Source of the DNA: Tomocerus qinae
Lineage: Eukaryota; Arthropoda; Collembola; Entomobryomorpha; Tomoceridae
DNA: 64,000 nucleotides
Assembly (NCBI GenBank): GCA_020055645.1
Contig: CM034546.1
Span: 127,989,875-128,053,874 of the forward strand
Direction: 5' to 3'
Shown here: positions 1 to 64,000 of the stretch, in pieces
Layout of the letters: every line of letters starts with the position of its first letter
How positions within the stretch are numbered: position 1 is the first letter of the stretch
Program-made: the position numbers and the translations under genes
Notes under the pieces: model-generated
Seen by the model: only the letters and a program-made list of their open reading frames with translations
What the model was told of the DNA's origin: nothing
Database searches by the model: none

Positions 1-54
1 TTATTACTGTTTTCTACTCCTAAATTATTCTTGAAGGTCCTTTTCTACATCAAA

Positions 55-420
55 ATGAAGTTGTTCATCGTGATTTTGCTCACAGTATTTGTTTTCTTCT
101 TTTATTTCTTTCGGTAAGAAAAAAAGTTGAAATTTAGTCTCTATAAGAAAAGTCTTAAATCACCTATTATGTATATTTAATAGGAATCAAATGTTACGTT
201 TGTGAAGATAAAAATGATAAGACATGCAGTAGCAGTTGAAAAGGACTGCAAGGATGAAGTCCAAAATATTCTGGAGGGCAAAACTTGCTCAAATAGTAGT
301 GTGTTTTGAAAGAATATTCCAAAGAATTGGGATTCAGGAGATTCAGTAGTAACTAAAGGATGTACAACACTTCAAGTCAGGAGGAACTTGTCTGCAAAGA
401 GGTCGACGACGAAGTATTAA
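55..420 (+). pseudogene. Ly6/three-finger-like secreted protein relic
   Basis: A start codon at 55 opens a hydrophobic signal-like exon (begins MKLFIVILLTVF) that runs into a GTAAG donor at 114. After an AG at 182-183 the sequence reads GIKCYVCEDKNDKTC, the typical N-terminal pattern of arthropod Ly6/quiver-type domains. Further Cys-containing pieces (EKDCKDE, GKTCSNSS, TKGCTTL) follow in the next 180 bases. The join of the two exons is out of frame and stops interrupt the domain near 238 and 307, so no complete protein can be read. It is best seen as a decayed gene, although a mis-assembled or differently spliced gene cannot be excluded. The family assignment rests only on the Cys pattern. 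Confidence 0.4.
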
Positions 421-716
421 ATGGAACTACCTTCCTTTGAGACAAAGATTCTTGTATCGGTGATGGTATAATCGCCCTGTTAATGGTACTGACTGAGACT
501 TCGACTGGTACTGGGTGTCGAAAAACCAATTCAATATCTCTCGTGTCATGGGTCATCACTGATTTTCTACTTGCCTATCTGATACCAATGATGTCTTGAA
601 TCAAGTATCAAACCTAACAAATTAAGCAATATCTAAATGCTATTTCAAAGGATATTGTTGATAATTTATGTCAATGTTTTCTTTAAAATATTTTTTCAAA
701 CAAATTGTGTTACTTA

Positions 717-852
717 GGGCTATATTATGAACCTCGTCTCAGATTCTGAGGGCTCCTCAAGATTCGTTTTAAAATCGCTGATTGGTCCTCACCATGGTAA
801 TCGAGGACTTGAGGAGCCCTCAGAATCTGAGACGAGGTTCATAATATAGCCC
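717..852. mobile_element. Harbinger/Tourist-like MITE, 136 bp
   Basis: A perfect 45-bp terminal inverted repeat starts with GGGCTATATTATGAAC and encloses about 46 bp of loop. It is flanked on both sides by TTA (714-716 and 853-855), a three-base target duplication as produced by PIF/Harbinger elements. There is no coding capacity. The perfect arms suggest a young insertion. The superfamily is inferred from the TTA duplication alone. Confidence 0.75.
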
Positions 853-1004
853 TTAATTTGCCGTAGTTATTATAGTCATGTTTTACTATAAAATATTTGC
901 ACTGGGGGATGAAAATTTTAAAATAAGTGTAATAGGCTACTGGAACAGGAGAAGAACTGAGGAATTACATAAAATAAGATCTGAAGTTCGCAATTCAATA
1001 CTCT

Positions 1005-1395
1005 CATCTCATAATGGACTGAATTTAGGCAGTGGTATCTAGTTTCCTCCATTTTCCCCATTTCTTCCAATCCTGTTTCCTCCAAGACGGCACATAACTT
1101 ATTAACATAACATAATGCCTCCCGTCACTATTTTAGCCTCTTTTCTGACCTAACTTAATAAAAAAATGAATTGTTTTTTGTTGAAGCCTAACAAACAACA
1201 TGTTTATTTTTATTAGGTTAGGTCAGAAATGAGGCAACGGAGGTTAATGTATTTTATTAAGTTTAGAGGACACGGATAATAAGTTATGTGGCACTTTGGA
1301 GGAAACAGGATTGGAAGAAAGATGAAAACGGAGGAAATATGGGAGGAGGAAACAAGATTCCGCTGTCTAAATCCAACCTCATTCATATTTCATCG
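1005..1395. mobile_element. Foldback element, about 390 bp
   Basis: Two imperfect inverted arms (about 1008-1165 and 1208-1385) can pair over more than 150 bases. Matching blocks include TCTTCCAATCCTGTTTCCTCC near 1064 against its complement near 1300, and TTTCTGACCTAACTTAATAA near 1142 against its complement near 1215. The short open frame at 1286-1492 is partly the right arm and looks non-coding. Arm divergence implies an older insertion than the MITE at 717. Confidence 0.65.
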
Positions 1396-2409
1396 ATTGA
1401 TCAGAGATGACATATTTAGTTCAGATACAATTCTACATCGGTATCTGAACCTACTTTTTCTTTTTGATGACTATTTATTGACCATGATGTAACAATTATG
1501 ATTGCCAGACCTAGGAACGTAAGATAAAAACTTATTATGAATTTTTTTATAATTTATTATAATAATGAAATTACAAGAATCTTGACTCTTGAGGTTGACT
1601 TAACTACTATTCTGCTATGACGTGTTGTGAGTTATGTGTGTGACTTCAGTTGTTCTCAGTTCTAGCTCTACCTACACAAATGAGCTCAATTTGAGCACTG
1701 TATATTGGCTTACTTTCATAGCTTACTTACTTCTGTTCAACAGTATAAAATCAATAGCATTTAAGGACGTGTGTGGACTTTCAGCAAATATTATTTAAAG
1801 AAATCGGCTGAACGCACAGACGGTTTTCAGTTTCAAAATCTACCAATATTTTTACATGGAATGAAGGTCGATTTTCGAAAATTATCGAAATCATCTACAA
1901 TTCAATTTGAAAATGATCGAATTTTTTCACATTCACAAACAGAAATTTAAAAAAGGCGCCTCATGCTCGCCATTATTTTCTTTTCTCTTTTTGAAATTTT
2001 TGTTATATTTTTACACTCCCAAAATACCAAAAAAAATCATATTTTTCTAATTTTAAATACGAAATTTATGATAACGATGCATGGTAGCAACTGAAATACG
2101 TTATGCAATACCAGGAAATACCGGTAGACAAATTACCCATTGGCAACCAAAGTCCCCACACGTCCTTAAAATATTTAAGATCATGACAATCGCAATCATA
2201 TCAATTGTTTCAATTTCCCTGAAACTGTGAACGATAAGTGAGGATTGGTATTCAGTAGCTGAAGTATTATTATTGTAATGATAATATATTAATACATAAA
2301 CAATGATTATCTTTATAGGTAAGAAATGTAATATCAACATCTTAGTGATAGTGACAACTGACAAGTGATAGACTTAGATTCCGTGCAGTGCAAGCAACCA
2401 AGAAATCGC
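1396..2409. other. Intergenic DNA, no gene seen
   Basis: AT-rich sequence with short chance frames only. It includes the 3' flank of the receptor gene on the minus strand. No RNA gene or repeat is recognisable. Confidence 0.5.
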
Positions 2410-3686
2410 TTACAACTTAATTCCTAAAATGAGATTAATACTATGGCCTATGATTAAGGACATTACGGTGAGTAAAGTTGACTGAGAAATCTTGAAGAAC
2501 GGTCCGACCTGAATCCGTAAATGACTGTAGCCCTTGATCCATTTCCTCATGTACTGGTCTCCGTTAATTTGCCATTGCCTTGAGAATTCTTGAGACAAAC
2601 GAAGAATTTGTCCAGAAGAGGTAATTAGTGTAACCTCAAAGAAGAGGAAAAACAAATTGGCCCAAGGGAATACAATGTAATATGGCATCTCGAAAACTCC
2701 GAATAATTTAACGATGGCGAATCCCGTGATTATGTGGATGACCAGAACAACCCCTAAAGCCGCAGGCACAATCAAAAATGTGATCTCGTTGAAGTAAATG
2801 TTTGCCACGCGGAGGGCTGAGATAGTTTTTCTCATCAAGGGTCTAATGTTGTTTAAGAGTACTTCCTTCGAGGGGAAGTACGTAGTGCTGTCAGTTGCCA
2901 AGAGATTGGGAATGTACGTAGACAAGAGAAATGCCCAATCACAAGTAATTTTGATGTAGGTGGAAACCAGAATCAAAGCGATGAGCAAGGAATACACCCC
3001 GAAGATAGCCAGCCAGGATACAAATATGAAAAGTCCAAACTTGACCCACTTGTTTTCTGCAACTTGCAACGGAACGATCGATTTTAGAAGGATGTACGCT
3101 GACGACTCAGGATGATACACACTAAATGCACTCAGAATCAACGAAAGCAATGGAAATACATAAGCCCATAAGCAGAAGAGTGCTCCAGGAACATCAAATG
3201 TGCTTTCGTTTCTCCACTCTGGAAAAATGGCTGAAAATGGAAAATGAATATAAATTATTTTGACCTGGAAATATTATTTTCATGTTTGATTATTAAAATT
3301 TGAGTATAATTTCTCCTACCTTCAAATTGCGAGTCCATACGGACAAATTTGTTCATAAGATTGATGGCACATTTCAGTTTGTATACAGTGACATAGGAGA
3401 GACAAATAGCGAAGCTATAAACGAGGTAGGCAGCAATGAATAGTACCACTATGCGGGGATTGAATGTCGGATCTGGCTGAAATATATTTTTCAATAAAAC
3501 CACAGAGTGACAGGTGAAAACGATAATATAGACAATCGTGACTAGAATGGAGTTGACTAGTTTCAATTTTGAGGAACCGTACTTAAATGTAATTGTCTTA
3601 GAATCGAATTCAAAAGGGAAAAGATGGAGAGTGTTTATTACGCTGCAACAAAGTTCAATTGCTTTTATTGTTAACACGCTGAGCAT
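2410..3686 (-). CDS. Gustatory-receptor-like seven-transmembrane protein
   Basis: Two exons (3686-3320 and 3230-2410) joined by an 89-bp intron in phase 1 give 395 residues, the usual size for insect gustatory receptors. An in-frame stop lies 12 codons upstream of the chosen ATG. Seven hydrophobic segments are visible, around residues 42-65, 77-100, 135-158, 180-205, 270-297, 305-325 and 375-392. The layout and length match arthropod chemoreceptors: ligand-gated channels of sensory neurons with an intracellular N terminus. The C-terminal TYhhhhhQF signature of insect gustatory receptors is not present; the protein ends shortly after the last helix. An additional 3' exon or a divergent springtail-type receptor would explain this. 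The ligand cannot be inferred. Confidence 0.6.
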
Positions 3687-4787
3687 TTTGGACGAGTTCT
3701 TGACTTGGCGAATTGCAACTTAAAGATTGAAGTACGGAGTAAGTTTTGCTGAAAACTCAATTTATTTAAGACCAGGAAAATATTCCTTTAATTATAATGT
3801 GTTATTACATTGCAAAAGTTTACCAAGAGAAAAAAATAATACTCGAGTTGTTTATTTCACCTGGAACCAAAGGAAATGTAAATACAAAAGAATATACGTG
3901 TAGGAATATAATATAATAGGCTGCAAATGTTTCTTAAATTAACATTAAATTATTTAAAGCTATTACTCTATTCATGACTTTCTTAGAAATGTCAACAACT
4001 TTCTTGTTCGTCACTTTTTTGCTGGCTGGTGAACCTATTATTCTTTCATACTAACGAATTTATAATCTTATGTCACCAGCAAATATACTAATTACTACAC
4101 TACTAATATTATTGAATATTTTGAAAATTACGATTGGTAATTGGTAGTAGTAAAGTAGCAAGTGTCCAGCATTCTAAGTAATTTTAAAGTAATAAATAAC
4201 ATCAAATTATAGTAACTTGACAATTTTCAGGAATTCCGATTCTTATCCAAACGACTTCACTTTTTAATTCACCAAACACGTTCACTCTAAACACGGATTA
4301 CCCCGATTTGTGATTGAACAAACGCCAACACTAATATACTAACTACTATATATATATAGCTACTATAGCTCTACCACTATTATATTCGAATCAAGTAGTA
4401 CTAAATAGAAACACTATATTATTATAGTGAGTCTTTTGAGAAAGAATGAATGAGATCAATTTATTTAAGTAAATATAACCTTAAAGATATAATTTTCGCT
4501 ATTTATATCAACTAATGTGTATAATGTTAATATTCGTGATCGCGATGGTATATGATAGCAGTAACTTAAAGTAAATAGGCATGGCATGGGCTGCTGGCTT
4601 CCGAGAAACATGCTGAATAAAACCTTAATGTTGATGATTGATTCATTGAACTTAAAAATAAATATGGATTGGTTGTCATTGGGTATAGCATTGAGTTTGA
4701 AAAATGTAAAGAAATGAATTAAAGACCGGGTTCCTAGTTACGGATAGATTTTCCGACTATCATATTCCTATTTAAATTACAAATACA
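3687..4787. other. Intergenic DNA upstream of receptor gene
   Basis: AT-rich 5' flank of the receptor gene. It holds simple TA-rich tracts near 4345-4360 and no convincing coding exon. Confidence 0.5.
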
Positions 4788-5060
4788 CTTTTTTTAGGAG
4801 AATCCCTAAGGATCTGGGACCATTGGTCCTACACCCATACATTAAATGTAAAAAAGATTCGTCGAAACCTATTCTATGCAGGACATATTGAAAAATTCAC
4901 ATTTTTGTCTTTGTTAAACCTTATATCTTGAAGTAGAAGACAAAAATGGGTATTTTTCAAAATGTCCTGCATAGAATAGGTTTCGACGAATCGTTTTTAC
5001 ATTTAATGTATGGGTGTAGGACCAATGGTCTCAGATCCTTAGGGATTCTCCTAAAAAAGT
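4788..5060. mobile_element. Foldback/MITE element, about 273 bp
   Basis: The arms at about 4788-4910 and 4939-5060 are near-perfect inverted copies of about 120 bases; the ends read ACTTTTTTAGGAG and CTCCTAAAAAAGT. The loop is under 30 bases. No target duplication longer than two or three bases is evident and nothing is coded, so the superfamily is left open. Confidence 0.7.
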
Positions 5061-6070
5061 ACGAATTTCGCATAAAATCGCGATTCACATTTATCCTCTA
5101 CTAGTAGCTCCCAGCATATGCGACTCGATTTTAAAAGGTATTATTTAGTAATAAAATCCTTGGATCCACGAGGTAAAATTCAAATTTGCCCTACCAGACA
5201 TACATAGTTATATAGGTAGGAAAATTTTTCTCAGTCTGCGATTATATATTGGATGAAAATTTTTGCTAGTTACCTAGCAACACTTGTGGCTAAGACAAAG
5301 AAAATATCCTGACCTTAACCGAGATTTTATATGACATTTTAATACACTATTTGAAATGAATTGGGCTAAATCTACAAATATTGAGAACAAAAATGCGTAT
5401 ACTTAATTTATTAACAGAACAAAAAACATTGTATCTTTTTTCTGCTGTGTATCACATTCCACAATGTGATCCACTATTGCACGACAAATATCTAATAATC
5501 TAATAATATCATATCTACTACATTGTTATTATATTTAATACTATATTATATATCAACGTCTATTGTTATATCTATCCATATATTTTCATTATATATGTAA
5601 GCTCTTATATAAAAATAAGATGTAAATGTCAGTATCCCTCAAAATTAATTTGTATGCTATATATTTTAACTTTTGTTCTATCACTCGTTCTAAAAATCCT
5701 AATTTGGCTATATTAATTCATATATTATTCTACTTTGTATTGCATCTAGAAAATATCAATAAAAAAATTCTTGTAATAATTCTACATTTGGTTTAGTTAG
5801 TAATTCAAGAAGTCCAAAAATGGAAAAAAATGTACATATTACAATAAAAAACATTTCGTAACAATAAATTATTTGACTAACGAAAACGAAATATGGAAAA
5901 GTTATGTACTTTCGTTACAGAATTTCTGAACAAAAATAATAACGGAAGCATATAAATTGATCACAATTAATAATTTGACTAAATATAAAATAACAACTAT
6001 ATTTTCTTTCCAAACAACAGAAATTCGGCATCAGTCTTGGAAGTCTACTTCAGAACGAGGTTGTAAAATC
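5061..6070. other. Intergenic DNA with a dispersed repeat
   Basis: AT-rich 3' flank of the ankyrin gene. The block at about 5192-5222 (CCCTACCAGACATACATAG then TATATAGGTAGG) recurs at 58077-58113, so it belongs to a dispersed repeat. Nothing else is recognised. Confidence 0.5.
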
Positions 6071-9000
6071 CTAATAATCTGAAATGAGAAATGACTCCGT
6101 TAAAACATTTTGTATGGATAATTTGGCTTATTCTGAGAATTGAAAATCTGTACAAATTCTTACCTCTTGGATTTTGAATTTCATCAGTCAAAATTTTGTC
6201 AGTCTCAACATCGAGGAATTGTAATAATAGCTTAGTTTTGGTAGGCAAAGCAATGGAGTTCAATGCAGTGCGGAGATCGTCAGTAATGTGTCCAAGGGCC
6301 ATAGTGGACATTTCAGCTAAAGTAATGAGTGGTGGAGATTGAAGTTCCACTTGAAAATTGAGTAATCCAGTGATAGTGGGATGAAATTTGGGACCGACAG
6401 CAAAACGACAAATTTGGGCATTAGGTAACTCATGACATAAATTGTTGCGAGCTCCGGTTAACGCGACATGAGTAAGCAATTCTTTATCTTCTAAATGGAA
6501 TACATATTGTTGAAAGTGACAAGTTGCCCATTTGTTATAAGGACATCTCTGTAGGAGCATTCGAATGAAGAATTTTCTTTGGGAAACGATTTTAGTGTTG
6601 ATTTTGCCACGTTCATTGCCTTGGCTGTGAAAACACATGTGGATACAAAAACGACTGGAAAATAAAAATGTCAATAAAGATTCGCTGCCAAGAGGATACT
6701 CGACAAAGTCACAATTTGTGTGGTCCATTAAATATTTAAATAGTTTTATATTCCCAACGGGCTCTCCTTTCCCTCCGATAGCCATTCTTATCAAGGATGC
6801 AAGAATCGGAGGGGATGTTGAATCACCATGGTTGATATCATACTCTCTAGAAATATAATTCTTGGTCAAAGTCATCAGAGCATCAGAATCAAAATTTTGT
6901 TTTTCTGACAATTTATAAAATATGTAATCCAAAGCCGGAGCGTTGTTATCCATACGATCGAATTTGACCAGATGTCCCTCGGGGAGAAATTCAAATAGAA
7001 AATTTGCCATAGACAGATCATTATAATTGTTGAGGTAGAAACTATTGTGGATATCTCTCATGGCTAATATTCCTCCGTGACTCATTAATAGTTTGATCAT
7101 TACTCTGTCTCTATTCATAATTGCGATAGTTAGGGGCGTTACTGTGTAGACTTGTTCGACTGCTGTGCTAGGCCAACTGATTTCTTCAATGCTGTCAATA
7201 TTATCACAGGAGTTCTTTTTCAGACACGGAAGTTTCCTCCATAAATTCACAACATTCTTTTTCGGACCAGATTTCTCAACCAAAAGCTCCACAAATGCAG
7301 TAGAGCCCGAATTGACAGCAATGTGAATGGCCGAGGAGCCTTGACTAGTTTTGCGTCGAAAATCAGCTCCATGACTTAGAAATAATTCGACAAAAGAAAC
7401 CACAGATAAATTGTTCGGACGATTCTTTGATTTAACAGACAAGGCCCAATATAATGGCGTCTGGTAACATTTATTAACTTGATCCACTGATTCTCGACCT
7501 CCTAATGTTATCATAACTTGAAAAAAGTTTTTCACCGACTCTGGCCCTGAAAATTTCAGTGAACGAGCTGCATAATGAAATAACCCATTTCCATTCGAGT
7601 CAACAGAATTCATTTCGAATCCTCTTGAGTGAAGAGTCTGCAAGACAAGAGCTTCTATGCTCTTATCTGTAAACGTAAGTTTGTAGTTCATTAGTTCTTC
7701 TTCAAAAAATAAATATTTTAAATTCGAGACATCAACAGTCCAACGAACCAATCTTAAATCACTCCACAACTCATTCAAAACCAAATGAGTTATCCGAAAG
7801 CTACCGGTTTTAAATGCCATTTCCACTTCTTCCGTTCCCAATGTCCGAGGTGTGACTAAATATGGGAATAAAAGAACCAAAAGTCCAGACTTTTTGTGCG
7901 CGAGGAGTATCTGAACTGCAGTTCTTGAATAAGCGTCGCATAAATGAAGAAAACGACGATTTGGGCGTCTTACTGGAGAATTTTTATTTGGCGGCAATGG
8001 AAGTTTGCTACCCCAAGTCATTCCATTGTTTTTGATAAAAGAAAATTTTTCCAGATTCATATTTGAGTGTTCGTTTTCTCCAAACATTCCCAGTAGGTAG
8101 TCGATTGTTAAAGATTGTGCACATTGGTAGTAATCCGAAAGAAGAGTAACATCAGCACCCCAATCTACTAATTCTTGACAAAAACTTGCGCTAAAAAATC
8201 GAATCGCCAGATGAAGAATTGTGTGACCTTTGAAACTGATTCCCTTTATTTGTTGATAGCGAGGCCATTTTGTATTTAGATCAAACTCCATTTCAATACA
8301 TGTTCTAATGACCGTTCTGAGAAATCCTGGTGGACAATCTGTCATATCACTTTCCGCTAAATACTGCAGGATATGGAATGCAGCTGGCAAACTGCTAAAG
8401 AAACTAAAACTATCAGCTGTTTTTCCACTGACGTTTAAATTCTGGTCCAGCTTGATGATTTGACTAATTCTGTCTATATCTTGTTTTCTCAAGACATAAT
8501 AAAGAGCGCAATCATTATCTGGAGACGTATTGTGCAGTCGACTATCTGCTCCGTACAGCAAGAGGTAATTGAATAAGTCATCGTAATTGTGCAGGAGAGC
8601 TTCATACATCATTGACCTCCCACTCCCATTCACACTATCAACATCTGCTCCGTTTTTTATAAGAGCTTTTGCAAAATTGATATTTTTTGATTCCGATGCC
8701 ACTTGAAGAGGGTATTCATTTTCTTGCCTTGCATTTACACTGCAGCCGAGATGTTTGCAAATCGAGACAATATAATCACATTCTTCAAACGAATGGACTC
8801 GGGATACACATTTTGCTAAATAAATCAGTGTCGGTGATCCACAGATGGTTCGATAACGATAACAATTTACTTCTACACCCAGTTGGGCAGATTTCCAAGA
8901 TGCAATATCCAGGATTCTCAATATTCCTTTAGCTGGATAACTTGAATGCCAATTCATAATGCTTCGTATATCGAAGTAGTTGGGACATAGGAACACAAGT

Positions 9001-9371
9001 TTTTCAAGTGCGACCCAATTTTCAGCCAAAATCGCACACTTGACATACGACTCTGGCACTGTTTCTCCACCTCCTTGTTCCAGCAAAAGGTTCAGAACGT
9101 CCATCGAACAATTCTTCTCTATACAATAGTTAATTGGCGATAAACTTGAATAATCTTCATAGCCATCTGGCACATTCCAATACTCTGCTCTGAAATTTAT
9201 TCCCCATCTCGCAAATGCTTTCAAACTTTCCATCTTCTCATTCTTGATTGCATAAAATATCAGACGAGTTTTACTCGAATCCGTTCCATCTGGATATATT
9301 GGTCGTTCAATCAAACTTTTGTACAATTTCTTATAAAGATCTTCAAAATTGTTGTTGTCAACCAACTCCAT
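6071..9371 (-). CDS. Large ankyrin-repeat protein with SOCS-box-like C terminus
   Basis: One very long exon (9371-6164) followed by an 85-bp intron and a tiny terminal exon (6078-6071) gives about 1071 residues; unspliced reading would continue to 6045. The frame stays open above the ATG to an AG at 9404, so an upstream exon may add residues. Ankyrin units recur along the protein, for example NEYPLQVASESKNINFAKAL, GHTILHLAIRFFSASFCQEL, SSAIHIAVNSGSTAFVELL and TPLTIAIMNRDRVMIKLLM. Near the C terminus LAEMSTMALGHITDD, LRTALNSIALP and TKTKLLLQFLD fit the L-x-LP-x-LK pattern of a SOCS box. SOCS boxes recruit elongin B/C and a cullin ubiquitin ligase, so an ASB-like substrate adaptor in the cytosol is a reasonable inference. 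The substrate is unknown. Confidence 0.75.
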
Positions 9372-10388
9372 GCATTCTATAGCTTCTTCGTCATTCAGAT
9401 CACCTGTAATAACGTAACATATAATACATTTTACTTTTATATATAAGAATTTGGAGATTACTCATTAAATAAACAAATGTTAAGCGTATAAAAATAATAA
9501 AATCATGATTTTCCTTCTTTAGTTTTCTAACACTTATTTTTTGTAAGGCTGGCCAGAATTTGAGAGCTAATTCAAGTAGCACTCAACTGCTGGTGAAAAA
9601 ATCTTTTTTTATTTCGACAATAAAAAGTGAATGAAAATTATGAACTTTAACCATCAGTGCTTAATCTTTTGTTTACTATCGAATAACATATTTTCTGAGT
9701 TAATAGTTAAGCATTACTTCATAAATCTCATTACCTGTAAACGGCAATCGAAATAACCTATTGTTTTACAATTAATTTTGTAATGTACTGTACTAAATCT
9801 GTTCTTATTAAATAAGCTGATTCCGAATTTGATGTCAGCGTCAGCTGAAATAAATAACTCCAAAAATAATTTAGTTAGCATTATGCGAAATGATCACATA
9901 AGCGTCAGGTCAACAAGAACGAGAACTCTTTTTTTTGCACTTTGAAACGACTTCCCCTTAGAATAGATGGTTCCATCCATTAATTGACGTAATTTGGTGG
10001 CAATTCAAGGTGTTAAAAAATTATAAAAACTGTAGTATTGTTTTATTCCACAATAGATGACTTGGTCTATGCTTGGACCGTTTCATTTAAAACGACAGCA
10101 TAAAAATAACTGGCGAATGAGTTGTGTTGAAACTCCTGTCCGTGCACGTGCATGGACCAAGTCATATTTTATCATTTTTTAGTTATCTATTCTAATTCTA
10201 GGGTTCAGAGAAGATCATTAATGTGCTCTATTGCTATAGGTATGGTGTATACCAATGCATTTTACATGAATTTCAATTCCAATGGAGTATATTTTTAAAA
10301 TTCTCAATCAGCTTATTCACTATAATGTCAGACTTACATTTCAGCCTTTTCCTGGGATGCATTTTTTCCGTTAGTTTTATTTTATATA

Positions 10389-10489
10389 GTTGATTCGTCA
10401 ATAGGTAAAATTATATGATATCCTCCTCGGGGGTAAAATTCGCTGATCAACTGCAACTTCCAAATTCCAGGCCTGGCAGGAGATACCTG
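10389..10489 (-). CDS. Candidate terminal exon, unknown gene
   Basis: On the minus strand a good acceptor (GATTTTCAG) at 10490 is followed by an open frame reading SPARPGIWKLQLISEF then YPRGGYHIILPIDESTI and a TAA. The residues look protein-like rather than random, but no family is recognised and a second frame is also open. No partner exon could be joined confidently. It could be the 3' end of a small gene, a relic or chance. Confidence 0.2.
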
Positions 10490-11694
10490 AAAATCATATT
10501 TTTAAAATTATTACTACTTTTAATTGAGAATATATTAAGACTTAATGACTGATGACAATAACACACGTGACACCTTAGTTTTCAAGGCCAAAACCGTCAG
10601 CTCTTCGGTCAACGACGAGTAATATGACTGCTAAAATTGAAATACTGCCAATTATCAACCCAATCAATCAATGATCAAGCGCATTAACTCATTTGGCTTT
10701 GTGCCAAACTTGGCAAACTGTTAATTATTGTATATTTAACATTATCCTAGCAAAATTAAAGTTTTCAGATAAAATTCAACCTCTATAAATTCGTAAATTT
10801 ACAAATTAATACTAAATAGTCGATTGTCGATACTCTGATAAAATTAAATTCTGTTAGCAGTTGATTTGTTCTATAGTTAGTTAGTGACTATTTTATTTAA
10901 CCTTTTACCTATGCGTAATTTGAATTAGTGTATTTCTGGCGCCCAAGCCTAAAGGGTGCAGCCAAATTTCTACCTACCCCGTCTTGTTACAGTCTCAAGT
11001 CAGACTGGCTGACATGGCATTTTCATTTATTGCGAATCCACACGAAGAGGAATTATTGCACAGTACAATTTGCTTTGCATTGCACCACACATTACATCAA
11101 GAACTGCAAATTTACATGAAGAAAATAGAATTTGTGTGAAGTTATGATGTGTACTACGTGCTACGTGCACCAGTAAGTAGTAATGGGAAATTATGTGCTG
11201 CGGCATGCAAAACGATACTACTGTGTAAGTGTATATTGGTGACTGTACATAATACATGATGACGTGAAGAATTCCAAGCCATTCCGATTTAATCAAAAAG
11301 TCTAACGAGCGCTTTGTACATCACTTTGCTTGGTCAGTATCAAACTACATAGGAAATTACATTGCTTTAAATAAAATAAATTATCAAGGCATATTGCTAT
11401 CTGTCCTGTTGGCCATTGGAGTTCTTTCAAGTTACATTCACATAGAAAGTTTGAAGAGATTTGTGTAGAATTAACGAACTGAGATAACGTTGAACCAACG
11501 TTGAGCTAAGTTTAACTTTTGATGAAGACGTTGACCATTTTTTGCAACAGAAGCAGATGTTACTACTAGGTTATATAATTATCCTACTTTAGTTTGATTG
11601 AACCCTTATCAAAATAATAATAGTTTAAAATATATTATAGATAGGATGGATATAGAAGAAAACCTTTAATAAATTAAATCTCACTGGTTTTCAG

Positions 11695-11904
11695 GTCCAA
11701 GGACATTCAGCCAGACATCACAGACAACAGAGAATCATTGTCGATACTCATTCGTGAAGCGGGAGGAGGAAAACATCAACTACAAATTATTATGCAAATT
11801 GGATTAACGAATATCTTCATTCCTGTTCCAGCTACATTCGTTCACGTGTATTCATTGTCTGTCAAAATCGTCACCACACAGTCAAAATTGTTTGGAGTCA
11901 GGAG
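11695..11904 (+). CDS. Candidate internal exon, unknown gene
   Basis: A strong acceptor (CTGGTTTTCAG) at 11694 and donor (AGGAG then GTAATT) at 11905 bound about 210 bases open in one frame: SKDIQPDITDNRESLSIL, IREAGGGKHQLQIIMQIG, then a hydrophobic stretch. No homologous family is recognised. The opposite strand is also open from about 12049 to 11842 (LRR-like wording SHLINKWPNLKSIYIKRLP), and at most one of the two is likely real. No neighbouring exon was found to complete either reading. Confidence 0.25.
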
Positions 11905-12491
11905 GTAATTGTTTTTAATTGACTCTGCTTTGAAGGCCATATACTTTTTTTGAAGGAAATAATTTGGAAGTCGTTTAATGTAAATTGATTTTAAATTGGG
12001 CCACTTATTTATGAGATGACTAAAATTTATAGTCAAGTCATAATACTGTGTTGCAAATTTTAATTCGTTTGCGGCCTTGCGGCGGTTAATGTCTTTTTGG
12101 CTTTAGACCCAGGAATAGGAAGGCGGAAAAATATCTTCCAGCCTGGGGTATATTAATACTTTATGAATGCAATCGGATTTAGGAAAAATTGTATCGCACA
12201 TCCCTAAAGAACGAATATTTATGTAAAAAACTAGTAGAAAATGCTAGTTTTTAGAACCCATTCTCGGGGAGTCAGAATTTCCATGCTAGTCCTTTTTTGA
12301 TTATTTCAAGGGCCCATGGATATTAACCAATGAGAACCTTTTAAAAATATTACATTTCTGAAAAATGAAATACGATAAATCCTTTAATAATATTTGTATA
12401 AACCTAAACGCTTTATTTGTTATGGATATAGGACTCTGTACTGGTAATATAAAACGAATAGCAGTGACGACAGTGAAAAATAAAACAAGAA

Positions 12492-13692
12492 ATGGAATTA
12501 GAATTTCAACCTGGAGATATAATTCAAGACTACAGCGATGCGTTCGTTAAAATTCTCTTTGATTCACAAAAAGGTTATTAAAATTGTATTTTCGAATAGC
12601 ACTTAATACAAAAACGTAAATTTATTTTGGCTTAATACTCATTATAATTACAACATAAACAAACATTAATTTTTTTCAGGTCGACGATGTGATAATTGTT
12701 TTAAGGGAAGCGCAAATCTTTCTCGTTGTAGTCGATGTCATCTGATGTTCTACTGCAACAAAGACTGTCAAGCAAAAGACTGGAAAGAAGGCCACAGTTT
12801 TGAATGCAAATCCAACTATTTCAAGAAGCCAATCGAAAAGGTTAATCAGCCAAGCGATTTCAAACGCCAAATTTGTAGACTATTTGCTTTGCTCAAGTTG
12901 CATCCTAAACGAGGGGGAAAGAAATATTCCCTGTACGACGGAAAAGTCAGATGTTTTGATGACTTGATTTCTCATCAAGCGGAACTCAAAAAAGAATTCT
13001 TGTTTACCTTGTTTTGTGAAGAAATGGCTAAAGAGTTAGGAGCGGAAGGAAGTTTAGTCAACAACGCCGAAAACGTCGAATATTTACTCCGTCTGGCCGG
13101 GGTATGGAAAACAAATGCATTTCCTATTTTAAATGAATATGAAACTGCGACTATTGGATCTGCCATTTTCATCGAGCCGTCTGTTTTCGATCATTCGTGC
13201 AAACCAAATGCTTTTTTTAATCTACAAGGCTGTAGAATGCAAATTCGTGCAATTGCTCCAATTGCCAAAGGGGAAAAGCCTTTCGTCACATATTTAGTAG
13301 GCCATAAGACCAAACAAGAGCGAGCTACTCTTTTGATGCAGAGATACAATTTCGTTTGCAAATGTGAACGATGCGTTTTGGAGGAGACTAAACATCTCAT
13401 CGATTATGCCAAACTCAAGAGTCTTATTTCTTTGGCTTCGAATCAATACAATTGGAAAGATTATTTGAAGACCCACGACGAAATATTAACTCTGATGCGG
13501 AAATTATATCACGAATATGACGAACGAATCACCAATCGTGTCTTTCTTACATTCCAAGAGGCAAGCCAACTCGGTGCTTCGAAAGAAGTCGTTCGCAAAT
13601 TAGGCAAAATTGCAAAAGAACACTTGTTTAACACTTTTGGAGCTCAGAGCCCAGACTACAAAAAATGTGTTCAACTTACTTCCTTTCTCTGA
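12492..13692 (+). CDS. SET and MYND domain (SMYD-like) protein
   Basis: Exon 1 (12492-12573) and exon 2 (12680-13692) join in phase 1 to give 364 residues. Residues 4-28 match the split-SET start (FQPGDII). A complete MYND zinc finger follows with C31, C34, C44, C47, C53, C57, H66 and C70. The SET core has FDHSCKPNA at 197-205, then GEKPFVTYL, and a post-SET cysteine cluster CKCERC. SMYD proteins transfer methyl groups from S-adenosylmethionine to lysines of histones or other proteins, while MYND binds proline-rich partners. The usual NHSC motif is DHSC here; the Asn normally contacts the cofactor, so reduced or lost activity is possible. The donor at 12574 (GTTATT) is weak but the join restores the conserved GRRCDNC. 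The C-terminal region is shorter than in vertebrate SMYD1-3. Confidence 0.85.
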
Positions 13693-14565
13693 AACAAATG
13701 ATTGGAACTTAGAACGTTGATCTGCTATGTTGCATAACCTGACCCTTAGTTTGCTTATGACTAAATAATTATGTAGGAATATTTCTCATGTGGACACATA
13801 CCCAAATTGATTTTCTTGTTGAGTTAATAAGTTAATATTTTAGCAATTAGAGTTTGACAGTAAGTTTGATGGCAATGGCAATGGCAATAGTAGTAGTAAT
13901 AATCTTAATAATAACAGTAATACCTATTTATATAATTCTCTGGTTCGTCGTGTAGCTTTTTTCACATTGTAAATATTGCTCTAGAATTACAAATGTATGA
14001 TATAGCATACGAATAGAATATCTGAATTGAATAATATTCTTTTCTGAAACTTTTTAAAATTTGATTATTTTCTTTACAATTTCTTAACAAAAGTCTACGA
14101 TCATGTAGTGATTGTAAATTTTCGGCGATTTTGATTTGGAGCGGTGCCGTCAGCAAATGGGAAGCTATTCTTACGCTTACAATACAAACAAGTAATCAAG
14201 TAGATTTTGTGAATACATTCAATTTTATTTGTAATTACTCTAGAGTAAAATAGATAAATTCACCACGTGCTTTGAAACCTATACCGTGAAGCAAATCACT
14301 AAAAGTAATAATAATTTGTTAAAATACTTTAAGAACGTTATTATTGAAATACAATATAATTTAGATGGTAATACTTCCTAATTATTTTAATTTAACAAAT
14401 AAATTTTACAAAATAAATCAGCACTATTATACAATAGTTTCAAGTGGTCCGTTGGTTATTACTGCATGTCACAGTCACATGTAAATATTCTATAAAAGCT
14501 TCAATTCTAAATCTCATAGAATACATAAATTCATACATTTAACAATTTACACAGTAACCAAAATT
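13693..14565. other. Short convergent intergenic region
   Basis: 3' flanks of the SMYD gene (plus) and the thioester gene (minus). It includes simple repeats (ATGGCAATGGCAATGGCAAT then AGTAGTAGTAATAAT) at 13869-13910. No other feature. Confidence 0.5.
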
Positions 14566-17500
14566 CTATACAGTAGTACAGTTTCGAATATTGCATGAGT
14601 TGTTCTCAATGCACAGATCACAAATCGTTTTGTAAGGGAGTTTCTCAAAAACAACAGATTTTTTGTCCCCATTATACTCGTAAGCAGTGATGGACAGAGT
14701 GCGGACATCAGCAATCGAGTTAGACCGGGAGAGAAGAACCGTGAAAGAAGATGTCTCAGATCCTAGAGAATCATAATAGACAATTAGTTTGACATATCCC
14801 TTCCTGGTTTCCACTTCGACCATTTTGACATTGTCGGCCTTCTTGACATCATCCACATTTTTGTCAAATATAGTGTAAGTTGGGGGCAGTTTAACTTCAA
14901 CGACAGCCATGGAGGTCTTGGCGGTATATGTTGTCTTAGTAGACACAGTTAACTGGACAGATTCTCCGTTATCATCCAACTTTGTCACCTGAAATTATAA
15001 ATTAATTTCATAGCTAAGCTAGGTTTTGAGTGTCACTTCCTTTTCAAATTCTCAGAAGAACATTCATAAATAGAGCATTTCCATTGCCCCAGGTGAGGGA
15101 ATTTTAAAATTTTAGACAGAATAAGTGACTGAATGGTTCTTTTTCTGCGTGAATTGAAAGTGACACTCGAAACCTAGCTTTACACATAAGTAACGTACTT
15201 AGTTATTTAGATACATTATACTATCATTGACTATAAATAAATAACATTTTCAAATTTAAAATCTTTTTCGTATTTGGAATGATAAATAAAAATACCTTAG
15301 ATGTAATAATAAATGGTTGGATATTGTTATTTCCATCAGTGGAATGATCATAGTCATCGCCTCCCACGTAATAAGTAGACGATACTTGAACCAGAGCAGT
15401 TCCATTTCCAGAGGCCAAGACTTTGATTTGCGTGCTGTTTACATCTGCCAGAATAACTTCCTGTAAGCCTTGATTGTCTTCATCAATGGAAAATGATTTT
15501 AGAAATCCGTCCGTTTCAACCGACACAGTCAGATTGTTCCCAGATGGAGAAAATGCTTTTTCAGCATATTTAGCCATAGACATTAAACCAACGACAGTGT
15601 CTTGTGTTGATTTGAATCCTCCGTTGCTATTTCTTTGTAACATGAGCCACTTAAAAACAGGAATTCCCTCAGTAAATTCATTTCTACTTAAATATGTCAA
15701 TAAGGCATAAGATGCCATTTCAATCGACAACGGAGTGACCCTATTGATTGTTAAATCATCCGATTTTTGCCAATGTAGAAGTCCGGGACTTTGAATAGAG
15801 AGTTTATTCATCAATTCGTAAAATATATCTCTAGACTCGTGATTTGCATTTTGAAGAGCGTAGGCACTTAATATGACAGAAAATGGATCTTTTGTATTAT
15901 TTGAACTGGAAATAAAATCTAGACTTTTTTGAATAGCCGAAGATACGCTTGAATTCTTGGATTTGTGGAATTTCAAAACCTGCTGTAAAGCCACAGAAAC
16001 GTAAGCTGTAATTGGAACTCCTTTAGAACCCGATCCTCCTTGCATTGATGTTTGGAAAATCCTCCCATTTTCAATAAACTCTCCGGTTTCCAAATCCTGC
16101 GTGGAGATCAAAAATTCTAGTCCCTTTTCAAAGATTTTGTTGTCAATACTAATGAATTCACGAGCCCATGCAAAGGACTGGAGGACAAAAGCCGTCAGCC
16201 AAGTGGAGCCATTTGTGTCGCTACGGAATCCAAATGCAGAATAAGATCCGTCGGGATGTCTGAACTTTAATTGTTGCATGTACCCGATTTCCAAATATTT
16301 CAGCAGTTTATTTTCTGTAGGAACTGTTAGCATCCCTTTGGCTTTCAAATAGCGGAGAATGACGACATCCGGGACAAACTTTAACATATTCTGTTCTCCA
16401 CATCCAGTAGGCAGGTGGATCAAATTGTCCAAGTTTTCAGTAGATATTCCCATCAAATCGCCAACTACATTGATTTTTATTCGATCAGCTCCTCGAACTC
16501 TTCTCGTTGGAAAGGTAATGCCGATATCTTTGCTCATCTTTTCTACATTGCGCAGGTCGATCAAAATGTTTTTTGTTTCCGTTTTCTTGACGCCGTCGGG
16601 CATAATGAGTAATTGCCTAGATAAAGCGTCAGAAAATGCGTCAACATCTGAAGTAGTATCAACATTCAGGGTGATATTTCCAAATATTTTTGGAACGATA
16701 ACAAAATTTATTGCCGCGACTTGATTTGCAGATACTTTGAGTAATTTACTAGATTGTAACAGGTCTTCGTCGAGACCAATAAATTGATATTCTTTTTTGA
16801 TATTATCCAATGTGACATTTGCTACGATATCCACATTTAAGTAATTGTGGATGAGCACTTGAAGGGAAAATGCTTTTTCCTTAATTACCGAGTAAGGTAG
16901 ATTAAGGCTAGTAAAAAAGGGTTGAAAGGTTGTAATCGTTTGAGGAGATTTCATGACAGATAAACTTGAATCAGAATTCAGTGCAAAGGCTGTTATACTC
17001 CACGTGGTCATTGTGTCTGGCAACATCGTCGTGAATGTTGTATGCGAGTTGTCAAACGTCGAGATTTCTGTCCAAATCCAAGTTTCTGGAAAATGTTTTC
17101 GAACTCTGGGCTCTAATTGTATGGGCATTATTGTTCCCATATCCTCATCATTCGTTCCCATATCCTCATTCGTTCCCATATCCTCATCATACATTGAATA
17201 TTCTATTTGATAATCAAAGCTGCCTTCAATATACCGCTCCGTCGTCCGGTCCATCATCTTTTGTAACTCGAACTGCCTTTGACGTTTACGTGCGTGATAT
17301 GTCTCCAGGAAGCTATTTTTTTCTCGACATATCGCACAATCTTCACGTTCGATATCATTTTGAGATATGTTAGTCGGAAGAAATGTATCAGTAAATTCTT
17401 CGTTGATTTTGAAACTATAAGTCAGAAACATCAGATCACAGTTCGAAATATGTTGCGTTAGACTATAAAAGAAGGGGATTGTATTGCCAGAAGATGGGTT

Positions 17501-19564
17501 GGTTTTCAAACTTTCAAAAGTGATATCATTGTCTTTATTTGACAATGAAAATATTGATTTGTCAACAGCTCTTAATGCCAAAATGGAGGATGTTGCAGTA
17601 GAATTTGTTAAGAAATGGAGCATAATTTCTTCACCAGGTTTATAATTTTCCCTGGGTTTTTGTATTTGCAGAGATTGTACACCTGGATTTTGTTGTACAA
17701 ATAGCTTGGCATGGTCAAATACTAAATCCTTTCCCGCGTAAGTATTTTCAAAGAAAAACACACACAGTACAATTTGATCCTCTTCAAAATCGTATTCTGG
17801 GATTTGAAAATGTATGACCTCATTGAAAGTAGATTTGTAGCTATTTTCAAGATTGAAAATCCCTTGGTGAATAAATTTCTGACCACTTTTTAAAAAATAG
17901 TTCAACTTTATATTCCTCATGGCACTATTTGTACGTACTTGAACTCCAACCATCTCACCTGGATTCACTTGAGTCGTCAATGGGATTAGTTTCATTTCAA
18001 TTCCAGATTTTGAATATCCTTTTGTAGTCCGTATATATAAATTTAAATTAAAATTCCTGTAGGTTATAGTCAATGGGAGACTTTTATAATATGTTTTAGT
18101 TAAATTATGTTCGATACTATGATAACCAATTTTAAATTCGCGCCTTTCAATGTATTCAGTTAAATTGTATTCAACATTTATAATCCCATCTACAGAGAGG
18201 GAACGTTTCAATTCTGGTGTCTCCACATTTTTTGCAATTATGATAACTGCATCCGATTGGGGATCGTAAACAGGGATATCATCTTGAGTCGTTATTTTAA
18301 ACTTGACAGTAATAGGCATCCAGGGACTTTGCTTACTTGGACTCAGAAGGGTCAGCTTGTATTTATCTCGATATAATTTAATGATAGATTCTTCGGAATG
18401 CATGATTTGTGTCACCTTTTCTGTTACATTAACCGAAAATACAAAATCCTTTGCATAATGCCTGGCAATTACCTTCGTTTCTTTCAAATCAAAGTCAACT
18501 GTACCAATTCCATTGACAATTTCTACCGATTTAACTATCTCTTCATCTTTCTCACTTATCCTAAAGTGTCTCCAGTCGTACATATCCAATGTCCGTGATT
18601 TTCTTAAAGAAATTGTGGCGTTTCCATCGATGCCTTTACCATATGTGTAAAATGCCCGGATTTCAACTGTTACGTTTGATTCTTCGTTTGTCGCGTAACT
18701 GGCGTGTTTTAAATTGATCCGAAATTTCGGAAGTGTGTATTTGTCAATTTTAAATTGGACAGTTTCAGTCTTCCCTTCAACAGTTGCTCTCAGCTTCCAA
18801 TCTCCAAGATTTGGTTCTTTCGATAAAGATAAATTGTTAGAGAACATCCCATTTGTAACTGGAATATTCTTCCATCGTTTGATTATATTCTTTTCGGAAT
18901 CTGAAATTTGGACAGTGATATTTTTTGAAGGAATTACCTTTAATTTACTGTTCAGCACAAGAACCCGAAATTTTACTGTATCTTTCGGTTTATAAACTGG
19001 TTTGTCGGTTTGTATTAGAATTCTTGTTGTTTCCTTGTAAGTCTTTTGCGAGGGTAACATATTATCTAATATTTTGGGACCGTGTTCTCCCAATTTGGAA
19101 TCAAAACTTGAATTATATTTGAATTCGCAGGGATTATATCTGTAAAGTCTGGATGAAATCAACCCAACGGGAATTGTTACATTCTGGACAGTTCCAAGTT
19201 TGAGTTTAAGTGGTTCACTTGTATATTCCCGATTGCCACATTTGATGTAGAATGTAAAATCAGGAATATTATTAGTCGTACTATAGTTTCCATTATATTC
19301 GGAAAATACAAGAACTTCGTGAGTTTTATTTTCAATTATTATCTTAGGACTGAATATGCTCAAATAAACTTCTGGAGAATTTCCTTTATTACAGGAGTCG
19401 AAGCAAATGGGACTATAAATAGATAATGAATCAATGTCAATGGTTTGTGGACTGTACTGACTGTTGGTACAATGAAAAACGCAATTGAAAAGTGAAATTG
19501 TAATGAAACCCCATTTGAAAAGGATTTCCATTTTTAAATTCGCGGAAAAATAGAATTTATTCAA
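14566..19564 (-). CDS. Thioester-containing protein / alpha-2-macroglobulin-like
   Basis: Two exons (19564-15296 and 14988-14566) join in phase 0 to give 1563 residues. The signal peptide is better started at the second Met (residue 12, base 19531). The order is macroglobulin domains, a bait-like segment near residues 750-815 rich in charged residues, the RVRKHFPETWIW block, and the thioester domain with intact GCGEQN (C1055, Q1058) and GSTWLTAFVLQSF downstream. The second exon is the receptor-binding domain (TSMAVVEVKLPPTYTIF). Such secreted hemolymph proteins trap proteases or opsonise microbes after cleavage in the bait region exposes the thioester. The bait carries an in-frame repeat of DEDMGT units. 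All key residues are present, so it should be functional. Whether it belongs to the A2M or insect TEP subfamily needs a tree. Confidence 0.92.
15016..15182. mobile_element. Foldback element inside thioester gene intron
   Basis: The intron (15295-14989) contains inverted ends AAGCTAGGTTTTGAGTGTCACTT and a near-perfect complement at about 15157-15181, with partly palindromic sequence between. It accounts for more than half of the 307-bp intron. A small MITE is the likely origin; the target duplication was not resolved. Confidence 0.55.
17131..17190 (-). repeat. In-frame minisatellite in bait region
   Basis: About three units of 18-21 bases encode DEDMGT, NEDMGT and NDEDMGT within the thioester protein. 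Unit length is a multiple of three, so copy-number change would keep the frame and lengthen the bait loop. Confidence 0.8.
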
Positions 19565-19645
19565 TTTATTTATTTATTCAATGTGGATAAGATCCTCGAT
19601 TCGAATGGTCTAAGTATAAGTGACGAATGTAAACGTGCATTTTAT

Positions 19646-19655
19646 GGTATTTATA
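19646..19655 (-). promoter_or_regulatory. TATA box of thioester gene
   Basis: TATAAATACC on the minus strand lies 82 bases upstream of the first ATG (19564) of the thioester gene, and 115 bases upstream of the second. A start site around 19620 is expected. It is called from motif and position only. Confidence 0.5.
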
Positions 19656-19944
19656 CAGAGCATAAGCAAATGTGCGTAATAATGATTAAAAAGCATCTTA
19701 AATACTCGTATGTTAACTTAGTGTCAAGGTTTACAGCTTGCATTCGACGTTGTATATAAAATTAACTGTATAAAACCAACCTTGAATACTTGATACACAA
19801 ATTTATTTTATCTGTAGCAAAAGATGATCATTTACAGCGAATTGCGAAAATTATTTATTGGCGATGGTCATACTGGAAAGATTTCTTAATATGTACTAGG
19901 AATCTTCTTGTTATCACATACGTTGAATGATTCAAAAATTAGTA

Positions 19945-20212
19945 TTCCTGGTTAGTGATGCCTCGAGTATTCGATACTATTCGAGATTTCGATTATTCGA
20001 CCTAGAATAGACAATATTCGACACCAAAATCTAATTTTGAGTCCAATATTCGTAACGAATATTCGAAATTCAAATAGGATATTTGATTACCGGATTACTT
20101 AGATAGGAAACTAAACTACGTCGAATACTGGAGTCGAATATTCGGTATTCGAAATAACTCGAAATAACAGATTCGAAATGGTACTATTCGCCGCATCAGT
20201 AGTTTATTACTC
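19945..20212. repeat. TTCGAATA-rich repeat, probable hAT-type MITE
   Basis: Many TATTCGA and TTCGAAAT words are packed into 270 bases. The ends TAGTGATGCCTCGAGTATTC and GGTACTATTCGCCGCATCAGTA are loosely inverted. hAT-derived repeats of arthropods often look like this. No clear eight-base duplication was found, so the boundaries are approximate. Confidence 0.4.
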
Positions 20213-22072
20213 CAATTCTAAGCTGACTAAAGTATAAAAAGTAAAGTGACACAACCGCATTAAAATCCTAGTTGCATATAACTGTTATCTTGGATTAAGA
20301 TTATTTTATGTACTCAGCGAAAGAAAAAGGAATATTCAGGTTTATTTCTTCCTTACTGGACGATATTACATACATTTAATACATAATGTCAGTTGTTATG
20401 ATAAAGCAGTAATTTACCTACTTATCTCTGTATTATAACGACTGTCTTAGATAAAGCAATAAATTTACACATATATCTATCTTTCTACCAATGTACTAGT
20501 ATTACATATATATTACATATAATTCGGCTAACTGAATAAAAAGCGATTTCCAATGTTTGTTGTATTACTTATTACTTACATTTAGGTATTTATGTACTTT
20601 ATTACTTGTAAGTTATGAAATTATATCCCTAACTCTTTATCATTGGTTTTGTTTTGTTACTTTTGTTGTGTACTTATATAAAATCAATAAATCAGCTTTC
20701 TTTAATTTAAGTAATGGTTAACTACCTCATTTGAATTCATTTGTAGATTATTTTACTGTTTTTTAAATACGAAAAAAATAATAGTTAAGTAGGTGAAAAA
20801 GCGTTGTATTTTTGGCTTTGGAATTCGAAACATACATTACATAAAACATAATAATACTAAGTTACTAGGGTCTACTATTATGTTGCATAATATCATTGCA
20901 AAAGTACAATATCGAGTGACTGTGATTATTCCACTATACGTAAAAATCTGTTTCAACCTTTGACAAACTCAAACAGTAAATGCAATAGAGGAATAAAATG
21001 TAATTTTGGCACTACTTACATTATATATAATATATGCTTACATACTTAAATATATATATGATGAAATAGCTATCGTCTATATAAATCAATCTTGCACTAA
21101 AGACATTTCCCTGATACATAATAAGCTTGGCATAGACGTAGAAATAACAAGATTGTAGTATGTATAAGAGAGTATTTCTGTAGACATCTAATCCTATATT
21201 ATACAAAATAAAATGTCAGCACCAGTAAAGAGAGTAATGTCAAAACTAAAGTTAATCTGTCCCTATTTAAAGTAGTTGGGATGGAAAACTTATAATATTG
21301 ACTAAGGTCTAAGTAAGAAGAGACCGAGAATGAGTCATTTCGTTATTGCGCCATAATATTATGTACTGAGGTTCGTGTGGATTAGTAAAAGTTAAAGTTT
21401 TGTGTATAACCCTGTGTATACTTTAAATATTTGTGTGGTAATCCATAGACTACAAATAATCCAGATTAGTTCAAACCACGAAAAGTATACTTGTTAATAC
21501 TTAGGACCCTTTTTAAACAGGCATACAAGATTATCGGCTACACAAAAAGACTTTGCTCAAATTTGTTGCACTAGATTGAATTTGTTATCTCACTTTGCCC
21601 TACTAAGAAAACTACGCAGTAGTAGTAGTAGTCGTGAATGGGTACACATTTTTAAGCTAAAGGTACACACTACTAAACATAAGTGAGATAAGTTTAAGGA
21701 TTCCAAGGAATACAGTCCGTACACTTATGACTTATCTGATATTGACTGAGTGTTGATACCCAATTACAGTGATTATTTTCTTTTTGTTTCTTTACTCTAA
21801 TTTTATGTTCTCAGGAAAAGTAAACAATTATGGTTTTATCTGCTATATATAATAACAACCCGATGAAAAGTACAAGATGAGTCATCATTAAAAGGTTCTT
21901 GAGGTTTATTGAAAAACTTACAATCTCGGACCTCGGTAAACAGCAAACAAACACCAATTTAAGATTAGTGACGTAAGCTGCAATATATTATGCATTACTT
22001 GAAACAATGACATTCTCTCTACTCCCCTAAGTTATACATTATACTTTTGCATTTCTAATCATCCATAGATGC

Positions 22073-22110
22073 TATATAAATACCGCATTTACATTCAATG
22101 AGACTCAGTA
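22073..22110 (+). promoter_or_regulatory. Core promoter of copper monooxygenase gene
   Basis: TATATAAATA at 22073-22082 and an arthropod initiator-like TCAGTA at 22105-22110 are about 32 bases apart, the expected TATA-to-start spacing. The start codon follows at 22205. Confidence 0.6.
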
Positions 22111-22204
22111 TAGGAACCGAGTCCAAATTACTGCAGAGAATTTTAAATTTTGTTTTGTTAGTCTAACATAGTCACTGGAATATATTTTTGTATTTCTATA
22201 AATT

Positions 22205-25200
22205 ATGAATTCTATTTCCGTAACAATATCTTTATTACTTGCCACTTTATGGAGAGAAAATCTAGTCCATTGCAAGAATATCAAGTCATGGAAATCTAAA
22301 GAGATAAGCCTACATTCGGATGGAAAGTACAGAATTTCATGGGAAGTGGATGAGAATAGAGAACGAGTGACTTTTGATGTGACGGTGCAGACAACCGGGT
22401 ACATTGCTCTGGGCATCTCTCCGAACGGAGGGATGAAAGGTGCCGACTTTTTCATTGGAGGAGTCAAAGAAGGAAAACCTTACCACTCGGTACAATTATT
22501 TATTGCTTCTACTATTTTTTTTTATTTCTTCTAGTTAAATGTGGAATTGTCTTCTAGTGAAATAAATAGCATTTAGATTAATCAATATAAATGCAGTGAT
22601 TCCAGGGATTATTATTGTCACTAAATAATATGGAACTATAAATTATGGGTATATTTATTCAAATTGTTTTTAAGGATCGTCACCTAAAAATTGGCAGTGA
22701 GAATGGAGAGCCAGTGATAGACGTCAAAGATGATTGGATTGTATTAGCTGCAAAAGAGGAAAATGGGATAACAACTTTAAAATTTACTAGACTACTTAAT
22801 ACTTGCGATGGACAAGAAGATTATCCTATAACGGTCGGTTATAAATTAATTTGAAACTAGAGGATTAAAAATTGGTAGGGAGAATAATTGTAAATATATT
22901 TAATACAGGTGGATGACACATTTAGACTCATCTGGGCCTTTGGGAACGACGATACATTTTCATACCATGGCACTCAACGGGGATCACTATCGTTAAATAT
23001 AATAGAGTCCGAAGAAGATACACAAGACATTTCTGGGTAAGTATAGTAAATAAGTATATACAACGGTTTATCTTTAAGGTGCTAATTAATTCACGAGGCA
23101 AAGTGAGAGAAGTAGGCAAACCATTGCTATAGCATAGACCTCCAACAGAATGTCTCAATTTTTCACTATTTTCTACCAACCTGCCATCAAAAATCAAATT
23201 TTGCTGTAGATCGGTACTTTTAAGTATTTAATGTAAACCAAGTTTATAACTTTTTAGGTTGAGCGTGTGGAAAATGACTGTAAATTCAACGATGCAAAGT
23301 TACGACACTTCATACTGGTGCACCATTCATAAGCGACCCGATTTAAATACAGTTAATCACATTGTTGGGGTACGTAACGTTTTTAATGGTAATCACAATT
23401 GGAATATCCACTTTGAAATAGGATTGACTTATTTTTACTTTTATTACAGTTTGATGCTTTCTTAGAAGAAAACACAAGTGCAAAGAAACATACCCATCAC
23501 TTCATCATTTACAAATGTGCTGCGCCAGATGGTAAAGATGCTGCAGAAATATTCGAGCCATTTGTGGGGGACAAGGGTCATGAGTGTTATTATGGACAAA
23601 ATATCTTAAGAAGTTTGTGTACAAAATATCTAGTTGCCTGGGCAGTGGGTTCAAAGGTACAAAAATCTTTAACTCATATTGTTGGATCCAAGAATTTTAA
23701 TACTATATATTTTATGCCTGTTTTATACTTTTAGTTTTCCTTTCTTTTTCACAATTAGTGAAACATGTTTTAATTACATATTAACTGTAGTGACGTCACA
23801 AAAGTGAAAGTGAAGGGGAAAAGGGAAGTAGATGACAGATTGTATTGTATTATGCATGGATTGTTTGATGAAATATTGTATTTTGTATCAACAGGCTACT
23901 TGGTTTCCTAAAGATGTAGGCTACCCAATTGCAGAGTCAAAAAATGAATCACCATACTACAAGATGGAAATTCACTACGATAATCCAGATTTGTTAGAAG
24001 ATGTTTCTTTTGAAGTTGGTGTAGTCATTTACCACACAACAGTTTTGAGGTACATAAATTAGTTATTTTTTTAGTAAAATACACCCCTAAAGCATAATTT
24101 TGAACAAATTTTAAATATTTTTAGGGAGAAGTTGGCAGGACTTTTAACCGTTGGACAACACCCTTATCCTACGTTAACCATTCCTCCTAATGAACCTGAT
24201 TTTGTTGTGGCAGCACATTGCGGAGAGTCTTGTACTAATCATTTCCCGCATCCTGGAATTTCGGTCTTTAATATTCTGCTCCATTCCCACTTATCAGGTA
24301 TTAATAGTATATTTATTGCCAATTAGTATATAATTAATTATTGTCTACTGTATCTAGTATCTACGATATGTTGAATTAATTCCAACAAGACCAAAAGTAT
24401 ATCGGTTTTTATTTAACAGGAAGAAAATTGAAATTGCGTCATTTTCGTGATGGAATTGAACTTGCTTGGATGCTCAGTGATTCAAACTATGATTTCAACT
24501 TTCAGCTAAGTAAATCTATTAAAGACCACATCAAAGTTCTTCGTGGAGATCATTTAACATATGGTAAGTTGTATACTTTTTCGCCTTATAAAATACAATA
24601 TAGTTAATACTATACTATAATATACTCTTCCATCAGGAGCATTGTTTATTATCTGTGTAATTGAAATAAATATGTCTTTCTAGAATGCAATTACGATTCA
24701 ACATGGAACAATGGTAAAATAGTCTATGGGGGACTATCAACACGAAAAGAAATGTGTCAGACATTTTTGTGGTACTATCCGCGCATGGATGTTGAATTCT
24801 GTGGATCCAATTATAACTTGGATCAGAACTTTAAAGACTTTGGAATAACAGATTATTATTGGTACTTTAACTCTAATAAACAATTGATATGAATATTTAT
24901 ATTAGATGATTAATCAGGATTTTGTGATTTAACAAGGGGTTCTACTAACTCCGGAGAAGATAATCCCGTTATCAAGGCTCCTGAGGAAATGAAAGGTTTA
25001 AACTACACGATGGCCTTAAGTACCAAGTTTGAATGGTCCGAAGAATTCCGTAGAGACTTCCAGGAAAAAAGACGCTTTGGAATGATGGAAGTAACTTGTA
25101 TGGATAGATCTAATAGTACTCCAATAGCCACAGGATATGTAAAATATCCTGAAACGAATGCTAAATACATCCCAGATGATAAATGCAGTAAATCTATTAA

Positions 25201-25324
25201 AGAAAATGAAATTGCCTTTAGCACTGATAGTAATTTTTCTGAAAAAATCCAACTTTCTTCTGAATTAATTCTATTTATTTGTTTCAAACATTTAATTGTT
25301 AAAATTGCTGAGGAAATATTATAA
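22205..25324 (+). CDS. DOMON plus copper type II monooxygenase (DBH/MOXD1-like)
   Basis: Ten exons (22205-22489, 22675-22833, 22909-23036, 23258-23369, 23450-23656, 23895-24049, 24125-24297, 24420-24563, 24684-24861, 24937-25324) join in matching phases to 642 residues. Order: signal peptide, DOMON domain (about 30-190), then N- and C-terminal copper domains. All six expected copper ligands are seen: H244/H245 in THHF, H324 in EIHYDNP, H402 and H404 in HSHLSG, and M478 in KEMC. Family members hydroxylate substrates with ascorbate and oxygen; dopamine or tyramine beta-hydroxylase are the known relatives, but the MOXD1 substrate is unknown. A hydrophobic C terminus (LSSELILFICFKHLIV) suggests a membrane or GPI anchor. 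The exon 10 acceptor (ATTTAACAAG) was chosen because the more obvious TAATCAG gives a stop. Confidence 0.9.
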
Positions 25325-26619
25325 GCATTTTATATTTTTTAAAGTGGAGGATTAATGAAATCCCGAGAAGTCAATTGTCGATAATATACAACTTATTACT
25401 ATTAGATTTTCCAGTGTGTAAAGTGTATTTGTAAAAAAATCTCGTTGTAAACTACTGGTCTATTTTTGCTATAAGCTATCATTTAGATTTTGTTATACTG
25501 ACTCTAGCTATTGAATTGCCTAATATCTATATAGTTAATGAGCTGCAGTTGAGTTTATGTCTAAAGGGGAAGGACAATTAATATGATTAAAAGAAAATTT
25601 TTAGACAGGAATAGCCATAGTTGTAGATTCATAATTTATTTAGCCAACTTGTAATTAGTACCAAGTACTCATTAAATGTATTTATTACCTACGTACATCA
25701 TTATTAAATCATTTTAATACTACGGAATGATAATTTCCATACAATCACTTGCTTACCTGCAATTTTTATTCCCAAAACCTAGTAATGCACATTACGTGAA
25801 TTGTGGATGTATTTGGTACATTCAATAACTATTCAATGATTCCATCTGCAACGTTTTCCAGGTACAATCTCAGTTGGTCGAAAAGTCGTTTTTGTAGTAG
25901 AATTAGTTCAATATTTACCATAGTTACCTTTTTTCCCACTGGCATTTATTTGGTAGAAATATATGGAAATCGTAACAGACGTCAAACAATTTAGTTAGGT
26001 TACTGCGTATTATGTAATAAATAGAACTATATTTGATGGGTAATTTTAAATTATTACGTATTATTTTTACTTTGTTTGTAAATAATATTATTTTTTAGTA
26101 CATTATTTATTTAGTAGTAATAATTCTTTTAAAATCAACAAAAACTAAACGCAGGAAATAAATATTATTTAAACATGTAATAATTAAATTGTCGTAATTT
26201 TCCACCAATATTCCCAATCGAGATGTTAATCGCACCGACAATTTGAAATATATTTAGTGAGAAGTTGTCCGATATAAAAGATCTGCTGAGCTGGACCAGT
26301 TGGCTATATATTTTCTATATTTGTTATAAATAATAAGAAAGGTTCAGCTGTGCCAGGCCAGATTTGTATAGGGTCGTTCACCAAATGATAATAATATTGT
26401 TGTCTAATTATAGCTTACATTTTATACTGTGCTAGTTTTTCTGGCACATTATTGCTCTATTTTCTCATGATTAATTTAATAGCACTAAATCTGGTCCAGT
26501 AACTCAATGTATATTATGCCTGTCTGCACTTGATGGGCAGAGGCATGAATATTAAGAGAAGAGACTCTTTCATTAGGTAGGTTTAGACGGAGGACACGGT
26601 GCAAAGCAACTCCTTGAAA
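25325..26619. other. Intergenic DNA, no gene seen
   Basis: 3' flank of the monooxygenase gene and 5' flank of the Thr-rich gene. AT-rich; the short frame at 25803-25994 has no coding support. Confidence 0.5.
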
Positions 26620-27426
26620 ATGAAATACTATTTATGTTTTACGATCTTCGTTATAAGTGTAAGTATTTCCATCTAAAAACAATTTTACTTTAAATTCTGT
26701 CCGTAAATAAACTTATTTTTTATTTTCAGCTCTTCAATGAGGCTCATTTAATTGCTGGTGAGGGTCAAAAGTCTGAACCGCAGAAGGAAGATTTAATTGA
26801 TAGCAATGGCTTATTCAAGTCGGAATCTAATAAAACGGTACTAGCTTAAACACTGTTTTGGAATTTTATTTAACCCGTCCATATTTTTAATAAAATGAAA
26901 ACGTCGCCACGTAATTGGACGAAACTATTTTTGTTAATTTTTTATTCTTTCTTGGATGGCATATGAAAACGTTTCTTTCAAAATTTGTGGCAATTTTATT
27001 TTGAAGTTTAATTTTTTTAGTTATATTGTCTTCTGTATTAAACTGAGCCTTGCTCATTAAATAACCTTATTTGTAATGAAATAATTACAGGTAATCGACA
27101 AAACCCTAAATCGTAAACCAGAGAGCGAGTACCAGGCTAAGGATCCAAAACAAGCCACTGCAACTGCAAATCCGGTGGCTGTAGTCGCAATTTCCGCTGT
27201 GGCCGCCGCTACGCAAAAACTGGTCGAAACCGTCTCAGGTGTAGTGCAGAGTATCAACAGACTTAATACCAATTTTCATTTAAATGCGGAAGCTGCCCGT
27301 TTAGCTCCGACAACCCCGACAACGTCTACAACTCCGAAACCGACCACACCGAGCTCTACCAGCACTACTTCAAACAGCAGCGAGATTACTGATTATGACG
27401 AGGACGGTCCCGGACTTGTTGTTTAA
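26620..27426 (+). CDS. Secreted Thr/Pro-rich (mucin-like) protein
   Basis: Three exons (26620-26658, 26730-26837, 27091-27426), all in phase 0, give 160 residues. The first exon plus the start of the second makes a signal peptide (MKYYLCFTIFVIS then LFNEAHLIAGEG). The middle has an Ala/Val-rich amphipathic stretch around residues 75-115 (AVVAISAVAAATQKLVETV). The C-terminal third is a Thr/Pro/Ser run suited to O-glycosylation, ending in an acidic DYDEDGPGLVV. Splice sites are canonical. No known domain is recognised; a secreted extracellular or cuticle-associated role is inferred from composition only. GC content of exon 3 is clearly above its surroundings, which supports coding. Confidence 0.75.
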
Positions 27427-28079
27427 AATTACATTAATTAAATTGTTGAATTAATATTCGTTTATTAGTTAAGCATTATTGCAAAATATAGCCAAGTGAA
27501 TTGGAAGGATTTTAATTTTGGGGAGAAGCTTAGTTATTATGGGGAAAATTTTATTTTGAAATATTATGTATTTGTATGTAGTATAATATATCAATCTAAA
27601 ATGAAATGTATCTGTATTTACTTCAACAATCTCTGAGATTTATGCAATAAAAGATTATAGACATATATTAGACATTATGTTGATTAGAAAAAGTTTATTG
27701 TCTTATCCTCTACAAGAAAGGAAACTATACCTCTACGTATAAATATAATTGTCATCTGCCTTCCAAACTGTATATCTGTAATTCATACGAATATATATAA
27801 TAATAAAAATTTAACTTTTATTTAGGCTTTTGTCAAATTATATAAACGTTTTTATTCAAAATTACAACTGCTGACTCTGGATTGGTGTATAAATCAGGGT
27901 TGAACATTTATAAACGAGATTTTTAAACTAATTATAATTCGTATGCGTAAAATTAGTTTGCTACAAGTCATATCAAAAATAAAAATGTCATGAAAATAAT
28001 TAACGGGGTTTCGTTACAAAATAAAATTAAGTATCAAAGGTAAACTTAGCATTAAATTTTGGAATGTAGGTTATGATAT
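27427..28079. other. Convergent intergenic region
   Basis: AT-rich 3' flanks of the Thr-rich gene (plus) and cuticular gene (minus). An AATAAA-type signal occurs near 27646. Nothing else is seen. Confidence 0.5.
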
Positions 28080-28788
28080 TTAATACAAATTTCTTGGGAT
28101 TAATCTAGTTTGGCCATAGGCTTGAGTGTCTCTGACGAGGGCGGCGGGTTGTTGGCAGAGTCCCTTGGTGAGTGTTGGGTGGTATCCGGTCTCGTCGGCG
28201 GTGTAAGTCAAAGTGAATCGGAGTCCTTCGGGACTGCACCAGGAAGTCTCTCCACTCTTCACATGCGCAGCTCCAACTACTTCTTCTACCCGGGTATTTC
28301 CATATCCGTAGTTATTTCCTCCATTTATCGTTCGTGCTACTAAAATATTCTTTAAGGATCCTGATTCATTGCTTTGGATCCCATTCTTACTCTCGTAACT
28401 AAAAAACAAAACATTTTTAAATTAAAACGTCATTTAACTAGGTACATTTAAAAAATTAAATAAATACAATAATTCACCTGAAACTGTATTCATTTGACTT
28501 TGGATTGATCAAATGACTGAATCTTGTGATGGGAATCTCTTGCTTGAGGACGCGAATTTCTATCGGTCTCTCCAGAATGTGGCTTTGTCTATAAGAATCA
28601 GTTTTCACGGAAATTGGCGAATAGTCATTGACAGGTGGAGCTTCGTATTTGAAAGCGGTTGATCTAGTCTCAATTTGCGGAAGGGACGTTTCCTGGGAAC
28701 TATATCCAGAAGAACTGATGGAGTACGATGTGGATTCGGCTCCAGCCACAAATATACAAAATATGGCAAACTGTAAATAAAAATTCAT
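28080..28788 (-). CDS. RR-type cuticular protein (chitin_bind_4)
   Basis: Two exons (28788-28478 and 28398-28080) join in phase 2 to 209 residues. The signal peptide is MNFYLQFAIFCIFVAGAES. The joined product carries an extended Rebers-Riddiford domain: NEYSFSYESKNGIQSNESGS at the start and SPEGLRFTLTYTADETGYHP at the end, the aromatic and Gly pattern that binds chitin. Such proteins are laid down in the procuticle and set its mechanical properties. Unlike most RR proteins there is an insertion of about 30 residues between the two halves, and a Cys pair (SWCSPEG and GLCQQP). The N-terminal half is Ser/Tyr-rich. A TATAAATA on the minus strand at 28834-28827 lies about 40 bases upstream of the ATG, implying a very short leader. 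Confidence 0.85.
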
Positions 28789-28826
28789 TTTAAACTTTTA
28801 GAGTCAAAGTTCAAAGCGGAAATATT

Positions 28827-28834
28827 TATAACTT
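28827..28834 (-). promoter_or_regulatory. TATA box of cuticular protein gene
   Basis: TATAAATA on the minus strand, 39 bases before the start codon at 28788. It is consistent with a transcription start near 28803. Confidence 0.5.
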
Positions 28835-31034
28835 TTGGAATTTCTTACGATTTTCATTTTGGAGCTACTTATGATGTCCAAGTATTTTCAGTAAAGATAC
28901 TTTGAACGATTGATGATCTTGTATGAAAGATATTTCCATTTTATACTTAGCCAATTGGCTCTATTTTTAGAAATACAATGAATTAGTGACAGGTAGTGAC
29001 CTCCCAGGTGAGATTACACAATAAGGAGTTGTTATGTCATTCGTATTTTGTAAACACTTGCAATAAAATAGATACTAGCACCATAAATTGTAATAAAACG
29101 GGTTATTAATACGTCGCATACACTTGGCGTTTCCTGTTTTCAGTTTCATTCAGGGATATCCGAGAAATTATTTTAATTCCACAACCATATCACAATAATA
29201 AAGCTAGGTTGCTGGTGCGTCGTATACGTACGACTGATGTACGTAATATCAAATATCAGTTAAAATATATAATAATAATCCTTCTATATTAAATGTTATC
29301 CGAAATTAAGCGACTTCAAATTGCTGCTTAAATCAACCTTCATGAACTGAAGTATGACATTAAACAAACTCGTATTCCTTGGTTTCCTCAGCAGGTTGTA
29401 ATTGTCGCAAAACTCGTAATTTGTGCGCAACTTCAACTTGTACCCAGGCAGAACCTACTACTGCATCATACACTTGAAGCTTACATATAAATAGGATCCA
29501 TGAGACCAGTCATTTGGCTTTGTTTATTGACATTGATATTGATAGGTTCATCAAATTCCAAAATTGTTTATTCCCTTGAGGACTTATTTTCCTATAGTAC
29601 ATTTACTTATAGACCGTATTTGGGATCGATGTTGATGTAATGACTATAAACGTGACAAATAGGACACCATAACACTGTCTATTTCACCAACTATATGCAA
29701 GAAGAGATAATACTTGTAATTATAAACTAAAATTGTGCATCTAGTTAGTAGTTATGTACTGATACCAAGAAATAGTAATTGTCTTCTATTTTTTCGTGAG
29801 TCGGCATCTTTACTGTTAGATTAATTACCTGAATAAATTTAAAAATTCGAGAATGCTTACTTATTTAAAACTGAAGGTCATTAACAGATCAAATTTGTAA
29901 AGCATTTTACTTAGCCAGCCAGAAAGTAAAAATGAGTGTTATTTATCTTGCATTGAATCAGCTATTTGTAAATCATGTAACCAATAAAGTTAAACTAGGA
30001 TATTATTTCCATTATATAAGTATTTGTTTTGCATTCCAGTTGAAACTGACTTTTCAACCCAAAAGCTCATAATATTATGTGGTTAAGTGGTTATATTTAT
30101 ATGATTTGGAGATGTTGATGAATAAATATTATTATTACGCGACACAAACAATTTTCAGATGGAGCCTTTTAGTCTGGCCAAATTTATGAATTTGATTATG
30201 TGGTTTGGAATAAAAATTTATGGATTTGATTGTCTCTATAATTTATGTACATAACCGATACTGCATGTACTCGGGCGCATTAATTCCCATTGTATAAATA
30301 TAAATTCCACGGTGTTAGGCATCTATTCTTCTATATGTAGAATGTGATTATTACAAACAAACAGACTCATTAAGAAAGCGCATCCTTTAGTGAAGGAATT
30401 TAATAAATAAAGTAATTAATAAGAAGGATGAAAATAATTATTCTAATGTTGGTGAAATATATTAACGTGGTAAAAATAACTATTTTAATTAAAAAAAGCT
30501 AATACAGAGAGTAATAAAATATGGGCGTTGTCTCGACTTTGGACATTCAATGCATTTCCGGGTTTATTTGACAAAATACGATAGTTGCAAAGTTTCCAAT
30601 GAGGGAAAACAGTCAATTGAAAATTAAAAAATAAATTTTGATGAATTTTATTATTAAAACCCGCTACTAAAGAAATGAGCGGCATATTAGTATTTCAAAA
30701 TGTATAAAAATTAGAATAAGAAATTTTTTAGCATAATTATCGCTTACAGTAAAAAATTTTATTTTCAAGGGATTTCCCACTTTCTCAAATGACTATCGAA
30801 GGGAATGGGAAATGGGAAAATTAGAAACCTTAATGCAAGTACAACAATAAGCATTGTGATGTGACACGACTACATAAAATGAAGGCCAACATCCTGAGAG
30901 GTTTAAACAGTTTTAATGGATGCATCCTTTTAAAACTGTTTAAAACTCACAGGTCTCTACTTCTGTTTCCACATTCTACAAGTTCAATTGAAATTTTAGC
31001 CAAGGAATCATTTGAAGATCTTATTTAGACCAAA
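28835..31034. other. Intergenic region with one tiny secreted ORF and a hairpin
   Basis: It contains the possible small peptide gene at 29500-29640. It also holds a hairpin at about 30901-30948 (GTTTAAACAGTTTTAA against its complement, 11-base loop) some 90 bases upstream of the repeat-exon gene. The rest shows no recognisable feature. Confidence 0.5.
29500..29640 (+). CDS. Possible small secreted peptide, 46 aa
   Basis: MRPVIWLCLLTLILIG followed by SSNSKIV is a textbook signal peptide, and the remaining residues are Tyr/Ser/Leu-rich (SLEDLFSYSTFTYRPYLGS). A TATAAATA lies at 29487-29494, only six bases before the ATG, which would place the start site downstream of this codon. Either the transcript starts upstream or this is not the true start. 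No family is recognised. It may also be the first exon of a longer gene. Confidence 0.25.
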   Translation: MRPVIWLCLLTLILIGSSNSKIVYSLEDLFSYSTFTYRPYLGSMLM

Positions 31035-32536
31035 ATGCAATATTTGTCCATTCTTTTGGTCGTTGGTGTTCTTGGCATCACGCTGAGTTCTGCTAAACCC
31101 CATCATCAGGTAAAATGGCTTTGATATTTACAATTATAATAAACCAATATTATTATCTTTGTAAAGATGTTTTATATCTACAGGAAGTTAATTGCGATAC
31201 AAGTTTTGGAGATCACGCGTTCTCATAATTAGGATGACGACATTAATTTTTTAAACAAATCTATTTTTAGCATCGTGAAAGCAGAGGAGCCCCCGTTCCT
31301 CAACTCCCGAATGAATCGGGTGGTGTACCGTAAGTTCAACATTTTAAAATTTTAGCTTTCACACGTTGAGATATTAAAAGCCCCGCTACAATTATAATTT
31401 TTCAGACCAGTTATTGTGTCAAAAGCTAAAGGTAGAGGAGCTACTCCTCAACTCCCCAATGAATCTGGTGGTGTACCGTAAGTTCAACATTATAAAATTT
31501 TACCTTTCACACGTTGAGATATTTAAAGCCGCTACAATTATAATTTTGCAGACCAGTTGTTGTGTCAAAAGCTAAAGGCAGAGGAGCTGCTCCACAACTT
31601 CCTAATGAATCCGGTGGTGATCCGTAAGTTAAGGGTTACCTGAAGCGGGGTAAATTGAGCATATGCTTTGTGTGTATTAATTAAAATTAGAGTGTAGCCT
31701 GTATTTATTTACCAAAAGTCTTCAAAATTTCCAAAAAGTGGCGGGAGGTGTACATCTCTAACTTGAAACTTGTGGCTCAGGAAAATTTGAAATTTTCGAA
31801 AGTTCGAAAGTTTTGAAAGTTTCGAATGATATCGTTGGCGGGAAATCATGTTTTCCCGCTGACGCTATAATTCAAAACTAATTTTTAAATATTTCGTAGC
31901 CACGACAAGTTCCAGGTAGTCACCTTCACTTTTTAAAAATTTTGAAGACTTTTGGTAAATAAATACAGGCTACACTCTAATCCTAATTAATACACTTAAA
32001 ATGTATGCTCAAGTTACCCGGCTATAACCCACCCTTAAAACGTTTAAAATAGCTTAATTCGGTTTTCGCTAATGTGACCCTAATGTGTTATGGACTAAGT
32101 TTCTATTAGATGAAATGAGCTGCTTGATTGAATTATCAGTCCACAAATGTTTTAATAGAAGGTAAAATAATTTTGCAGGAAGGTAGTTTTGTCAAAGGCT
32201 AAAGGCAGAGGAGCTACTCCTCAGCTTCCTAATGAATCTGGCGGTGAACCGTAAGTTATTTTTAGTAAATAATTTAATTATGATAAATACCAATTCAGAT
32301 CTGCATTCGTGGGAAATGCTTTTGCAGGAAGGTGGTTTTGTCAAAAGCTAAAGGCAGGGGGGCTACTCCTCAGCTTCCCAACGAATCCGGTGGCGAACGG
32401 TAAGTTAATTTAAAAGTAACTTCATATAATTATGAGAAATATAAATTAATAGCAGGGAAAATTTCAATGTTTTCGCAGGAAGGTGGTTTTGTTTAAAGGT
32501 GCAGCCCCTACAGTTGAAGTCGTCAAGGCTGGATAA
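31035..32536 (+). CDS. Secreted repeat protein with serially duplicated exons
   Basis: Seven exons (31035-31109, 31271-31329, 31406-31477, 31552-31623, 32179-32250, 32328-32399, 32479-32536) give 159 residues. A signal peptide (MQYLSILLVVGVLGITLSSA) and KPHHQ precede a shorter repeat. Four 72-nt exons then each encode one 24-residue unit of the form VVLSKAKGRGATPQL plus PNESGGEP. The last exon encodes a variant unit ending VVKAG. All repeat junctions are phase 2 inside the Pro codon, so units can be gained or lost without frame damage. The basic KAKGRG alternating with PQLPNESGG suggests a secreted peptide precursor or matrix protein; no dibasic processing sites regularly flank the units. No known family is recognised. 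A paralogue lies tail-to-tail at 33405-34037. Confidence 0.8.
31624..32178 (+). other. Intron 4 enlarged by a foldback element (about 31628-32040)
   Basis: This intron is 555 bases while its neighbours are 74-77. The extra sequence is a foldback element with arms at about 31628-31741 and 31935-32040; both arms share GCCTGTATTTATTTACCA then AAAGTCTTCAAAATTT. The insertion lies between repeat exons and does not affect splicing. Confidence 0.7.
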
Positions 32537-33404
32537 AATAATTCTTAGCTGTATAATTTACTTTTTATTATATAAATGGATTTATGAATCATTTCTAATT
32601 GAAAAGAATTAATCGGCTATCAATACTTTAAAACATCGGACGAAAAAAAGCAAGAATTTTAAAAATAAATTTTTCAACATACCTTACAGCTTATTTACAC
32701 AACAAATTAAATAAAAATCAACAGCAATGACACGGATAGAATTTTGAATGCTGATCCAAAATTTATTTGTTCACTCGTGCATTCATTCTCTTATTCATTT
32801 TGAAGTACATAAAGTTTATGGAATCACTAAACCTTTTAAAGAAGCGAGAAGGCTTTCTTAGGACAATAATATTCAAATGGAGCATTCAATTGCATTATTC
32901 TACTCTTATTCAAATCAGGATTCAAAAAATATCTGAAATAAAATATTGATTGCAAAAAGTTGACCTCAAAACTGTATTGAGAAAAGCAGTCTGACAATTT
33001 TAGGATGTTGGGAAACTGATACGAGGGAAATTTAATATTTAGGATACATCCTCCTTGGATAACAACAAATAATATTTCATTTTTTTCAGTCGTAATATAT
33101 GTTATCAATTATAATTCATAATCTAATTTGTAATTAGCATTTATGCAATATTAAATGTAAAGAAAACTGGATTTAGTATATTGGTAATAAATATCAATAA
33201 AAATAAAGCATACCTATAATATAATTCCTGTGGATTTTTTTTATTTACGCTGAAATTAACAGTTTAGCTTGTTATATGAATTTCGTGATTTGCAATTCAT
33301 CCGATAAGTAGATAGAAAATAATTAATTATCTTCAATGATTGAAAATGACTAATGAACCAATGGACATAATAATAAAAAGTAAACTGAACAGCTAGTAAA
33401 TACT

Positions 33405-34037
33405 TCATCCAGATTTCGAAGCCTTGATAACTTGGATAGTAGGGGCCTTATTTCTTGTCACTACTACCGGTCTGTAAAATTAATAGTTATCCATAATTAA
33501 AATTCTGCTACATTATTGTAATGACGTTGGGTTATTTAGAAAGTTTTGAACTTACGGTACACCACCGGATTCATTTGGGAGTTCAGGAACGATTGCTCCT
33601 CTGCCTTTATGGCCTTTGTGCAAAATTACAATTCTGGAAAATTATTATATTTACCCGTTTTTAAAAACCTTTAGTTCTAATAATTAATTTTTTATTTTTT
33701 GACAGAAATTAACTTACGGTTCACCACCAGCTTCATTAGGGAGCTGAGGAGTTACTCTGCCTTGCTGATGCTAAAAATCAAATAGATTTAAAATTAGATA
33801 GCCGCAGTGATCGCCAATTTAGAACACAAAAACACCTGTATAGTGTATACTATTAAACTTTAACAAAGGACATCATTTCATAATAATTAATTTATCAAAG
33901 GCCATGCAGCTAAGCATTTTATATTTTTGACTGTATTTATCTTCCTTGTTTTGTTATTTTACCTGATGATGGTGTTTAGCCGAGCTCAGCGTAACGCTAA
34001 GAAATCCAATGATTAAAATAATGGACAAATATTGCAT
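33405..34037 (-). CDS. Secreted repeat protein, short paralogue
   Basis: Four exons (34037-33963, 33770-33718, 33633-33556, 33471-33405) give 90 residues with the same phases as the neighbour at 31035. The signal peptide MQYLSIILIIGFLSVTLSSA and KHHHQ match it closely. Repeat units read VTPQLPNEAGGEP and, in exon 3, GHKGRGAIVPELPNESGGVP, where a two-residue insertion makes the exon 78 nt. The last exon ends APTIQVIKASKSG. The two genes converge, so an inverted duplication created the pair. This copy has only one full central unit against four in the partner. Function unknown; both should be secreted. Confidence 0.78.
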
Positions 34038-36731
34038 TTTGATCCTGAGAAATATTATCTTCTAACTTTTCTTCCGCTAAAATATCAAGACAACTACAAT
34101 GGGTCTGTATGGCAATTGAAATGGAAGTTACTTTATGAGTTGAGTACATAAAGCAAAAGGTTATTGGTCTGAAATGTTTACAACAAAGTTCATTTAATCG
34201 TTGTAAGTGTCACAAAGCTTTTAAATACTTTTAAACTACTCCCTATGGTACCAAATATAGCTTAATTTATAAAAATTAAGAAACATTTTCATGGGTCAAC
34301 GCTTCTTATTATTATGTATATTAGAGCCATTGTTTTATCTTTCTGCGTTTAAGACGTTATCAGGAGGGAAATCCGGGTTAGACTGAAAGATGCCCGTTTC
34401 CCTGTATTCCTGACTCTGGTTCGGCTCAATGCACCTAAAACTGCTAGGATTTATGATCGAGATGAGTGAAATGACTGCACAAAAGAGAGAACGACAAGAT
34501 TTGGACACAGACAATAGTAGAAGTTTATTACAAAGAAAAGGTGACACGATTCGATTTACTCTAAGTTCCCTAAACCCGACACTGACTGACTGACGACGAC
34601 GAGGGTTCCCGACCAACTGTGACTGACGAGGGTTCACGACCAACTGGCGAGTCCGTCTCCTTCTCCTTCAGTATAAGGAGTCTCGAAGTGGGAGGTAGGA
34701 GTTCAATTAGAATATTAGAGACGTGATGTTAATGAGGGTGGTAGTGGGTGGTGAGGAGTCTCCTCACAACGTTTTGCAAGATTCTACTTTAAATTCTCAC
34801 TCGAAACCCTAATAAATAGAAAGCATTAATTAGCATTCTTTTTAATTCAGCAATGTATAAACACTTTAACCGGAAATGTTTTAAATGTTCTAATTAGAGC
34901 CAACGCCCATTTACCATGAATAATTATTCTATTTCCGTACGCGCATTGCGGTTGTGGCACAAAGTAGTGAATTTAATCACTCATAATATTTGAATAAGTC
35001 ATGTAGTCGTTTATTCACAGTGCCCATAATGAAGCTAATGATGACAATGCCAAGGAACTAAAAGAATTGTCGAGTTGGCATTATACCACTCAAAATTAAT
35101 TACAGTGTAGTGTCTTGATGCTGTTAACAATTTATTAATCTAGACATTCTGATCGTAAAAGCAGTAGTTAAACAGTTAAACTAACAACTAAAAGCTCATA
35201 GAGTCATAGACATCCCGCAATCGATAATTTTTACGGATTCGCTCTTCGTTGATTACACTCATAGTATTACAAAATGCACTCTATAAAAATTCATGCGTCT
35301 CAAGTGTGCGTCGACGTCTCAAGTCAAGTGTAATGTGTATTTTGAATGTGTCATCATGCCTTAGTCATAGTCATGAGTCATATGTACAAAATCAGGCACG
35401 TATCCAGAAATTTGTTAAAAAAGGGGTGCGCTGGCGCATTAAATAATATTGTCAAAAATAAGAAAACATTTGCTAATTTTCGCCATTAAAAAAACTTTCT
35501 CAGATTTATGTGAGCGCTGACCCTTCCATATGCGTGGCTGTATAATTCATTGGTATTGAGGTCTGAAATGAAAGAAAATAATACCCTAAACAGCTCTTCG
35601 TGTGTTTATATTTTTTGGCCATTTTTGACCCATTTATTTTGACAAAAAGAGTCAATAAGTCTGGTAGATTCTTTGGACTTCCTACATTTGGGCGAGGCAT
35701 AGGGGCATAAGGCAACGCAACAACGAGATCCAGCCGCCAAAATTTTACGCTTATGAAATTGGGGGGTTTACGTCTATCTAAGTCTACTCGCTTACAACGT
35801 TACAACTCCAGTGCTTGCGGTCATCACGTCACACTCGACTCGACTCCGACTCACAAACAAGTATTTGGGTAAGTTTCCTTAAGATTTACCTCTGACCTTT
35901 GGGGATTTCTTTCTTGGGATACGATTCAAATTCCAAAATTATTGGTTTCCAGCGAGTGTAAAACGTGTCATATTGCCTGTAAAGGTTCATATTCAAGTCT
36001 TTAGACATTAGACGAAAGAAAACGTGGATTATAGTCAATACAATAGTTTGCAGGTAAAAAGGTAAGTACTACCATAACTACTAATTATTAAGAAAGATAA
36101 TAGTCAAGTAGTTGATTATAGTAGGAATTAGAATACCGATTACCGTACCGATAACAATCAGGATAATCTCTTATATCTCCCTTTTCTGGTTGCTTTTACA
36201 TTATGCTAATTAATGCAACCAAACTACCAACTTGCATAATAAAAATATTAAAAATATATATAAACGATAGATTAGATTTATAAGTAAGTAGATAGGCTAT
36301 TTTGAATACTGTTGTAATCAGTAATTATTGGTTAATTATATGTCATGTCGTATTTCATATTTGTCGTCTTGTTTATATACAGCCTTTTATAAATATTCTC
36401 CATACTCCAGTAATTACAATGACGTTGAGTCATTCAGTCAGTGTTTCCTTTCCAAAGAAAAGTTCGTGTACTTTCAAGTCCTAATCCTGAATCACAACGT
36501 CCTATATATTATTATACTTACAACCTAGCACCTATAATAATAGTTACTATTTGGTTGTTTGTTTTAATTTTAATCAGAGACTAAGTTTTTAATTTTATGT
36601 CCCAAAATAGCAATTTTCTGGGTTGTCGGGCTGGACAAGTTGGCTGTACATTTTTCTAGAGCTTATTACATTGTCATCAAAAATTCAGTTACTAGCCCGT
36701 TTGAGTGAACGCAAAATAAACATTCAGCCAA
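34038..36731. other. Intergenic region with GC-richer patches
   Basis: At 34540-34770 a GC-richer block contains GACTGAC and GAGGGTTC repeats and GGTGGTGAGGAGTCTCC; it looks like a transposon remnant but no coding is readable. At 35395-35720 the words GGCACGTATCCAGAAATTT and GGGCGAGGCATAGGGGCAT resemble the ends of a dispersed repeat. At 35700-35872 a GC-richer stretch ending GGGTAAGT could be a non-coding first exon of the F-box gene. None of these is certain. Confidence 0.35.
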
Positions 36732-39156
36732 ATGGGTAGTAGGAGAAATTCACCAGAAATCAAGCTGAATCCGCTGTTTATGGAGCCAGTAAGTTGTTTT
36801 CAATTATTTCTTAACTTCATATTTTGTATCTAACTATCTACTACAATCAATCAATTAAAACCAAAAGGGTGTCAATAAAATTATTATTTTTGGTAATGAA
36901 GCGAGTATCTAAATATTTTAGTAGAATGAAGGGTTAAATTTTTAAAATTTTATTTTAAGCTGACCAATGTTTTTGGTATAGATTTTAGAACATATATTAA
37001 AGCAACTACCCTTGGAGGATCTGAACAACTGTGTTACAGTTTGTAAGTTATGGCGAAAGGAGGCGATTCGAGTTTACAAACAGCGACAAACAGTGGAATT
37101 GCATTCTCAGGAGGATTTGTTGGATTTTTGGGAGAAACTGGAAAGAAGAGCCGAAACTGGTTCGGATTTTATTGTGAACAGACTAGACACAAAAAATTTA
37201 AATCTGGAAGATCCAATTTTTGAAAAGGTGTTGAATGCAATCGCTCCAAAGTTATCATTGCTGATTATAAATGATGGAAGAGTGACTTTGAAGACACTGC
37301 ACAAATATTTACGAATGGTTCCTAATCTGGTGCGTCTAGAAATCGGCACGGTAAAGATGATGTACGGAGAGTTCAGCAAGTACCACCAATTGTTCCCAAT
37401 TTATATCAGCGAAAATTCATTGACTCGAGGTATTTTCGAAAAACTGAAATCTTTGGAATACCTATCGTTCAACGAGCCAGGGACAATAACTCCAATAAGT
37501 TCAGCTATGAAAACTTTTCCAAACTTGAGAAGTCTAACTATATCGAATTTGTCTGCTCAGAAGTACTCGAATCTAGATGGGATCCATATGCCACATTTAG
37601 AGGAGTTGAACATACATAATTTTCAGGGAGTCGACTTTGAAATCAACGAAAAGCATTTAAAAATGCTTATGCGTGTGAAATTTGACTGTTTGAAGACATT
37701 GAAGCTGGTAAATCTGAAGAAGACAATTGATGCCGGTGTATTTAGAAGATTCGTTGAGAAACACCGTGAAACATTAACAATTCTTGAAATCCGACAACTC
37801 GTTCATGCCAATGGTGAAGATGGAATGCCGGAGCTATCCCTTCTCCGATTTCAAATTCGGAGAATGTGTATGCACCAAATTCAACAGGGACCATATATAA
37901 ATATGTTTCCTTTGGATTTGCCTAACTTGAAACTGCTGCGTATTGACAGATCCCACGTTGTGAGTTTGCCAAGAATATTCAGCTCAATGCCAAGCCTTGA
38001 AAAATTATATTTGAACTTCTCAAGTGATTGTAATTGGATGTCCCTTCTCCCCAAGACTTTGGCACCACTCCCACAACTCAAAGAACTATATTTTTCATGG
38101 ATTGAACCAAAACCCATGGAAATTCTTGCAAAATCTTTTACTGGCGTCGTCTTTCTCAGCATTAACGATTGTTATGATGATGTTTTGCACGTCGTTTACG
38201 AAAACATGCCCCAGCTCGAATATCTCCTTTGTATAGAATCTAAAGATCGAAAAATGACTCCAGAAGGATTTACAGGAATACCTTCCACCAAATTTTCTAA
38301 GGCAGTCAAGAAATCTGATAATGAAAGTGATGATAATTGGACCGATGACAGTGACGATGATGGAAACTACAGAACCAAATCTTTCATAGGACAACTGCAG
38401 AGTAATATTACATTTCGACAATTTCTTAACATTATTCTCAATGGATTAAAAACCCAGAATAATTAACATAAATTAACTTATTACTGCATTTCAGATCTTA
38501 AACACGTCTTATTATATTTCTCCAATAATGTCTGTGCTGGAAAAATCTTTGAGTTTGGTCTTCAAGAAGCACCCTCACTACAAACCGTTACAATTGATGG
38601 GCTAGAGGTCAGTCGTTTTATATTTTCCAACTCCATATCGATAAATAATATAAATATTTAGGAAAATTAGGACATCGTAAGGAATAATCAAAATCTCACA
38701 TAACTATTTTAGCTACTAACATATTAATGTTTATATAATTACAAAAGATATCGTTTAATATAATACTTAACATTGTTCTACTAAAATATTATAATTTCTC
38801 TACTTAATTCCAAACAAATGAATTTCTTAATTTGCATGTTCTTAATTTGTGAATTTTGTTCGCTATGTAGTTCTCATAAAATGTTTCCCTGAATTAGTTA
38901 TTCTGGTGTATTTAATTTTTTTAGGATTAATATATAATTTAATTATTGTCTACTACAGCTGGAGGCGGGTGTGACGGAGTACCTTGAAGAGAACGGACTT
39001 CCTGTATTTGATTTCAAAGCTCTAAATACCTCAAAGAAAATGGAAGGCCACACCTACATAGTTTATTTTTGCGACATTCAAGAAGCATTGTGGGATTTTC
39101 AAACGTACGGTGCTCCTGAAACAGAGTCTTGGTTGGAAATTCTAAAAAAATGTTGA
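36732..39156 (+). CDS. F-box / leucine-rich-repeat protein
   Basis: Four exons (36732-36788, 36982-38401, 38495-38607, 38959-39156) join in consistent phases to 595 residues. The F-box spans about residues 13-50 (NPLFMEPILEHILKQLPLED, then LNNCVTVCKLWRKEA). Leucine-rich repeats follow: FPNLRSLTISNLS, MPHLEELNIHNF, LPNLKLLRIDRS, MPSLEKLYLNF, LPQLKELYFSW and MPQLEYLLCIES. Splicing at an A-GTAATA donor restores IGQLQNLKHVLLYFSNN and adds two LRR exons that reading through would lose. F-box proteins bind SKP1 and bring LRR-bound substrates to the SCF ubiquitin ligase. An acidic run (SDNESDDNWTDDSDDD) near residue 470 interrupts the repeats. The substrate is unknown. Confidence 0.85.
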
Positions 39157-39900
39157 AAATCTTCCTCATATAAGGTTAGCGACAGAATGGAAAGAAGTAT
39201 GTCGCAATCATTTTATTATTTTGTAAAACCTTTAATTAAATTCACACAACAGCCATATTTTATTTTAATCCACACAACCAAATTTTAAGAATTCTAATTC
39301 TTAAAAGTTAAACAGACTATCAAATACAAAACATTTTTTGAAATTTTTTTAAGAATAAAATAAAATGCAATGTTCTAAGAAATACAATTAAGAGTTAAGG
39401 GGAAAGTTTAGAAAATAATGTAAATGATATCGACAATAATAACTCCAAAGCCTAGTTTGTAACCATTATAGGTATGAATAAGTTATTGTTGTCGTTAAAT
39501 TATTTTGAACCTATCAAATGAATTGTAAATAAACATTTTTCAGTGCAAAATATTTTGTTTTGTTTTCGGCAGCATTGACCAATATTCATTAAATGTGATT
39601 TTAGCGCATAAAATTAATGTGCTACCTGGAAATCAAGCGTTATGCCTTAGTTCAGGTTAAACCTTGCCAAGCTATACACGTTTGAAAGTCATCCACAAGC
39701 CCCAATTAGATCTACTATATAACGTATACCCTTTAGTGAATTTCTATAATATATTATGATGTGGTGGTTTAAATTCAACACAATAGTTGGAAATTTCAAT
39801 AATTATAATTCATTGTATTGATAATATCCTTATACATTCATTAATCCTCAATTACCGTACTCGCAGTACTACCAAAATACATCTGTGGACACTGCCTGAA
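39157..39900. other. Intergenic DNA, no gene seen
   Basis: 3' flank of the F-box gene. AT-rich with AATAAA-like words. The conserved upstream block of the lipocalin-like array begins after about 39900. Confidence 0.5.
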
Positions 39901-39949
39901 TAAGAAGTCGCCGATCGAACCTTTTCGGCGACCCAATAGTAGAACGAGA

Positions 39950-40269
39950 GCATCCGTCGTTGTAGTACTATTTCCATTGGAGTAAAATTAGACAAGCCCT
40001 TATCAAACTGTAAAACTGGTATTAATACTAAAGGTGCCTTTGTTGCATATTCCCAGAAAGTTTACACAGTGGAATATTATACAAGGGAAGACACTTATTT
40101 ATTTAATCCTCAGAATGTGATTATAAATAGTGATCATAAATGGTAACACATGAAAGAGAACTACAGTTACCCCTAGGAGAAATCTCAATAAATACAGACA
40201 ACAAAATTTCAGAATTATCACTTCGAGTTCGTCCTCTTCAATACTAACTTTTTAGTCGAAATTCTAAAA
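39950..40269 (+). promoter_or_regulatory. Conserved upstream block and core promoter, array copy 1
   Basis: About 300 bases upstream of copy 1 are shared with the other copies. Shared words include ACGGTAAAACTGGTATTAA-like, TTTATTTAATCCTCAGAAT and AATAAATACAGAC followed by ACAAAATTTCAGAATTATCA. The AATAAATA (about 40187-40194) sits about 76 bases before the ATG, and the TTTCAG initiator-like word about 20 bases further on. Shared sequence over so many copies suggests common regulation. Confidence 0.6.
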
Positions 40270-41502
40270 ATGAGAGTATTATTGGTTGTTGCGGCCTGTT
40301 TGGTTGTAAGCTGTTTAGAAGTTCATGGAAAAAGGCCCCATGGCTCCCGACCTCCACCACCAGCTGCAAGACATCCGCCACCACAACGGGAAGCTGGGAA
40401 TAAAAGTGGTTGGGGATGGAACAGCGACCATGGCTCACTGTACGGACAACCTCCGAAGTGTGTTGATCCTGCCACAATTCAAACCACTACCGGAGACACA
40501 GATTTTGTAATTATTTTTATTTTATTTTACAAAACTGTTCTAAAGTTTCTTTGGTTGTACAAAAAAGTACGTTTTATTAATTGCGTTTTAAATATTTAAA
40601 TTTTCAGTTCAGCAGAGAGCGACTTTGGTATATATCTGGAACTGCTTACACTCTGAATAGTTACTACCGATCTTTCAACGGCCGTTATGCAACCAAACAG
40701 TCTCAGATCAACGAAATGTGCCCAGCTGCCATATTTAGTTCCGCCACTACAGTTGAAATCAATTCTGGAAGTGGAGTTCAGTGGCAACAGACTTGTACAG
40801 GAAATGAAATTGTTGCAACGTGCCACTCCAATAAAGATCCAGCAACTCACGATGCTGGTGCTGATCCATTTGCGATAGGTAAGAGTTAACATTTTGATAT
40901 CCTATTTAAAATATATATCAAAATAATTGAATTATAATTATTAATAACTTTTTATGTATATAGAACGCCAGGATTTCTATACCCTGAAAACCGACAACAA
41001 AAGTTACACTATCTCCTACGTTTGTAACGATAACACATATGGCGATTTGCAACTGTTGACCACAAGACCCTACATCAGTCCGGAGCTAGCAAGAACCTTC
41101 CTGTCTTTTTTCAAGGACTACAACATTTCAACCAACCAGGCTCAATTCTCCACCTGCAGTCCTCCCAAGATGGGGCCTTATCCACCTCCATTTCAAAACT
41201 ACCCAAATTCTGCTGGAGGACCGAATAGCAATGGTTGGGGTCAATCCGGATGGGACAGCACCGTTTCCACTGATGGCTGGTCATCTAACAATGGATGGTC
41301 TGACAACAGCAATGGATGGTCACCATCGCCACCATCAGACGGATGGTCTAGCAATGGATGGGGATCTGACAGCGTACCATCAAGTGGTTGGGGCTGGGAT
41401 AACCAAGGATGGAGTGCTAAGGTTGAGAAAACCGAAGAAGTCAAGAAAACTGAAGTGGCTAAAGAAGCAATGGCTGAAGTTGTGGCTGAAGTAGCCCTAT
41501 AA
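40270..41502 (+). CDS. Lipocalin-like secreted protein with Trp-rich tail, copy 1
   Basis: Three exons (40270-40506, 40608-40878, 40964-41502; phases 0 and 1) give 348 residues. A signal peptide (1-20) is followed by a Pro-rich stretch (RPPPPAARHPPP), SGWGWNSD and QPPKCVDP. The middle exon starts FSRERLWYISGTAY, placed like the lipocalin GxWY region. The third exon starts YTLKTDNKSYTISYVCND then LLTTRPYISPELARTFLSFF. That is the TDY and Arg signature of lipocalin conserved regions 2 and 3, as in apolipoprotein D. After C234 the tail has ten Trp between residues 261 and 319 in NGWS/DGWS/SGWGWD units, then a Lys/Glu/Ala end (AEVVAEVAL). A lipocalin barrel would carry a small hydrophobic ligand; the Trp-rich tail may self-associate or bind cuticle or sugar. 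The function is unknown. Confidence 0.8.
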
Positions 41503-42230
41503 AATGTTTATACACTATTTATTGCTATTTATTGAACATGTCTCTGATAAAATTAATATTTATTATTATATTTATGGCGATAATCACAATTTATTGTCTA
41601 ATTTATAAAAATTAATAATAACTATATAATAACATTGGAATTTGTACTATTAATGTCAAAGTAAGTAAATAAATAAATTAGACCTCTCCAAATTCTGAAC
41701 GGTTATCTGAAATGTTTGGTCACATTCTCAAAATCCCCAGGGGTTGTCATCAGGGAACTAAAAAGGATGTGTTTTCCTTCTTTAAATAATTAAAACACTT
41801 CTGTGACAAAAGTGAAATAGATTATAAGCATAAATCATTTATTGTAGAATATTTTATTATGGTATAGAAAGAATGTTGAATGTATTACCTAAGGGGAAAT
41901 AAAAAACGATAGATAGAAAAGTGGATAATCAACTGAGATAGTTGCAGGTCAAAGAAAATCTTATGTAATGTATTTCATATTATAAACGCTAAAACTATCT
42001 TATAATATGTACATAAACAGAAAAGCCAAGTTGAAAGTTGTTAAAATTTAGTCCAAATTTCTTATAATAATTTTAGCACCTAATACATGACTTAAATGCC
42101 GAAATAATCGGTAAAAAAGACATTACTAGAAATATTGATATCTTTTCTTAAATATATGTTAACAGCATGGAAAAGATTATAACATAAAGTTACGCATTAC
42201 TGATAGTTTGCATTTAATTAATAATTCGAA
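41503..42230. other. Duplicated intergenic spacer A
   Basis: 3' flank of copy 1. The segment at 41690-41775 (GGTTATCTGAAATG, GGGGTTGTCATCAGGGAA) recurs after copy 2 (44520-44625) and after copy 3 (51770-51860), showing that the flanks were duplicated with the genes. Confidence 0.6.
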
Positions 42231-42234
42231 TCTT

Positions 42235-42440
42235 ATGAATATAAATAGATACTATCACTGACAATATAAAATAGAGACAAGTTATCACGTTCTTTCAATA
42301 AATGCATACAAAAAAATTTCAGAATCATCATTCCTGGCTCCGTTTTATAAATTAATTCACTGCATGATATCTGAAATTAGGAAAATGCATGTATTTCTTT
42401 CTCAGCATGGTTATAGCAGGCTACCACTAATAAGCCCGTC
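42235..42440 (+). pseudogene. Promoter and exon-1 relic of an array member
   Basis: The words GAATATAAATAGATACTATC, CTTTCAATAAATGCATAC and AAATTTCAGAATCATCATTCC repeat the promoter and leader pattern of the array genes. About 50 bases later GAAATTAGGAAAATGCATGTATT resembles the leader and start of exon 1, but no signal peptide frame follows. A nearly parallel relic lies at 52430-52850. It is best read as a dead gene copy whose body was lost. Confidence 0.45.
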
Positions 42441-43083
42441 TTAGTAAACCTCCACCATTCAAAAAAATCACCAAATTGAAAGATGTAGCCCAATTCAAAT
42501 TAATTTCATGTCCTATTAAGTCTTAGCTAGGAAGGTACCAATGAATATTTTGGTTGGACTACATAATTGAAATGTATATCCGAATATTTACTTTTATACC
42601 TAAAAAATGAAAATGACAGCAAAGAAATTCTATTTATTTACGATACTTACGTAACAATACCCATAGCCATGTATATTTAGTACACAATGTACAGAACCGA
42701 GACTTAAAGGTCCGTCGACCTATCCATTTCACTTCGCTAGCCTACGGTAAAGTAACTAAATTAGAGCAGGCAATACAAAATGCATTGTAGAACTATTTCC
42801 GAACCCAATAGAAAGTAAAATTAGACAGGCCCTTAACAAACGGTAAAACTGGTATTAAACTAGCGATGTCTTTGTTGTATATTCACCACAATGTTTACAC
42901 AAATTAAATATATTTGTTTATTTAATCCTCAGAATATGAATACAAATAGTAATCATAAATGGTAACACATGAAAGAGAAGTACAGGTACCCAAAGGAGAA
43001 ATCTGTATAAATACAGACTACAAAGTTTCGAACTTATCATTTTACATTTTTGGTCTTCAATGCTCACTTCTCAAATTCGTAAA
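42441..43083 (+). promoter_or_regulatory. Spacer and promoter of array copy 2
   Basis: 42440-42600 (GATGTAGCCCAATT, GGTTGGACTACATA, TATCCGAATATTTACTT) matches 52870-52995. The block CTTAAAGGTCCGTCGACCTA at 42706 recurs at 53055, with close variants at 50042. The promoter contains TATAAATACAGAC at about 43008-43020 and TCATAAATGGTAACACATG upstream. Confidence 0.55.
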
Positions 43084-44347
43084 ATGAGAGTATTATTGAT
43101 TGTTGCGGTCTGTTTGGCTGTTAGCTGTTTAGCAGTTCATGGAAAAAGGCCCCATAGCTCCCGACCTCCACCACCAGCTGCTAAACATCCGCCACCACCA
43201 CGGGAAGTTGGGAGTAAAAGTGGTTGGGGATGGAACAACGACAATGGCTCGTTGTACGGACAACCTCCAAAGTGTGTTGATCCTGCCTCAATTCCAACCA
43301 CACCCGGAGACACAGATTTTGTAATTATTTTAATTAAATTTTAATTGCTTAACTGTTATAAAGTTGTCTTGTATAAAAAAGTACCTTTTATTAATTGCGC
43401 TTTAACGTTTTTCATTCTCAGTTCAGCAGAGAGCGACTTTGGTACGTACATGGAACTGCATACGGTCTAAATATTTTCTACCGAGCTTTAAACAGCCGCT
43501 ACGCAACCAAACAATCTCAGATCAACGAAATGTGCCCAGCCCAAATATTCGGTTCAAGCACCCCAGTTCAAATCAATTCCGGAAGTGGAGTCCAGTGGCA
43601 ACAGACTTGTACAGGAAATGAAGTTACTTCAACGTGCCACTCCAATAAAGATCCAGCAACTTATGATGACGGTGTTGATCCATTTGCGCTAGGTAATGAT
43701 TAAAATTTTGATCATTGATATCCTATTTAAAATATAGGTCAAAATAATTGAATCAGAATTATTATTAATAACTTTTTATTTATATAGAGCGCCAGGATTT
43801 CTACCTCTTGAAAACAGACAGCAAAACTTACGCTATCTCTTACGTTTGTAACGATAACACATATGGCGATTTGCAACTGATAACCACAAGACCCTACCCC
43901 AGTCCGGATATGGCAAGAATGTTTCTGTCACTTTTCAAGGACTACAACATTTCAACCAACCAGGCTGAATTCTCCACCTGCAGTGCTCCCAATATGGGGC
44001 CTTATCCACCTCCATTTCAAAATTACCCAAATTCTGCTGGAGGACCGAATAGCAATGGCTGGGGTGCAAGTGGATGGGACAGTACCGTTTCCACTGATGG
44101 CTGGTCTGCAAATAATGGATGGTCTGACAACAGCAATGGATGGTCACCTTTACCTCCATCAGACGGATGGTCCAGCAATGGTTGGGGCTCTGATAGTGGA
44201 ACATCATCGAGTGGTTGGGGCTGGGATAACCAAGGATGGAGTGCTAAGGTTGGGAAAAAGGAAGAAGGCCAGAAAACCGAAGGAGTTAAGAAAACTGAAG
44301 TGGCTAAAGAAGCAATGGCTGAAGTTGTGGCTGAAGTAGCCCTATAA
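43084..44347 (+). CDS. Lipocalin-like secreted protein with Trp-rich tail, copy 2
   Basis: Exons 43084-43320, 43422-43692 and 43788-44347 give 355 residues. It is closest to copy 1: the same GKRPHSSRPPPPAAKHPPPP stretch, FSRERLWYVHGTAY at the exon 2 start and LLKTDSKTYAISYVCND at the exon 3 start. The cysteine pair EMCPA and FSTCSAP is present. The Trp tail has the usual order (NGWGASGWDSTVSTDGWS and so on) and the longest charged end of the family (GKKEEGQKTEGVKKTEVAKE then AMAEVVAEVAL). An in-frame ATG eight codons upstream exists at 43060, but the ATG at 43084 matches the other copies and begins a clean signal peptide. Probable role as for copy 1: secreted, ligand unknown. Confidence 0.8.
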
Positions 44348-45099
44348 ATGTTTTTTACCCTATTTATTAGTATTTATTGAACATTTGCAAGATAAAATTA
44401 TATATTTATTATTATATATTTACACAATACAATTTATTTTCTAATTTATGTTTATTTCATTTAATAAATAATATTGGAATCTTTAGTAATAAATTGTCAA
44501 AGTAAATTAATTAATTAAACCCCTCTATATGCTGAAAGGTTATCTGAAATGCTTGTTCAAATTTTGACCTTCATCTCTAAAAACCTCCCTACAGAGGTTG
44601 TCATTAGGGAAATAAAAAGGATCTTTTTGACTTTTTTGCCTCCTTTGTTGATGGAGCAATTTTCCCCTTTTTATTTAATGTAATAAATAATGCAAAAAAG
44701 GTAAAAAACAAATAATGACTGCGTTTTATAAAAATGCATTAACTTTTTGTAAAAAGTCACATAAAAAGGTCTAAATACACGCCACAATGTAAATTTAATG
44801 ATACCAGATGAATTCAGATGAATTCGGATGAATAATTCCAAGAGGTCCGTAATTTTCAGGTTCTAAGTGATTAAGACATTATGCACAGATTTTCTTAGCG
44901 ATGGCTTAACTAGTGAATTTTCTTTAGTAAAAAATATACTACTTTATTCAAGGTTTATAAATTTTTACAGCATAAAAGCTAAAAAATACCATACGTGTAT
45001 AAAAAGGTGACATACTCCTTTAGTTGCAATGAAAAACTATTTTTTGGTAAAATTTTCTAAAAAAATATGGTCACATTTAATATATATGTAGGCACTAAA
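44348..45099. other. Spacer between copy 2 and UGT gene
   Basis: 44520-44760 resembles the flank of copy 3 at 51760-52000, including GTTATCTGAAAT, AAAAAGGATC and TTTTGTAAAAAG. The rest is AT-rich 3' flank of the UGT gene. No gene. Confidence 0.5.
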
Positions 45100-46951
45100 T
45101 TATAAAGACTTTTTTGATAACATTCTAGCTACCAGTTTACTTATGGCATAAGCTAAAATTATTGGAACTGACAAGGCAAACGCAAGAATGAAGAGAACTA
45201 CATCCAAATCTCTCCTTTCAAACCAATTGAGATCTGCATTTTTAGGATGTAGGACAGTCAAGTCTTCATGACGAAGTGTGTACTCGATCCAGTAAACTGC
45301 AGTCTCGACAGGTGTGGCTGGTCTGTCACGAAACATTTTTGACATTTTTTTCATGTTCTCTCGGTACCTTAAATACAAAATAGATTGATAATAAAATCTA
45401 TGACTTAAAAGCATTCCAATTACTAGAGGAATGGGAATTTGATGCCTATCAGTGAATGAGTGTGTTAATTCTTATTTTACTTGGAATTGGAGGTCATTTC
45501 AGTTACGGCTTCTGTCAACAATTGAGTATTAATATTCTGTCTTGTTTGAAGCCTAACACCAATGTCTTCTACTTCGATTCTGTAAGCATTGTAAAATTGA
45601 TCTCCGAACATTGGAAATGCAATCAGAGGAACTCCAAAGAAAGTTGCTTCCTGAATACTATTAATACCGCAGTGGGAAATGAATGCTAAGGTTTTTGGAT
45701 GTTCTGTTGAGAAAATATATAGTTTTAAATTGAATTTAAATAAAGGTGTGTTTCTACAAGAATGGTATTGTTTTATTTAATCATGATTACACTAACCCAA
45801 AATTCCCTTCTGAGGGAGCCATTTAGAAACAAGGAGATTCTTTGGTCGGCTTTCCTGAGGGATGTCATCTTCCCACTTCCAGATGAAATGAATTTTAGGA
45901 AACTTGACCATCATATCAAAGAAAGTGCTCAGCAATGTGGTCGAAATTTCCTTGGTGTCAAATGTTGATCCGAAGGCTATAAGAATGACACCATCTTGTG
46001 CTTCATTGATGAATTGCAACATATCCTGAAAGGAAGATAATTTTTATCAAGTCATGATTAATATGGAAATAATTATTAAAACAATTTCGAGCTAACCTTT
46101 GGAATTTCTTCGGACTGTCCCCAACAGGTCATTCCTCCTATTTGAATAACCATAGGTGGCAAGGATCTTGCAAAATCAGTTGTGAAGTGGGAATTGGTGA
46201 GGAGTAAACTTGCATTTCTTTCCATTTCTACTAAACTGGGTATTTTATCATCAGGTGAGTTATCTCTTAGAAATTGTTCTAGTTTGGGATACATCGTTGA
46301 TTGTTTGAAGTATGAAAATTTCAAGGAGGAAATGTAGTTTTCAACTCGATTTAAGAAAGTCATCGGATACGTGTAAGCAACAGAGACTAAGGAAGGAATC
46401 CACGCAGATTCCGTAGGAATTCCGTAGATGTCTGGATGCCACGGGAATAAGGTGGTGGCATCAGAAATAATGTACTTTGAATGTTTTTTGTAAGCGAGCA
46501 CAAATCCACACTCGGCATACGCAGCGTTGATAATTATGAGATCGTAGGGATTTTTGTGGGCGATGTCATGCAGCTCTGGGTCTTTCTCGTACGGAGTATT
46601 TAGAACGACATCGCAAACACCCACCGTCCAATTAGTAATTTTCAAATACAAATCACTCTCTGTATTTGATGTCACGGCGGATTGTCTGTCTGGCCGAAGA
46701 ACTTTCGCCATTAAGTCAATCAAACTTTCGGGTGCTACATCTTTTACTTTGGGATTTTTGTAGGGTTGCTTTTCATGCGGAGATAGAAATGTCACGTTAT
46801 GACCTCCTTCTACTAAACCTGTCACTAATGGCCAAATTGACACTTTATGGCTATACGAGTTACCGGCGAAAAAGAATAAAATGTTATCTCCCTTTGTCCA
46901 CTGACCCTGCAGCAGGGTGACCGTCACTGCAAACGCTAATATAACTCGCAT
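45100..46951 (-). CDS. UDP-glycosyltransferase (UGT)
   Basis: Four exons (46951-46097, 46025-45797, 45703-45481, 45367-45100; phases 0, 1 and 2) give 524 residues, the normal UGT size. A signal peptide (MRVILAFAVTVTLLQGQW) leads into the variable acceptor-binding half. The UGT signature runs from F369 to Q397 (FISHCGINSIQEATFF, GVPLIAFPMFGDQ), the site that binds the UDP-sugar. A C-terminal transmembrane helix (DVVLFILAFALSVPIILAYA) and a short Lys-rich cytosolic end (SKKSL) fit a type I ER membrane enzyme. UGTs conjugate sugars to small lipophilic compounds for detoxification or pigment and hormone handling. The gene is antisense to and inside the lipocalin-like array. It appears intact; the substrate is unknown. 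Confidence 0.93.
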
Positions 46952-46993
46952 TGTTGAATATTTTCACCGAACTATAAACAGCAGAATATTTGT

Positions 46994-47027
46994 ACTGAAA
47001 ATGATGGAGGAAAAACTGGCTTTTATA
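46994..47027 (-). promoter_or_regulatory. Core promoter of UGT gene
   Basis: TATAAAA on the minus strand (47027-47021) and an initiator-like TCAGT (46998-46994) are about 30 bases apart, followed by the ATG at 46951. Confidence 0.55.
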
Positions 47028-48383
47028 TTTAGGTATGCATGTCATAAAAATATGCACGTGCTTTCAACAAGCAGGTGACTGTTGCGTAAGATATATTGTT
47101 ATCGTCATATTAATTAATCTCCACACTCTAACCTATATTACCACATAGTTCATAGATTAGAAATAGGTGTAATAAATATATATTAATATAATTTAGCAAT
47201 ACCTACAATGTTTAATCTGTAGCTCTCAGCAAAGATAATCAAAGTTAACTACCTCGTAGTTATTAGTATTATTTATATTATTATCAGCAATCATTACATT
47301 GTTTTTCACATAAGCACTTTGACTCTGCACTTGGATTCTCGTGACATTTACCGTTCACTTTTAGATAAGTCAGGTGACTCTTTTACTATTGAAATGTAAC
47401 CTAATCAATACCACGGCAACCTTAAGTTTATTCACGTGATGGACACATTGCAAACTCTGTTATTACAATGTCACAACGTAGTTTAAAAGAACTTAAAATA
47501 AAATGCTAAGGGAACATTTTCATACTTTACTAAAACTCCTAACAGACCAAATTAGACTCGTTCTATTGTTATCCTATTATCCTATTGTTATCGTCATCCA
47601 GGGTTATGGGTTGGGTCACCTGTTGCTTAGGGTAGTCAAAATGCGTCGTGTCAGATTGGAAACAATTTTTTGTAGATTGAAAATCAACTGATACTGACGT
47701 CACAAATTGTGATGATGATAGGAATAGGAAAATTGTGAGTAGGTTTTAAATGATTAGCTGGTAAATTTATTTGAGAATAATTATTTAGAGATCAATAGCA
47801 GCCGGATGTTAAAGAAATAAACAGTTTTTGTAGATAAAACTTGGACATTTAACAGGGGTGCCAATTAATTTGTATGGCACACACATGACTTTTGTTGTTA
47901 TGACTTACCTATTGAATTTGTATGGAAATAATGACTAAATATGTATGGTGATAGTTTTTTATAAACATGCATAGTATACCAATACAAGATATATATCACC
48001 ATAAGGTGGTAAATTAATTCAAGTCTAAAAATATATTGTAGAACGATAATACATAAGTAGAAACTGCACATACAGCCATGCAGAATGCAGAAAGTATGGG
48101 TAGTTAGTTATTGAAAACCTTAATTGTTGCCAACATTTTAGGTGTTTATTCACATAATATACCCATAATATCAAATAATTATGGTTTAGCTCAATGAATT
48201 ATCTATATAAAAGCCATTATTAAAATTCCGGATTCTACTCATTGTAGTATTGTAGACAGCTGTTACATATTTCAAAATTTTTCTACTAGCACACCGGTAT
48301 TATACGCGGTACCGGTACGCGGTATTTGTGAATTTGTGTACTAAAAATAGTGTGTATTTTAACAATCTTGTATAATATTAGGC
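47028..48383. other. Intergenic DNA, no gene seen
   Basis: 5' flank of the UGT gene. AT-rich. The plus-strand frame at 47503-47691 lacks any coding sign. Confidence 0.5.
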
Positions 48384-48523
48384 TTTAAAACCAGTGTACA
48401 AAATTTACCACTTTTTAGCCTTTTTTACCATCACAGTGGTAAAAATGCACTTAATGGTAAAAATGGTAGATTTTAGCGATTGATTAGACAGCTGAGTACA
48501 GATACACTAGACTTCCTAATATA

Positions 48524-49877
48524 CAGGGATAGTACTAAGTTCCAATACACGTTTGTCGGCTAATAACTCAAAAACTAGAGCAGATAGAGAAATGGGAGTA
48601 CTACCATTGGAAAGAGGCTGAACTAACTTAAAGATTGGTATATGAAAAGTACTTATTTGAAAGTAATTAATAGTCAAAAAATAATGATGAACTAAAATTT
48701 AATTTATACATGGGGAACTATAGGGAACAGATACTTGACATTTATTAACTTTTGTAAGTCGTAAAGAATATTTCATGTGTAAAAACTACCGGGAAGTGAT
48801 TCGTCGTGTCAAAAAGCGATTTCTAACCATATTACTTCCACATCCAGCTATTATTAAAAGTGTTGTTAAAAAGTTTATGTCCTAACTCTTGAGACATTTC
48901 TCCACTGTAAAATGGTGGTTTCGATTGGTCCAGTACACTTGATTTCTTCGATTAAAAATTTCATTGAGATTAAAATTGCACTCATCACTCCACACTATGT
49001 CTTCCAATAATTCGGATTTTCAGCAAGAAGTGATAAGCAATCGTTACAGAATTCACTCGGTTGATTTGATGAGGTCTCATTCAGTGTTCCATTTTAGCCG
49101 GCTTAAAAGCTTTTTGACCAGCCGGCTAGTCATATTAGCCAGCCAGCCGGCCGGCTAAAATGGCCGGTCTCCGAACCCTATAGTTCGATTTTAGCTGACT
49201 AACAAGCTTTTTGGCCAGCCGGCTACCCATTTTAGCCGGCCGGCTGGTTAAAATGGCCGGTCACTGAACACTTGTCTCATTTTTCTGGGATTACTTCCTT
49301 GACTTTGGTAGGCCAGTAACAACGATACAGACTTTTCCTTAATGCTTTTTGGACATTAAGCCCACGTATTCATGAATTTTTAGAAATGTCTCGACTGGAC
49401 TGACTTGGACTACAGAGTACCGACTTACTTAGAGTACGAATTCTTACTTTATTTTATTCTGTGAGGACGACAAATGGGGGGCCAGCTCGCGATCGGTCAT
49501 CTACTGCATTTCCAGTTTCTTCAAACTTTTTAACTACACTTTTAATAATAGTGTGAGGTGGGGGTAATATGGTCGAAAATCGCTTCTTGACTCGACGAAT
49601 CACTTCCCGGTAGTTTTTACACATTAAATATTCTTTACAACTTACAAAAGTTAATAAATATAGGGTATGTTTTCCCTATAGTTTCCCATGTATAAATTAA
49701 ATTTTAGTTCATCATTATTTTTTGACTACTATTTACTTTCAAATAATTACTTGTCAGTCATATACCAATCTTTAAGTTAGTTCAGCCTCTTTCCAATGGT
49801 AGTACTCCCATTTCTCTATCTGCTCTAGTTTTTGAGTTATTAGCCGACAAACGTGTATTGGAACTTAGTACTATCCC
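48524..49877 (-). mobile_element. Tc1/mariner-like foldback transposon with decayed transposase
   Basis: Arms of about 350 bases (48524-48880 and 49527-49877) are inverted copies starting CAGGGATAGTACTAAG and TGGGATAGTACTAAG. On the minus strand the interior reads VVKKFEETGNAVDD then RSRAGPP (49535-49465), the N-terminal DNA-binding region of Tc1/mariner transposases. At about 49065-48925 it reads NPNYWKDIVWSDECNFNL then NRRNQVYWT, containing the second catalytic Asp (WSDE). Stops, a missing middle and a nested insertion show it is dead. The left arm also repeats the start of the transposase frame, so it is a rearranged foldback derivative. Confidence 0.8.
49082..49273. mobile_element. hAT-like MITE nested inside the Tc1/mariner element
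   Basis: This 192-bp GC-rich insert is flanked by a perfect eight-base duplication GTCTCATT (49074-49081 and 49274-49281) with short inverted ends around AGTGTTC/GAACACT. Its interior is made of AGCCGGCT and GGCCGGCTAAAATGG palindromic units. It interrupts the transposase frame, so it is the youngest layer of the nest. Confidence 0.8.
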
Positions 49878-50019
49878 ACCATTCATACCACTTACCACTA
49901 CTTTTTAGGTAGTGGTATTTAACGTTAAATACCATTAAAAACCACTTACCACTGGTAAGTGGTAAATGGTATTTTGTACACTGTTTAAAACAGACAATGT
50001 GTTACTAAATATAACATTA

Positions 50020-50335
50020 TAGAACTACTCCACTACTGACTTAAAAGTCCGTCGACCTAACAATTTCCACTTTATGGCCTACGGTAAACTAGTAACCAGA
50101 GAACCCAATGCAAGTACTATATTTTCGTACCAAATAGAAAGCAAAATCAGGCAGGATATTTTATCCACAGAATCTGAATATATACAGTAATCATAAATAT
50201 TATACTAGTAACAGGAACAGAGAAGTACAGTTGCTCCGTCCAATAATCTGAATAAATACAGAAAACCATATTTCAGTTTAACCATTTCGAGTGTCTGACC
50301 TCATCAATTCTAACTTTTCAGTCGAAATTCTAAAA
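50020..50335 (+). promoter_or_regulatory. Upstream block and promoter of array copy 3
   Basis: The block ACTTAAAAGTCCGTCGACCTA (50039) and the core promoter CTGAATAAATACAG (about 50248-50262), followed by CATATTTCAG, match the other copies. The outer hAT element ends only about 50 bases upstream of the shared block. Confidence 0.55.
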
Positions 50336-51558
50336 ATGAAAATATTATTTGTTTTTGCGGCCTGTTTATCTGCTAGCTGCTTAGCATCTGCACCTGGAAA
50401 AACAATCCAAGGCCGTCGAAATCCACCACCACACCGGGAAGCTGGGGATAAAATTGGTTGGGGATGGAACAGTGACAGTAGCCCGCTATACGGACAACCT
50501 CCTAAGTGTGTAGATCCTGCTACAATTCCAACAGCCCCATACGGAGACTTAGTTTGGGTAATAATTTATTTTAAATTTTAAACTCCATTTTACTTTTGCT
50601 AAAAATGTTTCTTTGATATTGACAAAAGTTTTTATTAATTGCGTTTTACCATTTTCAGTTTGGCAGAAAGCGACTTTGGTACTTACATGGAACTGCATAC
50701 GGCCAGAATCTTTATTACCGATCTTTCAACGGCCCACCCGCAACCAAACAGTCTCAGATCGACCAAATGTGCCCAACTGTCACATTCAGTACTTCCAGTT
50801 CAATTCAAACCAATTCCGGAAATGGAGTCCAGTGGCAACAAATTTGTTTAGGAACAGAGACTTCAACGTGCACTCCCATTTACGATCCAGCAACTTACGA
50901 CGAGGGTGTTGATCTTTTTGCGATACGTAATACTTAACATTTTGAGATGGTTATTATTAACATATTATTGTCAAAATAATTCAAATTATTAATAACTATG
51001 TGTGTGTGTGCCATTTATATAGAACGCCAAGATTACAAACTCCTTAAAACAGATGCCAAAACTTACGCTATCTACTATTGCTGTAACGATTACTTGCATG
51101 GTGATTTGCAACTGTTCACCACAAGACCTTACGTCAGTCCAGAGCTGACAAGGACCTTTCTGTCATTTTTCAAGAAATACAATATTTCAACCAACCAGGC
51201 TGAGTTCTCCATCTGCAGTTCTCCCAAGTTCGGGCCTTATCCACATCCTTTTGAAAACTACCCAAATTCTGCTGGAGGACCGAATAGTAATGGCTGGGGT
51301 GCAAGTGGGTGGGACAGTACCGTCTCTACTGATGGCTGGTCTGCTAATAATGGATGGTCTGACAACAGTAATGGTTGGTCACCATCACCTCCATCAGATG
51401 GGTGGTCTAGTAATGGATGGGGCTCTGACAGCGGACCATCAAGTGGTTGGGGCTTGGATAACCAAGGATGGAGTGCTAAGGTTGGGAAAAAGAAAGAAGA
51501 TAAGAAAACCGAAGTACTAAAGAAAACTGAAGAAGCAGTGGCTGAAGTAGCCCTATAA
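50336..51558 (+). CDS. Lipocalin-like secreted protein with Trp-rich tail, copy 3
   Basis: Exons 50336-50557, 50659-50926 and 51023-51558 give 341 residues. The signal peptide is MKILFVFAACLSASCLASA and the Pro stretch is short (GRRNPPPHREAG). Exon 2 begins FGRKRLWYLHGTAYGQ, and exon 3 KLLKTDAKTYAIYYCCND carries an extra Cys next to the conserved one. The pair QMCPT and FSICSSP is intact. The exon 2 donor follows C rather than G, so the split codon reads Gln where copies 1, 2, 4 and 5 have Glu. One of the tail tryptophans is lost (GWGLDNQGW). The tail is shortened to KKTEEAVAEVAL. It is more divergent than copies 1/2 and 4/5 but shows no disabling change. Confidence 0.78.
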
Positions 51559-52425
51559 AATGGTATATATCTTATTTATTAGTATTTATTGAACATGTAT
51601 CTGATAAAATTAATATTTATTACTGTATTTATGGTGATAATAACAAGTTATTGTTTAATTTATAATCTAATTAACAATATATTTCATTTCATAACTAAAA
51701 ATAATGGAATCTGCCTACTGTGATCAAAGTAAATGAATCAAATTAAATATATAAATTACACCCTACCAAATTCTTAAATGTTATCTGAAATTTTTGGTCA
51801 CATTTTGTCCTTTATCTCTCAAAATCCCCAAGTGGAGTTGTCATCAGGAAACAAAAAAGGATCCTTTTCCTTCTTTAATGGCGCAATTTGCCCCACATAG
51901 TTTATGATAAGAGCAAAAAAAGGAAAAAAAAACAAAAAACGACTGAATTAAAAAGAAAAATAAAACTTTTTGCTTTTTTGTAAAAAGGAGCATTTTTTTG
52001 TTCCATAGTTGTCACAGTGAAACAGAGATCAACGATTTGACTGTTCAGAATTAACCAAATTATAATTCCTCAGAGGGGACATTTTTAACATAGATGTGAT
52101 CTTATATGTTGTATCAACTATAATTTATTATTATTTCTTTGTTAATTTCAGAACAACTTTTAGATGTTGTAATTTAGTTTAAATTACTTACAATTTTCTC
52201 AAAAGTAAAGTTTACATCTACCAACCTTTGTAATTGTATCAATTGGTTACACAAACATAATATTATATAGCTTTCTTATAGAACTTTGTGAACATAGAAG
52301 TGCCTGAATAATCGGTAAAAAAGACATTAACTACAAATATTGATATTATTTCGTTCTTGTATGTTCACAGCATGCAGAATATTACATAAAGTTACACATA
52401 ACGGCAGTTGGCATTATTAATTCGA
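51559..52425. other. Duplicated intergenic spacer B
   Basis: Matches spacer A after copies 1 and 2, including GTTATCTGAAAT, AATCGGTAAAAAAGACATTA (also at 42107) and GTTACGCAT/GTTACACAT words. No gene. Confidence 0.55.
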
Positions 52426-52429
52426 ATCT

Positions 52430-52850
52430 TATGAATATAAATAGAAACTATTTCTGCCAATATAAAATAGAGACACATACATCTATCCCGTGAAAATCTT
52501 TCAATAAATGCATACAACAAATTTCAGAATCCTCATTTGGCATCATAAATCAATTTACCGTTGATATATGAAACTAGCTGCTGACCCAGCACAGTGTGCA
52601 AGAAAAATGTTGACATAAGTAATTTTCATATAGGAATTTCATCAATAGACCATTGACTATTTAGTAGACCAATTTTTGATGCCAAAGAGTGTTGAAATGT
52701 AAAGCAAAATCAATACTGATTGTCTACTCATCACAAAACGATACGGAGATATATACAACGGTCAACAGCACGTTTATGTGTAGTAAAGATTATGATTGTA
52801 TTTCTTTGCCATCATGGTTAGCTGGCTAGCACTAATAAGTTGGTCTTAGT
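52430..52850 (+). pseudogene. Second promoter and exon-1 relic
   Basis: GAATATAAATAGAAACTATT, ATCTTTCAATAAATGCATAC and AAATTTCAGAATCCTCATT parallel the relic at 42235 and the promoters of intact copies. About 250 bases further on, ATGATTGTATTTCTTTG then GGTTAGCTGGCTAGCA resembles a decayed start and signal peptide of exon 1, with a stop inside. The gene body is missing. Confidence 0.45.
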
Positions 52851-53049
52851 AAATCTCCTCCAGCATCCAAAATACATTCACCAAATCGGAAAGATGTAGC
52901 CCAATTAAAATTTCATGTTCTATTAAATCTTAAGTATGACGATACAAATGAATATTATGGTTGGACTACATAGTATATCCGAATATTTACTTGTAGACAC
53001 AATATACAGGACTTATACGTACAATACCCATTAGACATGTACAGAATCA

Positions 53050-53438
53050 CCAACTTAAAGGTCCGTCGACCTATCTTTTTCATCTCAATGGCCTAAGGTA
53101 AAGTAACCAAAGCGCCCAATGCAATATACTACTATATTCCAGTACCCAATAGAAAGTAAAATTAGACCAGCCCTTATCAAACGGTAAAACCGGTATTAAT
53201 ACTACCGGTGCCATTGTTGTACATTCGTTTACACAGTGGACTACAAATTTACAAAGGAAGGCACTTATTTATTTAATTCTCAGAATATGAATAGAAATAA
53301 TAATCATAAGTCAACACATGAAAGAAAAGTACAGTTTTAGCTCGCGGAAAAATCTGAATAAATACAGACAACAAAATTTCAGAATTATCAGTTCGAGTTC
53401 ACCCTTTTCAATATCACTTCTCAGTCGAAATTCTAAAA
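53050..53438 (+). promoter_or_regulatory. Upstream block and promoter of array copy 4
   Basis: Carries CTTAAAGGTCCGTCGACCTA, AAACGGTAAAACCGGTATTAA and the core CTGAATAAATACAGACAAC then AAAATTTCAGAATTATCA, nearly identical to copy 1. Confidence 0.6.
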
Positions 53439-54681
53439 ATGAGAGTATTATTAGTTGTTGTGGCTTGTTTGGCTGCTAGCTGCTTAGCAATTGCACCTGG
53501 AAAAAGACCCCAAGGTCCCCGCCCTCCACCACCACAAAGAAGACATCCACCGCCACAACGGGAAGCTGGGGATAAAAGTGGTTGGGGATGGAACAGCGAC
53601 AATAGCCCGCTTTACGGACAACCTCCAAAGTGTGTAGATCCTGCCACAATTCAACTTGGCTCATACGGAGACGTAGATTGGGTAATAACTTATTTTAAAA
53701 TATACTTTTCTTACTTAACTGTTTCTTTGAAATTGTGCAAAATATTTTATTAATTGCGTTCTACAATTTTGCAATTTCAGTTTGGCAGAGAGCGACTTTG
53801 GTACATTCATGGAACTGCATACGGTCTGAATATTTACTACCGATCTTTCAACAGCCGTTATGCAACCAAACAATCTCAGATCAACGAAATGAGCCCAGCT
53901 ATTTCATTCAGTTCCACCACCTCAATTCAAATCAATTCCGGAAGTGGAGTACAGTGGCAACAGACTTGTACAGGACAAGAAGCTGGAACTTGCTACTCCA
54001 TTAAAGATCCAGGAACTTACGACACTGGGGCTGATCCATTTGCCATAGGTAATAATTTACATTTTGAGATCTTTAACATGTCACCGTCAAAATAATTGAA
54101 TTCAAATGATTAATAATAACTGTATTTTTATAGAACGCCAGGATTACTACCTCCTCAAGACAGATGCCAAAACTTACGCTATCTACTACCTGTGTAACGA
54201 TTACACTCATGGCGATATGCAACTGGTAACCACAAGACCCTACCCCAGTCCGGATATAGCAAGAATCTTCCTGTCTCTTCTCAAGGACTACAATATTTCA
54301 ACCAACCAGGCTGAATTCTCTACTTTCGATTCTCCCCAATTTGGACCTTATCCACATCCTTTCGAAAACTACCCAAATTCTGCTGGAGGACCGAATGGAA
54401 ATGGCTGGGGTGCAAGTGGATGGGACAGTACCGTTTCCACTGATGGCTGGTCATCTAACAATGGATGGTCTGACAACAGTAATGGATGGTCACCATCACC
54501 TCCATCAGAAGGATGGTCTAGCAATGGTTGGGGCTCTGACAGTGGACCATCAAGTGGTTGGGGCTGGGATAACCAAGGATGGAGTGCTAATGTCGGGAAA
54601 AAAGAGGAAGCTAAGAAAACCGAAGAAGCCAAAAAAACTGAAGAAGCAGTTGCTGAAGTTGTGGCTGAAGTAGCCCTATAA
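53439..54681 (+). CDS. Lipocalin-like secreted protein with Trp-rich tail, copy 4
   Basis: Exons 53439-53681, 53781-54048 and 54134-54681 give 352 residues. The signal peptide is MRVLLVVVACLAASCLAIA, then a Pro stretch (RPQGPRPPPPQRRHPPP). Exon 2 starts FGRERLWYIHGTAY and exon 3 LLKTDAKTYAIYYLCND. Two cysteines found in copies 1-3 and 6 are replaced together: EMCPA is EMSPA and the FSTCSP-type site is FSTFDSP. The Trp tail is complete and the charged end is long (KKEEAKKTEEAKKTEEAVAE). It is very close to copy 5, so the two come from a recent duplication or gene conversion. Confidence 0.8.
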
Positions 54682-56609
54682 ATTGTTTTTACACACTATT
54701 TATTACTATTTATATTTGTTGTGGTAATAACTATTTATTGTCGAATGTATAAATTTATTTATTTCATCAATAAATAATATTGGATCCAGTACTAAATGTG
54801 ATTTTATTTTTGACATATTCTTTGTTCATCCCAGAATAAGTTTTTAGATACCTTTAATTACCAATATAGTATTACTGCCATTAAAATACTTTGACAAAAG
54901 TAAAATAAGCTATACTAATATAAAGGTCAAACATTTTTAATACAGAATATTTTCTGCTATCCAAAGATTCTTACATTAAGGCGAAATCAAGACGATAGTT
55001 AGAAACTTTGGAATATCAGCGTAGATATTTGCATGCAAGCACCGATCCAGTAGAGGTGTGGACGCAGCGGCCCCTAATTCTGAAAATAGAAATTGTTTCC
55101 AAAAATTGCTAATATATTATACTACATTTTTGCCATAATTATTTGTCCAGCGCTTCTTGGCCAAATTACTTAATGCAAAAATCGTAAATTATTTAATGTA
55201 ATGTATTCATATTCTAAAGCTAAACTTAAAGACTAATCATCATTCTTAAGCAGAAAAACGGCAAATTGAAAGTTTTTATTTATCCTAATTAATTTAGCCC
55301 CAAGAGTTAAACTTTATATTATCTGTAGATCCCAAACTATGGTTGTAATTGTAATAATTTCGCCAGAATTTACTACATGTATTACTATTATAAGAAATAA
55401 TATCGTTTTGAAAACATCTATTTCTTTTAAAATAAAATTGTTAACTACATTTCATATTTGACTTTGGTATAAATATCGATGTAATATTTTTCAAATTTTA
55501 TATTGTAATAGTATAATTGTAATGGTTAATGTGAGTTTAAACGAAGTTTAATAAACTATTTTCATTGTATTAATACACTATGCACAGTAACACTCAACGT
55601 AGCTCTCAATTTATCACGTTGAGATGATGAAAGAAGTGGAACATTTCCCAATGGGAAAAATCTTGGTGAATGAGAGGATTGGAAATATCCCATTAGAAAT
55701 GAAAAACAAACGCTCAAGAATTTCGATCTATATATTCTGACTAGCACTAAGACGACATCCAGTAAAAAACATATATAAAATAACACCCTTTTAAGTAGGG
55801 CACTTTTAGCACATTTAGGTTTTCATGCAAAAAATGTCTTTTATTAATTTTGTCTCGTTGTGGATCAGTTCGGTCCAATGTAGTCCAATTCGGTACAATT
55901 CCTTCAATGCCGTTCTTATTTTGAAAAATACTCATATTATTATGCTACCCATAGCATCAACAGACTACAAAGTTGGTATTAGGCATGCTGTAAATTATTT
56001 TCTACTTCTCACAACTTCCTAGATCACTCTAATTATCTATAGTCTACTGCCAACGTCTATGACAGATATTGTAAAAAAATTCTGATTAGTTGGATTCCTA
56101 GAATTCCAAATATCATCCCATCATCATTAAAATAAATAAAAATGAAGTCGATAGTCACATAGGCTTATCGATAAATCGATAGACTTGTCTTGGTAGTTAC
56201 AAGAGAAATGAAACAAAGCCAGCCCCTTTTATTTACCGTACTTACATTACATATAACAATACCCAAATAAATCTACCTATTTGGGTATAGAACAGAGCAA
56301 CAGACTTAAAACTAGAGCACCCCATGCAATGTAGTACTATTCCATTGCACAAAAGAAAATAAAATTAGACGAATAAACGAAACGGTAATTTCAGCAGCTC
56401 ATAAAATGACAGAGAAAGGCATTTAGAAAGGCTTTTAATCCTTAGTGTATACTTAAGTACCTAATAATAACATTCACATGCCACAATAAAATATTGTCAC
56501 CAACGGCATGGAAAAATCTGAATAAATAGAGCCGGCACAACTCGAAAATCATCATTCCTTGTTATTCCTCTTCAACAGCCATTTCTTGGTTAATTTTCAA
56601 TTTCTGAAA
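54682..56609. other. Spacer between copies 4 and 5
   Basis: The start (TATTTATATTTGTTGTGGTAA, ATTGTCGAATGTAT) matches the 3' flank of copy 5. The last 300 bases contain the copy 5 promoter (CTGAATAAATAGAG at about 56518). The middle, 54900-56200, has no recognised gene; small minus-strand frames at 55562-55935 lack support. Confidence 0.5.
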
Positions 56610-57850
56610 ATGAAAATATTACTTGTTGGTTTGGTATGTTTGGCTGTTAGCTGTTTAGCAGTTCCTGGAAAAAGACCCCAAGGTCCCCGTCCTCCACCAC
56701 CACAAAGAAGACATCCACCACCACACCGGGAAGCTGGGGATAAAAGTGGTTGGGGATGGAACAGCGACAATAGCCCGCTTTACGGACAACCTCCAAAGTG
56801 TGTAGATCCTGCCACAATTCCAGTTGGCTCATACGGAGATTTAGATTGGGTAATAACTTATATTAAAATTTTAACTCCATTTTACTTTTCTCATTTAACT
56901 GTTCATAAATTTGTTAAAACTTTTTTTGGTATTGGATGCGTTTTATTAATTGCCTTTTGCCATTTTCAGTTTGGCAGAGAGCGACTTTGGTACATTCATG
57001 GAACTGCATACGGTCTGAATATTTACTACCGATCTTTCAACAGCCGTTACGCAACCAAACAATCTCAGATCAACGAAATGAGCCCAGCTGTCATTTTCAG
57101 CTCCTCCACCCCAATTCAAATTAATTCCGGAAGTGGAGTCCAGTGGCAACAGAATTGTGTAGGACCAGAAGCTGGAACTTGCTACGCCGTTAAAGATCCA
57201 GAAACTTACGACACTGGTGCTGATCCATTTGCCATAGGTAATACTTAACATTTTATGTCTTTAATATATTATCGTCGAAATAATTGAATCAAAATTATTA
57301 ACAACTTTTTATTTATATAGAACGCCAGGATTACTATCTCCTCAAAACCGATGCCAAAACTTACGCTATCTACTACATGTGTAACGATTACACTCATGGC
57401 GATTTGCAACTGTTGACCACAAGACCCTACCCCAGTCCGGATATAGCAAGAATCTTCCTGTCCCTTTTCAAGGACTACAATATTTCAACCAACCAGGCTG
57501 AATTCTCTACTTTCGATTCTCCCCAATTCGGACCTTATCCACATCCTTTTGAAAACTACCCAAATTCTGCTGGAGGACCGAATGGCAATGGTTGGGGTGC
57601 AAGTGGATGGGACAGTACCGTTTCCACTGATGGCTGGTCTGCTAATAATGGATGGTCTGACAACAGTAATGGATGGTCACCATCTCCTCCATCAGACGGA
57701 TGGTCTAGCAACGGTTGGGGCTCTGACAGCGGACCATCAAGTGGTTGGGGCTGGGATAACCAAGGATGGAGTTCTAAGGTTGAGAAAAAGGAAGAAGCCA
57801 AGAAAACTGAAGAAGCAGTAGCTGAAGTTGTGGCTGAAGTAGCCCAATAA
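56610..57850 (+). CDS. Lipocalin-like secreted protein with Trp-rich tail, copy 5
   Basis: Exons 56610-56849, 56970-57237 and 57321-57850 give 345 residues. The signal peptide is MKILLVGLVCLAVSCLAVPG. Exons 2 and 3 are almost identical to copy 4, including loss of the same two cysteines (EMSPA and FSTFDSP). The intron 1 sequence stays open in frame with exon 1 and exon 2, so an unspliced reading gives a false long frame; the conserved GT-AG join is preferred. Tail: ten Trp units, then KVEKKEEAKKTEEAVAEVVA, ending in AQ instead of AL. The upstream region differs more from copies 1-4 and resembles copy 6. Confidence 0.8.
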
Positions 57851-59733
57851 AATGTTTTTATACACTATTTATTACTATTTATATTTGTTGTGGTAATAAC
57901 TATTTATTGTCGAATGTATGAATATATTTATTTCGTCAATAAATAATATTGGATCAAGTAACCAGTACTAGATGTGATTTCAGACTTATTCTTCGTTCAT
58001 CCCAGAATAATTTATTTAATTTAACCCAGAGCGTATTTCATTTTTATGTAATACGCATTTTGGTTTTACTATCGCCCTACCAGACATACATAGATAATAG
58101 ATATATAGGTAGGTAAATTCATTGCTTTATCAAGTCTATGATTATAATCATTACTATAGAATAAACGTAAACTAATTCATGCGCATTAAACGCATTCATA
58201 TGTATCACAGGCATCTACATGTTGTAGCAACCTCGTTGCTGTACGAATCGAATTTTGCTACACCCATAACTAAGCCCCGCTCCCAAAGCGGGCGAATTTA
58301 TTTTCTCTGGACACTTGAATGTTTTCAATGCCTGATTGTATGTATCGCTATCACTATCATTACATCAATACTATTAGATTAACGGCAATAGTTAGACATG
58401 TGTGATGACCAATTCCGTTTGCCTGTTTGTACTTCTGTGTGTTAATCCGACGCATTCTAATAATACAACCAAGCACGACCTAATTTCTACTTAAAATAAT
58501 ATATTCAATGAAGCAAATTCCCACAAACGCGAAGCAGGTTCAGTGACATAATTAAGTGGTTTATATACACCCTCTGATTGGCGAATTACGTAAATATCCA
58601 TGTAATCTCCGCCCCTTTTTACATGCATTTGACATTGTGTATTATAACTTAAAACATTTAATTTTCTTATTGGCCTCTTTTCGGTCGATAAGAAAATTGA
58701 GACCAATAATTGAGATTAACTTGGCCTCAAAACAGTCCATTGTCCCTTAATGCATAATGGTGGTTCAAACTAATGTAAACGTATTCCCCAAAGTCTAAAA
58801 ATGTGACCTTTGTGAAATATCGACAACGCTATTTCGATACAAAAAAATTTCTTCTAAGCCGTACTATGGCGACATTTTGGAACAATGTTTTACTCCAGGT
58901 TTGGAGTAATTTAAAAAAATTTTAAACAATATCTACAGAGTTTTATTTGTCAATATAGGTAAAAAGGATTATAAGATTGAAATTAATACACAAAATCTGT
59001 GTACCCAATGAATTTTGCTCAACCTATACTCACTAGCTTTATTTATAACAGGACCTGGGATCTATGACCGGCTAGTATAGAGATAATAATCTCTATGAAA
59101 ACATCTTTAAAAGCTGAAAGACGGGCTGATATATGCAGTAGACCAATTCAAACTTTCATGAACCATAAATATATATTATATATTAAGTCGAATTAGTCAT
59201 GAATATAAAGGTATGTTTTGGGCTAAATAATTGAAACAGGTGGGTGTTAGACTATTTACTTATCTTTGTATTGTAGTCAGGAGAGAAATGAAAATGACAG
59301 CAAAGCCAGCCCCTTTTATTTACCGTACTTACATAGAACAATGCTCAAATACATCTATTTATGTATAGAACAAAACCACGAACTTGAAACTAGAGCACCC
59401 AATGCAATGTAGAACTATTTCCTTGCACAATAGAAAGTAAAATTAGAAAGGTCCCAGACTAAACGGTAAAAGATTAATACAAATATGTGTGTATATTTCT
59501 TGTGCATTCACCAGAATATTTACACAACTTGCAGCAGCTCATAAATTTGACAGTGAAAGGCATTTGGCTTTTAATCCTTAGTATATACTTAAGTACCTAA
59601 TAATAACATTCACATGCCTGAATGAAATATTGGCAGCAACGCCATGGAAAAATGTCAATAAATACAGACGGTACAACTTGAAAATTATCATTCCTTGTTA
59701 TTCCTCTTCAACAGCCATTTCTCCGATCTGAAA
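57851..59733. other. Spacer between copies 5 and 6
   Basis: Contains the dispersed repeat copy at 58077-58113 (see 5192). The upstream block of copy 6 from about 59280 (AAATGACAGCAAAGCCAGCCCC) matches upstream of copy 5 (56210), and the core promoter TCAATAAATACAGAC is at about 59654. No other gene. Confidence 0.5.
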
Positions 59734-60925
59734 ATGAAAATATTGTTACTTGCTGGTTTGTTATGTTTGGCTGTTAGCTGTTTAGCATCTGCACCTGGGA
59801 AAAGGCCCAATGGACCACCACCTAGAAGACCATCACATCGGAATACTGGAGATAAAAGTGGTTGGGGCTGGAACGGCGAACCTCTACACTATGGAAAACC
59901 TCCTGCTTGTCTCAATATAGACTCTATTCCATACAACAGTACCCGGGATAATGCCTTTGTATGTTTTTATTTATAATTTAGTGCTGTAATTTTCTAGAAT
60001 TTTTGACCATTTAGAAAACTTTTCTTGATGACATGTTTGAGATTTTTGTAATAAATAATATCAATATTTCCATTTTAGTTCCACCGAGTGAGGCCTTGGT
60101 ACTATTCATTTGGAACCGCCTACGGTTTGAATGCCTATTACAAAGTTTTCAACGGCCGACCCGCAACTAAACAGAGTCAGATCGACCAAATGTGCCCAGT
60201 TGTATCATTTGGATTCGAACCAATTCAAAATAATACAGGAAGCGGAGTCCAATGGGGACAGTATTGTGACAGTATGGGTCTTCATATAACTGGAGTCGGC
60301 CGTTGTTACACGACAACTGATCCAACAACCTATGATAAGGGTGTGGATCTATCTGCACTTGGTAATTATATCGGCTTTGTCTATTCTATTCTAGATAATT
60401 CTATTTGAATCTGAAGTACGTATTAATAATTGTGTCTATTTATATTTTACAGTACGCCAGGAATATTATCTTATCAAAACAGACAGCAAAGAATATGCTA
60501 TCTACTACGTTTGCAACGATATAAGCAAGGGAGATCTCCAATTACTTAGTCCAAGACCCTACGTCAGTCCGGATGTGGTGAAAATCTTCCTTTCCCTACT
60601 TCCCATCTTCAACATTAAAGTTTCTGAAGCTCAAGCCGCCATCTGCAGTTCTCCCGATTTCGAGCATTATCCACCTCCACTTGAAAACTACCCAGATTCT
60701 GCTGGAGGACCGAATAGCCATGGCGATGGCTGGGGTCATAACGAATGGCAAATCACTATTTCCACTGATGGCTGGTCGGCTAATAATGGATGGACCGATC
60801 ACAGTAATGGATGGTCATCATCACCACCATCAAATGGCTGGTCTAACAATGGTTGGGGATCTGATAATGGACCATCATCTAGTGGTTGGGGTTGGGATCA
60901 CCAAGGATGGAGTGCTGACGTCTAA
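59734..60925 (+). CDS. Lipocalin-like secreted protein, copy 6, shortened tail
   Basis: Exons 59734-59958, 60079-60361 and 60453-60925 give 326 residues. It is the most divergent copy: signal peptide MKILLLAGLLCLAVSCLASA, short Pro stretch (GPPPRRPSHRN), FHRVRPWYYSFGTAYG at the exon 2 start and LIKTDSKEYAIYYVCND in exon 3. The cysteine pair QMCPV and AAICSSP is present. The Trp tail is present with small changes (NEWQITISTDGWS), but the protein stops at GWSADV. The Lys/Glu/Ala end is absent; the bases after the stop (AAAGAAACCAAGAAAATCGAAG) are its remnant, out of frame. So the tail end was lost by a stop or frameshift after duplication. The Trp domain itself seems maintained. Confidence 0.78.
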
Positions 60926-62287
60926 AGAAAAATGAATCATGAACCGAAAGAAACCAAGAAAATCGAAGTAAAATTCAAGAAGCGCAATGGCTGTAGAAGC
61001 GTTTTAGTTTATTTATGTTATCTATTTATTTTTATTTATTTGTTCATACCCAATTATTTAAAATCTAGATTTTTCGTAATAAATTTGAAAATGCTCAATT
61101 CTTAAAATTATTTATTTGTCCAGATTACTGATCTATTTTGATATATGATTTGAAATTAATCTTTCATCATGGGCTACACAATTGAACGTATTACAACTAT
61201 TACAACTATATTACAACACACGTAATATGCCTGTGTCGGATGCCTTCCAAAGTTAACCGACATAGGCACATGACGTGTGGTGGACTTCGGGAAAACTGCT
61301 TTGGGGTACATTATCGAAAACATTAATTAATATTTATAAAGGTACCAACCCATAGCAGAATAATAACCATTATTTTTCTAAAAAATGCAGTTTTACACAC
61401 TATGTGTGTTCAAATTAATAATTGACATTCAGGCAAAGGCAATTGTTGGCAGAAAGAAAATGTTTGCTCGTATTTTTCCCAATTTAAAAAAGATTTGAAC
61501 TGTTTGTAATAGCTTGGAAATAAGAAATCAATAAAAGAAAATTTGGAAATTGTTTCTAAATGAAAGATTAGTATTATCTCATTGGCGTCCACCTCAGAAT
61601 TGCATGAAAACTTTCGACGAAGATCAGGTTTTAACGCTAAAGAAGATGCAGGAGGATTTTGGGTGGAACAATCAAATAAAAAATTTTAACTAATATTTTA
61701 GTACAGGAGGAAATAATTCAGAAAATTTTTTGGTGCAATGCGAGACGCGAAACGTAACCTTTAGCCTAGAAGTATTTATTGCCCACCAACACAACCAGTC
61801 CTTAGTCCTTGGTACACTGATTAGTAATGTCTGATTTATGAACCACAGTGTCATGTTCATAATATTGTCTTTAGGGCAAGTGGAGTATAGGGGATTTTTT
61901 TAAACAGTCAAAGAGTTATTTAAATGGGAGCACAAATTTTGATTACTTTTCTCATATTTCATCTATGCGTGTGTGTGTGATAGAGAGAGCCAAATGTAAA
62001 TAGTGTGTATGTATAGAAAATGGATTTGACGGGAGTGTTCGAAGTATGATTTTGCATGTAGTTAGCATATTGCATAAATATGAACCACGCTCTTGGGTAA
62101 TTACAATTAGTGTATTAGAGTATTTTGAAATTCAACCAAAATGTTCAACCAAAATGAAATATCATTAGTGGTAGCCTAGCATTAAATAAAACAATGAACA
62201 CTAATCTGGAGAATCTGGTCTACATTTAGCATCTTTCACAATTTAAACCATTTTAATGCCTAAACGTATTGAAATTCAATATCAATG
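60926..62287. other. Intergenic DNA downstream of array copy 6
   Basis: Begins with the decayed charged tail (to about 61003). A (GT)n/GAGAGA tract lies near 61970-61987. No gene is recognised; the minus frame at 61410-61592 lacks support. Confidence 0.5.
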
Positions 62288-62295
62288 CTGTGACC

Positions 62296-63249
62296 GATTC
62301 ACCCCCTAATTGTCAACACTAAAATCCCAACACATCAAAAGTACTTTTTGTCAACACGCTTTTCCTTTTTGTCAACACGCTTTTCCTTTTTGTCAACACT
62401 ACTTTTCCTTTCTTGTCAACAGAATTTTTTATTCATTGCACTAGAAATTGTATTGAGTGAATAAATGAGTAATACAAGCATGAGAATGTTAAAGTGGTTA
62501 TAAGATAATAACAATTGAGTAAGTCATACAATGAGCAATATTAATATACGTGACAATTAAGCATCCGAGCTTAAGAGTTGAGTCAAAATAATAGTTAAAT
62601 GTGGCAGTAAAATAATTTATACATAGTATTATAATTTGTCCGATAATGTGTAAATCCACTCTGAGAATGACATTTTAGTTTTGTTGAGAACTATTTTTTT
62701 AAAGCGTTTTGTAAAATTAGCAACATGTGGACCTTTTCTTATCCTTTCTTCTTTCTGTACATGACCAGTACTGTTTTTCTGGTCTTTGAGTTCTTAGACT
62801 ATAAATATAACCGTTTCTGGCCAGTAGTTGGGTCACTTTATTCTTCGTTTTGGTAGCAAATAAAGTACAATACGATGCCATTTTTTCCTTATGTATTATT
62901 GTGTAGTGCACAGTTTGAAGAGATAAAAGCAAATAAATTTCAGAGTCAACGACTTACCTTCTATTCCCTCTTGCATTCATCATCAGCAGTTTAAATATCT
63001 GATAATGCATAAAATGGTAATAAACCCAGGTAGTAATTTAGATTAGGAGAGGAATGTTACAACAAAACACAATATCTTACATGAACTGTATAACGTAAAC
63101 TACCCACATTTATAAGGAGTACATTTCCTTATAACGTGTTGACAAAAAGAGTATTGGTGTTGACAAAAAGGTGTCGACAAAAAAACCGTAAAAAATGTTG
63201 TTGGCAAAAGAGGGTTGACAAAAAGATGTTGACAGTTAGGGGTTCTTCC
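62296..63249 (-). mobile_element. FLYWCH-bearing TIR transposon, decayed, 954 bp
   Basis: Inverted ends (GATTCACCCCCTAATTGTCAACA-like left, complement of GGAAGAACCCCTAACTGTCAACA right; 17 of 23 bases match) are flanked by a perfect eight-base duplication CTGTGACC (62288-62295 and 63250-63257). Several TTTTTGTCAACA words lie just inside each end, probable transposase sites. On the minus strand 62932-62717 encodes ATKTKNKVTQLLARNGYIYS then EKQYWSCTERRKDKKRSTCC, a FLYWCH zinc-finger-like piece. FLYWCH domains occur in Mutator-like (Phantom-type) elements; that superfamily is inferred, and hAT or P-like remain possible. Confidence 0.7.
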
Positions 63250-63889
63250 CTGTGACCTAGTGTTAATAATCACGAATTAGAAAATTCTTATTTGGTGTGC
63301 ATTGGCATTGGGACGAAAATTTCCTGATACATAAATACAAACCCACATGGATACTGACACGGGGTGCACATACGGAATTATTAAAATTTACGCGCATGTC
63401 CGACTACACGTTTATAAATTATAGGATTAATGATTAAAAAGCTACTAGACCATCATCATTGGGAGCGTTTTTAAACTATTAGTGACCAGTTTTAAAAACG
63501 CAGGTAAAGAAAGCCAAATTTTATCACGAAAGTGTGGACGTCATTTTTTAAGCTTTCAAATCATGAAGTATTATTCAAGTTGGATTATTCTCAAGATTAA
63601 GAATTCATGATTTGTGCTTACAATGTTAGTTTAGTGTACACAAGAAAAATGCTAACAGTAATATAACAGTATTAAATCCATTTGTATTTACTTAAACGGC
63701 TTTCATTTATAGCCGGGTGTAAAGGACAGAGGACATCGACCTGTCTAAATTGGTTATTGTCGGCATTAATTCAGTTGTCCTTTATATACTCAACCGACTA
63801 TACTCAATGGAATATTTATATTTGAGTACTTATATTTAGGTAGGCTGAATTCACAAGGGATAACATCCGTAAGGGATGTCCATATATGA

Positions 63890-64000
63890 ATAGTATGAAT
63901 ATAAATAGTAACAATTTGTATAGTATAAAAGTATAAATAACTTTGTACAGTTTTCCCGTGAAAATCTTTAATAAATACAGCCAACAAAACCTCAGGCTCT
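63890..64000 (+). promoter_or_regulatory. Array-type promoter at window edge (seventh copy or relic)
   Basis: GAATATAAATAGTAACAAT, CCCGTGAAAATCTTTAATAA and ATACAGCCAACAAAACCTCAG copy the promoter pattern of the array, closest to the relic at 52430. A seventh gene or another relic probably starts just beyond base 64000. Confidence 0.5.

Follow-up and report, generated by a model that had tools for sequence, protein, structure and literature searches.

A tandem lipocalin-like gene family with a constrained Gly-Trp tail in the springtail Tomocerus qinae

Six tandem genes of Tomocerus qinae encode lipocalin-like proteins with a Gly-Trp tail, and what is new here is the mode of tail evolution: the Trp columns are preserved and dN/dS is low, with the charged end beyond the tail often lost. 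Trp accounts for 105 of the 108 letters in the tail Trp columns of 13 loci, and the dN/dS of the tail, at 0.16-0.18, is less than half the core value (0.41-0.44). The genes were studied in a window of 64,000 nucleotides, the whole stretch of DNA that was analysed, which ends at position 128053874 of contig CM034546.1 (assembly GCA_020055645.1). Literature and protein searches, both of limited reach, found no description of a fusion between a lipocalin and a Trp tail.

Gene array and its relatives

All six genes are on the forward strand between positions 40270 and 60925 of the window. Copy 1 is at 40270-41502 (exons 40270-40506, 40608-40878, 40964-41502; 348 aa), copy 2 at 43084-44347 (43084-43320, 43422-43692, 43788-44347; 355 aa), copy 3 at 50336-51558 (50336-50557, 50659-50926, 51023-51558; 341 aa), copy 4 at 53439-54681 (53439-53681, 53781-54048, 54134-54681; 352 aa), copy 5 at 56610-57850 (56610-56849, 56970-57237, 57321-57850; 345 aa), and copy 6 at 59734-60925 (59734-59958, 60079-60361, 60453-60925; 326 aa). 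These sequence-based models, of three exons each and with spliced products of 326-355 aa, have GT-AG introns throughout, the first in phase 0 and the second in phase 1, and no internal stops, which confirms the original prediction of six same-strand genes with common exon phases. A purpose-written spliced aligner, run on copies 3 and 6 only with the copy 1 and copy 5 proteins as queries, reproduced the exons of both. The predicted layout of hydrophobic leader, Pro-rich stretch, core, Trp tail and charged end also holds in all copies, the charged end being absent from copy 6 only; the signal peptides were assigned by eye from the hydrophobic leader.

While the six genes are where they were said to be, the array is not confined to the window. 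Loci go on past its end as far as contig position 128074998; 13 loci, fragments counted, extend to 21 kb past the window. There is a second cluster at 129464504-129470711, 1.4 Mb from the array. A genome search with the copy 4 tail (54349-54594, forward strand, as are those that follow) gave 15 matches at E up to 0.001, in 14 loci, which include the tails of copy 1 (41179-41424, with its YP-rich lead-in), copy 2 (44003-44251), copy 3 (51238-51483), copy 5 (57536-57781), and copy 6 (60668-60922). All are in the two clusters, with no match elsewhere in the genome at this threshold. The original suggestion was to look for the tail in other springtails; in this animal's own genome the search finds it only in the two clusters of this lipocalin clade.

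Among the relatives, V2 and V3 have GW on either side of the core, and V4, V7a and V7b have Tyr on either side (the N-terminal arm of V4 being read by eye). The match of arm to arm is imperfect, because V5a has an N-terminal arm without Trp, yet one GW at its end. An extra intron proposed by the aligner in V1 was rejected, as the reading frame shifts within exon 2, and V1 is therefore probably broken. The third intron proposed in T13 is probably a deletion. A neighbouring A2M-like gene has its best PDB matches to CD109, followed by insect TEP1 and alpha-2-macroglobulin.

Lipocalin core and cysteines

On sequence evidence the core is a divergent lipocalin, as had been proposed. Three copies were submitted to Pfam and all match PF00061, with E-values of 4.4e-4 for copy 1, 1.8e-5 for copy 4 and 2.3e-4 for copy 6; against a cut-off of 23 bits, copy 4 is over (25.4) and copies 1 and 6 are under (20.9 and 21.8). 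Of the 15 cores taken from family members, 10 also match PF00061, with E no higher than 1. Across these three copies and 15 cores the sole further Pfam match below 0.01 is CsoS2_M for copy 4, below its own cut-off, and NCBIfam gave only scattered matches, one member apiece (best E 0.031). A family profile searched against the PDB has 17 matches at E up to 10, all of them lipocalins, with OBP3, DigA16 and sandercyanin, which we take to be lipocalins, among them. The best E is 0.0021 and the matches below 0.01 are three Can f 6 chains only, the weaker ones including apolipoprotein D (2hzq, E 0.16) and bilin-binding protein (1bbp, E 0.65).

The motifs on which the core was first recognised stand in shortened form. 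KTDxKxY and RPYxSP, which correspond to the T-D-type motif and the later Arg region of lipocalins, are in all six copies, but the exact TDxKxYAI is not found in copy 1, which has YTI, nor the exact TRPYxSP in copy 6, which has PRPY. Outlier lipocalins may have no G-x-W, and this signature of the first strand is absent here, with RLWY in copies 1-5, RPWY in copy 6, and R-x-[WFY]-[YH] at the same position in the relatives. G-x-W is named as a lipocalin signature in a survey of arthropod lipocalins (PMC8214410).

Two AlphaFold runs gave unusable models, one on exon 2, intron 2 and exon 3 of copy 3 (by chance in one frame) aligned with exon pieces from the other copies (mean pLDDT 34.5), and one on exon 3 alone with the other five copies (mean pLDDT 36.6). 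The strand-strand-strand-helix order in the second would suit the C-terminal half of a lipocalin, an observation of little weight at pLDDT 37. No protein-database match at E <= 1 was found among 1760 candidates for copy 1, 943 for the 15-member core alignment and 1 for the tail; this absence is weak evidence, because no other lipocalin surfaced either and the collection may be thin for animals.

Apolipoprotein D lipocalins have two disulfides: the first joins an N-terminal Cys to the strand that follows TDxxxY, the second links a Cys beyond strand A with a C-terminal Cys. Copies 1, 2, 3, and 6 have four cysteines that match this pattern. With the apolipoprotein D and insecticyanin type of lipocalin (PF00061) the family shares a barrel-type sequence and the TDxxxY motif with a Cys soon after it (YxCND), and its cysteines would be consistent with two disulfides. 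It differs in having R-x-W-Y for G-x-W, an additional Cys pair in exon 2, and a Pro/GW N-terminal arm and Gly-Trp tail, both outside the matched stretch.

In copy 1 numbering, C117 and C234 are jointly missing in copies 4 and 5, T8, and T13 (in the last of which the second Cys falls within a deletion); the remaining 21 of the 25 rows in the alignment have both. C142 and C151 are jointly missing in the five V5 rows. C190 is missing in none of the 25 rows, and C64 is uncovered in four partial rows. The leader and the conserved cysteines suggest that copies 1-6 are secreted, and a secreted carrier with a Trp tail would be consistent with this leader and with the loss of cysteines in pairs.

Composition and constraint of the Gly-Trp tail

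Over its 65 or so residues the tail has some ten Gly-Trp pairs set among spacers of Ser, Gly and Asn, with Gly before almost all Trp. There are ten tail Trp in copies 1, 2, 4, 5, and 6, at spacings of 5, 9, 6, 7, 9, 5, 10 or 11, 2 and 5, and nine in copy 3 (5, 9, 6, 7, 9, 5, 10 and 7). In every copy the Trp are spread more evenly than if placed at random between fixed ends (P 0.0002-0.01, the copies being non-independent). The count and regularity given in the original prediction therefore hold, but not the strict 5-9 spacing, as gaps of 2, 10, and 11 occur. Tails are shortened in some array members, to three Trp in T12 and six in T8 and T13, so either repeat number is tolerated or such loci are decaying.

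The C-termini of copies 1-5 are charged and then end in AEVAL or AEVAQ, and copy 6 stops directly after the tail, in GWSADV. The protein of copy 6 does lack the charged end, as had been noted, but the gene is not differently built, since alignment with copy 5 identifies a non-coding remnant of the charged segment 3' of the stop, at 60926-61005 (forward strand, end approximate). The charged end is frequently lost across the family loci. Tandem Repeats Finder reports arrays in the charged segments of three copies (1, 2, and 4) but none within the Gly-Trp tails of the six, so the tail does not resemble a young DNA minisatellite; slippage as its origin was rejected on this ground.

Gly-Trp or Trp repeats are found in antimicrobial peptides, peptide-hormone precursors, Argonaute hooks and C-mannosylated TSR-like repeats, and any of these as the identity of the tail is highly improbable here. 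The GW segment has a net charge of -6 in all six copies, unlike a cationic antimicrobial peptide, and contains no Lys or Arg in any of them, so there are no basic cleavage sites of the kind expected in a hormone precursor. W-x-x-W, as in TSR-like repeats, occurs in 0 of the 6 copies (and once in relative U1). The leader and conserved cysteines speak against a cytosolic partner, as a GW182-type Argonaute hook would have.

Pooled over three branch-disjoint pairs, dN/dS is 0.16 in the tail and 0.41 in the core, with dS of 0.41 and 0.42 respectively (bootstrap 0.003, Fisher 0.0024). When four regions are compared, the ratio is lowest in the tail, and the N-terminal region taken whole shows the weakest constraint (0.53), with the GWGW before the core invariant in the six copies and kept in 12/12 GW-clade models that have exon 1. 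Pairwise residue difference is 3.3% at the Trp and at the preceding Gly, 15.7% in the spacers, and 32.3% in the core. Recent gene conversion as the sole source of tail likeness was rejected, since in three sets of pairs pooled tail dS is 0.41, 0.37, and 0.31 against a core dS of 0.42, 0.51, and 0.33. The flanks do show mosaic relations, so some conversion is still plausible, and exchange between copies could bias dN/dS.

That the tail is guarded more strictly than the carrier part means that it probably does real work. It is rather improbable that this is an ordinary expansion of lipocalins whose low-complexity tail is passive, serves solubility or length, and has no specific binding role. Such a reading would fit the differences in tail length from locus to locus, and the arthropod survey met longer C-terminal segments that its authors could not judge (PMC8214410). 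A passive linker would however be expected to drift, whereas the region here has the lowest dN/dS and keeps its Trp and preceding Gly near-fixed while the spacers vary. Constraint shows that the tail matters; it is silent on anchoring or self-association. The proposal of anchoring or polymerisation through the tail gains indirect support at most, from the tail being under stronger constraint than any other part.

Possible roles of the aromatic arms

The reading preferred here, which is given about an even chance, is a secreted lipocalin that aromatic arms immobilise or multimerise, in which the anchor stays constant while the cargo part changes. Each secreted protein would be a ligand-binding barrel flanked by two low-complexity aromatic arms, the N-terminal one short, Pro-rich, and bearing GWGW, the C-terminal one made of its ten or so Gly-Trp pairs. 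The arms would be disordered, and the Gly-Trp pairs may serve as numerous weak stickers, attaching to one another or to a single shared surface, a candidate for which would be a lipid-water interface, chitin or another matrix. The barrel would be held or multimerised outside the cell, with barrels diverging in cargo, and gene duplication would give one anchor and many carriers. Lazarillo is a GPI-anchored insect lipocalin, and the logic of fixing a lipocalin to a surface through its C-terminus would be similar. Unlike Lazarillo, none of the six C-termini, read by eye, has a GPI-attachment signal or long hydrophobic stretch; they end charged or stop after the GW tail.

Two more specific forms of this immobilised carrier are each rather unlikely, and to the same degree. 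In one the Trp tail would be a structural element of the cuticle and the barrel would deliver or store cuticular lipids. Trp stacks on sugars and favours lipid interfaces, which counts in its favour. So do the Trp-rich low-complexity CPLCW cuticular proteins of mosquitoes, which have a conserved cuticular domain with invariant Trp and share low complexity and Trp as a hallmark with the tail, but the accessible text on CPLCW mentions no lipocalin domain (PMC12426002), and no cuticular-protein family is among the Pfam matches of the three copies and 15 cores. In the other, the proteins would belong to a sticky secretion, such as an adhesive, a spermatophore, an egg coat or a defensive film, in which the Gly-Trp pairs drive gelation, and the tail does suit a sticker-and-spacer layout. 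Secreted arthropod lipocalins occur in functional fluids of ticks and centipedes. One source discusses lipocalins among the families of a defensive secretion from centipede legs and describes proteins rich in Pro and Gly as prominent in sticky secretions; its accessible part mentions no Gly-Trp tail for these lipocalins (PMC11170834).

It is also possible, if doubtful, that the family is tail-first, with selection chiefly on the Gly-Trp anchor and the barrel as replaceable cargo. The matched arms, Trp-Trp here and Tyr-Tyr in relatives, would then make each protein a two-ended sticker that could form an extracellular condensate, gel or film loaded with hydrophobic ligands.

As a rule, a low-complexity tail is expected to change more quickly than the folded domain that carries it. 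Here that order is reversed, in genes that are still diverging at synonymous sites. The family offers a natural series, from three to ten Trp, with Trp or Tyr, and with the charged end present or absent, in which the action of aromatic stickers outside cells can be studied. Should the tail prove to anchor or gel the carrier, it would represent a route by which a soluble lipid carrier becomes a depot or a coating on a surface, and it might be a module for engineering films.

The tandem array and its relatives

The six genes of the window (copies 1 to 6, 40270–60925) lie on the same strand and, as in the original prediction, have common exon phases; each has three exons, separated by introns of phases 0 and 1 that are 83–120 bases long with GT-AG borders, and encodes an open protein of 326–355 amino acids. 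When given the copy 1 and copy 5 proteins, a spliced aligner recovered the exon models of copies 3 and 6. A TATA-like sequence, AATAAATA[CG]AG, is present 77–89 bases 5' of the ATG in five of the six copies; in copy 2, TATAAA stands at -78 from the ATG. No further copy of the family was found on either strand of the window by tblastn with 25 aligned family proteins (E up to 0.01).

The tandem array is genuine, but it is larger than the six genes first described. Searches of 334 Mb of genome with exon 3, exon 2 and the tail, plus spliced models, add seven loci past the end of the window, giving 13 including fragments between 128030144 and 128074998 on contig CM034546.1 (C1), where these, like all locus counts from the searches, are lower bounds. 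T7 is intact and T8 has a stop inside the charged segment (both spliced models), while T9p is only an exon 1. T10 has no exon 1 modelled, lacks most of exon 2 and also has a stop inside the charged segment; T11 is an open frame with its own distinct end, T12 has a tail with three Trp and a model without a start, and T13 has deletions in the tail. Three flanking stretches contain no additional copy. A second cluster, 1.4 Mb beyond the array, consists of U1 (intact), U2 (only exon 1) and U3 (no exon 1 modelled, with a stop directly past the tail).

More distant relatives are found on C1 at 19.98 Mb (V1, broken), 49.60 Mb (V2), 77.50 Mb (V3, with one internal TAA), 30.92 Mb (V4) and 73.66 Mb (V6). 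A separate tandem cluster at C1:50734383–50752012 contains related lipocalins without the long tail (V5a to V5f, of which V5b has an internal stop and V5d is a piece only), and C4:32765265–32769452 carries two more, V7a and V7b, with Tyr/Pro/Asn-rich tails and Tyr-bearing N-arms.

The flanks of the copies are mosaic. In the 5' flank, copy 1 differs by 14% from copy 4 and by 20% from copy 2; in the 3' flank, its difference is 19% to copy 3 and 45% to copy 4. On the upstream side copies 1, 2 and 4 cluster together, as do 5 and 6, and on the downstream side 1, 2 and 3 do, as do 4 and 5. This mosaic points to gene conversion or unequal exchange among the array copies.

Between copies 2 and 3 there is a UDP-glucuronosyl/glucosyltransferase gene in pieces, antisense to the array (45100–46963, minus strand; Pfam UDPGT 5.8e-9 and 1.4e-17). 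In the same interval, the sequence near 48530–48800 is, by eye, repeated in reverse orientation near 49570–49870, with a transposase-like open frame (49454–49675, minus strand) on one side of the pair; the region, about 48500–49900, resembles a Tc1/mariner-type element. Upstream of the array is an open frame with F-box-like and leucine-rich-repeat sequence (36982–38466, plus strand). Elsewhere in the window are ankyrin-repeat (6045–9461, minus strand) and MYND/SET (12670–13692, plus strand) open frames, and a large one (15224–19573, minus strand) for a thioester-containing alpha-2-macroglobulin-like protein, with CD109 and insect TEP1 as top PDB matches.

The lipocalin-like core and its cysteines

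The assignment of the core to the lipocalins is borne out by sequence comparison. PF00061 is matched by each of the three copies submitted (copy 1, 4.4e-4; copy 4, 1.8e-5, passing the cut-off; copy 6, 2.3e-4) and by 10 of 15 family cores at E up to 1. Below 0.01, Pfam gave a single further match, to CsoS2_M in copy 4, under its cut-off (0.0057 for the whole protein, 0.0021 for the core). With the six whole proteins combined in a profile, seven PDB matches came up at E no higher than 10: six are lipocalins, the seventh is an adrenodoxin, and the best E is 0.52. All 17 PDB matches of the 15-core profile are lipocalins, headed by three chains of the dog allergen Can f 6 (E 0.0021–0.0025) and followed at E 0.1–0.84 by others including apolipoprotein D and bilin-binding protein; OBP3, DigA16 and sandercyanin, also matched, we take to be lipocalins. 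The best PDB alignment begins past the first strand, and G-x-W is absent from that strand of the core, where R-x-W-Y stands instead. As AlphaFold yielded no usable model, the lipocalin barrel is a prediction from the sequence of the core.

In 25 aligned rows, numbered by copy 1, C117 and C234 are jointly absent from copies 4 and 5, T8 and T13 (where the place of C234 falls within a deletion), and both are kept in the other 21. T10, outside the alignment, has Phe at the C234 place and does not cover that of C117. The C142/C151 pair is absent from all five V5 rows, V5b being gapped at C151; V1 has a gap at C142, caused by its frame change. C190 is lost in no row. Together the cysteines support a disulfide-bonded extracellular fold. 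Apolipoprotein D has a two-disulfide scheme, with which the family pattern agrees.

The Gly-Trp tail is more conserved than the lipocalin core

Gly precedes the tail Trp at 10 of 10 positions in copies 1, 2, 4 and 5, at 9 of 9 in copy 3 and at 9 of 10 in copy 6, counts never reached by shuffling (5000 trials per copy). Across 13 GW-clade loci (T10, T9p and U2 are outside this alignment), 105 of the 108 letters in the ten tail Trp columns are Trp, gaps excluded. Variation among loci is large, through loss of entire stretches between Trp. In copies 1 to 6 the tail is 19–22% Gly, 19–27% Ser, 12–13% Asn and 14–16% Trp, with a net charge of -6 and no Lys or Arg within the Gly-Trp segment; Tandem Repeats Finder detected no array within the tails. 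Copy 6, T8, T10 and U3 have either lost the charged end or have it interrupted, and T12 lacks it.

By Nei-Gojobori counts, a simple method applied to six related copies with mosaic flanks, dN/dS is 0.44 for the core and 0.18 for the tail with all 15 pairs pooled, 0.47 and 0.11 with copy 6 excluded, and 0.41 and 0.16 (dS 0.42 and 0.41) for three branch-disjoint pairs (1-2, 4-5, 3-6). The tail equals or exceeds the core in 0.25%, 0% and 0.3% of trials, respectively, in codon bootstraps of 2000 each, and for the three pairs a Fisher test with counts rounded yields 0.0024. Mean dN over mean dS is 0.53 for the leader, Pro-rich arm and GWGW, 0.38 for the core, 0.17 for the tail and, from few sites, 0.33 for the charged end. 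Pairwise residue difference is 3.3% at the tail Trp and preceding Gly, 15.7% in the spacers and 32.3% in the core. The Gly-Trp tail is thus strongly constrained.

Origin and possible role of the tail

The genome search for tail-like sequence gave 15 matches at 14 loci (E up to 0.001), all of them in the two clusters. In a core tree of 25 rows, rooted by choice on V7, the GW-tailed genes group together with the broken V1 (100/99), with the V2 and V5 genes nearest (91/87 against the rest), then V3, V6, V4 and V7. The position of V1 inside the group requires two changes of the GW-tail label; its tail begins GNGW before a different end, which makes it likely that V1 has lost the GW tail. V2, V5a and V5b end in one GGW and V3 has three GW pairs, so that the long tail probably arose by extension of a short GW terminus.

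The N-arm also varies, in few independent cases. Each of the 12 GW-clade models that include exon 1 carries GWGW, as do the fragments T9p and U2 and the relatives V1 and V3, and V2 has GGWG. Tyr without any Trp occurs in N-arm and tail alike in V4 (its N-arm was taken by eye, replacing the first exon that the aligner gave), V7a and V7b. V5f has no Trp in either, V5a has Trp at the end only, and in V6 the N-arm has Tyr and the tail is nearly absent.

No lipocalin with a Gly-Trp tail was found by title or start of abstract among the papers listed from an open-licence library with few subscription journals. An arthropod lipocalin tree includes two springtails, Folsomia candida and Orchesella cincta, and its authors noted longer C-terminal segments that they were unable to judge (PMC8214410), so such tails may already have been encountered and set aside. 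Other papers describe mosquito CPLCW as Trp-rich cuticular proteins (PMC12426002) and discuss lipocalins and Pro/Gly-rich proteins in centipede defensive secretion (PMC11170834).

The Gly-Trp pairs could act as stickers and the Ser/Gly/Asn stretches as spacers, and tail and N-arm together would fix or multimerise the barrel within extracellular material. Trp favours lipid interfaces and stacks on sugars, so the tail might bind a lipid surface, chitin or other copies of itself. We give this anchor or assembly role, taken as a whole, an even chance; a place in the cuticle and one in a secretion are sub-cases of it. The faster-changing barrel suggests that the ligands change. That constraint is inverted between tail and core is surprising, and testable.
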